Assembly (NCBI RefSeq): GCF_037975245.1
Contig: NC_092576.1
Location: 45,686,111 to 45,750,110, forward strand
From: Apostichopus japonicus
Lineage: Eukaryota > Echinodermata > Holothuroidea > Aspidochirotida > Stichopodidae
Reading direction: 5' to 3'
DNA: 64,000 nt
Shown here: positions 1-64,000 of the stretch, piece after piece
Layout: each line of letters begins with the position of its first letter
Numbering within the stretch: position 1 is the stretch's first letter
Made by a program: the position numbers and the translations under genes
The notes under the pieces: generated by a model
The model's database searches: none
Seen by the model: only the letters and a program-made list of their open reading frames with translations
Told to the model about the DNA's origin: nothing

Positions 1-120
1 CCATCATCACCGCCATTAAAACCACCAGCACCAGTACCATCACCACCATCACTTTCACCATCCTCATTGTCATTCTCATCATACTCATCCTCATCATACT
101 CTTTCTAATCATACTCATAC
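1..120. repeat. Degenerate CAT/CAC trinucleotide-rich tract
   Basis: The left edge is an imperfect run of catcatcac, accaccatc and catactcatcc words, an eroded trinucleotide microsatellite. It ends just before the first TIR element. No gene is seen. Confidence 0.7.
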
Positions 121-143
121 TCATCCGCATCCCAAGGGCACTA

Positions 144-954
144 TGGTTCCTTGCTTGTAAGGAATATTTGCAAGGGAGCAGCACTGTCTTAAAATTGTTA
201 TGTGGTCCGATGTTCACAATATTATTGCCAAAAATATCACAAATCAACTGCTGGTCCTTTTGAGAACCTGTTGAGGACCAGGTGTCCGATATGAGCAAGA
301 GTTTTTTTTACAGAACTCGCAGAATCATCCTAACTGTACTTACTAAGAATTTTAACAAAACCAAAGAAAACATTGATCTCAAATAACTTCGCACATGGAG
401 GTTGCAGAGGAGTCAACCTATGGACAATTTAGATTGGAATATGGCCACGAAACTTCAAATAATCAACTTGAAAGATACTAATACAGGTCCCTGGAGGTCA
501 ATCTGAGGTCAAAGGTCACCCAAATGCAGGTCGGTTACAGGATTACAATAGCGTAACTCCCAACCTTGACGGACATTTTGCTCTCAAGTTATTGCAAAAA
601 TACTAGTTTTGACCACTAATTCCTTTGTTGACCTTGGATCACATGACCGTTATGTTTGGAAACGATCCCTTAACCCATTTACAACTAGGCCTACTCCCAA
701 AATATCAATCATCTCGGACCCTGTCAATGGGAGTTATTGCTTTTTTTAATTTTGGTGTTTGGCCTCCAACTGACCTTTGGTGACCTTCACAGGCACCAAA
801 AACAAAAGGGCACACCTTCTCACTATATATACCTAGTTTGAGTTTAGTCCAACTTTCCCTTGTTGAGTTACAGTGTACCCAAGCGAGTGTCGCAGACACA
901 CACACACACATGCCAACCTGACTACATAGGTTCCTTTGCAAAAGCAAGGAACCA
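144..954. mobile_element. 811-bp TIR element (short copy)
   Basis: The segment begins tggttccttgctt (144-156) and ends with its exact reverse complement aagcaaggaacca (942-954), a perfect 13-bp terminal inverted repeat. The interior shares long blocks with the element at 22410-25882, including ctcaagttattgcaaaaata and the gaccttggatcacatgaccg block, and has a short CA microsatellite near the right end. No transposase frame is present, so it is non-autonomous. The words cccaagggcact just outside the left TIR also occur at the other copy, so the true ends may lie slightly further out. No clear target-site duplication was found. Confidence 0.75.
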
Positions 955-969
955 AAAAGGTGCTTTTAC

Positions 970-1360
970 TTAATAATAATAATAATAATACACAGTTCTT
1001 ATAAAGCGCAAATACACACTTAAGTCTCAGTGCGCTGATAATTATTAACCCCTGGTCATTGGTAACTTGTCACACCCACACACCAAAGTGTGCACAATTT
1101 AATCAATCTCTCCTGGGGCACCACAGTGCACCACAACCACGTGTCCCCCGGGGGACTTCCCATAGGGTGCAGCCACAAACCGGCGCACGCAACTATATTT
1201 ACAAGTTACCTCGCAGGTCCCCATTTATACACCTGGGTGAAGAGAGGCAATGGAGATAAAGCGCCTTGCCCAAGGACACAACGCAATGATCTGGCCAGGG
1301 CTCGAACCTGTAATCCTTAGATCACAAGTCCACTGCCTTAACCACTTGACCACAACGCCC
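970..1360 (-). mobile_element. tRNA-derived SINE
   Basis: Read on the minus strand, the element starts near 1360 with a tRNA-like head. It has an A box tggtcaagtgg (1342-1352) and a B box ggttcgagccc (1298-1308). A body follows with the motif ccttgggcaaggcgctttat, and it ends in a TTA/AAT triplet tail (972-990). This is the standard layout of a Pol III retroposon. Relics of the same body or tail occur near 8420-8480 and 54205-54270. Confidence 0.8.
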
Positions 1361-1370
1361 TCCAGATCTA

Positions 1371-2804
1371 TAGTGGAACTTCAAAAAGATGATCATCTAT
1401 GACATTGAAGCAATCCTTTGCTGCAGTCTTTCACCATGTTGGAGGTAAGTTTACAGATTTGACTTCAGATAGTGATCTCTGAGAACATCGACCTCTCTCT
1501 TCCAGGGGAATCCTCATTTCCTCTGTACTCATACAGTATAGGCAACAGTGAAGGCCTACAGTAATATATATATAAAGATAAGGATAATGGCACAGTTCTT
1601 ATAATGCCTTGATAAACAGAGAACATGCTATCATTATTTCATGGTGAAGACTCAAGTCTGGATATTTGAGTTTCATCAGATTAGCCATTGGGGGGGGGGG
1701 GGGTTGTGCAAGGGGGATCCCAATTGAAATTTGGACCCTTTCAAAAATAAAAGGTAAACCAATTGGAAAACTGTTGAACAAAGACCCTTCATAAATTTTA
1801 CTCCCCACTAAAAAAGAAAGAAACCAGAATGAAAACATTTCATGGTTCCTTGCTGCTGTTCATTAGTTCCATTAATAGGGAAATTTCTAAGAAAGCCCTA
1901 ATACAACAACAGCAATTCATGGACACAAACTTTTGTTACCAATTAGTAATGCTAAGCCCTGCCCTCTCATAAATTGGTATCACATCAATTGCAACATACA
2001 GCATGTGTATAGACTATCTACCAACGTCACTATACCAAGTTAGGTGATATTCCAAATGATGCTTGCCGTTGTGCCCCTGTAAAATACAGTCAACCGACGG
2101 CAAACAAATTGCCATCGTGCTCTTTTTGTTTGCCGTCGGTGCCCATCTTTCTGTTCTGTACATTTGTACACTAAAGTTACAACAATCTTGAGATTTTTTA
2201 AAATTTATTCGTCCTTCGCAAATCAGGAATCTTTCCACTGTAATTTTCGCAGTTTCTGTCATCTGTGTGCTGTACAATGTGTGTACTCACAAGGTGTATG
2301 ATGCCAAAGCAAAAGATGCATTTTGCGGACGGGACAGAGAATACCCAGTATCATCTTACCTGGCCATAAAGAATGCTAGATATGCTAGTTGCAACGTTGC
2401 AACAACGTAGGCAAGACTGTTAGCTAGGAGCCTGCGTGTCTTGTTGGTCGAACATTCCAGTAAGCGATTGTTCAGGTCGATCCAGTTTATGACTGAACAA
2501 GATAAAATATTTGGGAAGTTTTATAACCCATACAATGAGGAAGAAAAAACATTGTATTGAAAAGGGTTCTAGTAATGTAAACTCGGAACTCTACTCGCTG
2601 AAAAATGCAAGTGCCTTAAATTTTCCCTTGTTGAGTTACCATACATACAAACGTTTCATACCGTAACATTACTAAGCCTGCCCCTCATAGATATGCATGA
2701 TATCAATTGCAACACACATCAGGTAGCATACGCCCATTAAAAGCCCCATTGACTTACACACTAAATCACAAAAGTAATGTGGTCTCTAAGTCTAGATAAA
2801 AGTT
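1371..2804. other. Non-coding stretch with repeat relics
   Basis: No convincing exon was found. It contains a G14 run near 1691-1704. Two relics, about 1930-2040 and 2630-2720, belong to the repeat family that is tandem at 4890-5440 (shared words such as gcatgtgtatagactatctacca and atatgcatgatatcaattgcaacaca). Confidence 0.5.
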
Positions 2805-3187
2805 TTCACTAGCTAAACGCTACCCATCACCGGATAGCTGACAAGTTGGCCATTCATGGCACCATCAATTTTCCGTACCATGACCGTGAAGACTTTTTGC
2901 TATCCGAGCCGGAAGTTTTCGTCACTTGTAAACAAACCTCTTCACTCAGTGGTAAACAAATTTCCTACGCTGCTCCTGGGAGGCCTAAAGGGGTCTAAAA
3001 TTGCCTCAATTGACCCAATTTTTTCACCACATGTACTTCCATTCATGCTCTTCAACATGCAAGCCACAAAGAACTAGATTATGATTGATAACAGGTCACA
3101 AAATATGTTCTCCCGCTGCTTTTTGGCACTTTTCCTGAAGGAGAACAATCGAGCAGATTGATATAGACTCTAATAGGAGTATGCCAC
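2805..3187. repeat. 383-bp direct duplication, copy 1
   Basis: This block, from ttcactagctaaacgctacc to taggagtatgccacc, recurs at 4503-4886 almost unchanged. A 73-codon open frame (2856-3077 here) is open in both copies with a few substitutions. It has no recognisable domain, and the copies are too alike to show selection. I treat it as a repeat and not a gene. Confidence 0.85.
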
Positions 3188-4502
3188 CTTAAGTGAAAAA
3201 TGATTTTTTTTTTTTACCAAACTGATACTTTTCATAGTCGTCACAATATAAACCACAACAGAATTCTATGCAATTATCATTGTAGGTCCATAAAGATGTA
3301 TTTTCAGAGATTTCAGTATGCACAGTGCAGTGTGTAAATACACATATGAGCAATACTGTGTAAGCAGTAACCAGGTCGACGTCTGCAACAACATTTCCAG
3401 TCACCAAGTTTGATAAGCTTGACCAATTTGGGTGCATTTATGGTTCTTGCAGGTTTTATTGGTATCCCTGATCACAGTCCACTTGGTCTGGCTTGCCCTA
3501 CCTGCAGAAACATCATCCAGAGAAGGGTCAGTGGGGATGGCTTTTTCGTCTCTGGCTCTGAAAAGTGATGAAAACTACTTTTGTTTAGCTCAGCTGATTC
3601 CTCCCAAACTGACCTACAGGACATACCCTAATGTATTCCTGAACTGTTTGGAACATTTTAAACTGATATTGCATGTCACTCCAGTGCAATTGTTAAGTTA
3701 CTAAGAATAAGAGAAGAGAATTGAAGGTGTTCTTTGCCAAAACTGGATCATCAGGATTTGTAAACAACAGCCTCACTGTAAGGGGTATTACAGTAGTCAA
3801 AAGGAAAGCTTCCTGGAATGCTATCTAGATACACTGTTCACCTCAATAGCATATCCAGTCCATTTAAAGGTTTGTGCATAGGTTGTTACAATGTATTAAA
3901 GACAGTTATAAGAGAAGAGAAGTGGATGGGGGGGGGGGGGGCATATTTCATGATAAAACATTCAAATGTGTTGCTCGGCAGAGAACAACAACGTCAAATT
4001 ACCTTATTCTCCATTGGTGGCAAGCACTGGTTCCTATAGTTACTACAGTAGATCTCCCATGGAAGCATCAGGACATCTCTTTCTGCTGTCAGAGTTGTTT
4101 GGGATTTGTTGTTACCTCATCTAACCAGTTGAGTCCATTGATACCACACCCATTCAAAGTATGTAGCTGTGAATGCTGAGGACTTAGCACATCAACTTTC
4201 TCTGAAAATTGACTAACAACAGAAAATTGATGAGGAGTGAGTAGGCTCAAAAACCCCTTGATGTACATATGCAGGAGCAGAAAATCCATACCTTTGTGGA
4301 TTATTTGCTAAATAAGACTCAAAATATTCTCTGTGTAAGTTATTAGCACTCAGCAGCCACTCCACTTAGGATACAGACCTCATACAACATTGTGCTACAG
4401 CTGGTGTAGACTTGGTCTAGGATACCAACATAGCGTCATTATGAATCTGAGGCCTAGGCCTAGGCTAACAACATTAGGGGTATTTCATGCATTGAAACTG
4501 AG

Positions 4503-4886
4503 TTCACTAGCTAAACGCTACCCATCACCGGATAGCTGCCAATTTGGCCTTTCATGGCACCATCAATTTTCTCTACCATGACCGTGAAGATTTTTTGCTA
4601 TCCGAGCCGGAAGTTTCCGTCACTTGTAAACAAACCTCTTCACTCAGTGGTAAACAAATTTCCTACGCTGCTCCTGGGAGGCCTAAAGGGGTCTAAAATT
4701 GCCTCAATTGACCCAATTTTTTCACCACATGTACTTCCATTCATGCTCTTCAACATGCAAGCCACAAAAAACTAGATTATGATTGATAACAGGTCACAAA
4801 AGATGTTCTCCCGCTGCTTTTTGGCACTTTTCCTGAAGGAGAACAATCGAGTGGATTGATATAGACTCTAATAGGAGTATGCCACC
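4503..4886. repeat. 383-bp direct duplication, copy 2
   Basis: Second copy of the block at 2805-3187, in the same orientation and 1698 bp downstream. The 1.3 kb between the copies (3188-4502) shows no reverse transcriptase or protease motif, and the block ends lack TG...CA, so an LTR element is not supported. That interval holds a G-run near 3930-3941 and no convincing gene. Confidence 0.85.
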
Positions 4887-4889
4887 ATC

Positions 4890-5440
4890 AGCATGTGTAC
4901 AGGCTATCTGCCAATATCATCATACCAAGTTTGACGAAATTCCGACTAATAATAGCCAAGTTATTGCGATTTGGGCATGTTTTCGTTTAACACCATGACC
5001 TCATGAATATTCATGATATGAGCACCAAAATCAACTGACAGGTTGCATCTACTCACTATGGGCCACTCACCCACTAACTATGGTAATGATCGGTCATTCA
5101 CTTGTGGAGTTATCGTGCATACAAACTTTTCATACCGAAATATTGTTTAGCCAGCCCACTCATAAATATGCATGATATCAATGGCAACACACATCAGTGT
5201 GTGAAGACTATCTACCAATATCATCATACCAAGTTTGACGAAATTACGACTAATAGTAGCCAAGTTATTGCAATTTGGAGTTTTACAGGTTTGACCCGGT
5301 GACCTCATTAATATTCATGATATGAGCACCAATATCAATAGGGTTCATCTAGTCACTATGGGCCACCCATTCACCAAGTATGGTAATGATCGGTCATTTC
5401 CCTTGTTTAGTTATCGTGTATACAAGCTAAAGCGTCACAC
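4890..5440. repeat. About 304-bp tandem repeat, two copies
   Basis: The word tatcatcataccaagtttga occurs at 4915 and 5219, and the surrounding sequence (ccaagttattg, gagcaccaa, actatgggccac, tatggtaatgatcggtcatt) repeats in the same order, giving a period of about 304 bp. Single relics of this family lie upstream at about 1930-2040 and 2630-2720. Confidence 0.75.
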
Positions 5441-5639
5441 ACACATTCACGCACACATGTTTGTATTACATGTATTCAGACCGAGGACCCCATTGTATTT
5501 TCCATTGTTCAAATCCACATACCCTAACCTTAAAAATACCCCATACAATAGAATTCTTCGGAGGACGTGGTGAGTCTTTAGAAATCACAACCAAGGACCA
5601 GGAATTCTTTTGTTCAAGTCCTCGATCAGAATACAAAAC

Positions 5640-5690
5640 AAACGCACACACACACACGCACACACACAAACCTGAATACATAGGTTCCTT
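5640..5690. mobile_element. Truncated right end of the TIR element family
   Basis: An (AC)n tract followed by aacctgaatacataggttcctttgca matches the sub-terminal right end of the elements at 144-954 and 22410-25882. The terminal inverted repeat itself is missing. A left-end-like fragment (agttccttgctt) lies near 5870. Confidence 0.5.
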
Positions 5691-5889
5691 TGCAGTCCCA
5701 TACCTTGACTCATTTGGTCTGAAACGAATAACCTACATAATCAATAATGAAATTACCACTGGCTCCTCTAAGTCCATAAAACAATTAAGACAAAGATTTC
5801 CATAGTCCCCAAACATGAAGATTGGTAGTTTCTCCTCTCCGTAAATGTAAACAAAGATAATGAAGCTATTAGTTCCTTGCTTATAGAGG

Positions 5890-6966
5890 GCGTGTAAGAT
5901 TGCCACTTCTAGTCAAAGTTTAGTACCTTTTCTTAATGACTAAATGTAAACTTACATTTGCTTCACTACTTACTTCCACTCTACTTTGGGTTACTCCATG
6001 AGTTGTTCCTCTCTTGAAGTTAGCTCTGGAGTCATCAGCTGGAAATATGGTGACCACAACAGTGTTGTGGTGGAATCAGCTATTTTGGAAAATCTGCTAA
6101 AAGTTTCCCCCATCCTTGCTAGTCACATCCAACTTTAATCCAGATCTCATCAGCGGGAATCAAATATGTCCACTTGAGAAGATTCTAGTCTATTTAAAAG
6201 TAAACATAAAAAGTACTTGTTATGGGTCAATTTCAATGAGCAGACATTTAATCACCAGCTCAATTCATAGCTCATAATATTTCCCGAAGTGTCATAACTT
6301 ATTGCTTTTAATTGTATTAATAGTGGTATTCCAACAGTAGAAAATTTAGTACGATTCTAGGAGATGTTTTTATTTTCTATTTTGTTATTGTTTGTACTAT
6401 TATATATAGTGGTATTCCTACAGACTCAAATTTGGTAAGAGTCTGTAATAGGTTTCTTTTAAATTGTTTTGTTTAAATGTTATGCATAGTGATATTCTTA
6501 CAGCAGTAAATTGGGAAAATACCAAAACTTAATGTCAATGCAAAACACTGTTAAAAATAATATACTAACAGAAGTCAGTGCCGAGAAAAAACATTGAACT
6601 CCTCAAATTGCAACAATAAAAACATATTAAAAGACAACCTCCTTGACTCCCATATTAAAAATTTCCTCTTTAAATATATAATTAATAAATCATATACTAA
6701 GAATGATTTAAAATCCCCCTTAGAAAAGCTCATTTTTTTTTTTAAACTGGGAGGAGGATTTGGCTCTGGCAGGGGGGGGGGGGGGGTAGTTTAGGAACTT
6801 TGTGGCTAGAAGTTTTGTGAGTCAAACTCCAGAAGTTTACCTCTGGGAAAAAGTCCAGCTCTGGGAAGGGATTGTTTTGCCTTATCATCATGAAGATATT
6901 CTCACAGTACCTTTCTAGTCAATGAAGCTGTTGAATGATCTTTTCTTTCAAGAAATTCACACTAAC
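5890..6966. other. AT-rich non-coding stretch
   Basis: No exon is supported here. It includes loosely repeated words (gtggtattccaacag, gtggtattcctacag and gtgatattcttacag at about 6320-6500, spaced roughly 85-90 bp) and a long G-run near 6770-6786. Confidence 0.4.
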
Positions 6967-7093
6967 CCATGGTGTCTTCTTGATGATTGTACCATCTTCC
7001 TCATCTTGGTTCAGAAGAGATATCCACTCTGCTCTGACATTGTTACTGACAATGTCCTGCATTGATCCGATCACATTCAGCATAGATGACATA
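6967..7093 (-). CDS. Candidate internal exon, function unknown
   Basis: On the minus strand an acceptor (gaaacag) opens at 7093 and a donor (gttagt) follows 6967. Between them is an open frame of 42 codons whose composition looks coding, including the peptide AEWISLLNQDEEDGTIIKK. Without the donor the frame ends at a TGA at 6919-6921. It does not match the missing C-terminal half of ATG101. It loosely recalls the start of the 209-nt LRR exons in this window (tryptophan, then DEDG + II), but the resemblance is weak. Confidence 0.3.
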
Positions 7094-7099
7094 CTGTTT

Positions 7100-8615
7100 C
7101 AGCAACAACCTGTAACAAAAACACAAGCTCCATGAGTGTTTATCTTTACAGGTGAATTAACCGAGTTTTGCGACTGTTGTTGCAGTTATATATCCAGTAG
7201 TAGGTATGAAGGCAGAAGGTATATTAACTGTAATTTTATGCTCAAGTAGATTTGCCGGTTACTCTTTTTGATAATCTTGTTTATTGCTTTAAACAATTGA
7301 TTGAGGGTTTTTTGAAAGTATTTTTACTTAACTTAAAGGAGGTGACAAATATGTTATACCATCCAAGAGTTATAACAGGATATGGTTGCTATGGAAACCA
7401 GACTTGTCAATCTTTAGTTCAAGTTAAACTATTGTATTTTGTTGTTCAATTTATGGTTTTGGTTCTTTGTTGATTTTATTAAAGAGGACATTTGCATTAC
7501 AGTTAGTAGTACAATTCTGACATTTGTGCAAGTATCTTTTTGAGTGAATTGTTTTATATTAATCGTTGCACCTGGCATGTTACTCTACAGAACCTCCAGA
7601 CTATCAAAATACTTCAGATTCTCCAGACTTACCAGATTTTTATCTGAGGTAAAGAATCTCCAGATTCTACTAGTGATTGAGGTTTACTCCAGTCTGGAGA
7701 ATCTGAAGTATTTTGAATACTAGCCCATCACTGAAAATTCTCTACAAGCTAAAAGTACAGGTTCCCCGGCCAGTTGAGCTTAAAGGGTACGTCAATTTCC
7801 AACAGATAGGTCCATCTCCGAAGAACAGTTTGCCCTGATGAGCCTAGAGGTGCAGATTATCTCCTGAGGAACTCTTGTCAACAGAGGTATGGTTTATCTA
7901 GGCATAAGGCGATACCAGCTGTGTGATGAATTTTCTGAAGTTGCGTTCATGGGGGACATTTTGTCTACTATTGATGAATATAGCGTGACGAACTTACCAA
8001 CTGCCGGCACTTAACATTGTTATTAGGTATTAATAATCACCGTGCCCTTAAGATTCCATTTACATTAATAACTGTTTGTAATTAGGTCTCAGGGGGATAC
8101 CGGTATCTCTAACCTTTCTTCCCTTTATTTGGAAATGTTTGAGAATCATGACATCGACACAAGATTATTTTTCTGTGATTGTGAAATATGCTATACTGGA
8201 CTCCTCACAGTTAACTGTTTAGTTTTATTCTTATAGTCCTCTTGTTTCAGGATTGCAGGATTGTGTGTTTTTACATTAAAACCTGGGTTACACTCGTATT
8301 CATGCTCATCCTAACACCAACGTGAATTCTCCATGTACACATGTAACATGTAACTTGGATGTGTGGGTGTGACAAATTACCAACGGCCAGCTGTTAACTG
8401 TTATAAAGTCATATGAGAAGGTCTTGCCAAGAGTGGTCATTATGTTGTGTCCTTGGGCAAGGCACTTTATCTCCATTGATTGAGACTTTTACCTTTAACT
8501 TTTAATTCATATTGCTTTTTAAATTTGATGGAGTTTCACCACCAATGCCAACATCACTGAGTCGAGTCCTACAGCTGGAAAACTTTAATACAGTCCTCAT
8601 AGCAACAGAGAAACC
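7100..8615. other. Non-coding stretch with SINE relic
   Basis: No exon of ATG101 or another gene could be placed here. Around 8420-8480, on the plus strand, lies a relic of the SINE body (gtgtccttgggcaaggcact then tttatctccatt). A short inverted repeat around 7600-7715 (ccagactatcaaaatacttc / gaagtattttgaatactagc) suggests another small decayed element. Confidence 0.45.
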
Positions 8616-8618
8616 CAC

Positions 8619-8726
8619 CTGTCCACTTTGGAGACCTGCGTTGACATCTGTGGATCGTAAGGCATCTTTAAATGCTGAGACTTCTCGTCGGAGGTTTTTG
8701 TCTTAAGTTGGGGAGTTGCATCTGAC
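8619..8726 (-). CDS. ATG101: ATG101 exon 4 (contains in-frame TAA)
   Basis: The acceptor catag precedes 8726 and the donor gtgggt follows 8619, giving 108 nt in phase 0. It reads VRCNSPT, stop, [17 protein letters not shown] and so on. The VRC start and the FKDALR block fix the frame on both sides of the stop. No alternative acceptor skips the stop while keeping the frame. Confidence 0.85.
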
Positions 8727-11063
8727 CTATGAGTGGGAAATTTGAGGGATTTGTTAATTTTATATCATATAAATACATTTTATTTTTGTGGTTTTCAATC
8801 AGACTTGGGGTATAAATACAAACAGAATCAATATGACTATGAGTACATATTTGACACTAGAGTTTCTTTATGTTTTTGTTCTAAAAGAAGGATCTTACAA
8901 AAATTCATGTTGATTAGTATGTGTAAGGTAAATTTGCTAACATAACATTACCAGAATAGACCAACCACAAATCTGGTTTAATTCTGCCATCTTGGATAAC
9001 AGTTCACATTAATGCACTGATTGCATGTTTGGTTCATAATGTATTAATCTATAAGTCTTAACACTACTGCATGCAGTTAAACTGTAGCCTGACTGTGGAT
9101 CTAAGATTTAGTTCAACAGGAGAATGTGACTGTGAGGTCGTTGAAGTGGACTATCGATATCTATATGTAGGGGGATCTGGAGATCATCCGCCAAACAGAA
9201 TTAACTTTTTAGTTTTGCAAATTGTGCATTATGAGGGATATTTAGGCTGTAAATTAGGTCTTAAGATTAGATATACACAAGGGCTGTGCCAATATCTACT
9301 TTTAATTAGTCTGTGGTGTTGAAAAGTGGAGATGGAATACACCCCCACCACCCTACCACCACCCCCTGCCTCTGGATATATGGCGTACCCAATTGTATGG
9401 AGGTTGCAACGAACATCTGAAGGATCAATTTGTGTTCAACTATATAGCTCTTTTACACACATGTATACCAAAGATAATGAAACATGTATAAATGTTTTAC
9501 TTACATAAGTCATATCAACAAAGTCACAATCAGTCTCGACCACACCGACAGTACCGATGAGGAAAGCACCTTCCTGTTTGTAGTGAAACTGCAAGAACAA
9601 TTTAAAGGTTATTTACGGATGTATTATTTACAAAGTGTGTAACTCAGGACAGGAAACATTGCTGTAACATGAGTACATGTACAGACATCTCACTACATGA
9701 CTACAGTACAGTAAGAACAAGTTACACACAGAAATGGAAAATTGGAAGTGTTCCTGTACCCTTCCTGTGGTTCTGTGGAAAAGTATGGTATGAAATATGC
9801 TGTTGACAACCTCCTCTAGCTGCTTACTCTCAACAGTCTGAAAAAAAGAGAAGAAATGAATGAGAAAAAGATCCACAATAAAATGGAAATCAATGCAAAA
9901 CAAGAAATTGTTGGACAAATTATCAGCTTGATTAAGATGAGAAGGATTGGCTAACAAATTACCAACAATGTGTCTTTTGGGCCAGTACGGTGTCTCACAC
10001 TGACAGAAAGGAACATACAGTACAACCATTGGTTCAATGTGATGATCATACAGAACTCCCACTGTTCCCTCCTTAACATTATTACATAACAGTAGAGTAA
10101 GACCGCATTCTCAATGAGGTCATTTCCCCTATCACCCCTCCTCACCCATAGGTACTGTATTGTTTGTATTTAAATATAAACTAAAGAATAACATGTGATG
10201 ACCCTACAGTCCCGATGCGCCCTCCAAAGCTAAGAACTACAATACAGTACCCAATCGCAGTGAACCCTTTTATTGCACAAATAAGCACCAGCCCAGGAAG
10301 TTCAATAAATAAGCACAAGCTAACCTAACATAGCATTATTCATGTAGGCCCTTCTGTTACGTGTAAGGCAATACTTCAAATAAGCACAAGCTAACCTACA
10401 GTAACATAGCCTAGACCAAAGGTTATTCAAATAGGCCCACCTGTTATAAAAGAAAGCAAAACTGTACACGATACAACATTAGTCAGAATAAATATGGTTG
10501 CAAATAAAGGTGGCCGAAAACAAAACTTCATGGTCTATTGACATTTGCTGAAACTAACAGAACTGTAAAGCAACAGTCAAGGTGTCAGTCCATAAACATT
10601 ACAACCTGAACTTTACAGAACCAAAGTGTTTGAGATTGCATGTTGTACTGCTGTTTATGTTATATTTGTTTCTCAATAGGGTCAGCATTGTGCTTTGTGT
10701 ACATCACTTTTACATACATGTTAATTGAGGGCAGTGTAACTTACGGCAGGGAGGTATTAAAAGGAAAAGTCATTTCCAGGGAGGGAGGGTCTGAACAATC
10801 GTAGATGATGTGCAGTACATCCAGAAAGGAATAATTTGTTACTTTAAGCAATTAAAAAACTCTGCACATATTTAAACTTATCATGTCAATATGTCAACTC
10901 TCATACCTGCAATGCTTTGAAATAATTAACATTTAACAGTATCATGGTACTGGATATTGTGTTATTGATATCACTAAGTAGTAACTCCTAATTAGGTTCA
11001 ATAACCAACTAAATCAATATATTGTTATCTTACTAGTTCAAAGACTTGAGATCTGGCATTCAT
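8619..11063 (-). CDS. ATG101: ATG101 (autophagy-related protein 101), 5' half, with in-frame stop
   Basis: ATG101 binds ATG13 through its HORMA fold within the ULK1/ATG1 initiation complex. Four exons splice in phase 0: 11034-11063, 9760-9837, 9505-9588 and 8619-8726. They give a product starting [10 protein letters not shown], continuing [40 protein letters not shown] and SAFKDALRS, which aligns without gaps to about the first 97 of 218 residues of human ATG101. Exon 4 carries TAA (8703-8705) where the family has Leu (human EELD), one base away from TTA. The second half, with the WF-finger region, was not found between 1 and 8618, so the gene either continues beyond the left edge or is a truncated copy. 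Because the introns are kept, this is not a processed retrocopy. A pseudogene, a null allele or an assembly error are all possible. Confidence 0.92.
9505..9588 (-). CDS. ATG101: ATG101 exon 3
   Basis: This is an 84-nt phase 0 exon between acceptor ttgcag and donor gtaagt. It encodes [15 protein letters not shown] followed by the conserved DCDFVDMTY strand, one of the most conserved parts of the ATG101 HORMA domain. Confidence 0.93.
9760..9837 (-). CDS. ATG101: ATG101 exon 2
   Basis: This is a 78-nt phase 0 exon with acceptor ttttttcag and donor gtacag. It encodes 26 residues, [11 protein letters not shown] through FHRTTGR. The last codon is Arg where human ATG101 has Lys. Confidence 0.92.
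11034..11063 (-). CDS. ATG101: ATG101 exon 1 (start codon)
   Basis: A 30-nt coding part, [10 protein letters not shown], with ATG at 11061-11063 and donor gtaaga. The human protein starts MNCRSEVLEV, which fixes the start. Just upstream a 12-codon open frame (11060-11098) ends in a TGA that overlaps the ATG as ATGA. It would act as an upstream ORF only if no intron ends at the nearby acceptor-like ataatag. Confidence 0.9.
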
Positions 11064-11309
11064 CCTTCTATTAAGTTTTCTTCTCCACTACTCGCCATGT
11101 AAGTCTAAGTTAGCTGTGCTGCAATACAAGAGTGCAAATATAAAATACTTGCAGACATAAACATGGTAGAACACATCTAGGAATTACATAACAGTACATC
11201 AAAACCAGGTTCTCAAAGAAGATAATCCATCTATGGTATATATTGTAATCTTCATTTGAAAGGATCATTTTAACCAAAATTATGGACAGCAACCATGATT
11301 GTAGTACAT

Positions 11310-11670
11310 TCCAAATGTACTTATCAGTGGCCTACAATTAACCTTATGAGTTGTTATGATCCTATACCCTACACATGTATATTAAAAACACTCTTCTACT
11401 TCTCATAAAGACACAGGTACATAGCTATAGTCATCCCACCAGTGTCCTACAGCATACTTTGGGGTCATTATGATCCTATACCCTACACATCTATACTAAA
11501 AACACTCTTCTACTTCTCATAAAGATACAGATACATATCAAGAGTTATCCCACCAGTGGCCTACAGCATACTTTGTGAGTCATTATGACCCTATACCCTA
11601 CACATCTATACTAAAAACACACTCTACTACTTCTCATAAAGATACAGGTACATATAAGAGTCATCCCATC
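11310..11670. repeat. About 115-bp tandem repeat, three copies
   Basis: The word tatgatcctataccctacac recurs at about 11356, 11470 and 11585. It is followed each time by tctatactaaaaacac, cttctcataaagatacag and ccaccagtg.cctacagcat. The period is 114-115 bp. It lies just upstream of the ATG101 start. Confidence 0.8.
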
Positions 11671-11679
11671 AGTAAGCTG

Positions 11680-13600
11680 ATGGTAAGTAATATCAATAAA
11701 TTGCCAACCATGTTACTGTGCAGACAGTGGAGTATATATAGTATACACTGTTATTTATTTTGAAGCAATTCCCCCAACCTCTGTCCCCCCATTGTAAGAG
11801 CTGGGTCACATCTTAAAGTGCAATATTAATCTTTCAGTCAATGTGCAATTAAGACAAACTGGCTTAAAGCAAGAAGATTGTTGAGTAAAGTCTGCGAACT
11901 GATAGTATCAGCAATGTTTGGTTTGCAGGTTTACCAAAGTATTGAACCAGTCTCGCTAAATTAGATGTGTTACCCTCTGACTAGTGAACAAAATTGGCCA
12001 GTATAAGTAATGTAATGAGCATAGATAGCCTACTGTAGCAGTTTAGCAAAGCTGGATTGACAGGTATAACTACACTGTTATATGTGGTCAACCAATAATT
12101 GATTACTGATGAAGTAGTCTAGAATTAAAATCCTCCAACGAAAGTTTCAAAGAGTTCCTTATAAAAACATAAGAAAATCACTTTGTTACATCTCTAATCA
12201 CTAAAACAATGTTTTAAACTGCAGTGTTAATAACATGGCATTTCTGAAGTTAGGGGTCTAGGTAAGTTGAGGCTGAAATTCCAGTATTTCCACTTTGGAT
12301 TACAGTAGTCCAACACTGAACCTTGTCTTTTTCTAACATGTAAATAATGTGTGTCATACATTATGCGAGCATGTGCTCCAACCAGCTGAACCATCACGGT
12401 GAATATCCCAAGCAAAGGTTAAAATACTCTAGTCCTAGCACAGGAACTATCCTGCTACTGCAAGGCCAAAAATACACCTATCATTTTTTCACATTTGATT
12501 CTGAATGTTTCTACTAGTACTAGAACTAGGAACTGTAATAGTAGATCCTTATTATAAACACTAGCCAAATGTTCAACTTGACGTAACGCTACGGGTGCTA
12601 TGCTAATTCAGCCTGTTCTTTAGTACTGTAAAGTGTAAATGCACTATCCATTAAAGTTACTCCCGTGAGTATCATACAGTAGCTACTCGCTGAACTAGTT
12701 ACTGTAGCATACACATGTATCGGCTTAGGCTAGATATAGGCTAGGCCCTGGTCTAGTCAGTGGGCGAGTGGAAGGGTTAAAATTAACTTTTACTCACTGT
12801 TAGGCCAGGAAATCCTCTGCAATGGCGAAGATATGTTGAACAATAAAGATGAAGCTTAAACATTACGAATGTATATTAACAAGCTTTACAAATCACTGCC
12901 CAAGCTTATCGTGGGGTATCTTCCATTGTATCGAGATAACGTACAATTGTGCACTAGACCAAGAAAAACGTAAACATTGGCCTATGACGTAATAAAACAA
13001 TGTTTTTGTATCATCGTAGTTCATTATAGAACGCCGAATGGGTAAATAATTATGGGAACAAGAACTTGCTGTAATTACAAGTGGATGTTGCTGCATGCTG
13101 TAGTTTAGTTACATGGATATAGCCTATACATAATGATCCTCATGTGATACAACTTACATCTTGAAATAACGACCAAGAGAACGTTTTCTATAACTTGCAG
13201 TCTTTCCACAAGAAGGATGCACTTGCATTTATGAAAAACTCGGGAAATGGATTAGCCAGAAAGGGGTAATTACTTGGAAAATTTCACACGTCCACTTACG
13301 GTAGCTAATACAACCATCACATCACAAGAAAACTATCGACTAAATGATTCTTTCTCGAATGTGAGATCTGAGAATAGTATTTGAGTTACTCGTGTATTTA
13401 TTCCTACGCAATTTAAAATTATAACATTCGCAAAACGTTATGTTGCCACGTTGTATCGCATTACTCTGCAAATTGTGCAACGTTCTAACATTGCGAAATC
13501 GTAAATAGAGGTGATGAGAAGGTCCGTAGTATCACACCACACTTCTTCAAAATAAATACTGTCGAAAGGAATGTAACAGGTTCGTAGCTGTAGCCTGCCC
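11680..13600. other. Region upstream of ATG101, no gene seen
   Basis: This is the presumed promoter-proximal and intergenic region of ATG101. No exon could be supported on either strand. It is AT-rich with no notable repeat. Confidence 0.4.
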
Positions 13601-13639
13601 CTGAGATTTCCACTTCCTAAATGAAAGTAGGCCTACGAT

Positions 13640-14330
13640 AATATGAACGCCTGGTTAGTATGCGTATTTCAGTTAGTTTTAGCGAATTGTTCATAACATT
13701 TCTTCGAGTTTCGTTAGTCAGTAGAGTGCATGCACTCAGGTTGCAACCTGAAGATTCTAGGCTCGAATTTAGGAATGGCGCTCAAAAAGGACACAAGGAT
13801 TATTTTATCCGCTAATCTCGCATTTGATTTTTACGAGTTTTGTTAGAATTAAAATAAACGTAGAGAATTCCTAAGATTCAAATTACGTGAAAAGTGTAGC
13901 TGTCTAATGTGAAACTACGGTTCATAACTATATGTGTTACATCTATATATGTGTTTGATATAGGCCTATCAGCTACAGTGTTAACCCCTATATCAGTGTC
14001 TCATTGTTTTAACTGAGAATATCGAATCAATGCGAATATTAGTATATACATACAGGGCCATTTTTTTCATCCTAATTAGAGGGGGTGTGGCCCCCAGTCC
14101 CCTACACGGCACCCCCAATCAGCTAATTGACCGCTCCCCCCAGTATGCCCCTTTTTGGCATGTAAAACAAATAATGATAAAAAAACCTAACTATTAATTG
14201 ACACCTAAATTCCCCTAATTATGAGCTACTATCAGAATTCCCTAGCGTACATTTGCATCATCAAATTAACAGCGTATAAACAATGTATAAAACAGAGCTT
14301 TTAAAATAATGTGAAGTTCTACTTTTCCCA
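13640..14330. repeat. Diverged duplicated block, copy 1
   Basis: This block shares ordered landmarks with 27540-28290: gtagagaattcctaagatt, a ctacggttcata segment, ctacacggcaccccc, and tgtaaaacaaataatgataa. It includes a weak tRNA-like stretch (13705-13780, with a ggctcgaattt B-box-like word) that is too decayed to call a tRNA gene. Confidence 0.6.
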
Positions 14331-14930
14331 ACAAAGTGATTTTACCGATTTTCTTTCTTCCTAAATTACCTTTGAAATTTGGATGTGTAAATTTCTAAAA
14401 CATGAGATCGCAAAATAAAATTGCAGATATCGTGAATTCAATTTCAAATATCTTGAATTCAATTTCAGATATCTCGAATTCAATTTCAGATATCTCGAAT
14501 TCAATTTCAGATATCTGAAATTCTCTGATATTTCGAGATATCTGAAATTGATTTTAAGATATCTGTAATTATTTGTAGTTATCTTTAATAAATTGGAGAT
14601 ATCCCAACAAAGTGATTTTACCGATTTTCTTTCTTCCTAAATTACCTTTGAAATTTGGATGTGTAAATTTCTAAAACATGAGATCGCAAAATAAAATTGC
14701 AGATATCGTGAATTCAATTTCAAATATCTTGAATTCAATTTCAGATATCTCGAATTCAATTTCAGATATCTCGAATTCAATTTCAGATATCTGAAATTCT
14801 CTGATATTTCGAGATATCTGAAATTGATTTTAAGATATCTGTAATTATTTGTAGTTATCTTTAATAAATTGGAGATATCTGTTATTTAATTTGAGATATC
14901 TGAAATTATTTCGAGATATCTGAAATTCCT
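14327..14930. repeat. 276-bp tandem duplication with AGATATCT palindromes
   Basis: The segment starting cccaacaaagtgattttacc at 14327 repeats at 14603, a period of 276 bp. Each unit carries serial copies of tcagatatctcgaattcaat on one side and of gagatatctgaaattgattt on the other, so each can fold into a long imperfect hairpin. After the second copy the gagatatctgaaatt words continue to about 14930. Confidence 0.85.
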
Positions 14931-14939
14931 TATTAAATG

Positions 14940-17900
14940 TTAAAACGGCTTTTCATACGCCCTCCCTAGTCTCTATGGCTACGATGAAAAGTTAAATAAC
15001 TTTCCAGTGTCCTCTTTACATATAGCCTATGTATATTGAAGTGTACGTCACGTATGTTTATATTATGTATGTAGCCTATGTGCTTATATGCATGAGATGT
15101 ACGTATATATAAGAAATATAGCAATGATCAATGACCAAAAAGTTGGTCTATAAGACATCCGGGATTGTAATATTTTTTTGAGGGCGCTTCTTAGCTTTGT
15201 TACCAATCCGTGCCCGTTGTGTTCAAACAGCCAATATTGTCGTGTGGGTGGAAAAAAGTGAAAGGGGGCAACGGCGAAGGATATGCGTTACAAACTTATA
15301 GTACACCGTATTCAATCCCCCCCCCCCCCCTCCCCTGAATGCTACATCTGTAACACCATACAGATTTTTTGTCATTTCCTGAATAAGGGTCGAGTTATCA
15401 GTGCTTCGTCACGTGGTTTAGCTAGTTAATGTGAATTATTTGTCTCTAAAACAGTATTACATCTAATAACACCATTTTTTGGAAATAGTCTGTTTATTCA
15501 AACGACGCGACATTTACAACCAGATATAACGAGCGCACATGACTCAAATGAAAAGGATAAAGGGTGTGAAGACTCGCGCAAAAAGAAACGTCTAATGCCG
15601 GTAACTTGACCTAGTTTCGAATGAGGTGTGACAGAAGTGTTAAACACCACCATCGATCCCAGAAAATACACACACAGCTTGCTACGTCGGTAATTAGACA
15701 CTAGTGTAGTCAGTACATACAGCTGCGGTCAATACCCACAGTACAGTATACAAACGATACAGCGATGGACATCTCAGGTCCAGCTTAAGATAACAAGGTA
15801 TCACGTTTCATTACTGTCTGCATTTTGTAGCGACACGAACAAAACGTCACTTGCAAGCAACAGAAAGTTAACTTTTTCAGACGGCCGCTGCGAGTCTTCA
15901 ATGCCTTTAACAGGTGGTGGGGTTGCGTGGGGGGGGGGTGCACTCCTCTCCCGACTGGTTATCTTATGGGTCTGAACCTTTACGGAAGTTGAACGGCTAT
16001 TGGCGATTCAATGATTTTGAAATGAGGGGTGCAACCTTGGGATAGGTAAGTCCTACTCCCATGTAAAGGATATGGGTGCGCCCTCCACCCCCCCCCCGCC
16101 CTCCCTATCCTGCAAAAAGTCAAAGTTTAGACGTCAATGGTGCATTTATCGAAAGTATAACTTAACTTAGGTCTATATTAATAACTCTTTAAAACAAAGG
16201 TAACACTAATAATTATTTTGTGTGAGGCTGAAGAGGCAGGTGGAAGGGGTGAGGGCATGCACCCGTAGTTGTGAACAAATTTCCCTGGTTGAATGTTTAG
16301 ATGCCCCGACTGCACATTTTACCCGAATGGTGATAGGAAGTTTGTATGTGGGAAGGGGTTAGGGGGTATTTTCCCGGTGATTCTTTGCGCACGGCACTGA
16401 AAGGGTGTTAATATCTTGCTACGTAATCAAATGAGGTAGCAGCAAACCATGATTTGATTTCATTTATTCATTCCAGAATTAAAATAAAATTTATAAAAAG
16501 GAGTTGTAAAATACGATAACAGGAAGTATAACTAATAAAAGGTGAAATCATATACATCGTGTACTTCAAATATGAGGAGGGAAATCAATATAACCCCAAG
16601 TATAGTATATCCATTCTTCGTGCTTATGCAGCGTTAGACCGTACAGTGAACGTATTGTTTGATACACAGTTGAATAAGCCATTGCTCTGATATAAATTAA
16701 GTTGTTTCACTGGGCTGTCGAACTTCCGACAGATTATATACCCACATATGGAACGTTGTCCGTGCATCTGTCCGCTACAACTACGGTGTCCGTTAATATA
16801 TGCATTTTCTCATGCACAGAGTTATTGGCTATTGGCGCTGCGCATCAAGTCCCTTGACACCCGTAACTCTTCAGGACACATGAGAGTCCCCACCATACCA
16901 TGTAACATGAATCGTTTATTAACATCATCACCTGTCTCAAAGTTTTACATCCCCGCTCATTTGTGCACTTCCGTATATCCATAGAGAATACTTCTGAATG
17001 GGTCTATCAATTAATTGACATTTTGACCTTTAACTCCTGGTCAAGTAACGCCCTATTATAAAGTTGGTGAAATCACGCGGGAAGACGAATTCGTGTTGAA
17101 AACACAAAAACAATTAAGGTGTTAATGAAGTAAATAGCAAACTCACAGATAATTTACATTGTGAAGTTATTGATTTTCTTGTTGTTCTAAATCGTAAGAT
17201 ACTTGTAATTTTCCAAGAGATGAGAAGACGTACTGATTAAGTTCGGACATTTCAATGACGTAACCAAATCGTCATATTCTCTCGACTCCAACACTGATTC
17301 CTTGACTGACACCATCCATATCCACTCACGTATCGAATATCGCTCTCGAAGTACTATAGTTTATATGAAAACATATATCGCAAAAGTAATTGCCACAAAG
17401 GTAAAATCCATAAAGACTGTTAAAGGAGAGTTCTTTCTTTTAAGATTCCTGGTTTCATGATGGTTGGTGTTTGTACTTATGTGACACCAACAGTTACACA
17501 TTGGAAACGTGAAAATACCATCTTTCTAATACTACCACGAACCTTAACTTTATATTCAGTGTTACGTAACCTTCTATCAAACTATACCTATGTCACAATG
17601 TGAAATCTCAAAACCGAGGCAGCAAAACTCATCAAGATTCCATTTTCTTTGCAATTACTCCATCAAGAACAATTCGATGAAAAAGTATTTCTCAAATAGT
17701 TTTATGATTCTTTTCGGGTATAACTTATTGATAAGCACGTCATTCTGACATAAATGGTTCCTACTTTATAATTGGCAGAAGACATATCCATGAAGTGATA
17801 CAAGAAAAAAATTGCTTAACAGAATAAACAAATTTGAAAACCTCAGCATAAAATCGAGTGAGTTAAAAACAAGTATGATAATTTAAACTAACTACATAAC

Positions 17901-18000
17901 TAACAATCCCCTAAGGAAGAAATGTTAACAAATATCGACACATAGTATATGAAAACAGCAAAAGTGATGAAAACAAAGTAAAAGATTTAAAGAGGACGAT
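14940..18000. other. Intergenic stretch between ATG101 and the LRR gene
   Basis: No coding exon is supported. It contains C-runs near 15317-15330 and 16090, and G-runs near 15930. It should hold the 3' UTR and end of the minus-strand LRR gene, but no clear polyadenylation signal was found near 18.0 kb. Confidence 0.4.
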
Positions 18001-18002
18001 AG

Positions 18003-18205
18003 CTAATGTTGTAACAACGTCACAATTATATATAGAGACCCGAATTCCCCTTGAAGTTTCCCAGTACACTCCCAACTTGTTTTGTGTAAACCTCGGGCAA
18101 GCAATTTTCGATGAACTGAGTGGTGTATAATAACTCCAGCGGGATCAGAACAGGTTGTCTTCAGAAACATGTGCTTGCATAATTCATCTACCAGGATCCA
18201 ACCTT
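18003..18205 (-). CDS. Candidate terminal exon of the DED-like/LRR gene
   Basis: A strong pyrimidine-rich acceptor (tcttctttgtcctgtag) opens at 18205. Joined in phase 0 after the D exon at 20940-21010, it adds only KVGSW and a TAG at 18188-18190. Joined in phase 1 directly after the C exon at 26360-26436, it stays open for 66 codons to a TAG at 18003-18005, with peptide such as WILVDELCKHMFLKTTC. Use of the D exon would therefore switch between a short and a long C terminus. Neither form has a recognised domain. Confidence 0.4.
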
Positions 18206-21200
18206 CTACAGGACAAAGAAGAATAAACCATGCAAACAGATTAATTGGGTATTAGGCCTAGTCATTTACATTATTATTGTTTTATGTTAGTGTTGGGGGC
18301 GGGTATAATGATCATTTTCAGATATTTTTTTAAAATATTATATATTTTAATATTATCATAATTGTTAATGATGTGGAAGTATAAGTGTGGAATTATAATA
18401 AAGCGGAATGATGTTTACTAATAAGTTACTGTTTTTTCCCCTCTATACATTAAACCTTATTCAATCAGAATGCGTGGATTTAAGGCCTAATAATTGTACA
18501 TGATATTTTTTTGGTGGGAGGGGGGGGGGGGGGTTGGATGATCATTACTTTTAGATATTTTGGTGTATAAAATTGGAAATCATGATTAAAAATATTTAAC
18601 TCTTACAATCAATTATATGTAGCATATATAGCAGGGAATTCATTAACATGACATTTCAGTTGCTCATTAGATAGGTAAATATATGTATATGTGTGTGCGT
18701 TTTTTTTAAATGTACCTTTAGTTACCGAGTGCTTGATTGGATTCTTATAGATATGTGATTGATTACTAACACTTTACTCTACTCATTGGATGATGGGAAG
18801 TTTGTGTTCACTTCGTCATTTAAACCAATATTTTTATGATTGTTTAGTTTTATTTGTTCTCTACATGATTGTAAACCTCTCTCTGTTAGGTATGTAATAT
18901 AAATTATACTAATACTTCATCACTTTACCATGGTGACTGTTACTAGTACACTTTATACTATACCCATTTGAAGGCTTGTAACATATGTTTAATACATTGA
19001 AACTGTATTCAGTCTACTCTTATGGAATGAGTTACAGTTTGCTGTTCAATAATGTTTATAAATGTTATGTCAATCCAATCCATTTATTGCATATTTAGCA
19101 ATGATTGCTTACTAAATCACTTTAATCCAACCATTCAATAATAAGCAATATTTAATTAGCTCATTTTAATCAACTCACTGCCCTATATCTTTCTTTCTTC
19201 ATTGATCACAATACCAATTTGATCAATTCAGTAAAAATGTTGAAATATTTGTTGACTACATCACTCTAATCCATCCATTGATTGTTTGCCAATAACTGTT
19301 GTCTCATCCTGTTAATCCATCCAGTGTATATTTAGTAATACATGTTGACTACATCCCTTTAACCCACTCAGTGTATATTTCGTAATATTTGTTGACTACA
19401 TCCCTTTAATTCTCTAAGTGTATGTTTTATATTATTTGTTGACTACATCCCTTTAATCCACTCAGTGTATATTTAGTAATATTTGTTGACTACATCTCTT
19501 TAACCCACTCAGTGTATATTTCGTAATACTTGTTGACTACATCCCTTTAATCCACTCAGTGTATGTTTAGTAATATTTGTTGACTACATCCCTTTAATCC
19601 ACCCAGTGTATATTAAGTAATATTTGTTTACTACATCTCTTTAACCCACCCAGTGTATATTTCGTATTCTTTGACTACATCCCTTTAATCCACTCAGTGT
19701 ATTTTTATTAATATTTGTTGACTACATCCCTTTAATCCACTGTGTATGTTTAGTAATATTGGTTGACTACATCCCTTTAATCCACTCAGTGTATGTTTAG
19801 TTATATTGGTTGACTACATCCCTTTAATCCTCTCAGTGTATGTTTGTATTATTTGTTGACTACATCGCTTTCATCCACTCAGTGTATGTTTAGTAATATT
19901 GGTTGACTACATCCCTTTAATCCACTCAGTGTATGTTTGTAATATTTGTTGACTACATCCCTTTAATCCACTCAGTTTATGTTTAGTAATATTTGTTGAC
20001 TACATCCCTTAAATTCACTCATTGTATGTTTAGTAATATTTGTTGACTATATCCCTTTAATCCACTCATTGTATGTTAGTAATATTTGTTGACTACATCC
20101 CTTTAATTTACTCATTGTATGTTTGTACTATTTGTTGACTACATCCCTTCAATCCACTCAGTGTATGTTTGTATTATTTGTTGACTGCATCCCTTTAATC
20201 CCTCAGTGTATTTTTGGTAATATTTGTTGACTACATCCCTTTAATCCACTCAGTGTATGTTTGTACTATTTGTTGACTACATCCCTTCAATCCACTCAGT
20301 GTATGTTTGTATTATTTGTTGACTGCATCCCTTTAATCCCCTCAGTGTATTTTTAGTAACATGTGTTGACTACATCCTTTTAATTTACTCATTGTATGTT
20401 CAGTAATATTTGTTGACTACATCAGTCTAACCCACCTGTTGCTTGATTGTAATACTTGTTCACTACATCTCTTTAATTCTCTTATATTAATTTTAGTAAT
20501 ATTTGTTTACTACATAATGTGAATCACCATTGCCTATTTATAAATATTTATTACTATTTAATTTCATCCAATCACTTATCGTGTTTTGCTCACTTATCTC
20601 TGCTCTCTGTATTGACGTATCGGCATACGTCAATACTTTCTTTTTACTGCTTCTCATTCAGAAATCTTTAACTGATAATGGATACATGACTCAATTAAAC
20701 ATTTATTGATATATCACAGTTATAGTTAGATCATCGGATGACGTCACTTTCTGTTAGTTACTTTGACTGAGCCATGCTGTGTTCATTACAGTGACATGCG
20801 CTGAATTAAAATGTCTGGGTGTACTTAAGTACCGCGTCAGTGTTATTACCATGCTCATGCTAGTAATTACAGTATCGATATGTCATTAAAACAAATATAA
20901 TTAAATAATTATTATACAGGAGATGTATTGATTACTTACTTCCCAAATACCAGAGTCGAGATCAAGCCTATAATATTCATCATTCTTAGCAGAATCAGGG
21001 AACCAGAAAACTGTAAGAAACAAATAAGATTAATAAACAATATTTATGCTTTAACGAATAAAAGAATATCAATGATGTATTAGTGCATGAACCATTTTGA
21101 ACAATACACAATAGAAACAACCATATCACGTTTTACTAAGAGCTTTATTGTCTCTAGGAATTGCATATTCTTTCTTTTCGCTGAAATATTTTGAGTTGTT

Positions 21201-24200
21201 ATGGTGTCACATGTTCTTGTGAATTTTGAGAGGATGGGTTAAGTCAGACAAACTGTAAGTGAGCTACACTTGAGAATGCATTTTAAAAACACATAAAAAT
21301 GCTGTAGATATTCCCAATGAATCCCTCTATACGTTCTAGTCCCTGGTTAGCACCCAGATACCTTGACATATTAAATAAACTATAAATCTGTTCAATGTAA
21401 CGCGATAAGATCATCACACATTAAAAAAAAAAAATAGGTATTTTTATCTGCAATATTTGACCTTTATTAACTAGTTGTTTAAATTTGCTAGTGATTACCA
21501 TTCAGTCAAATTTCAAACCTTGAACGTCACGTCGTTGTACATATACCTTGAACATCGGCCGTAATGAACACGGAGCATATCTATCTCACACTCCGATACA
21601 GCAGGTATATAAAGATAAAGTACTTTTATTTCAGATTTTTTTTCAGGAAAGATCTTAATCGTTAGGAAAAGAATAAAAATTTACTTATTTCACAAATACC
21701 CGACAATGTAATTAGTCTGCGTGTTAAAGTGTTAACGATGTTGCAATACATGTGTCATTTTATGTACTTTTTGAAACCATCCAATAGTGTTTGTCAGTAC
21801 TTTCAGCGTTTTCATAGCCGTGTATTCATAGCACAATACCAGGCCAAAGGGAGGATACCAACACTTTTCAAAATATGTTTTTCGCGGGTACAGACTTAAT
21901 CTTCTGCCCTTCATTGTATGTTTAACTAAAGGATGCAATACAAGGCAGTGCTAGATCATACAGTTGGATCATTAGTCGCAACTCTGTAATGGTGTGAGTT
22001 GATTTCCATACGTTTCTTCATCCGTCGTGTTTCGACTTTTCTCAACTTTTTGTCAAAATCTACCAGTCTAACATAGAAGTCAACTTTAAATAGATGGGTC
22101 TATAAGGAACTTTTGTCAACAATTTTCACAATTCCAATGATAAACATCAATTAAAAACGTATTTACGGTCATAATTAACAAAGTAGACTTTCCGACAAAC
22201 ATCGTCAAATTTTCGATAAATTAGTCGACTAGTTGTGAGAGAAGTCAACATTTCATTGGTGCTACTTTATGATAAATAGTTGAAAATTACAGAAATTTAT
22301 CCAAAATTTTGATATTGAAATTATGAATTTTCGGTATAAAATAGTCACATTTCCAGTGTCCTACTTGAGCCACCGTAGTTCCGAAAAAAACAAGAGCCCA
22401 AGGGCACTGTGGTTCCTTGCTTGGGGTGTATGACAATACACATCATATTATCAAGCAAGATTGGGCTGAAATAGTCCAAGTAATTGTCCTACATGTTCCC
22501 ATAAAGTAACCAACACTATAGCCAACACTTTTGTGATCACAAAATGTGATCGGATTTTTTATCAAAAGGCACTTTTGAGATCTATATATGGCGTCGAAAA
22601 TGTAAGAAATATAAGAGACCTACAAGCGTGTCAACAGATATGATAACAATGGTGACCTCAGATGACATGACCTTTAAGTTTCAAAATGTTCCACCACCCC
22701 ATTCACAACTTGTCCCAAAATATCAACCATGTCACACCTTGGCATTGAGATTTAATTGCATTAAATGTCAAAAAATTAACTTTTGAACTTGTATGTAACT
22801 TCACACACAAAGGTCACCCGGAGGTCAACCGATTGACATTTTTGATCGGTGAGACCTAAATAGAGCATGACTGTAAAAATTCAAACATTTTTTCTTTGCC
22901 CATTTTCTCCCCCCATAATACTAGTTTTTTAACATTAATTGACCTTTGGTGACCTTGGATCACATAACCGTTAAGTTTGAAAATATTCCCCTATACCATT
23001 TGCAACTTGTCCAAAAAAATCAACCTTGTCACACCTTGGCACTGGGAGTTATTGCATTAAATGTCTGAAAATTAACTTTGACCTCAAATAACTTCGCACA
23101 CGAAGGTCAAATGGGGGTCAACCTATTGACATTTATGATCAGAAGGTACCTTTAACATCTGAAAATAGCATCGAAACTGTAAAAATCCCCAAAACACGAA
23201 AAGGTCACCAGAGGTCAAATTGAGGTCAAGGGTCACCCAGATGCGGGTCGACAATTGGATTACATTGAAGCAACTCCCAACCCTAACGGACAATTTGTTC
23301 TCAAGTTGTCACAAAAATACTAGGTTTTTATCATTAATTGACCTTTGGTGACCTTGTATCACATGACCGTTAGGTTTGAAAATATTTCCCTATACCATTT
23401 GCAACTACTCCAAAAATATCAACCTTGTCACACCTTGGAACTGGGAGTTATTGCATTAAATGTCCTTAAAATTAACTTTGACCTCATATAACTTCGCACA
23501 CGAAGGTCACACAGGGGTCAACCTATTGACATTTATAATCAGAAGGTACCTTTAACATCTGAAAATAGCATCGAAACTGTAAAAAATCCACAAAACACGA
23601 AAAGGTCACCAGAGGTCAAATTGAGGTCAAGGGTCACCCAGATGCGGGTTGACAATTGGATTTCATTGAAGCAACTCCCAACTCTAACGGACAATTTGTT
23701 CTCAAGTTATCGCAAAAATACTAGTTTTTTATCATTAATTGACCTTTGGTGACCTTGTATCACATAACCGTTAAGTTTGAAAATATTCCCCTATACCATT
23801 TGCAACTACTCCAAAAATATCAACCTTGTCACACCTTGGAACTGGGAGTTATTGCATTAAATGTCTGAAAATTAACTTTGACCTCATATAACTTCGCACA
23901 CGAAGGTCACACAGGGGTCAACCTATTGACATTTATAATCAGAAGGTACCTTTAACATCTGAAAATAGCATCGAAACTGTAAAAAATCCACAAAACACGA
24001 AAAGGTCACCAGAGGTCAAATTGAGGTCAAGGGTCACCCAGATGCGGGTTGACAATTGGATTTCATTGAAGCAACTCCCAACTCTAACGGACAATTTGTT
24101 CTCAAGTTATCGCAAAAATACTAGTTTTTTATCATTAATTGACCTTTGGTGACCTTGTATCACATAACCGTTAAGTTTGAAAATATTCCCCTATACCATT

Positions 24201-25776
24201 TGCAACTACTCCAAAAATATCAACCTTGTCACACCTTGGAACTGGGAGTTATTGCATTAAATGTCTGAAAATTAACTTTGACCTCATATAACTTCGCACA
24301 CGAAGGTCACACAGGGGTCAACCTATTGACATTTATGATCAGAAGTTACCTTTAACATCTGAAAAAAGCATCAAAACTGTAAAAATCCACAAAACACTAA
24401 AAAGGTCACCAGAGGTCAAATTGAGGTCAAGGGTCACCCAGATGCGGGTCGACAATTGGATTACATTGAAGCAACTCCCAACCCTAACGGACAATTTGTT
24501 CTCAAGTTATCGCAAAAAATACTAGTTTTTTATCATTAATTGACCTTTGGTGACCTCGGATCACATGACCGTTAAGTTTGAAAATATTCCCCTATACCAT
24601 TTGCAACTTGTCTCAAAATATCAACTGTGTAACACCTTGGCACTGGGAGTTATTACACTAAATGTCTGAAAATTAACTTTGACCTCATATAACTTAACAT
24701 ACAAAGGTCACCTTGGGTCAACTTATTGACATTTTTGATTGATGAGACCTAAATTAGAGCATCAAACTGTAAAAATTCCAAAAAAAATTTCTTTGCCCAT
24801 TTTCTGCCCCCAAAATACTAGTTTTTTGACATTAATTGACCTTTGGTGACCTCGGATCACATGACCGTTAAGTTTGAAAATATTCCCCTATACCATTTGC
24901 AACTTGTCCAAAAATATCAACCATGTCACACCATGGAACTGGGAGTTGTTGCATTAAATGTGTGAAAATTAACTTTGACCTCGTATAACTTCGCACACGA
25001 AGGTCACACGGGTGTCAACCAATTGACATTTTTGATTGGAAGGTACCTTTGATATCCAAATCTAGCATCAAAACCAAACATTTTCTTTTTTGCTCGTTTC
25101 CTCCCAAAATAAGCACATTTTTTCTAATGTGACCTTTGACCTTTTGACCTTGGTTTCAGATGTAGTTTAATATCCTGATTCCAAAAAACAAAACGAAAAG
25201 TCTGTACAACCATCCTAACTCCGACCGAAAAACTTTGACCCCATATAACTTCGCACATAAAGGTCACACGGGGTCAACCTATTGACATTTATGATCAGAA
25301 GGTACCTTTGACATCTGAAAATAGCATCGAAACTGTAAAAATCCCCAAAACATGAAAAGGTCACCAGAGGTCAAATTGAGGTCAAGGGTCACCCAGATGC
25401 GGGTCGACAATTGGATTACATTGAGGCAACTCCCAACCCTAACAGACATTTTGTTCTCAAGTTATTGCAAAAATACTAGTTTTTTATCATTAATTGACCT
25501 TTGGTGACCTCGGATCACATGACCGTTAAGTTTGAAAATGCTCCCCTAACCAGTTCACAACTTGTCCCAAAATATCAATCTTGTCGCACATTGGCACTGG
25601 GAGTTATTGCAGTTTTAATATTTTCGGTTTTTGGACCATAACTGACCTTTGGTGACCTTTGTGGGCACCAAAAACAATAGGGCACACCTTTTCCATATGG
25701 CGGATCTATAGTCCAAGTTTGGCCTCAATCCAACATTCCCTTATTGAGATAGAGCGTACCCAAGCAAGTGTCACAG

Positions 25777-25807
<31 letters not shown>

Positions 25808-28800
25808 TACATACATACATACATACACACACACACACGCCAACCTGACTGCATAGGTTCCTTTTGCTAAAGCAAGGAACCAAAAATCAAGACCTGTAAA
25901 CCAAATCGCTTTCTGTCTCCTTATGTTTAAATCGCTTCCTACGATATTGTTTTCATTGCTATTTCTAATCAGAAAGCCTTTCTTCAATATATTCTAGTTA
26001 TGTTATCTGTATGATGGGTTCGATACACAGTTATATGTACTTTTATTTTAAATAATATAGGATAGTGATGGCCCATATCAGTCTTTAATGCAGCAGATTG
26101 ACTTTATCAAGAAAACCAATTTACTCAACTTGTTGCAATGTAAAATTTTACCCTGTATTATACAACATCAACACAAACATGGTATCTCCCAAATTTTCTG
26201 ACTTATGAATATCTGTCAATGTTTACTGCAACAGGCAATGACGCCCGGTGATATAGCGCCCTCACTTTGACTGAAACCAAAACCCCATCAAATGTCGTCT
26301 ACGAGAATGGTTCGAACTGCTAACAACATGAAACAGTCATAAACCGATTAGAACTTTACCATTCACTGCCCGAGATTTCAGTGTAGATAGAGATGGTCCG
26401 ACGGGTATCGATGAGGGCAGCACACAGTCCCTTAGGCTATAATCAGAGAAAGAAATAGAATCAGTCATTTGTCATTACATCTTTCTTTAATTGTAACTAT
26501 CTTGGATAAAGTATAAAGGTTAACTCAGAGAACGCAATATACATCAATAGTTGTTCCTTAAGGCCTCTGTTACAACCTCACATATCATTAAAAACAAATT
26601 AGGAAGGCTCTGGGACACTCCGGCTACGGACAATTCTGAAAACAACTATAAAACGGTTATTTGAAAATGATGGAAGTTTTGTTTACGAAGAATAACCTTA
26701 AATACAAATGTCTCAAGAAGGTTCTATTATGACGTCGAACCTTAATTCAATCGGAAACTTATGATAAATTATTACAGTGGGGCAACAGTGAATAGATAAA
26801 TTTAAGTACGGCTCTGTTTTATTCTTTTCAACCCACCTAACCACCGCCCTCCTCTCCTTTCCCACCAGCCCAGCCCGTTCCGTTCGTTGTCGGGTGCTCA
26901 TAAACGGCACCACAGTATTCATGTCCAAACTAATGTAACCTGACATGTTTTCCAACTCTATCTGAAGGAAGAAAGTTTACAAAATGTAAATCATGCAAAT
27001 ATTTCCTTTTACATTATCCATTTGTATATTTTTGTTTATCCGTTATTAAAAATATAAACGATCATTTTCAACATACTTTAAATAGAAGGTATATCTGATT
27101 AATCAAGGACCCTTGAAGGGTTGGGGAGGGGAGACCGTAAAAAAAAAGGATCTGATCAGTGTTTTATCTCTCAATTCGTTTGAATATAATTGTAAGTTGC
27201 CGACTTAATTTTCTGCATGTTAAGTTAATCTCACTATGCACAAACAGACCCATGAATAAGCTAACCAACAAATAAAAAAAAACATGAATCTTCGTTACGT
27301 CATCAATATATTGTTAAGGCATTTAACATAAAAATGGTCGAATATTTTTTCCACAAATTTATAGCTGACATCGCAAATTTACATTGTTGTCCTCTATATA
27401 TTGTCAGCTTTTATGAAATGTATCATTAAAGTTACATTTTGTTGTTAGTCTTATTCGGAACGACCTAAATAGCATTTATACATATACATTGAAGACGCGG
27501 TAGTATATCTCCTGTTAATAGTTTAATACACACGGTATGTTTTATATCGCAAGTTTTATTCGATTAGTTTTAGCGACGGTCATATCAAGTTTCTTGTGAT
27601 ATCATTAGTATAGTGTACAACCTCGAGATTCTTGGCACGTATAGGAATGACGTAAAGACAGAAAAAAAAAGGTTTATTTTAACCTCTCATCACGTGTATG
27701 CACGAACGCGATGCGATGAACCTGCGTTTTTTTTGTTGTTGTTTTTTTTTTTGGGGGGGGGGGGTTCACAAGTTATGTTACAATAACAATAGACGTAGAG
27801 AGTCCCTAAGATTTAACCAGCGCGAATAATGTAGCAGTCTATTGTAAAACTACTGCTCATATATGTATTGATTACGTCTATGTGCTCCATGCAGGTCCTT
27901 CAGTTTCATTGTTAGCTCTATATAAGTGCTATAATGATTTAACTAAGAATATTGAAGCACTGTGAAATACGTATAACAGGGGACCTTTTTAATATACAAT
28001 ACGTTGGGTCCTCTACACGGTCCACCCACTCAGCCCATTTGCCCCCCCCCCCCCCCGTAGGGCCATTTTGGCATGTTAAGCAAATACCGATAACACAAAT
28101 CTAGCAATTAATTTACAACTAAATTATCCATACGGCTTCCCTTCAGCATATATAGGCTATGCGGCTAGCGTGCTTTCATATCTTTACTTACATGAATAAA
28201 ACAATGAATAAAGCAGACCTTATAAAGTAACGCAATGTCCCATTAACCTTACAAAGTATTGTTTACCGAATGTTTGTTTCTAATTAACGTTTCTTTATTT
28301 AATTGTTTTTTATAATGGGAGGGGGAGGGGATGTTACATTTCCGGCAATCTGGGTGGTAAACTTGACAACAATGTTCTTGATACGTTACGCGCAAACCGG
28401 TGGTGGCGCTTCACTTAAATTGTGTCACAATGGCATCTTTTGGGAAATGACCCACTCACTAAAATATCTCTCAAACCAGTCCTGGTATTTACGCACAACA
28501 GAGCATCACCAACATTTGGACGATACATATTATTTATGGCTGTTCCTTAAACTGCCCCCCCCCCCTCCCCTCTCTAGGGCATCTACCCAAGCTAAGGCAC
28601 TGAAAGGAATGTCATGCCATTTTACAGGAGTCTTAACAGAGTTATAGCTGGAATTGGGACGGGGGGGGGGGGGGCGGGAGGAAGAGAATAAAGGAATCGT
28701 GGTTGATATATCTTCCAAAATAAAGCTACTGTAATTTCGAATACTCAAGAATTACCGTATGGCAGTAATGTTTTACCTCTCAACTCGTTAGCACTTAATT

Positions 28801-31800
28801 GTAAGTTAAATATTTAATGTTCCGCGAGATTATTTAATGTTACAACATACTTACAAACACACGAAGAAGCAATCCATAAAACTGCAGATGAACTTCATTA
28901 CGTCATCATCTTTCTACATCATCACATTACACGTGTTTGTCAGTGAGTCGATTCCCCAATTGACACTGCTCGCATTACTACTATACTATCAACTGTATGA
29001 TGCATATATATGCCATGGTAAATTTATTCAGATCTTGGTGGACTATGAACATATCTTTAAAATATTAAATTAGGATTAATCGAATAACGTTGCGTTCGTT
29101 TGTGTCGTCAAGATATTAGGATAAAATGGTCGATACTACTTTTTTTCAAGTTGATACCTCACATCGACAAGTTGTCTTTATTTTCATTCATATTGTCAGC
29201 TTGCATGCATGTTTAGCTCTAATCTCAGAAATCAATCAGTATGTTCTGCTCTGTTATGTAGCCGTGTAATTTAATCTTCTATTTATTTTTATCGTCTAGA
29301 CTACTGTCATATCTTATCTAAAGATACGAGCAATATCATTGGAAAATGAAATATTCCAGAAGTGCCTTCAAAGTCAGTACATAATTAGAAGGTGTAGGCA
29401 ACGCAGATACACCTCTTCTATTATTAGCAATGTGCAGTGTGCGTACATTTTAGGAGTGTTGGTTTTTCCGGCAATTTCATGTTTTTGTTTAACAAACTGA
29501 ATGCACAGACAACACATTGATGGACATAAAATAAATATGATGTTCTCTGTGTAAGCATGTAACCGACATAAACACACAACTTAACTCAAACAAATGTAGG
29601 ACGGCGTAGTATTATCTAGTAAAGGGTTTGTTGCCCTGGGGTCATTCAAGCCAAAGGCATTGGGGTTCTAACCCAGAAATAAGAATGTTTAGACGATTTA
29701 TAGAGTGTGGTCCCTAAACGCAATGTTTTGCTATAAGAAATACGCTGTGGGCGGGGGGGGGGGGGCACCAGTAGTAATATTCCTATTCTTCCCTAGCAGA
29801 GTCCAAAAATCTGCCGACTGAACAATATTCCCCCAATTTATTAAGATCGTTTTTGATATAATAATACTAGGCCTAGGAGAAGCATTGAGACATACTGCTA
29901 AACCAAAAGGAAGGCCAGAGACTACCTTGCTTGGAAGAATAAAGTCGCAATTTAAGGACGTTAACATTAACAATTTCGAGGAAGCAATAAACCTTGCGCA
30001 AGATCGTGATACGTGGCGGAAGTTAATCACTGAGCATGTCGGATGGACGAGACTCAACTTACTGCTACTACTACTACTACTAATGAAATCGTATAAGATG
30101 TTAGAGTATCGTTTTCTTCCAAACATCGTGTGGCTAACATTATAATAAAATAGAGACAGATTTAGTACTTGTCAAAATGACCTTCAGAACAACAGATCAT
30201 CGACGTATCCAGATATCGAAGCTGCAGTCGTTTAGTCACGTGACGTATTACAGTGCGATTGACAGGTCATGTACAAAGAATACAATGAGCTTGATATACA
30301 GTGTACATCATTATATTAATAGAGATTATAATGAAAGGAAAGTTAACATTCACTAGTAGGTCTGAACACAGATGGCATATGTTTTATGTATACAGTGTGT
30401 GTGTAGGTACAGCGTGAGCATAGGCGTAGAAGCCCAATTTGATTTGGGGTGGGGGGGGGGTGAAGCGCTGTAATAACTTGCCCGAAAAATATAACCAAAA
30501 TTGTTAGCGCGCTCCGCGCGCTTTCAAAATCTTCATGTACATATTATATAAGCATGCACCGGTTATTACATCGCATGCCAATTACATACAATTTGCCGTC
30601 TTATTTCCCTTCCATATTGGCTATCATTTTTGGGCAAGTCATTACAATATAATGATCATAATAATAAAAAGTTTAACCATTGAAAAAAAAAAAAAAAATT
30701 CAGTTGGTGCCTGACAAATTCTCAACATATTGCCCAAATGTTCCCAAATATAATTTTGTTTGGGGGGGGGGGGGGGAGGGCTGCATACTTTTGTATATGC
30801 TGACCTTGGTGCTTTCATCCGTTGTTATAACTCGTGTAAAAAATTATTTCCGTCTTAAAAAAATCCTTTATTGTCCAAAAGAAGTCCAATAAGGAACTTA
30901 ACTGATTTTTAGACTTTATGGGCCCAAGTATAGACCTGGTGCACACTGCATACTATATTATAAAAACCATGACTTAAAATCGCTGATTTGGACGTATTGC
31001 TTTTTGTTGGACAAATAACCAGTTATGAACAATTCCCCGAATTCCATAATGTTTAAGTTTGTAAAGTTATAAACAATATATATTTGTATCAAAAGCTTTT
31101 TCAGATCAATGAACCATCAGTAATTGATTTTATATGATCTAGTGGCATTATGGTGTTTTCCAGTATATAAATCTAATAATGCCAAAGATGCAGACCGTCC
31201 AGACCTGAAATCTTACGGACTCTCAGAAAGGACATGGTGCTTGGCAGGAAAGTTATCTAGACTGTTAAAAACAACTTTTGGTTAACAACGGTAGTGAAGG
31301 TGGATTGGCCATAATTTATAATCTAAATGTTGATACTACCCCACCCCCCCCCCCCCCCCGTGATAACCACGAAAGCACACAACTTCATTCACCATGTGAT
31401 GTTCGTTTGGTGATAATCAGTCACAGGTACTTAAAATGAACAGCTTTATCACAGTGTCATTAACTCCTTGGACTGGTTTGTTTGTTTTGGGAATTTCATA
31501 GTTCTTAACTAGTATAAAAATTAAACATTTACTAATTTTTAGTGCATATGAAAACAAATTATAAAATAAGTATGTATAATAACTGTCAAATATTTTACAG
31601 ATTGATCACAATTTGATCTTTTTTTTTTCATTTTCCCTATACACTTGTTTCCCTTTAGTTTCCTTTCTAATTAATTTCATACATACCCTTATATTTTCTC
31701 TTTATCCTTTCTTATATAATTATTTGTTTCTCAAAAGGAAGAAAAACAACAATAAACAAATTTAACTTAAAAAAATAGAAAGATCTTCACAATTTAGGGT

Positions 31801-34800
31801 CAATATCATGCATGGCCTTCCAAAGATTTAAAACCAGACAGTGTCTAGACGTGACGTATTCATTGCAATCTCCAGGTACTTGTTTGTCAGTAAATTCCAG
31901 GTGCTTTTATAAAGCACGCGCGCGCGTCTCTTATATTGAACACAACTTCTTTTCATTGGAAGGCGCTCGCGTCTATTCCATTGTGTTGAACAAAAGAAAA
32001 TGTTAAACTATTGAAAGTGTCAGTACAGTCAGTGTACATCTTTAGTAAGAAAAAAAAATCATGAAATAAGTTCAATAGACTTTACGATAAAATAAAACGT
32101 GTTCTGAGTAGAAAAGAGTGGAATTTTTTAACGTACAAATGTATGATATAAATGTGTACAGTATTGTGTATATATGACAGGTTAGATTTAACAAATGGGA
32201 ATATGGTGACAACAACACACTGTAGAGTATATAGAGATAACATAAGGGCTATTGGCCTTGTAGGTTTGGGAGGGAGGGTGCATTGGGGAGTGGGGTGGGG
32301 GAGGGTGGTGGGTTGGGAAAATGGGGGGGTTGTTTGGTAGACAGGAGAATACTGCAATGTTAGTAAGGATCTGCATTAAAATCTTAGAGATTATTCTTTA
32401 AACAGATCTATGTACTGTGTTTGTTTCTATTAGTATATTCGGCAATCAATGAGAATAGATGAGAAAACATATATACGTGATTTGAGTGTTATTTCTAAGA
32501 GTTGTTTGTCGCATGGCGACGGGGTGGGGGGGGGCAAGGGTTGGAGTGGAGGAGGTGGCGACATGTTGATCAGAAGAGACGGACAATACTAGTATGACAG
32601 GTGACCTTGGTGTGTGTGTGTGTTTGGGGGTTTGTGTGTGTGTGTGTGTGGGGGGGGGGGAGGAGGGTGTTGTTAACAAGATCAGTTTCCAAGTGTTATA
32701 AACATGGTAAATGAAACGGGCGGGGTAAGTGGTCTAGCATAGTTTGATTTAGGGGTGGGTGTGAGGGGTTGGATTAGAGAAAGCTTAAGGTAGTATAGTT
32801 GAGAGGGGTGCCGTATTATTAGATGAGGCCAATTACAATCTGTTTAATTTACATCACTGTCTTTCTTTTACTTTAACATTAATTTGCATTTATTATTCGT
32901 TCATTTATAAACTAATTAAACAAAATTTTCTCCCGATAAAGAAAAGAGGAAAGTATTGACCTTAGGCTTTAGTATGACAAACTTTCTTTTTTTTTTCTTT
33001 CTAGTTTATCTCCTCATCATTTTTCTGTAAATGTAACTCATCAAAGTTTGTTTTTATTTATTTTAGGTAGATTTTGGCAAAGTGTCTTTTCATACCTCTA
33101 AGATGATAATAACTGAAATAATTGATTCCTCATATCTTGGTCGAATAACATCCTATTTTTGGGGGTTATTGTTTCAATGAGATATATTGTTTTGTTTTAC
33201 ATTTAGGCTAGGTACTCCTATCTCTTTATTTCAATACATTTCATTTTTGTGAAGAATTAATTGTTAAAGTTTGAATTATTAATCATATTCCTTACATGAT
33301 GACTGTTCCGTCATTGTTAGTTTATTTATTGATTCAATTTCTTCTTCATTTGTTTTGTTTTACTTCTACAATTATCTAAACCTATCAATAAATCCCTTCA
33401 GTAATTATTAAATATAACTATATTAATAATTCCTTTCTTGTTTACATCATTACTATTAATTAGTTATTTTATTAAGTACTAATATTATTTACATATTTAT
33501 TAATTATACTTACTTCAGTTCCTTGAATCTTTGAGAGTGTTGTACATAGTTTAATATTCCACTAACTTCATGTTTATTAATTTCTCTCCCTTCCTCTGTG
33601 TATATGCTCATCCTCTCTATTGATGTTATGATTGGTAGAGAGAGACCAGAGGAGAGGATAATGTTCCCATCTTCATCAATCTTACAAAAGGACCAGCCTA
33701 GAGTCACCCAGTATATAGGAATCTGCAGAAAGGAAATAATAAATAGAATTAATATCATCATGTTTGTTTACAGGATAAATACTTGAAAATAATAACATCA
33801 TAATTAATTTAGAAAGATTAAACTAATGTATTGTTGTTTTCATTTCATATTAATCAAATAATATTTGTTTATTTTAATCATATTTTGTTATAGTTGTGTT
33901 AATTATTAAATAATTAGTGGTTTGAATTTGTAAAAATTGGATGATTTTATCTGTAAAGTTTGTTTTATCTTCGCTTTATCTTTGGTTTGATTTCAAGATG
34001 TTAAAGAGTAAACAAGAGGGTTAGGTTTATTACAGAGATCAGTTATTGTTATTTCTGTAGAATAAATTAAAGGTGTGTAAGAGGGGTGAGGGATGGACGG
34101 TACAAGGGATGTCAGGGGTGTAGGGAGGGGTGTGTTATGGTAAGGAAGGGTGTGTTAAGGTTTAGTGATATTTGGTAGGGGTATTAGGAGGGTGTCTTAG
34201 TGCGGGGGGGGGGGGGCGTGGATATGGTTTACCCTAGTAAAAGTTATGTTGTTATTGTCAAAAGTGATAGATAAAAGGACCGATGGGTGTCGTACTGGGT
34301 AGGGGTGGGTGTGGTAGGGGTAATGAGGGGTGCTTCAGGGTTTGGGGAGCAGGCAGACGGCTTAAACATATTTAATGTAATTTGTTTTTGAAGGGTGATG
34401 AGAAGGGTGGACATGAGCCCGAATTAATATGTATTATTTAATTTATGTAATTTATGATGGGTAGAACAGGTTAAGATGGGCTTGGTTTTTCAGTAAACTG
34501 TTAATTAGTATACATTTTATATTTAGGTATCAGTTTGTTTTTGAGGTATTCTAATACTAAGGTATGTTTATCAATCACTTCATTTATCTCTGTTTTAATT
34601 TAAACGTAAACTGAAACAGAAAAAAAATATCCGGCCGAATCCGTAAAATAGGAAACAATTCATTGACCCTTTCTGTCTTGAATTATTATTTTATACTTAA
34701 CTTTCTGGGAAGATTTTGAAAGATAAAATTAATGGAGGTAAGATGAACAGGAAGTATTGCTGAATAGAAACCTTGAAAAAGAATTTCAAAATGATTATTT

Positions 34801-37800
34801 ACATGTTTCTTATCCTACACACTATATCCAGTACTTGCTTTGTATTTGTTTGTTTATTGTTTGTATTTGCGATCCAATTTGAACCTGTATTTCCTTGTTC
34901 TAATTTAAACAGTTTAATATTTAATAACTAAAGCGATCTAATCTCTTATTAATTTCATTCAACGGTTTTATCTAATTTTAACTTGTATTGATTGATGTAT
35001 TTATTCAATATATCCCTTTATGTTTCACTTACGTCATGATTGGATGCTTCCACCAGGAGCTCTATGACTGACCTCTGTACAGACTTACTGCTGTCTCTGT
35101 GGATGATCAAACCATCTGAACACATCACTGTTATAGTCTGGATGTCATCAGGCTATTGAAAGAAAGAAATAGTAATTATTTAATAGAATACTATTAATGT
35201 AAAATTGAAGAGTTAAGGAGACAATGAAATTTGGTGTTAATAGCGGAGTTTAATAAATTGATTAATTCAGCAGATATTTAAAACAAAGTTTACAATTAGT
35301 TAAATATTTCTGTTTGAATTTGTATGATTTACTTCCTGCACAATGAAGCAAAGTACGATAACAGTTGAGTGATTATCTAAATTAATCAGATTAAAGAAGA
35401 AAAAAAAGAAGTATTTTAAAGAACAGCCGGCATGATGACTTTACACGACTTCGACTGAGATACATTTCCTGGAATAATGTAATTAATTAGCTTCAAATAA
35501 ATGTATCTAGAGTTTACAGCAAGATATTGTTTTTTTTTCCTGTAAGAATCATATTGTCTGACACCAGAATATTCCATACTGGGAGACAATATCTGCCATT
35601 AACTCTCAAGGATGCTGGCTTTTTGTGATTATGTTTTGAAAATTGATCAACCCCTCTATACCCCTTCACTGTTATGCATGTTACTAATAATAACAGTATC
35701 ACAGGAAAATGAGAAAGCAACTAACATTATTAATGATTATAATTTACTTAAAATATATAAGATATTACAAACCTTCGTCCATTTACCAGTTGATAGATCA
35801 AGCAATCTGGCTTCACTGGATGATATGACTGTAAAAATTGATGAAATCAATAACATCAATAAAGTATTATAGAAATACATGACATATTTTAAACAATACA
35901 TAAGATTCAATATTAATTTGTTTCATATACTTATAATGTTAACAGTCAGAGGTAATGTACCTGTACCAGAGGGATCGAATATCAGTTCTCTCTACTAATT
36001 AATTAGTAAAAAAGTACTAGAAAATTAACAGTCACTAGTAATCTAACCAATAATTATATTCTCTTTGTTACCTAACAATTCCTGCTTACTTCACAGTCCT
36101 TATTTTATAGGGTAACAATAATATATTAAGTAACTCAATACAATAAATCTCTTAGATATTCTTTTAATATGTGACTTGATAGAAAGCTCTTTTAAATCAG
36201 CTTAAGGAACACCAACGAAGGAACTTTTAGGAACTCCAACCCCTCCCCCCCCCCATCCACCCTACACCCACACAGGACCACTTTCCTCTCTTGTCACAAA
36301 TATGTGAAACGTTACATTAAAAACAATCTACTTTATCAATAAATCTTTTAATTCTTATGTAAACATCGTACCTTTAATATTCCTTAATCTTGATTCTTCT
36401 GGTATGATGTCTGGATTGATCGATGACGGCAGTTTACAGTTATCAAGCCTTCAAAGGTAAAGAAAATATAAATAAAAGGAAAGTAAATATTTAATATTTA
36501 TAAAATAAATAAAAATCTGATGTCATCACTGTAATAAATTACATTAAGGTCAATGAATTTGCCTTTTCGTTTATTATGGTAAAACAGCTGTTGACAAGTT
36601 ATAAGTATCAGCCATTAGTTATTATGGTCAAACAACCCTTCCACCACCCCTCCTTACACCCCCTCCCATTAACATTTGATTATTTGATATTTTTAACTAT
36701 TTCTATTTATTAATAAATGTTGCACAACTCTTGCAAATATTTTTCAATTTATTACAACTGATACTGTATTTTAAAATACACAATAGAAGTTTTCGTTTCA
36801 TGTACTTGAAATCTTCCCATCTTTCGTTTCAGTTTTTGAGTAATAATTTATCTTTATAAAGGTTTCTTGTAGTTTTATTTCGTTTATAAGTTTTAAGGTT
36901 ATTTGTTTTCCTATTATACTGACCCCCCCCCCACCACCAGCAACTCACCTTGTTACATCCTAATGTGTGGAAAAGCCTAACGATGTGCTGTAAACTGCAC
37001 AATCAGTAATGAAATAAAATGTTAACACATTTCCCAGCTTAAAACGAATTCCAAATATGGCAACATTTCAAACCGTCTCAACACAAGACTTGTACATTCA
37101 ACTAAAATAAAAATATCACTGCACAGTACCAGTACCTTATCCCCTCCTATAAACCCCATACGCTAACCCTCTGACTACCCCCCCCCTTTTACCCACAAAT
37201 TATCAGTCAAGGCCTGTCACGATGTTTTTCCCTCACCATAGTTCCTTGAATATTGGTGACTTTATTCCATAGTTTATTAATCCGATCACTTCTTCTTCTG
37301 TTAATTCTTGTTCCAGTCTTCCTTCATTGATGGATATCTTCTCTACTGATGATAGGTTCGATAAACTAAGACCGGACTCAAGTCTGATATCTTTACCATC
37401 AAATCCACTGAAGGACCATTCTAGGTATAGATGAGATATTGGAATCTGAAGAATAGGAAAGAAAGATCACAGTTACTTATCTTATCGTTCATCCATGATG
37501 GATAAATACACATGACGATTATCCAAAGTATGTGTAATAGAAGACAAAAACGCATACAAAATCTACAGAATCAATCATTAATTCTAACAAAGAATTGTAT
37601 GTGATTTCTTATTTTTTCGATTTTCATAATATTAGGAATTTTATTTTATTTCAATTATATAATAAAAATAAAAAAGAAGAGTGGTGCCTTATTCAAACTT
37701 GCTTGCCAAACGTACCAATAGAAAAGCATGATATAATAATGATTTTATTAAAATAAAATTCGTAAGCTGACGAAATTCAGATAAAAGTAAAAAACAATAT

Positions 37801-40800
37801 CTCAAATATTTATATTTGGTCTGTAATATTATATTTAGCACATACATTTAGTATTTCTGTAGTTGTCATAATATATGCTATTGTTTCATTCCTATCAGCC
37901 AGTGCATAAATTCCTACAGCATACACTAGCGGAGACTCGACAACGTTCCTGCCGTGAGTGACCCACTACAAAGGAGTTTCCTTCCCGGGAGATACAGCAC
38001 ATCTCGATACGTGTGTTTATCTTATACGCCTATACCTTACTTGCAATCGATTTCGTAATAATAAATATAAAATCATTTCCAATCATTGTATGACGCAAAT
38101 ATTATATAGGGCTATATTAATTTCGTGTCGTACATAGGTAAAACTTTCCATTCGCCAGCCGACCGACAAAACCAGTAGCGTATGCAGATAGCCGACCCGG
38201 TTTAAAATAACATAGCCAAGGCCTACACAGTATGAACGAAGCCAGCGTAATATCTTATTTAAATGTAATTGTATAGACTCATTTAAGTTTCCCATTTAAT
38301 TTTCCCTACCCCTAAATTTGACACCGTTTACCTGTAATATTTTGATCTCTCACTTTTGGCCTACTGTAAGCCTAGGTCTAGCCTAGATCCGTTAGAAACA
38401 TCCACCCTTACTGTTACCAACTTTACCGCATTTGTCTATTTAGAGTAGAATCACACTTCACAGTTTATAATTTATTTAGGATAACGTTGGAAGCGAATCT
38501 TATGACTGAGACTATAATTAAATCAAAATTAAATGGCTGACGGAGGATATACAGGCTATATATTGCTATATATTCTAAGCTCTTACTTTGCCCGGTAAGA
38601 GAATCGTATACTAGCCGTAGCTAACGGTTAAAGTATAACGTTACATTACGAAGGCTAACACATTGATCATAAAACACTTGATACCGTGAATGTAACGCGG
38701 ACACTGTCCGGTAACATGTGCCGTGTTTAAGACGTAGCCTAGGCCTACGCGTGTGAAATGTATTTGATCACAAACTGTTTGCTTCTTTTTATTTTCCTTA
38801 AAAAACTAACGTTATTTATATTAGGCCTAGGCCTATACCTAGCCTACATTTTTTTTACAACTAACGTTAGGTTACCACGTCAACCAATTAAGAGGCACTA
38901 ATACATATGTAACGGTCTCAAATAAAACAGAAATAAAAAATGATTCATTCAATTGATGAGCTAGATAGCCTACATGCTATTATTTTGTCTGGCTAGAAGT
39001 TGTCTAACAAATTGAACACACAAAAGAAAGTTTACCAATACTAACAGATTACCGGATGTCTATGTTTGAGTACACATATACCCTAGGCCTACTTGTTCTT
39101 TTGTGCGTTCAACAAGCTCATTTTTTAGATCTAATTTCTGGTTTATCATTTAACTGTTTCATGTAATTTCTACTCTGCTGACGTTTCTATATTGTTTTAC
39201 TTCTTTATGCTCCAATTTCAAGAAGAACAAACGTAAGCTAAGTGTAGGCTAATACAGTCATTTCAGAAAGGCAAGGTTACATAAGAAGTAGGCCTAATAC
39301 CTTCTAAATTCATGCAACGACAAATCTTACATAAAAGACAAAATCTCTCATGCCTAGGCTAGGCCTATAGTTGTTGACGTTAAATAGGCCTGTAATTACC
39401 GTAAGTCAATATAAGCAAACAGCAGCAAACCATACGCGGTGTAAGTCCATTAGCAGTCATATCGTATAATGATAAACATGTATATGTGTACGTGTAACTA
39501 GTGACGAACTGAATCTCCACACTGCAGAGTGTACGTACATACTTTTACGTGACCCGCCCTGCGGGAATCTATACGTAAGTCTTCGTGCGCAGATGGTCAA
39601 CGTACACTGTGCGGCTGTGTTTGAATTTGAGAACAGGTGTTTTGTTGTTTGTGTGTAATGGTGAAAGGAAGCTTCCAGATGTTTTAAATTGTCTAGTCTT
39701 TGGCTATTCTTCTGCAAACATTCCTTCTACTGTACCAAATAACATGAAACTTCTGTAAATCATTAAATTAGCCAATATTAGATGGAAAAAACCAAATAAA
39801 TTCCCTTTTTAATCTAAAATAAAGAAATAAATTGGCGCTTACGTAAATAGGCATATTCAAATACTGGAATATATCGACTGGTCGTGCCAACAGAGGGCGC
39901 ACTTCCTAAACAAATGTTACAGACGAGGTGGATATATCGGAACGATTACCTTCATGATAGATTTATATTTCCTTACAGTTTGCAGGGTTCCAACTCTTTG
40001 CTAAGTAATGATACTTCTGAAACGTTTGGAGATATATGATCGGTCACCTACCGTGTTTGTTTCATAGTATACCATACATTAAGGAATGTGTCATCAAGTT
40101 AATGATAATATTTCTTAGGCAAATGATGACGTCACTATGTCATATCAAGGTGTATATTATTTGTGTGTCGTGGGGTGTGTAACTAGTGAAAACTGATATT
40201 TTCGGCTGCGTATAAAGGGAGATTGTGTATAGGCGTAGAAGGCGGGGGCTGGAGGGGGGGGGGGCTGCAGCCCCCCAACCAAATTTTTTGGTGAAAATTC
40301 GGGCAATATGCTGACAATTTTTCGGGCACCTACTGAAAGAAGAAAAATCTGCAGTGTGTTTTTCAATGGTTATAATGATTATTATCGTTATTATTGTAAC
40401 GACTTCCCCAATAATTATAACCAATATGGAAGGGTAATAACACGGAAAACATATCATTTTTTTTTTCATTTCTTTTCGCGCGCTCCGCGCGCGTTCAACA
40501 TCTTAATGTGCATATCATATAGGCATTTATCGGTTATTTGCATGTGATGTAATACCCGACGAACGACTATATGAGATGCACATTAAGATGTTACACGCGC
40601 GCGGAGCGCGCGAAAAAGTTTGGCTATATTTTTCGGGCAAGTCGTTACAGCCCCCCCCCCCCAAATCAAATTAGGCTCCTACGCCTATGAGATTGTGTCA
40701 CATTTGTGTTAAATCACTACTTACTCAGACACTGGCTCTGTTAATAAATAACATTTAATCATCTCGGTCAAATTTGTAGCCTTAGATGTAGTATAATATT

Positions 40801-43800
40801 CGTTGCTTATAATGGACACGTGGTACTACAAGTATCGTTATATGAATGGTTAGTGATGCCTATATATATGTTTTCATTTAAAGTGACAAACAATTTAATT
40901 GATAAATAATCTAAATAAATTGCAATGATCTAATAAACTTGAATATTTATATGGCTGTGTTGAATTATAAGTGACTTACGTTGTGACTTGATGCAATTTG
41001 AAGGAGCAATATTGTAGACATCTGGAGTTGTTTACTATCAGTTTCCCTTAGATTCACAATACTCGAACACAGAAGTCGTAAACTGCTTTGATCCTTAGTC
41101 TGGAAATGAATATAGAAGCGTCTTGAAATAATATTGAACGAACTTGAAGTTATAATATTTTAAAATTGCTTCCTTGAGTATCACAATTTCACATAATATT
41201 AACGGTAGATGAACGCTGTGAGGGGGAACTGATAATCCCGCCAATATTGTATGATTAAGTGAACTTAAATTAAATAAGCACTTTGACTTTTGACTTGTAG
41301 ACTCTGCTCTATGGTACCGATTTCATTTTAAGGCAAGGGAGGGGTGGGGGTGCAATGACATTTCTGGTTAGGAGTCTAAGGGGAGGGAGATACCCTTCCC
41401 TTGAGAAAACTTTAATTTAGGGGGATAATATTCAAACTGGTGCTACCACCGGTCACGGAACGTAATTAAAGTTAACGATTGTATTTATATGAGTCTTATT
41501 GACACCATATAGGCTCTATACACTCTGTTACGTATTGACGTTTTAAGGCTGTAGGGGGAGAGGACAATTGATTATGTTACTACTCGTTTTGTGGGAGGGT
41601 CTGAAATCGAACCGAGTTAAACTGACACCATATTTCAAATGGATGTTGATCGAAATCGACACCGAGTTAAATTGACTATCTGAGCAACAAAAATAAGAAA
41701 AGGAGCAAATTGGCTGTTAATTAGTACTGTACATTGTTCTTGGCTAGGATTAAAGGACCCCCAGAAGTTGAAACACGAATAGATAGTTCATGTTCGCCAA
41801 AGTTGCAAGTTTGGATCACAAATACATGTCAGGAGGAGAAATTACACTTATATTTTTTACTTAAATGTATATCTTGTATTAGTGTAGCTATTGTAGCGAA
41901 AATACTACTGGTTACTCCCGTTGTACGATTTGCCCCTCGTATGTTTAATTTAAACGTCCATTGAGCTCCGCAGAGACAGCGAACTATTTTTAGAGCCAGG
42001 TCGCACAACGGTACGTAATAGTTCATATCGTTCTACTTGTGATTGAGCATTCTCCCGGAATGGTCCGGACAGGCAAGATACTGGGTGTCTCGGTCAACCC
42101 CATTGGTCACGGCAAACTGTAAGACTGTGAGGGTAGTCTATGATTGGCCAAAAAGCATACATTTTCCTGCATTTTGTATCGATTAGGTGCGTTACGAGAC
42201 ATAGTATGGTAGCTCGCACGGCGTATGATAGAAACAGCACAAGCGACTTTAATTAAATCAAAGAGATGTATAGTTTTCATGGCGCTGCAGTACAGAAACA
42301 TGTGCTGCCCAGCGCATTTGCTGCCCGACGCCTGCGGATTACCTGACGCCTGCGCATTGCCCAACACCTGCGCTGCCCGAGACCTGTGCAGTACCCGCCG
42401 ATACCTGTGCAGTACCCAAATCCTGCGCAGCGCCCGAGAACTGTGCAATTCCCGACCCTTGCGCTGCGCGATTGTTGGGCTGCATGCTATAGTCGTTAAT
42501 GGTGCCCTCTAATAGCGCGGCGATGTGTTTCATATTTACAGTGTATTATATAGTGTAAAGATCGAGTTGAGAATTACATGTCTATTAAACCTTGCACTTT
42601 CAATGTCTGTTGTCCGGTTTTGAGTATTGTTTTGTATACCATCTCCTTCTTCGTACCTTCCCCGGCACTTCGGTTGGTTCCGGGACAGGGAGTTCCCCAC
42701 ACCAGGACGTTGGCAGCGTTTTACTATCTTAACCTTCTACAGACATTCCTTCGTTAGATTCCAATTTCTATTGATTCCAGTTTTAACCTGGTTCAGTATT
42801 TTGTTTTGTTACCAACAGAAAGAGAAAAGGGGACGTAACCCCATTATTGCTTTACCGCACCGGACTGGGGGAGGGGATAACTTGATGAGAAAATGGCCTA
42901 TGACCGCTCTCCACTCTGGCGCCGGGACCGGTATCAAACATGATATGTATCAAAGCAGTGATTTGTAAACGTGCCAATAAGTTTGCCGTCCCAGTTTCGT
43001 GTACAAAAATATCCAAAGTAGAAGGGAGCTTTTAGAATTATCATAATTCGTAGAAAATGTTGGTGATCAGCCATAACAATTTTTGTTTTAAATTATGCAG
43101 CTATAGCATTGTTTAAATGTTCTAGTGATAAAGAAGCTTCCGATTTCGACAAGCGTGCGATTGCTGAAACAGTACGCATGTATAGACGTCTTCAATGTGG
43201 TTAATTTATATGTCTGTTACGGCATTTTATGTTTCTCTGTCTTTCCAACAAACATGGTTTTTCTATTCAAAATCAAATTCAATAGTATTTTATTTTGTAT
43301 GTTTTATATTGGCTATTTCCATGACAATCATTTACTTGACTGGTGAATTCCGCACAACTTACAATGTGCTATTGTACCGTCTGACAAGGTAGATGTTAAT
43401 TGGATGATCTGTCATGGGTTTATCAGGGTTTAAATATTTCTCGCTAAACTAATAAAAAACGTACTCCGCGGACAGTATTGCACTCAAGAGAGTGGTAAAC
43501 GACTTACTTCAAGTGTTGTGGCTTCCTTGGAGTTCGACACCCATTTACCTCTGGAAGAATCTAAATGGAAACCATGTTCAGTCGGTGTCCATGAAACTGG
43601 AAAGAAATATTATATAACGATTTTTTTTTTTTATAGATCAAGAACGTGGCATAAAAAACGGTATACATAATTACAAGGTAAATGTCAAATATTGATTTTC
43701 TTCGTTGACTTCTGCAATATAAAGATATAACCCTATTGAGTATTCCACAGAGGATCACAAATTGCTTGTGATGAGTAACACATTTAGTTATTTCTATATT

Positions 43801-46041
43801 CTCACCTTGAATGTTACGTAACTTCGTAAGAGGAGAAAGAGAACCCACGAGAAGAGACAGAGGTAACAAACAATCAATGAATCTGTAAAATAAAATGTGA
43901 TTTGTGGGTGTTGAATACGTTATATGATTGAGTTGTTTTGATGTTATCCACCATTTATAAAATAATTATAGTGTAAAGTTAGTGATGCATCAGTCATTAA
44001 GTATTGTTGCGTTCCGAGCTTCTCTGCATATGTATTTATTGAGTGTGCTCGCCTGTTCTCAGAGAGAACGAATCAGTTTTTGCTTTAATGTCTCATTCTG
44101 GTGTTCACACTACACAATAGTAAAATACTACACATGAAGTACAATCCCTTTAACTTTTTACTAAACAACGACAACAACACTATCACGTTACAGTATGTAT
44201 ACATCATTCTTCTAGCTAAAAGTTACCGTTCATTCAAGAACACAGTTCCACAGTTTGCTGGTTTGTAAGTAATCGATCATTAATTAACGTTAATAAATAA
44301 CATAACAGTAGTGGTATGCGACTACTTACGTCAATTTCCGCAGCCGTTGGCATTTTTGTGAAAAAGACAATAATCCTATGACTTGGTCCTGGGTAAATTC
44401 TTTTCCAATGTTCGTTTTGATCTGTAGTTCCTCTAAGGTGGACGATACAGGTACAAGTTTTCCATTTTCCAGAGTTATGTTATGTTGGTCTGCAGAGCTA
44501 AATGATGCTAGTCCGAGACTGGTAAACTTAATATAAGGAAAACACGTTTTAGAAATTATTAGACAATCGTGCGCAGTCAAGAGCAATATATGTTCATATC
44601 GATGACTGTGACTTTTTACATATCAGACAGACAAGATCGTCCATGCAAGCTTAATTGATGATGTACCAAATCACAGAACTTTAAACCGACGGAAAATATG
44701 GAAAAGTTAATGTGTGTAATATTGTTTTCGATTATACGAAAGCATATAGGAATCAAGCCCATCCGTTGCTCGGAGTCGTATAATCACTACCAACCGTTAT
44801 TATTAAAATAATGTACTCCAATTACAAACATTTCTCGTTGCATCAGTACTGAGAAAACAACAACTTAGAAATAGTAGCTTAAGTTGTCGAACTATAGACT
44901 TGGTCTAGCACAAGCAGCTTAATGTTTTAAATAATCTTATTCTACATAAGCAGGTAACGCATTTGTTTCTAGCTAAATATTTCAATTTACTCACGTCAGA
45001 ACTGAGAGATATCTTTGAACCGAGATCCAGTTTGTCAAACTTAAGATCTGTTGGAAATACGTAGATAAAAATAAATGATAACAAAGTGTTAACGTTTCTG
45101 TTAGCATCAAGTATTAAACACTTGATGGTTTATCGGTTACTTCATCAACTCATATTGTCATATTAGTTCATTGTTATGGATGTTTCAAGTGTATCGTTAG
45201 ATTGTTGGTACGGCAATTGTACATTGTATACGTTTTCAAAAATGGAAGGTGATGATTGATATGAATATGTTTTATACTGTATATACATGAAATGTTCTTG
45301 AGAATCATATACTAACCTTCTGGTTCTTGTATAGACTGATCATCACCTGTACACCGTTTCCCTGTATGACGCTCGAACATTGTTTGCACCCTTTCATGTA
45401 TCCCATTAAGATTACACGCTTTCAAAGCACGTAGAAGAGTCGTGATATCTGTTTCTGTGATTTCCCCTCTCTCCTCCAAATATTGAACCATACGGTAATT
45501 ACGACCATCCTTATTTTGCAGCAAATCGATTTTTGCGGGTGGATAATTAAGGAAGGTTGCAAGGTGCAAAATATTTTCTCCAGTTAGTATATCAACTAAT
45601 TTAGCTTTAAAGCTACCAAAACCTGGTAAAATAAACAATAACACGAAGAATTCACTTTTCACATATTCCGGATCAGGTGTAAGGGGCCTTATGACTACTT
45701 CATGAACAATACAATCTACATGTATTAAATTTAAGTAAAATACATATTAATTCACGAATGAGAAGAGAATGGTATAACTAACCATATGTAGGCCAAAAAT
45801 GAAGAAACAAACGGACCTGTGCAGATTGTATACCAGTCTAAGAGACTGTGTATAGTCTAGATGTCGTTTGAATGCATATCAGTTAATCCGAAAGAACAAT
45901 CTCTCCCCCCCCCCCCCCCCATTGATGTTACTTTGCTGATGTGTAATTTCCAATTGCTATTCAATATATTGATAACCGTACCTGTTGAATTCTTCTTCTT
46001 TGCTGTTTCTACCACATGCTTGAAATTGGTAGCCATCGTAC
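18003..46041 (-). CDS. Death-effector-like/LRR modular gene lacking a NACHT exon
   Basis: A minus-strand gene is inferred from exons with matching splice phases. It starts with a linker exon (45982-46041), then a death-fold exon (45317-45622), then leucine-rich exons. These are 44995-45047, 44330-44526, 43806-43882, 43508-43596, 40980-41099, 37237-37445, 36372-36448, 35773-35828, 35033-35152, 33514-33722, 26360-26436 and 20940-21010, with a candidate last exon at 18205. The LRR part is a repeated four-exon cassette: A 120 nt phase 0-0, B 197-209 nt phase 0-2, C 77 nt phase 2-1, D 53-89 nt phase 1-0. The same B and C exons follow NACHT in the plus-strand gene at 62.6-63.7 kb, so this is an NLR relative. 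No Walker A motif occurs on this strand within the gene. A start at ATG 46034-46036 has a good context (A at -3, G at +4); upstream exons to 51.3 kb may also belong. Confidence 0.82.
18510..18540. repeat. Poly-G tract
   Basis: A run of about 16 G within a gggaggggg context. Similar runs of 10-17 G or C occur near 1691, 3930, 6770, 15317, 27755, 28045, 28662, 29752, 30763, 31342, 34204, 40254, 40651 and 45904. Confidence 0.8.
19250..20520. repeat. About 48-bp minisatellite array
   Basis: There are about 25 copies of a unit of the form ttgttgactacatcccttta + atccactcagtgtatgttta + gtaatatt. Units vary by substitutions and short deletions (gtaatatt or gtactatt). Some adjacent pairs are near-identical, for example around 20130-20200 and 20260-20340. 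The array lies beyond the D exon, in the last intron of the LRR gene. Confidence 0.92.
20940..21010 (-). CDS. LRR-cassette D exon (third cassette)
   Basis: A 71-nt exon, phase 1 to 0, between acceptor tcttacag and donor gtaagt. It includes YYRLDLDSGIWE, like RLLDLSTGKWTK in the D exon at 35773 and HLDSSRGKWVS at 43508. The shared pattern is L-D-x-x-x-G-x-W. Confidence 0.75.
22410..25882. mobile_element. 3.5-kb TIR element with internal 400-bp tandem units
   Basis: It is bounded by the same perfect 13-bp inverted repeat as the element at 144-954 (22410-22422 and 25870-25882). The interior is a tandem array in which the word cgaaggtca recurs at 23101, 23501, 23901 and 24301, exactly 400 bp apart. 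The units starting at about 23482 and 23882 look identical over long stretches, and flanking units are more diverged. The right end holds a CA/CATA microsatellite (25776-25838). No transposase frame is visible. It sits in the intron between the exons at 26360 and 21010. Confidence 0.88.
25776..25838. repeat. (CA)n/(CATA)n microsatellite
   Basis: Runs of ac, then catacata, then ac again, sub-terminal in the TIR element; the shorter copy has the same feature at about 898-910. Confidence 0.95.
26360..26436 (-). CDS. LRR-cassette C exon (third cassette)
   Basis: A 77-nt exon, phase 2 to 1, acceptor gattatag and donor gtaaag. It encodes LRDCVLPSSIPVG and LSTLKSRAVN, matching LDNCKLPSSINPD of the C exon at 36372 and FSGCILPD at 63600 on the plus strand. 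Confidence 0.85.
26837..26961 (-). CDS. Candidate alternative B-type exon
   Basis: Acceptor ttccttcag opens at 26961 and donor gtgggt follows 26837, giving 125 nt with phase 0 to 2, the same class as B exons. It starts IELENMSGYISLDMNTV and lies directly upstream of the C exon at 26360. It cannot follow the B exon at 33514 in frame, so it would have to replace it. Sequence similarity to other B exons is weak and it is shorter, so it may be a decayed copy. Confidence 0.3.
27540..28290. repeat. Diverged duplicated block, copy 2
   Basis: This block is collinear with 13640-14330: gtagagagtccctaagattt, ctactgctcata, ctctacacggtccaccc and tgttaagcaaataccgataa occur in the same order. G-runs and C-runs (27753-27765, 28043-28057) lie within it. 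Confidence 0.6.
28300..29860. other. Intronic stretch, no exon seen
   Basis: Lies inside the presumed intron between exons 33514 and 26360. It has several G/C homopolymer runs (28553, 28662, 29753) that create proline/glycine-rich spurious frames. No LRR-type exon was recognised. Confidence 0.4.
29870..30081 (+). mobile_element. LINE reverse-transcriptase C-terminal relic with CTA tail
   Basis: On the plus strand a frame reads KPKGRPETTLLGRIKSQFKD, then EEAINLAQDRDTWRKL. This is the typical C-terminal tail of non-LTR retrotransposon ORF2 (GRP...T.L..I...L, then A.DR..WR). It is followed by a ctactactactactacta tail (30062-30081). Only the extreme 3' end is present, as expected for a 5'-truncated insertion. 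Confidence 0.7.
30419..30660. mobile_element. Degraded copy of the 40.2-kb MITE family
   Basis: It starts cataggcgtagaagccc, then a G-run, gtaataacttgcccgaaaaa, and the GC palindrome gcgcgctccgcgcgc. It ends near a ttttgggcaagtcattaca block. These match the element at 40229-40688 in order. The right terminal repeat is lost. Confidence 0.7.
30661..33500. other. Intronic stretch, G-rich in parts
   Basis: No exon recognised. 32260-32340 and 32515-32680 are strongly G-rich on the plus strand (ggagggagggtgcattgggg, tggggtgggggagggtggtg) with a TG microsatellite (32610-32651), so G-quadruplex formation is plausible. An A-run lies near 30684 and a C-run at 31342-31358. Confidence 0.45.
33514..33722 (-). 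CDS. LRR-cassette B exon (second full cassette)
   Basis: A 209-nt exon, phase 0 to 2, acceptor tttctgcag and donor gtaagt. It encodes IPIYWVTLGWSFCKIDEDG, then SLPIITSIERMSIYTEEGR and EVSGILNYVQHSQRFKEL. The layout of a strand, a helix and a closing L-x-x-L matches leucine-rich repeats of NLR proteins. It has exactly the same length as the B exons at 37237 and, on the other gene, 62621. Confidence 0.9.
34080..34380. repeat. G-rich degenerate minisatellite
   Basis: Irregular repeats of ggtgtgttatggtaagg, aggggtgtg and tggtagggg, with a G13 run near 34204. Intronic. Confidence 0.5.
35033..35152 (-). CDS. LRR-cassette A exon (second)
   Basis: Exactly 120 nt, phase 0 to 0, donor gtaagt. It encodes PDDIQTITVMCSDG, then DSSKSVQRSVIELLVEAS. 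It matches the A exon at 40980 and the last 40 codons of the NACHT exon of the plus-strand gene ([17 protein letters not shown]). Confidence 0.88.
35773..35828 (-). CDS. LRR-cassette D exon (second)
   Basis: A 56-nt exon, phase 1 to 0, acceptor ttttacag and donor gtttgt. It encodes VISSSEARLLDLSTGKWTK, with the D-exon pattern L-D-x-x-x-G-x-W. Confidence 0.82.
36372..36448 (-). CDS. LRR-cassette C exon (second)
   Basis: A 77-nt exon, phase 2 to 1, acceptor ctttgaag and donor gtacga. It encodes LDNCKLPSSINPDIIPEE and LRNIK. The L-x-x-C-x-L-P signature is shared by all C exons. Confidence 0.88.
36480..37236. other. Intron
   Basis: No further exon recognised. Pyrimidine-rich stretches with short C-runs (36926, 37175). 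Confidence 0.4.
37237..37445 (-). CDS. LRR-cassette B exon (first full cassette)
   Basis: A 209-nt exon, phase 0 to 2, donor gtgagg. It encodes IPISHLYLEWSFSGFDGKD, SLSNLSSVEKISINEG and EEVIGLINYGIKSPIFKEL. It is closely related to the exon at 33514 in length, phase and pattern. Confidence 0.9.
37447..40140. other. Intron of the LRR gene
   Basis: 2.7 kb rich in aggcct and taggcc words (for example tattaggcctaggcctatac near 38820). No coding exon is supported on either strand. Confidence 0.4.
40229..40688. mobile_element. 460-bp MITE with 10-bp target-site duplication
   Basis: Ends are ataggcgtag (40229-40238) and its exact reverse complement ctacgcctat (40679-40688). They are flanked by a perfect direct repeat gagattgtgt (40219-40228 and 40689-40698). 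The two halves are inverted copies of one unit, each with a G-run or C-run, a tcgggca block and the GC palindrome cgcgcgctccgcgcgc. The arms at 40477-40520 and 40569-40612 pair in a long hairpin. The 9-11 bp duplication length is typical of Mutator-like transposons. No transposase is present. Confidence 0.9.
40980..41099 (-). CDS. LRR-cassette A exon (first)
   Basis: Exactly 120 nt, phase 0 to 0, acceptor tttccag and donor gtaagt. It encodes TKDQSSLRLLCSSIVNL and DSKQLQMSTILLLQIASSHN. The LLCS and DSK..STLLLIA elements align with the C-terminal 40 codons of the NACHT exon at 60818-62346, so the exon looks like a NACHT-exon tail without the ATPase. Confidence 0.88.
41101..43507. other. Intron of the LRR gene with GC-rich minisatellite
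   Basis: 42300-42475 is a GC-rich degenerate repeat of cctgcgctgcccgagacctg-type words (period about 20-25 bp), unlike its AT-rich surroundings. It leaves long but low-complexity frames on both strands. No exon was recognised elsewhere in the interval. Confidence 0.5.
43508..43596 (-). CDS. LRR-cassette D exon (first)
   Basis: An 89-nt exon, phase 1 to 0, acceptor ctttccag and donor gtaagt. It encodes SWTPTEHGFHLDSSRGKWVS and NSKEATTLE. Longest of the D exons. Confidence 0.82.
43806..43882 (-). CDS. LRR-cassette C exon (first)
   Basis: A 77-nt exon, phase 2 to 1, acceptor ttttacag and donor gtgaga. It encodes FIDCLLPLSLLVGSLSPL and TKLRNIQ. Confidence 0.86.
44330..44526 (-). CDS. LRR-cassette B exon (N-terminal)
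   Basis: A 197-nt exon, phase 0 to 2, acceptor tatattaag and donor gtaagt. It encodes FTSLGLASFSSADQHN, SSTLEELQIKTNIGKEF and QVIGLLSFSQKCQRLRKL. It is four codons shorter than the 209-nt B exons. Confidence 0.88.
44995..45047 (-). CDS. D-type exon following the death-fold exon
   Basis: A 53-nt exon, phase 1 to 0, acceptor tccaacag and donor gtgagt. It encodes DLKFDKLDLGSKISLSSD. Position and phase match D exons. It leads straight into a B exon with no A exon between. Confidence 0.75.
45317..45622 (-). CDS. Death-effector-like domain exon
   Basis: A 306-nt exon (about 102 residues, phase 1 to 1), acceptor ttttaccag and donor gttagt. It encodes KLVDILTGENILHLATFL, then YRMVQYLEERGEITETDI, LLRALKACNLNGIHERVQ and TMFERHTG. 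The order of helices and the L-E-x-R-G-x-[IL] motif between helices match death effector domains of the FADD/caspase-8 family. The canonical RxDL triad reads CNLN here, so homotypic assembly may differ. DED proteins assemble filaments in cytosolic death and NF-kB signalling. Homology is judged by eye; another death-fold subtype is possible. Confidence 0.7.
45900..45925. repeat. Poly-C tract
   Basis: A run of about 16 C between the death-fold exon and the preceding linker exon. Confidence 0.85.
45982..46041 (-). CDS. Lysine-rich linker exon or start exon of the DED-like gene
   Basis: A 60-nt exon, phase 1 to 1, acceptor caattttcag and donor gtacgg. It encodes TMATNFKHVVETAKKKNST. Its ATG at 46034-46036 has A at -3 and G at +4, so it could be the true translation start of a cytosolic DED-LRR protein. 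Otherwise it is a linker following upstream Ig exons. Confidence 0.65.
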
Positions 46042-46868
46042 CTGAAAATTGTAATAATGTAGCGTTTATATTTACTGCTAATACGATAAATAGCAGTAAA
46101 ATTAGTCAAATATTACAGGAAATGCATTTGATCAATATGGTTCCTTCAGGCTTATGAGATTGAGGGATGAAACTGGTTTTAAAAACTTAAAATTCAGCAC
46201 ATTATGTTGCTGCTGCGTTGTCTAACAATTACAGAAGGATAACGAGTTTGTAATGATCCATCGCTTTTCAATGAACTCTCACAATGAATCACAAATGACG
46301 CTAATGTATTATTTGTGCACGAGAAAGCAGTATTGTATATCACAATATTGCAGCACATTTCACTCCAGCTTACTCTGCTCTGCTGAAATCGACCCGACCG
46401 CCGAGACATATGTTTCTATAGTTGATCAACATGTATATTCTTGAATCTGACAAATTCACACTTAATAACGGTGATCCAGCATAAACAACTGAGTTTCATT
46501 AATATTCAGTGTCTGTTTAGGCAACATGCAAATGTATATTGGATGATTTGATGATGGATTGATTACATTTGTTAAACAGCTTTAGTCGGCAGACGTCCTA
46601 CACCGCCAATTACCAGTTATACAAACGCACATGTTGGCCATGATGTTTATAGAAGCTTTGCCAAAATACAACTGTCAGTTCCAAATGAGTTGTCGTGTAT
46701 TCTTGGGCACCGTCGACCAACCTAACATAGCACAGCCTGAGTTACACCCAATTACTGCATGTATATAGCTAGACATTACAACGTTATATATACTTCACAG
46801 TGACGGAGATTCGCTGTTATTCCCTAAGTACATTGGTGTATTGGTAGTATATACAATCAGGAACCTAC

Positions 46869-46901
46869 CTTTACTGGTTGTCTGGGCAGGCTCTGATGTA
46901 T
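46869..46901 (-). CDS. Candidate 33-nt linker exon
   Basis: Acceptor acaatttag, donor gtaggt, phase 1 to 1, encoding TSEPAQTTSK. It is Ser/Thr/Pro-rich like an extracellular stalk. It would join the Ig exon at 50966 to the exon at 46041. It is short, so chance is possible. Confidence 0.45.
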
Positions 46902-47135
46902 CTAAATTGTTGTAGTAACTTCAAAGTGGTGTTATGTTTCTAGACACGACTACAGTCATTCCATGATTCGTCAAATAAAATGGCGTTTAGTTCTTCCATT
47001 CATCTCTCTCAATGCACTGATCCTGTAACAGTATCAAAGTTCATATTTACATTAACCAAATATTACTTATCAGTTGGATATTTATGTGTTTAGGCTTACA
47101 CTGAAATATTTTAAGGTTATCTTGGCATCCTTATA

Positions 47136-47390
47136 AATATTTGTGAGGATTTGGGATTTAAATTACGCCAATTCGTCATGCCAAGAACAAAGAATGATCA
47201 TGTTCGGGTATATCCATAAACCTATACTTATAGGATACTTATAACAAAAATGGTTGTTACAACAACTACTGTTCAAGTCCCACAACCGAGCATCAGTAAT
47301 TACTACTTCTGTGTTCGTAGCGCGGTAACATGTGTTACAGGTAGAAACAGTAGTTACTGTACTAGCTATGATTATCTGGTGATTATGTTA
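47136..47390. mobile_element. Dispersed inverted-repeat element, copy A
   Basis: Contains cccacaaccgagcatcagta, a aacatgtgttacagg block and gtagttactgtactagc. It also has a ttaaattacgccaattc block followed by gggtatatcca. The same blocks occur in reverse order and complemented at 58868-59118. Confidence 0.7.
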
Positions 47391-47404
47391 AAGCTCGCGG
47401 TTCC

Positions 47405-47875
47405 ATAAACTAAAATACTTGAACTACAGTACTTAAGCTACGGTATTTAAACAACGGTACTTAAACTACGGTATTTACACTACGTTATCTGAACTACGGT
47501 ACTTAAAGCACGGTACTTAAACAACGGTACTTAAACTACGGTATTTAAACTACGGTATCTAAACTACGGTATTTAAACTACGGTATCTAAACTACGGTAC
47601 TTAAACTACGATACTTAAACAACGGTATTTAAACTACGGTATCTAAACTACGGTACTTAAACTACGGTACTTAAACTGCGGTACAAAAATATCGGGACAA
47701 AAACATCGGTACTTAAATTACGGTATTTACACTACGTTACTTAAATTACGGTTCTTAAACTACGATACTTAAACAACGGTACTTAAACAACGGTACATAA
47801 ATATCGGTACTTAAAGTACGATATTAAAAGTAAGATAATCAACCTACAGTACTTAAAACTGCTGTACTTAAACGA
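47405..47875. repeat. About 15-bp minisatellite (ttaaactacggtact)
   Basis: Over 25 short units of the form cggtacttaaactac, with variants cggtatctaaactac, cggtatttaaac and cgatacttaaac. It is direct, contiguous and without spacers, so it is not a CRISPR. It lies upstream of the DED-like gene. Confidence 0.93.
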
Positions 47876-47879
47876 AAAA

Positions 47880-50800
47880 TTTTCCTTATTCAATCAACTG
47901 GATTGAAAATGTAAATTACTTCATGAGCACATGATATGCTTTGTTTGATGTATATAACATTAATGCGATAAGTTTTGTTCTAAGCATCCATATCAATATA
48001 TATTGGCGATATTCTGAGTTACCGGGAAAAGAACCATTTAAAAAAAAAAAAAAAACTTTTCCTCTTCAAGAATTGTTTGATCTTCTAAGCATAAGAACAC
48101 TCAACTTTTAGAATAACACCAAGGGCAACTGAATTATTTCCTTAAACCTTCGCTAAGGAAATGTTTATAAAGGCTACCATGCGTCTTGTATTCGTACCAA
48201 TTCATTCTTTTTTGTATCCAGGAAAAGTATTTTTGAGCCTGAGAATATTACTTAAAGGCGTATGAGTAACATATGAGTACTTTTATGTAACTCATATTAT
48301 TCAGGACACGCCTTCTGATTGGTGGCTAACAAATAAACGCCCAGTGTAACGATCACCTTTAATTAGAAGTGACCAATCAAAATGTGACATTACTGATATG
48401 AATGGCGTACTTCAGATTTGTAAACCTGACAAGTCCTGTAAGCAATCATAACATCGTCGCTTCTTTATTCTTGATCTACCAACCATAACCACAAAACATA
48501 ATGTTGAGTTTAATAGAGCCCTCTCATAGAGTGTATTAAATACTGATCTGTGTTCCTCTATTTTACGTCGCTATTATAGAAAAGCAAAAAAAAATTAAAC
48601 ATAAACATAAACACGTCCTATACCATATGGAGTTTACTATATTTTCCTTCATAACCAACATGGTATTACCTATTGTATGTTTCTGTTTATTGTATGTTTC
48701 TGTTTATCTGATATTGTTGCGTACAAGTGACTTTACAGGTATTCAAATGCGGTGAGAGGAGGGAAAATTCAACTTATCCACCGAATGTCTAGCAGCTTGA
48801 ACTTTGTTGAATTGACCACATGCGAATAAAGGGTTTTATAAAGGAAGGTGACTGTAATGGAACCATAGCTGTCTCCTTCAATTAAGGGGGTATAGGGGTT
48901 TTATGCAAGAAAACAGTTAACTTTTAAACTTCAATTGGTGTATTCTAATTCATATTTCGATATTAATGTTTGGTCTATATTAGTAGAATAAACCCCAAGA
49001 TTGTGCAATACAAAACACCATTATTTCCTTCGCAATTGACCTGAAACTTAAAGGAGACCCATTTTCGAATGAAGTTTTTTATAAACGGGTGGAGCTGCCG
49101 TGGGTTCATTGAAGCTGAATATCATGTTTTGGATTTAGGAATACCATACAAAACAAATGCAAGCTGAGACGTAAAATTGTGTATTTTGAGGCATATTTAG
49201 ACTAAAAATAATCTATAATCAGCAGCTATGTTCACGACGCTTAAACGATCACATATGTGGGCTTATGGCTTATAACTTACCAGTCGGGTGGCTTCCAATT
49301 CAACAATTTAACTCAAATTTTGAGTCTGAAAAATTTAGGAGGTCATTTCAGATGGGAAAATCGTAGATTGCTCTTTGATGGAAAACCTACCTTACTATGA
49401 CCCTGCCGAGTATCGAACCCAGAGCCTACCAATTGCTAAGCATCATTGCTTCAAATGCCACCGCTGTTTTCCACTTGGCCACAACACCTATAGAGTAGGT
49501 ATACATACTATTAGTCCTAAACTAAAGGTTGGCTTATAATGATTTATGTGATATATGTCCATTTTTTACCCGGCTGAATCCAAACTTGAAGTTCATGGGA
49601 GGGGATCATGCACCGTATTTTTGCGGACGCGTTGTCTATCTGAACTGCTCATTGTAGCATTATATGCTTTATACTTTTTACATTATATTTGTGTAGTGTA
49701 TCTTTGGAGTTACGCAATCATCGAAAAGAAACATCATCTGTGCAGATTATTGTTTTCTAAGGTTGTATTTTCTTGTGTTTAAATATTACTAAAGACGTTA
49801 AACGCTGGGAGTTATTTGCATTTAGGAAAGCTTAAATTTCAGGAAGTTGTTTTTTGGATGATATCTTCTTTTATTTCTAGATGACAACACATAAATTGAA
49901 GAATGTGCATCATGGATTAAATAGCAGTAATCGCCGACAGAAAGAAAGAAAACAGAAATACTGGAACTGATGGTTAAACGAAACTAATTCGTCGCCATGG
50001 TGACGACTGTTAAAGACGAGCAGTGGATTTGTTGTTGAAACACAGAACAATATCCATATACTATGTTTTTATATAAGCAAGAAAAGAACAGAATATTGGA
50101 AAGATGAAATTTTAACAATTCGCAGATCGATTTACAAGCATAAAACCTTGGAAAATCCCGAATTACTTTGAAAGGATTTATGATCGATGCAATCTTATCT
50201 AATATTTTTTTGAAATGTTCATTCAAAACGTATTTGTAACAAATCAACGTCAATAGATCGTCTTCGTTTCTTGTAGATGATTTAGAGATTAACTTAATGT
50301 GGAACTTGTATTTGTAATTTCCGTCACAGAGTACCGTACAACGCGCATTATGTACATAAGCATTATATATGAAGTTAAATCGGAATGTTCATGTCAGGAA
50401 ATTGTTTTTAATTACGTGCATATATCTTCCGTATATAGTCTACAAATCTAAGCGTTCAACAGATAATAAAGAAAACATTAAACACATTTTACCCATCCAG
50501 CAATGCAATAATTACAGTACATGGAATATTTAACCTAGCAGAATAAATAAACAGTATTAGAAAGTAGTACGACCATTCCCAAGAATAACTTTTTTTTTTT
50601 TTCTGACATTTGTTCTATAGTTATTTTTCGAATTTGATGTTTCTTTTCGAACAAAAACGTTTTTTTTATGAAGCACTCGCTTAGTAAAGATAACATATAC
50701 ATGACTACAGGATACATCTTGTCTTTCTTTATATAGTTGCTAAAGTTTCTTAAAAAAATGTGTTTTTTAGTCATATGACACTAAAAGGTCTATCATAAAA

Positions 50801-50960
50801 ACAGTATGTTCTATATATAAATCACATAAATGCGAATATTATTTATAGATTTGCTTCTTGTGTTGGGTCATATGACTAAAACTAACAAACTCAAGATATT
50901 AAGAAGAATTACGCTTTAATATATCTAATAGTTTTAATATTTAACATTGTGCATACTTTA
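47880..50960. other. Stretch between the Ig exon and the linker exons
   Basis: No transmembrane or Ig exon could be found on the minus strand, which leaves open whether the Ig exon belongs to the DED-like/LRR gene. It contains a SINE head (49398-49488) and A/T runs. Confidence 0.45.
49398..49488 (-). mobile_element. tRNA-like SINE head
   Basis: The minus strand has an A box tggccaagtgg (49471-49481) and a B box ggttcgatactc (49408-49419). Spacing is 50-60 bp and there is no cloverleaf with a usable anticodon stem. It is read as a SINE relic and not a functional tRNA. Confidence 0.55.
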
Positions 50961-50965
50961 CTAAC

Positions 50966-51284
50966 CTTGTACGTGTAAAGTGTAATTCTTTGTAACTACA
51001 GAACCACACATACACTGATATGTTCCTTCGTGTGGTAATCTTACTGGGTTGATTATCAAAGAATTGTCATCGGAGAGAGAAATGCTTCCATTGAATTCCT
51101 TAAACACAGTGATCTTGTTGAAGAAAAGTATTTTGTCTTCAAACTTCCAGTTATGGTGTTCACCGGGCTCGCAACAGTTTTCAAAGCAGATAAATTTGGA
51201 CAGTTCCGAGACGTAATGATATTCATCGCAGACAACTTGAAAAATTGCAGTAAGTAAATAAACGAAAGATACATTTAATAACAT
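50966..51284 (-). CDS. Signal peptide plus single Ig domain exon
   Basis: The exon starts with ATG at 51282-51284 and encodes a signal peptide (MLLNVSFVYLLTAIFQVVC). An Ig domain of about 85 residues follows: Cys in FICFE, Trp in HNWKF, then SLIINPVRLPHEGTYQCM with the D/E-x-x-x-Y-x-C signature and closing strand NYTLHVQ. It ends in phase 1 at donor gttagt, so more exons follow. The SLxIxxVRLxHExxYxC block closely matches the third Ig of the plus-strand receptor, so the two share Ig modules. It is either the 5' exon of the DED-like/LRR gene (next compatible exons 46901, 46041, 45622, all phase 1) or a separate secreted or membrane Ig gene. Confidence 0.8.
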
Positions 51285-51299
51285 TTTGAGAGCATTTCA

Positions 51300-51680
51300 T
51301 GGAATTGACACTGAAAACAAAATATACACTGAAAATTCTAATATTTCATTATGACATATTTTGAAGTTCGGAAAAAAGATATACAACTGTCCTTGAGTCA
51401 AGCGCTCTCTGAAATAAAAACAAATCCTACGGAGTCCTTAACAAGCCGTTAGGTGTATGATTTGTTTATTGATATTCAAACGTAACATTGAGCAGGTTAT
51501 TTGAATTCCATTGCGGTATAATTGCAATGTTAGTGGAGCCTATTGCAGCCCAGTGCACATTAGTACATACCAGTCTTAAGATGGGACTGAGTAGAGTGTT
51601 ATGTGATACATTGCAGAGTAGTACATAAGACTACGTGGAAAGTACAATGAGTGTTGTGTAGTATACATATCCGCGCAGGA
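51300..51680. promoter_or_regulatory. Presumed 5' flank of the minus-strand Ig exon
   Basis: Between the Ig start and the minisatellite. No TATA box or other element is clear enough to place; the label rests on position only. Confidence 0.25.
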
Positions 51681-51689
51681 CTTTGCTGT

Positions 51690-52030
51690 GGTAGGACGCT
51701 TGGGCTAGGACTGTGGTGGGAAGGAAAATGGTGGGTAGGAATTTTGGGTAGGACTTTGGTGTGACAGGACTGTGTGGTAGGACTTTAGTGGGGTAGGACT
51801 GCGGTGGGTAGTACTGTTGTGGGGTAGGACTGTGGCGGGGTAGGACTGTGGTGGGTTAGGACTGCGGTGGGTAGGTCTGTTTTGGGGTAGGACTGGTGCG
51901 GTAGGACTGTAGTGGGGTAGGACTGTGGTAGGGTAGGACTGTGGTGGGTAGAGCTGCGGTGGGTAGGGCTGCGGTGGGTAGGGCTGCCGTGGGTAGGTCT
52001 GTTGTGAGGTAGGACTGTGTTGGAGAATCA
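51690..52030. repeat. G-rich minisatellite (gtaggactgtggtggg)
   Basis: About 16 units of ggtaggactgtggtggg type, 18-21 bp long. The complement gives an open proline/tyrosine-rich frame (YPPQ repeats), which is a by-product of the repeat. It lies between the two divergent receptor genes. Confidence 0.93.
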
Positions 52031-52039
52031 CTGGTGCGG

Positions 52040-53170
52040 TACTCTTGTGGGCGGCTCAGTCCGTTTGTAGCCTACTTTTTTCAATCAAATGGCGGTCAGT
52101 AGTACTGGTTAACCATAAACTAAGTGTGGTTGTTGTACTAACATTGTGTACAAGTATGAGACAAACTGAGAGCCTTAATATTAGTTCATAGTAAATGTGA
52201 CCTAAACGTCTGTCGCCTAGAATTTAATTGTCTCTTACATAATCGAGTACTTTATCATATTAAACAAGATCTATAAACATTTCATATGAAATATATGTGT
52301 TCTTTCCCTTGATAGTTTGTTATATGGACTATGATGGTAGAAGACCAAAAACCGCATGGCTTTAACAGACACAAGATATGAATAAAAAAAAGTTCTGCTT
52401 AAGCTGTTTCACAGTGAGGTAAGGAAATACTTTAGTCTAAAATGTCTTCATTGTAAAAGTAAAATAGAAAGTATTAAGAATCTATTGTGACCACACAAAA
52501 GAGTTGTACGATGCATCGATTACTCATACAGAAATAGGTTTCGAAGTTGTGTGAATATACTTGTTATTTGCATATAAATATGTTAACCGCACAAAGGAAA
52601 AATTATCTCTTTGAAACTACTAATTTCAGTTTCAGATCATTATTACTCGAGTGGATGAAGAAAATGAAATAGAAAGAAATCGTGCCCATATATGGCTGCA
52701 ATCATCGTGTTAATCTTATCACAAATAAAATCAAGTATCAATTAACAATATACACGCTCTGGCCTAATTTCAAACACAGGAAAGTAATTTGATTGCTTGA
52801 GTTCATAGCTTTAACTTCTGTGTCATATTTTGTAATATAGCAATTGCTAAGCACCACCAGTGATGATCCGATTGTCAAAGTTGAGTGTTTATTGCTTGTT
52901 TTGTCCAAAAAAAAAATTACATTTAATCTCAGCCTTTTAATTTTAAACTGTGATTATGTTCCTAAAACAATGAATGCTCAACATAAATGAGACAGACCCT
53001 GATAGCAACAACAATTAACAAAATTGGGAATGATAAGGATATTCTACTCGGTCAATACTTACCATTCTCGCTGTTTCTGTATGTGTCACGTTGCTTCGTA
53101 TATGCATAGTTTTGGTATGAAATGTGCCTTGTAATATATACGTTAAATGTAGGAGACACAATAGCTTATT
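52040..53170. other. Intergenic stretch between the divergent genes
   Basis: AT-rich with no supported exon on either strand. Confidence 0.4.
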
Positions 53171-53199
53171 TATAATGTAATACACACTGTGGTGTGGTT

Positions 53200-53530
53200 G
53201 CGTCGCATTGCGACACTTTGCATGTATATGTTATGTAGTTTGTCTGGTTTATGAATGTGGCACGTTCCTTTGTAGGCATAATTATCATACAATCAACTAG
53301 TTATATGTCTGTGACACATTGTGTGGTATGTCTTCATGTCGTGTAATGTACCTGGTATATGTGACACTTTGCCTGTTTATGTTATGTAGTTTGTCTAGTA
53401 AATGAATGTGGCACATTACTTGGTAGGCATAATTATCCCACAATAAACTAGTGATGTGTTTGTGACACATTGTGTGGTAGGTCTTCATGTCATGCAATGT
53501 ACCTGGTATATGTGACATATTGCCTCAATA
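53200..53530. repeat. About 151-bp tandem repeat, two copies
   Basis: ttatgtagtttgtct occurs at 53231 and 53382, followed each time by gaatgtggcac, taggcataattat, gtgacacattgtgtggta and aatgtacctggtatatgtga. Related words (catgtaatgt, acctggtagatgtg) also build the 91-bp array in intron 1 of the plus-strand gene. Confidence 0.85.
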
Positions 53531-53539
53531 TGTCATATT

Positions 53540-55070
53540 ATATACCCAGTATATTAGATTGACGTATTGCCGACTTGGTAGGCCTATTCATTGTGTATTA
53601 CACTTGATATATGAGAGGGCCAATGTTTTGGAGTGCAAAACATGTATGTTATGGGCCTTGTAAGGAAACATATAAACTGATTTATATCATGCAATGTTCC
53701 TAATATGAACATGTGAGACAACGTTACAGCGGGATATTGTTCAGGACCTTCACGTGGAAAATGTAATGTTATTTCTCGAGAAGACTAGTCCACTTCTCTG
53801 CCAAATTTTCACATATGACATTTTTGTCATTAAATTCGAAACCTGTATATCTGCGTCCTGTGTGTTACACTATATACCGTAGGTTCAGCATACGAAGAAT
53901 AATACCGTTGATGCTTGTTTGTGATAAACTCATATTTGTTTACTGACGAATTGACGACCAGACTGAATCACAAACTGTATGCACGTAGTATATCGGTATA
54001 TTGATATTCGTTTACAAGTGGTATCAGATAAAAGGTCAGATCAAAGTCTAACAACGTTTATCTATACCTGCGCCATTTTGTTCATACAGCTTATGAAGAA
54101 GTTATTCTCATGATATGTTCCTTCTAATTGAGGTAAGTTTACAACTGAAACATAATCTAAAATTACTTGTATCGAACGATGAATGTATTCAATGGTGTCT
54201 TCTTTAATAATTGATAATAGATTACATTTATAAAGCGCTGAAAACAGCGTTTCAAAGCGCTAAATACAGTTCGTAACAGTTTGTAACTTTTACAGTTCGT
54301 AACTAAAAGAACATGATGCGATACATAGTTGCACTGTCGTGTGCTTTTCAAGTTAACATAAAGCATCGTGCTGGCTTTAACAATGTGGTGACAATCCTCT
54401 TAAAAATTGAAAATTCATAGTACTAGTAAGCTGGTATCTCAAATTTTAATTTTGTGTCTTAGCAAATGATATTGAATTATTTTTTTTTAAATGAATAGGT
54501 ATCAGTAATAATCAAATGTGTAAAATATTGACTTTCAGCACCCTTTATTCTTTTGGTGATGTGATTCTGATATGTTTAATTGCTATCGGAGGTTTGAAGC
54601 TGACCCTGGACTGGGAGAAGCTAAATATATTAGTCAAACAATGGTTTCCTTCATTTTGGCAACGTTCATTAAGCATAGTGACAGCAACAAGTATGTCTAA
54701 CAACCATACCAATTATATATAAATAACGTAAGCTAAACTACTCAGTAACTTGTGTTAGTGTATATGTGATTTTGCTCTCAAAGCATTATTGCGATTACCG
54801 TTCATATTTGTTAAGGCTATTAGGTTTTCTACTAATTTACTATTGCTATGTTAGTGGTTTTGATATATTCAATAAAATGAGATGATATGAAATGAAATCC
54901 ATGTAAAATACCAATAGGATGGTTTATACTTTGCAGTCTCTTCGGATGGGCAACGGTCGCTTATATTTAAGTTTAATGCACCTGTTAAAATATGTAGTGT
55001 CGAAGTAGAAGATGTTACTCTGATTACTTCATTGCGTCTCACACACATGCATGTTTTATTCTCTTTTTCC
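53540..55070. other. 5' flank of the plus-strand receptor gene
   Basis: Contains a SINE-tail relic (54205-54270, tttataaagcgctgaaaaca). A possible acceptor tctctttttccag ends near 55073, so the receptor's start exon may be preceded by a non-coding 5' UTR exon. No promoter motif is clear. Confidence 0.4.
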
Positions 55071-55099
55071 AGTTGTAGTTTTGTCCGAAATATAGCGAG

Positions 55100-55160
55100 A
55101 TGTTGAACGGAGCAGTTTTTAAGGCATTTATTCTTATCCTCATATTGAACTATTTCTCCG
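55100..55160 (+). CDS. Receptor exon 1: signal peptide
   Basis: ATG at 55100-55102, [20 protein letters not shown], ending in phase 1 at gtaagt. A charged residue followed by a hydrophobic stretch and short polar end fits a cleavable signal peptide. Confidence 0.85.
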
Positions 55161-58100
55161 GTAAGTTGACCTCCAGCAGTATCTTATATTAAGAACTACG
55201 TTATGTTCTAAATTGTTCAAGAATGGATTATGTAATGTTCTTGTTATATTACAGACAATGCATTGAGCTACTACAATGTGCATGGTATAGGCCACGTAAT
55301 AATTACGCTATATTTCATGTAATGCCCATGATGTATGCTAGTTAATGTACTTGATAAATGTGTTGTTATGCTCTCGGTACACCGTATGTATTATATATGT
55401 TATATACCATTTATTGTCCGTCATGTATTATAATAAATGTACACTGCATTGTTTGTTATATTCATGGTATGTCTTATGTAATATGTTTATTATATTTCAT
55501 GTAATGTCCCTGATGTATGTAAGTTAATATACCTGGTAGATGTGTTGTTATGCTCATGGAATACCGCATGTAACACGTGTGTTATATTTCATTTAATGTC
55601 ACTGGTGAATGTCATTTAATATACATGATAGAGGGGTTGTTATGTTTATGACATACCGTGTATAATATGCCTGTTTCATCCCATGTACTGTCCCTGATAT
55701 TTGTCAGTTAATGTGCATGGTAGATGTGTTGTTATATCATGATACACCGTATGTCATGCAATATGTATACTATGCTATGCGCTCTACCAGTAATACCACG
55801 CTGTAGATCTGGTAAAGTCCATGCGATATTGGGGGTATGCGCCATGTACTATACCTGATATACGTTTCTTAATGTCGGTAGTCTAGTTCATATAATTCCT
55901 GTTGAATACAGCATACATGGTAGATGATATATCAAGTAATGTGCACGTATAGTGCTATATAATCTACCAGGTATTATCATGTTCATGATATGATTTATGT
56001 AACGTTCAGATTATAAATCATGTAATGTGTATAGCACATATAACGTATCCGGTATTAGTCATAAGATTTGCCTTACATATCCCATATAAAGTATTTGATG
56101 GAGTCGTCGTATGTATTAAGTAAGATATCGTGTAAGTTACTTAAGGTGTGGTTTTCACTGTGTTATAAGCAGAATAAAGGACAGTGGTCCTCTGTGATAT
56201 CATGCCAATAGGTCTCTAGGTTCTGTACAAGTATATTGTGTACGTAAAATGTCACCCGTGCATATAATGGCATACATCCGTTATGTCTTATAACAATATG
56301 TGTATAATATGCTGTAACCCTCACCCGAACCAATGCCTCTGGTTTGTGAAATGGATAAACATTTAATGTGATGCATGTAACTTCTCCAACGTGGTACAAT
56401 ATGTTTCAGTTTAATGGATTAAAAGGCTCACGTTGTTCCCTCTCCAATGAAGCACACGTAGATCACATGCCTAACTGACATATCTCTCTTGATTATATTT
56501 CTCTGTTCTCAGTTTTATCTGAAGAGAAATGCCCATCTCCACAATACCTTGAGTTTGGAAAAGTAGGAGTCGTTTTCTGTGAATTTGAGACCGCAATTTA
56601 CAGCATCCACTGGTATGATACAGATGACGTCACTGCTTCGAAACCAACTATCGAAGTAGATAGCGATGGCACCATAGGTGGACCTGGTTTTACATCCGGG
56701 GAATACAACATTAACCCTGATGGATATCTGGTTGTCAATAACGTTTCTGTTCATCACGAAACAAAGTTTACAGTTACTAAATTCAAGTCTACTTCAGAAT
56801 TACCAATTGTACTTGTAATAGAGGTTAAAGTCATAGGTAAGCATTTCAGTAAGTGGCTATTGCTTCTCGGCCTTTTGGCTAAGATCATGTGTAGTATATG
56901 TTCCCTTTCGAGGGGAATGGTGATGCACACACGACGATGATCACACAGTCACAGTCTCGATTCAAGGGGACTGGGATTTTGAGCGGATCAGTCGGTTTGT
57001 TGTTAGGTATTTCGTGCCCAGGTTCTTTCCGGGGTGATTTTTCGTAAATAATATCAATTTTGAAATTTTATGAACAGTTCAAGTGGTTATTAAAATTACT
57101 GATTTCCTGTTTTTGTCATTACACAACATTTAAAAAATGTATCTGCTAGCATACTGTTCATCAGTAAAGATAATTCAGTCATTGTTCTAGTATTGATGAT
57201 GCGTTCTTTAACAGTAAATATTGTTATTTTTTTGTTTCTATACAATGTACAGTAATACCGGTTTTAGCTTATCCTGTTATTGACCAGTGTTCAACACAAG
57301 AGGAAACATGTTTCACTCGTCTTGGCTGGAATGAACAACTTACATGTAGAATAGCCGACGCCAGACCGCCAGTGAATTTATCATGGCATATGTTGACCAA
57401 GGCAGGACAGACATCTATCCCGTTTACACGTTTCATAACCAATGGCACGATAACCCAGTCATCATATGTTGAAGTAGCCGATGTGTTTGAAAAGTCACCG
57501 AGTGTGGTTTTGCTTGTTTGTAAAGCAGAAACCGACGCACCGTTGTTGAATCGTCCTGAGTCGTTTGTATTGGCTCAGAATCAAAATATCGATCTTATTG
57601 ACATTATCGTTTCTGACGTCATCGTTGAAAAGGGACAGTGTGTAAATCTTACTTGTTCCAATGCTGATATTGATATACTTGTCTGGGAGAAACGTGATTT
57701 AGAGAATAACTTTGAGACAATCGCATATTACATTAACTTTGAAACCTTGATTCATAAATCCCTAGATGAAAGTGTTGAAATTAGTAACCAAGGTTCTTTG
57801 GTCATACCCGACGTTCGTTTGGAACATGAAAGTTATTACAGATGCCTATACAACAACGGAACTGGAGATGTAGCTGCATTTAAAATAGCTGTATATGGTA
57901 AGAAAGCTGCCTTTAAAATGTATGTACATGGTTAGATTGCTGTATTAAAAATGCATGTCGATGTTAAGATAGCTGCATTAAATACATATCTATGGTAAAA
58001 TAGCTGCATTAAAATACATGTCTAAGGTATAATAGCTGCATTTAATATGCATGTATATGGTACGATAGCTTAGTATCAAAGTGTTCTTGCTGTGTCGAGG

Positions 58101-60453
58101 ATGATTGCTGAACGCTGTGTCCTAATGATATCAAACAAATATACAAACACGTGTATTACTGTAGCCTTTCATGTACTTTCTCAACAGTTTACTGATATAA
58201 TGTAATAATGTATGCAATGTGATGATCATCAGATATATTACAAATTCTTTAAGGAGTATACTACTTAGCATATTTAACTGAACAATAGAATGTGTCATTA
58301 TATATAATTTCGTGGTATGATAAGATCCATTTATTTTAATATTTCTGATCTTCAATGCAGTTAGTCCGTCGCCAGCTTATCCAGTAGTTGACGGGTGTCC
58401 ATCCGATCGGTACTGCACGTTAAATGTCGAACGGCAAGGAAATTTAACGTGTACAGTTAAAGGCATACGACCGGCCATTGAACTTCAATGGATGGTGCAT
58501 TATGAAGATTCTATTGATCAAATATCATTTCACAATCAACAAAGTAAAATATTAACTAATGACGGGACTTCAGATGTTATCCACACAACAGAGTACAAAG
58601 TTCGAGATACTGCCAGTGACAGAGTAACAGTGGAGTGTTACAGTATTGGTGCACGAAAAGATTCGTTGGCTTTGAGCACCACCATCGATCTACTGATTGC
58701 TCGTGGTAATAATATATAACATTTACTCAATATGAAATGTGTATTGAGATCCAGCAAACTTGTATAAGAATCAATTGTGTTCATTACAATATACGTACGT
58801 GTTTACCCTTCACTGCTACCCGACTCCGCCCTGGGCCTACCCAACCACGTATGACCAATCACCCGATACTCATGGCTCGTACAGTAACTACTGTTCATGT
58901 CCTGTAACACATGTTACGAACACAAAGTAGTAATTACTAGTGTACTGTTGTGGGACTTGAACGATAGTTGCTGTACCAGCCATGGAGTCCAAGTTCGTTA
59001 ATACGCGAAAATAAGGTCTCAACTTGGCTTTTGAATGCTATAAGTAGGCCTAGATGGATATACCCAAACATGACCTTTCTTCGTTCTCGGCATGAAAAAT
59101 TGGCGTAATTTAAAGGAGAGATGTCAACTGGAATCAAGCGGTATCGTACCTACTTTAATTCAAATACATAGCTAGTACAGTAACTACTGGTCCCACAACC
59201 GTGCATCAGTATTTTTAACACGATGAAATATGTTACATGTGTTACCAGTAGTTTTTGTACCAGCTACTGAGTATCAACCGGATCAATCAAACTGTCTGTC
59301 GTATACCAACCAGTGTAATTAAAGAAACATTCCCAGTTAATGTGATCTTTGTTATTTGTGTCTATCATCAAGTGAACAGTTATATACATTTTCAGCTTTT
59401 ATATTGAAGCAGTGTTCCAGTAATCACGCCTATTGTTTCTCCCTTTCATAGATGACGTCATACCAACGGCTAAAAATCAAAAAGAGACTGGATTCCCAAT
59501 AATAATCATCGTCATAGTACTTGTTGTTAGTTTTATTCTACTTGTAGCTGGGGTGATATTCGTCATAATAAGTGAGTAACTACACATGTTATTGCAATGA
59601 AAACACAAAGTCTATAAATGAGATAAAACGACTGTATGTACTTTCATTGTATATCTCAGTTTTTATTCATGAATTGTCGCAACATTGCACCACAATTACA
59701 GTTTGACGATGATTTCTAGTTGTGCGTATCACATCAACATAGCCTCACATGTATTAATTTACAAGATAAATTATCTAAGAATATATTTTGGCACGTTTGT
59801 TTGATCTAGTTGTCATCCTTGTGTTTTAATTTAACGAATCAATGTTTATTCATTGTTTAAATCACGTCACTAGGATATGATAATACTTTAATTTCATGTA
59901 ATATCTTCTTATTTATTAGAACTCCGGAGAAGACCCAAACCAGACACTTTGAGCAATGAAGAGGTAATACCAGATAATTATATTATCAAATTGATAAACA
60001 GTTGTCATAATGAATGTATTCTTTCTCGTAGAAGTTTGTTCGTTTAAGGTTGTAACAAACTGATAAAGTAAAAAGTTCAACCAAAACATGATCCAATTGT
60101 ATTAAAGTTATGATATTGATGTTGGCAATTGTACAGTAAAATACAATAGCAATATAAAGAATGGCAGCTGTTCATAGAGAAAGCATTAAAGTGTACCGTG
60201 TACGAGGAAAAACAAGCAGTAAAGTTATATTGCTATCGGTAAGTTAGCGTCGTGTGATAATGTAGCAAAAGCCACTCTTGTCAGATATATCAACTCTAAA
60301 GTTGTCAGACTGCAACTGTATTCTGCTTCATTGTTTTCTACCTTTGACTTTCTTTAGAATTTTGACCTGAAAGAAACATTACTAAACCAACCTGAAGGTA
60401 TGTTAATATATGTATGTATGTATATATGTTTATATATATATATATATACATAC

Positions 60454-60511
<58 letters not shown>

Positions 60512-63500
60512 TTGTTTCGTCAAGTTCATAGTTTTGATATTTCTTTTATAAAAACACATTTAATAAATCATGAAGAAGTAGATTCAAATTAAATGTAAAC
60601 CACATATATTTATGAGCCTACTTTTGTGATTTTTTCAATCCAAAATATGTTTATTATGATATATAATTTGGTGTTTAACTTTGTAAATAAGTTGAGTTTA
60701 ATGATATCAAATGGACAAAGACATTATATGAATTATGTTAACAAGTTTATTCTGTTCTCTTAGTAGTTTATGGATAAAAACAGTATATCTAAATTTTCGC
60801 TTTGCTTTACACGCCAGTCGCAAAAAATAAAACCCTTTTGGTAGAACAACTAAAAGGAACGTATGCCAACTTTTACAACGCTATAAAACCAGTTCCTTAC
60901 CAGCGGGAAAAGACGTACTGTGTACAATCTGTATTTGTAGAGGGTGGCATGTCTTGCCTAGAAGACAAAGCACTGGGAGACAAAGAGACATGGGAACCGA
61001 TACAATCTTACCAGGATATCTGGACTGATCCACGACTAAGATCGAAGAGAAGGATCATTGAGGGAGGTCCCGGTTACGGAAAGTCCACACTTTTCTTACA
61101 AATGGCTCATGATTGGTGTTCTAATGAAGGAAAGTCAGCTTTGAAAAATGTTCAAATACTCATTCTATTGAAACTTCGACAGTTAGCAGGCATCAGCTCG
61201 ATATATGAAGCTATCAGGATATTTCTCTTACCCAGGAACTCTAAACTTAAAAATCAAGACATTGAATCGATCTTGGACCAGTCCTCCTCTGTTGTAATGC
61301 TGTTCGACGGCTTTGACGAATATCCGGACTATGAAAATACAACAGATATTTTAGACATTATCCAGAGCAAAATGTATCCAAATTTTGACGTTATTCTGAC
61401 GACACGATTATCAGATCTTCCAAAGGACTTGGCCGCGGAAACAAAACGACTACGTCTCACAGGCTTTGGTAGTGAGGCTCAACATACTTACTTGAAGAAG
61501 GCAGTGACTAAAGACGATGTAGCTGCTGGTGAAAGGATTCAAAATGTTCTTTATGAAAACCCCATCTTCAGAGACCTCTGCCAAATTCCTCTCTTTTTTG
61601 TCATGTATGCCCATCTCAGTCAGAGGAGTAAGGAGTTACAGACTTGCACATCGGCTACAAGTTTCTTTCGTTATATGGTGTCATCCTTACATCAACATCT
61701 TAAGAGGAAGTTCAAAGATGAAAACGTGGAACAGGTCGATTTGCTAATAGAGAGAGAACATAAATCATTGGATAAGATTGCTTTTGAAAGCATCAGCGGA
61801 ACAGAACGAAAAACTTGTTGGAAGAGGAGTGACATCGCCGATTGCTTGGGAGAATCTTTGCTTGTTCAGTGTCTACGTGTTGGCACACTACAGGAAGAAG
61901 AGTTGACAGAATTCCACGACAGCCCTGGTATCAGAGCTCATGAACATGTAGAATACATAACCAATGTTACATTTTATCACGAGCTATTCTGCGAGTGGTA
62001 CGCAGCACATCACTTAGCTGATGCCGTAGAGAAGTTACACAGTAGCAGTGATGAAGGAGTTAGTGACGTATTGGATATTGTAGATCCATCCAAGCATCAG
62101 TATGTGTTTCGATTTGCTTGCGGGATCAACCTTACTGCTGCTGACGTAATCATAAGATATTTGAGCGGACTGATTGGAAGAAGTGAGATTGTTATTATGT
62201 GCATTCTTGAAAGAATAGGCTCTGTGGACAAGATTCTTGATGTCATGGAAAATCTGTGCTCCAATCCTATCCAAATCAAAGCGGATAACTCAAAAATACT
62301 TAACAGATCAACCCTACAGCTGTTGGAAATTGCTGACTTAAAAGAGGTAAATAAATCATCGAATTAAAACAAAATGGTAGCATTGTGTAGCTGAGAAACT
62401 TAACGATGTAATTAGCTACAGGAAAGGCACATTTGTGCTGTTTTTGTCTTTATGTTTCTCTTTCTTGAATAAGAATTACTGCCAACAGAGTTGAAAACGA
62501 TTTTATTGATTCTGGTTTTAGAAGTAGATCTGTTTAACTTTACACCATCTCGGGTCATGGTAGATATCATTACATGTGTGGAAACATCGTGGTAACTATT
62601 TTGTTGTTTCATCCCTATAGGTTAGCGTTTCAAGCTTGATTGTCAGTGAATGTTTCCACGCTGTCGAAGAGTCCCAGAAAGCGATTCTATTGACGTTTGA
62701 TCTTCAATTACCGATTCTTTCTACACTTAGAGAGCTTATAATTGATCAAAGTGGGAAAGAATTTCAGGAGGAGGAATTGAACGACGTGTTTACATACATT
62801 GCTAACTGTATACAATTAAAAATATTGAAGTAAGAGAATGTGTTTCTATGCTTATTGCTATACATCAATCAATCGATCATTCAAAAAACATTTATATATC
62901 GTTAATATCAACAACACTTGTTCAAAATGCACTACCAGACATATTAATAACACAACCGCAACTTATTTATCCATAGACACATTATTGAAACAGCAGCGAC
63001 TATGCTTGTTAAATGAAAGAGTTAATGACACTGGTCTAAGACAATCTACATACATAAAGCCAAAAATGTAAAACCTGGCTCATGAGTACAATTGGACGAG
63101 GTTAAGGAACGTCATATTTCTGGACTCACTCCACGATTAACAAGTATTGCTTAGTAATAAACTGTTTAGTGTCTGGCAGGTAGACAGATGCAGAACGAGA
63201 AATAAAGGACGTGCGTTCAGAAATGAACTGAATCAATGTCAGTAAACTTAACCTGCATAACTATGCGTAGTTACAGCACGTACCTGAAAATCGTGAATCA
63301 GAGAGTAGATATACTAAGTGAACTAACGAGCATAAGTTTAGTGAAGTTAACTAACTGTAGACAGTTATCTTTAAGAATGACAGTCATTTCTTGTAATACA
63401 TTAATTTCATTCATTAGGTTAAATCTGCATCTCTATCTTTGCTTTCTACTTAAAATAATATCATGTTATTGATGAGAGTATAGCAGTATCCACTGTCAGA

Positions 63501-63673
63501 AACAAGTACATGCCTTAAAATCAACAGTATATGTGATGTTGTTGGAGAAACTTCGCGTTTGGTATTTGATGTCGTTATTTTTTGTTTTGTTATTCATAGA
63601 TTTTCCGGATGCATTTTGCCTGACGTCATTAGGTCGACGTATTTGACAATTTTCTCTACAAGCGGTGCAACAG
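55100..63673 (+). CDS. Ig-TM-NACHT-LRR receptor (partial, continues past the right edge)
   Basis: Ten exons join in consistent phase to about 1130 residues: 55100-55160, 56513-56836, 57253-57897, 58361-58705, 59452-59571, 59920-59963, 60358-60397, 60818-62346, 62621-62829 and 63600-63673. Domains in order are a signal peptide (1-20), four Ig-like domains (about 21-458), a transmembrane helix (about 473-498) and a short cytoplasmic linker. Then come a NACHT ATPase (Walker [10 protein letters not shown] at about 609-617, Walker B LFDGFDE at about 688-694) and leucine-rich exons. NACHT proteins are usually soluble cytosolic sensors; here the ATPase is tethered under the membrane with a multi-Ig ectodomain. 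Since the last exon ends in phase 1 with a good donor, more LRR exons are expected beyond 64000. It is divergent to the minus-strand Ig and DED-like/LRR exons and shares Ig, B and C exon modules with them. Confidence 0.92.
55260..56100. repeat. About 91-bp degenerate tandem repeat in receptor intron 1
   Basis: The word tgttgttatg recurs at about 55361, 55544, 55635 and 55727, multiples of 91-92 bp, each with catgtaatgtccctgatgta-like and gttaatatacctggtagatg-like text. It decays after about 55800. Confidence 0.75.
56513..56836 (+). CDS. Receptor exon 2: first Ig-like domain, second cysteine missing
   Basis: A 324-nt exon, phase 1 to 1, acceptor ctgttctcag, donor gtaagc. It shows VGVVFCEFE and IHWYD (strand B Cys, strand C Trp). 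The strand F region reads [20 protein letters not shown] where D-x-x-x-Y-x-C is expected. The second disulfide cysteine is replaced by Thr. Confidence 0.85.
56859..56905 (+). ncRNA. U2 snRNA-like 5' segment in receptor intron 2
   Basis: The sequence attgcttctcggccttttgg, continuing ctaagatcatgtgtagtata then tgttc, matches the first 45 nt of metazoan U2 snRNA with about three mismatches. It includes the GUAGUA branch-site-pairing region. Downstream the U2 Sm site and later stem-loops are absent. Instead there is a small hairpin (ttccctttcgaggggaa) and unrelated, possibly structured sequence to about 57045. It is on the sense strand of the receptor, 22 nt after the exon 2 donor. A 3'-truncated U2 pseudogene or a chimeric small RNA gene are the options. 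Confidence 0.7.
57253..57897 (+). CDS. Receptor exon 3: second and third Ig domains
   Basis: A 645-nt exon, phase 1 to 1, acceptor caatgtacag, donor gtaaga. Ig 2 has [20 protein letters not shown] and [10 protein letters not shown]. Ig 3 has [19 protein letters not shown] and [19 protein letters not shown]. Two complete Ig folds are encoded in one exon. Ig 3 is the closest match to the Ig in the minus-strand exon at 50966-51284. Confidence 0.92.
58361..58705 (+). CDS. Receptor exon 4: fourth Ig domain
   Basis: A 345-nt exon, phase 1 to 1, acceptor tcaatgcag, donor gtaata. It has [20 protein letters not shown] and VTVECYSIG. It starts [12 protein letters not shown], parallel to [10 protein letters not shown] of Ig 2, so the Ig 2 and Ig 4 modules are duplicates, each with an extra Cys pair before strand B. 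Confidence 0.92.
58868..59280. mobile_element. Dispersed inverted-repeat element, copy B and a solo TIR unit
   Basis: 58868-59118 is the reverse complement of much of 47136-47390. Within it 58873-58983 has inverted ends ggctcgtacagtaactac and tagttgctgtaccagcc. A second unit at 59169-59272 has ends agctagtacagtaactactg and ccagtagtttttgtaccagct. These are MITE-like, with no coding capacity, in receptor intron 4. Confidence 0.65.
59452..59571 (+). CDS. Receptor exon 5: transmembrane helix
   Basis: A 120-nt exon, phase 1 to 1, acceptor ctttcatag, donor gtgagt. A polar stalk ([14 protein letters not shown]) precedes about 26 hydrophobic residues ([20 protein letters not shown] onwards), and the next exon starts with KLRRRPK, a positive stop-transfer. 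Topology: N terminus outside, NACHT inside. Confidence 0.93.
59920..59963 (+). CDS. Receptor exon 6: cytoplasmic juxtamembrane
   Basis: A 44-nt exon, phase 1 to 0, acceptor tttattag, donor gtaata. It encodes [15 protein letters not shown]. Basic residues next to the helix support an inside C terminus. Confidence 0.8.
60358..60397 (+). CDS. Receptor exon 7: cytoplasmic linker
   Basis: A 40-nt exon, phase 0 to 1, acceptor ttctttag, donor gtatgt. It encodes [13 protein letters not shown]. Together with exon 6 it leaves only about 28 residues between membrane and NACHT exon, too few for a death-fold domain. Confidence 0.78.
60405..60515. repeat. (TA)n/(TATG)n microsatellite in receptor intron 7
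   Basis: Alternating tatg and long ta runs. It gives spurious YIYIYI frames on both strands. Confidence 0.97.
60818..62346 (+). CDS. Receptor exon 8: NACHT domain
   Basis: One 1529-nt exon, phase 1 to 0, acceptor acacgccag, donor gtaaat. It holds the whole ATPase and helical modules. In order: [12 protein letters not shown]; Walker A in [16 protein letters not shown]; Walker B in [13 protein letters not shown]; sensor 1 region LTTRLSDLP; a proline motif [10 protein letters not shown]; and a helical motif [18 protein letters not shown], akin to FxHxxFQEFxAA of NLRs. The nucleotide-binding residues look intact, so ATP-driven oligomerisation is expected. The last 40 codons (through [19 protein letters not shown]) match the separate 120-nt A exons of the minus-strand gene. 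Confidence 0.95.
62621..62829 (+). CDS. Receptor exon 9: LRR B exon
   Basis: A 209-nt exon, phase 0 to 2, acceptor ccctatag, donor gtaaga. It encodes [39 protein letters not shown] and [11 protein letters not shown]. Length and phase are identical to the B exons at 37237-37445 and 33514-33722 on the opposite strand. Confidence 0.9.
63600..63673 (+). CDS. Receptor exon 10: LRR C exon
   Basis: A 74-nt exon, phase 2 to 1, acceptor attcatag, donor gtactt. It encodes [20 protein letters not shown], with the L/F-x-x-C-x-L-P signature of C exons, one codon shorter than the 77-nt form. A D exon is expected next, at or beyond the right edge. Confidence 0.82.
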
Positions 63674-63679
63674 GTACTT

Positions 63680-64000
63680 TATGTTGATGTTATATCAGAA
63701 CACTGTTGTCTTCTATCATTGTGTTTTACATATTGATTTAAAATAAATATAAAAAATACTTCAGAATAAGAAGCGAGTCATCAGAATGAATTGTGAACAT
63801 AACATGCATGAAGCGCAAATAGCGAAACATAATGTCTGTAATGGACTATACAAGGCTTTGTTTAGATGCATAATTTTTTGCGGTATTATATTAAAAAAAA
63901 AACATCTGATTTAGAATACAAAAGTTTTTGTTTTGTTTAAAGTAAATACACAAGCGGGCACATAAACTAGCTGGCAATGTGATATACAACATATATTTCA
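63680..64000. other. Receptor intron up to the window edge
   Basis: AT-rich, no exon recognised. The gene is expected to continue beyond 64000. Confidence 0.5.

Follow-up and report, generated by a model that had tools for sequence, protein, structure and literature searches.

Recurrent head-to-head order of Ig and Ig-NACHT genes in Apostichopus japonicus, and a proposed separate death-fold family at one of the loci

Which gene is the partner of a sea cucumber Ig-NACHT receptor gene when an Ig exon and a death-fold gene both lie beside it on the opposite strand? The window analysed here is a 64,000-nt stretch of the Apostichopus japonicus genome (GCF_037975245.1, NC_092576.1, positions 45,686,111-45,750,110, forward strand). 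An earlier note had read it as a divergent pair, in which a plus-strand gene contributed NACHT and a single minus-strand gene, running from an Ig exon into death-fold and LRR exons, contributed the death fold. We find that three genes adjoin in the window, namely a plus-strand Ig-TM-NACHT gene, a minus-strand gene opening with an Ig exon at 51284 and a minus-strand death-fold gene; the last two had been fused into one. Our preferred reading, to which we assign a probability of roughly 0.6, is that the plus gene encodes a receptor of the AjNLRC4 type, which would act together with a head-to-head Ig-TM partner, and that the death-fold gene represents a separate cytosolic adaptor-like family.

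The plus-strand gene has the Ig, TM and NACHT exons described, and its layout marks it as a probable membrane receptor of the AjNLRC4 type, already known in sea cucumbers, to which an LRR-like tail is added. Its 10-exon model is open for 1130 codons and continues beyond the window end. Exon 1 (55100..55160) carries the start codon and signal peptide, and is followed by an Ig-like exon (56513..56836, residues 21-128) that has no match in Pfam and occupies the place of the AjNLRC4 'Ig-like 31-132' domain. A double-Ig exon (57253..57897), with 146 matches in the same genome, combines an Ig-like module with a V-type Ig (residues 242-343; Pfam V-set, 1.2e-6), and the third Ig exon (58361..58705), whose donor is weak, is 26% identical to it (E 2e-5 and 3e-6). 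The TM exon (59452..59571) is the sole candidate at 58700-60800 (KD 3.53) and was found with looser splice cut-offs, a stricter first scan having given no TM exon anywhere. Two small juxtamembrane exons (59920-59963 and 60358-60397) are placed tentatively by phase and splice scores. The NACHT exon (60818..62346) ends in a B module; it is recognised by Pfam (NACHT, 1.3e-14) and by PDB profiles, NLRC4 being the best match (7.3e-9), and 84 paralogues of it were scored among 566 candidates in the genome. Beyond it lie an LRR-like C module (62621..62829; held-out rank 1, E 2.5e-6) and a D module (63600..63673), at which the gene leaves the window and which alone fails the held-out test (rank 147). 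A C module follows NACHT within 1.5 kb in this gene and in 10 of 19 paralogues. The claim that the gene has no space for a death fold was also borne out: open stretches between TM and NACHT are all 61 codons or shorter with no sign of a death-fold exon, and no same-strand death-fold exon occurs within 1.5 kb of NACHT at any of 20 loci (this gene and the 19 paralogues).

The death-fold gene runs on the minus strand from 46036 to 18188, with 15 exons in phase and 577 codons plus a stop. Its start (45982..46036) lies in an exon (46041-45982) present in 12 of 15 close paralogues, and the start ATG is retained in all 13 sequences aligned. The death-fold (DD/DED-like) exon (45317..45622; 141 matches in the genome) is followed by an E0 module (44995..45047), found in 14/15 paralogues, two of them weakly, and by three cassettes. 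The first (43508..44526) comprises C1 (44526-44330), D1 (43882-43806) and E1 (43596-43508); the second (35773..41099) comprises B1 (41099-40980), C2 (37445-37237), D2 (36448-36372) and E2 (35828-35773); and the third (20940..35152) comprises B2 (35152-35033), C3 (33722-33514; 150 scored matches in the genome), D3 (26436-26360) and E3 (21010-20940). A short last exon (18188..18205) is proposed tentatively. The C1 acceptor is weak (-0.9), and better-scoring alternative donors occur at 35073 inside B2 and at 45347 inside the death-fold exon. As the earlier note held, the gene contains no NACHT: the gaps between death fold, E0 and C1 are just 269 and 468 nt, and a tblastn search with the plus NACHT exon gave only two matches on the minus strand below 55 kb, which cover no more than the final ~35 residues of that exon (E 0.40 and 0.61).

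A death fold for this exon is plausible from profile similarity. The Pfam Death profile scores 17.3 bits, below its curated cut-off of 22.6, and the best PDB profile match, to THR6 (0.005 and 0.032), is partial. Among 17 relatives of the exon, Pfam reports Death in 4, DED in 4 and DUF2095 in 12. DUF2095 scores above Death (best 7.3e-5) and was set aside as an identity for the exon, being an archaeal profile that covers about half of it. The VIA rows for the exon include bromodomains and designed proteins.

The plus gene and the death-fold gene share modules, as had been claimed, for B and C: in a held-out test B copies ranked first in 3/3 cases and C copies in 4/4. D modules (ranks 32, 2, 1 and 147) and E modules (737, 1, 6 and 23) mostly fail this test, and E modules score narrowly above shuffles (136 versus 125, with 23 of 300 shuffles usable). 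The claimed homology of the Ig exons did not hold up to the same degree, since the exon at 51284 and the plus gene share a match of 33 residues (39%, E 1e-4). The label 'LRR' went beyond the Pfam result, which returned no LRR in these exons, and a C-module model, itself too weak, gave none among the 50 of 137 matches listed; we call the C-type modules LRR-like, and regard an LRR nature as plausible. Self-tblastx of the window is swamped by repeats. Duplication and exon shuffling, with phase 1-1 common to all Ig, TM and death-fold exons, would have given the death-fold family its shared LRR-like modules.

Could the Ig exon at 51284, the death fold and the LRR-like exons nevertheless form one minus-strand receptor gene, as first proposed? 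The phases would fit. Such a receptor is nonetheless highly improbable: no TM exon was seen on the minus strand at 51000-45500 (a still looser minus-strand scan gave one poor candidate), the death-fold paralogues mostly carry the start exon of their own, and Ig exons of the 51284 type lie at least 62 kb from all 15 of them.

The Ig exon (50964..51284, minus strand), which has a signal-like start and 126 matches in the genome, opens the true head-to-head partner of the plus gene. A reading of this exon as a fragment or relic was set aside after comparison with other loci of the genome. No further partner exon was recognised downstream of it in the window (~6 kb), so the partner here may be broken. 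The sole readable partner, at locus L064 (paired with NACHT L012 at C16:45.81-45.83 Mb), has Ig, Ig, Ig and TM exons in phase 1, which would encode a three-Ig, one-TM protein; no nucleotide-binding domain was seen in the 6 kb read. Four of the five other loci read (L065-L068) gave no additional partner exon within ~6 kb. Among the best 80 of 126 divergent Ig exons, 20 are followed on the same strand by a relative of the L064 third Ig exon (39 of 39 matches used; control mean 0.5). Such relatives never lie upstream or opposite, and are present in just 5/18 NACHT-paired partners. Two more copies related to the L064 TM exon (E 0.0125) each follow a divergent Ig exon at a distance of 5.4 kb.

Across loci of this genome, the placing of an Ig gene head to head with an Ig-NACHT gene is conserved. 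For the neighbour counts, which are lower bounds, we took 80 Ig matches (the best of 126), 87 double-Ig matches (of 146), every scored NACHT match (84, from 566 candidates) and the best 16 of 141 death-fold matches. A double-Ig exon lies upstream in 32 of the 84 NACHT matches; none accompanies the NACHT exons on C7 and C22 (35/84). For at least 18 of these 32 Ig-NACHT genes a divergent Ig exon lies a short way upstream, on the other strand, against about 1 in a random control; for the other 14 none was seen at the cut-off used. Counted from the Ig exons, a double-Ig exon lies no more than 8 kb away for 32 of the 80 (none for 48), and all 32 are head to head with no other orientation (control mean 1.4, maximum 5 in 1000). 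At 12 kb, 35 are head to head, 2 tail to tail and 2 on the same strand.

Such an order might arise as a by-product, if a two-gene block were often duplicated while the partner drifted and no joint function existed. This is a real possibility, though a minority one in our judgement, and it accommodates the tandem clusters on C16, the unrecognised partner exons in the window and at L065-L068, and the Ig-NACHT genes that lack a divergent Ig exon. It sits less well with the single orientation of all close cases and with the cysteines and donor phase kept in the first Ig exon. Moreover, the order is old, because it persists among copies just 22-45% identical in the Ig exon. The recurrence of the order across the genome suggests instead that Ig and Ig-NACHT chains are probably made together and act as surface partners, which is our best guess for these pairs.

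The divergent pair had thus been rightly noticed, with the wrong partner named. Adjacency, divergence, complementary domains and common B and C modules in the window all invite a dedicated partnership between the Ig-NACHT receptor and the death-fold/LRR protein, and Podospora NWD2/HET-S demonstrates that such pairs can exist (PMC4344463). In the window, however, 9,064 bases separate the two starts, and the Ig exon lies in that interval. A survey of other loci, which the earlier note had called for, found no Ig-NACHT gene in the neighbourhood of any of the 15 close death-fold paralogues (best 16 of 141 death-fold matches against the 84 NACHT exons closest in sequence to that of the plus gene): the nearest NACHT exon is 91-589 kb from 14 of them, and the contig of the 15th has none. 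In 15/15 the first LRR-like exon, C1, comes 738-844 nt after the death fold, and no NACHT occurs in any. Among these paralogues conserved pairing of this kind is absent, an outcome that the earlier note had named as refuting, and because of the paralogue exon order and the lack of Ig-NACHT neighbours the proposal that partners divide NACHT and death fold between them does not hold; we give it almost no credence, the more so as AjNLRC4 is reported to reach caspase-1 through its Ig domains (PMC11932488). The adjacency is instead the meeting point of two arrays. We propose that the death-fold gene belongs to a separate family of at least 16 members encoding a cytosolic adaptor-like protein. Four more distant death-fold loci (L045-L048; 49%) are another class, as neither a start exon nor E0 or C1 was seen within 1.5 kb of them.

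We infer that the shared upstream region would drive joint production of the Ig-NACHT and Ig-TM chains, and that both would act as partners at the cell surface, where the NACHT chain would oligomerise and signal and the Ig-TM chain would be a co-receptor or regulator. The wider idea of a multigene two-chain surface receptor system, with joint recognition at each locus and signalling through the NACHT chain as an animal counterpart of plant NLR pairs, is tentative and could well be wrong. Recurrence in a NACHT-rich animal makes a paired-receptor model testable where AjNLRC4 is already studied, and the LRR-like tail after NACHT raises a question over the view of such receptors as repeat-less.

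Plant NLRs are characterised by conserved receptor pairs arranged head to head. The Ig/Ig-NACHT pairs resemble these in being recurrent head-to-head receptor genes; both plant partners are NLRs, whereas here one chain is predicted to be Ig-TM without NACHT, as far as it was read at L064. Closer to hand is AjNLRC4 (MN607598; PMC8699970, PMC11932488), which, compared by layout only, shares with the plus gene Ig-like and Ig domains predicted outside, a TM and NACHT inside, in the same order and at closely similar residues (27-128, 242-343, ~473 and ~604 in the plus gene; 31-132, 251-353, 483 and 600 in AjNLRC4). A second TM of AjNLRC4 (776-795) is not seen in the plus gene. The accessible parts of those reports describe AjNLRC4 without LRR and mention no head-to-head partner, whereas the plus gene has C and D modules after NACHT and such a partner. 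AjNLR-new (PIK48001.1; PMC13133943) is likewise a single protein with Ig, TM and NACHT; unlike in the plus gene, its Ig is reported between two TMs and its NACHT outside. Among the holothuroid NLRs of Chiridota heheva some have an Ig V-set, and 24/53 have death/DED domains together with NACHT (PMC8913654), which the A. japonicus death-fold family lacks. In Podospora, NWD2/HET-S pairs a divergent NACHT gene with a NACHT-less partner in 46/55 genomes (PMC4344463); that partner forms pores as the executor and shares an amyloid motif, whereas the partner here is predicted to be an Ig surface protein.

The window's genome (671,581,487 bases in 35 contigs, with the window at 45686111-45750110 of contig C16) contains at least 126 matches to the Ig exon at 51284-50964 on the minus strand, which lies head to head with the Ig-TM-NACHT gene starting at 55100 on the plus strand. 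Among the best 80 of the 126, a relative of the plus gene's double-Ig exon (57253..57897) occurs within 8 kb of 32, head to head in all 32, with a median gap of 3.9 kb between hits. Shuffling positions and strands in 1000 runs gave a mean of 1.4 and a maximum of 5. Distances to NACHT were tested with the 84 NACHT matches most similar to the plus gene's NACHT exon (60818..62346). A double-Ig exon lies upstream on the same strand in 32 of these, and 18 of the 32 have a divergent Ig exon (best 80 of 126 Ig matches). Measured from NACHT within 15 kb, 18 divergent Ig exons are upstream, none is on the same strand and one is opposite downstream. The earlier note had proposed a functional divergent pair of one minus-strand death-effector-like/LRR gene and the NACHT gene; divergence recurs for the Ig exon and Ig-NACHT genes (18/32), and does not for the death fold, as detailed below. 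A tandem repeat coding for Pro/Ser/Thr/Tyr (51705-52055) lies upstream of the Ig exon.

Partner anatomy was readable at one locus, L064, a divergent Ig exon in head-to-head order with the 45.82 Mb NACHT gene. This Ig exon is followed on the same strand by two more Ig exons, which score below Pfam cut-offs, and then by an exon that encodes a TM segment and a Ser/Thr-rich stalk; all are in phase 1. Among the best 80 (of 126) divergent Ig exons, 20 have a relative of the third L064 Ig exon downstream, and none has one upstream or on the other strand; the L064 TM exon has two relatives, 5.4 kb downstream of two other divergent Ig exons. No further partner exons were found within about 6 kb at four other divergent Ig-exon loci (L065-L068) or in the window, where the partner may be broken or its exons diverged.

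The plus gene encodes, in order, a signal peptide, Ig-like, double-Ig (Pfam V-set, 1.2e-6), third Ig, TM, two small (tentative), NACHT (1.3e-14; PDB match NLRC4, 7.3e-9), C and D exons; the reading frame stays open for 1130 codons, as far as the final exon inside the window. Its Ig-like (residues 27-128), Ig (242-343), TM (about 473-498) and NACHT (from about 604) positions agree with those reported for AjNLRC4 (31-132, 251-353, 483-503 and 600-757; PMC8699970), and it therefore belongs to a known kind of receptor, one that would point to a sea cucumber as source; no counterpart of AjNLRC4's second TM was seen in it. AjNLRC4 reportedly binds microbes through Ig and acts via actin (PMC8699970), its Ig domains are reported to bind caspase-1 (PMC11932488), and related proteins are described in PMC13133943 and PMC8913654. 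A new detail is the C module behind NACHT, which 10 of 19 paralogues have at a distance of no more than 1.5 kb. The genome's NACHT repertoire is large, with at least 106 matches, all exceeding the Pfam cut-off (106 scored of 487 candidates), a lower bound. On contigs C7 and C22 sit 35 of the 84 most similar NACHT exons, without an upstream double-Ig exon; these represent another architecture.

The death-fold gene is a separate minus-strand model of 15 in-frame exons (ATG 46036 to stop 18188). Its name-giving exon probably encodes a death fold: a profile from 14 diverse paralogues gave 15 death-fold proteins among 22 PDB matches (best E 0.041, Pelle), and 31 of 35 Foldseek matches of a weak structure model (pLDDT 62) were death folds, none of them significant. 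Pfam Death or DED scored below cut-off only. The gene's repeats look LRR-like by eye, a reading supported by no profile. In the 15 closest paralogues (death-fold exon 61-89% identical), C1, the first C module, lies 738-844 nt downstream of the death fold in all 15, E0, the first E module, was found in 14 (two of these weakly, with E=0.3 and E=4), and the start exon in 12; the ATG is conserved in 13/13 aligned copies, its own included. These paralogues bear out the predicted exon model, and the recurring exons make the gene a member of a family of at least 16 NACHT-less genes, in line with the earlier description of a death-effector-like gene without NACHT. Four more distant loci (L045-L048), whose death-fold exons are 49% identical and lack a start exon, E0 and C1 up to 1.5 kb away, form a second class of death-fold gene. 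A tandem array with a ~46-bp unit (19200-20510) lies in the last intron. Elsewhere in the window are a ~400-bp unit in three similar copies (23492-24525, plus strand) and an ATG101 (autophagy-related protein 101) exon (9628-10110, minus strand; Pfam 6.6e-8, above cut-off), a possible synteny anchor.

Death fold and NACHT are 15.5 kb apart in the window. The proposed pairing of their genes failed in the kind of survey that the earlier note had suggested, here of the 15 close paralogue loci: at 14 the nearest of the 84 NACHT matches is 91-589 kb away, the contig of the remaining one carries none of the 84, and none of the 87 double-Ig matches used (of 146) comes closer than 40 kb. Further Ig-NACHT genes lie north of the window (45.78, 45.82 and 45.84 Mb) and minus-strand death-fold genes south of it (45.51, 45.40 and 45.32 Mb); the window is thus the junction of two arrays. 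Sharing of modules B and C by both loci, as previously noted, was confirmed by held-out profile tests, at rank 1 in 3/3 for B and 4/4 for C (among 2,554-2,882 pieces). Mutual similarity of D exons is far above shuffles (96 vs -13; 59 usable of 150), and three of four fail the held-out test. Since C has at least 150 matches genome-wide (150 scored of 625 candidates), its presence in both does not point to any particular tie between the genes. B forms the NACHT exon tail (62224-62346, plus strand) and is a free-standing exon in the death-fold gene.

The common upstream region and constant orientation of the Ig exon and Ig-NACHT genes suggest joint expression of both chains. We think that the Ig-TM chain would act on the Ig-NACHT chain, as its co-receptor or its regulator. 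A serious rival to such a partnership is that both genes were copied together as blocks, with no joint function. Among the papers listed in literature searches, no title or abstract showed an animal head-to-head NACHT pair. Coral NACHT loci are described as paired or in triplets through tandem duplication, head-to-head order not being stated for them in the available part of that report (PMC4083563). Fungal NWD2/HET-S is another divergent NACHT pair (PMC4344463), 13 of 225 two-NLR clusters in Sordariales are reported as head to head, and plant head-to-head NLRs are reported to divide sensing and signalling (PMC12258605).
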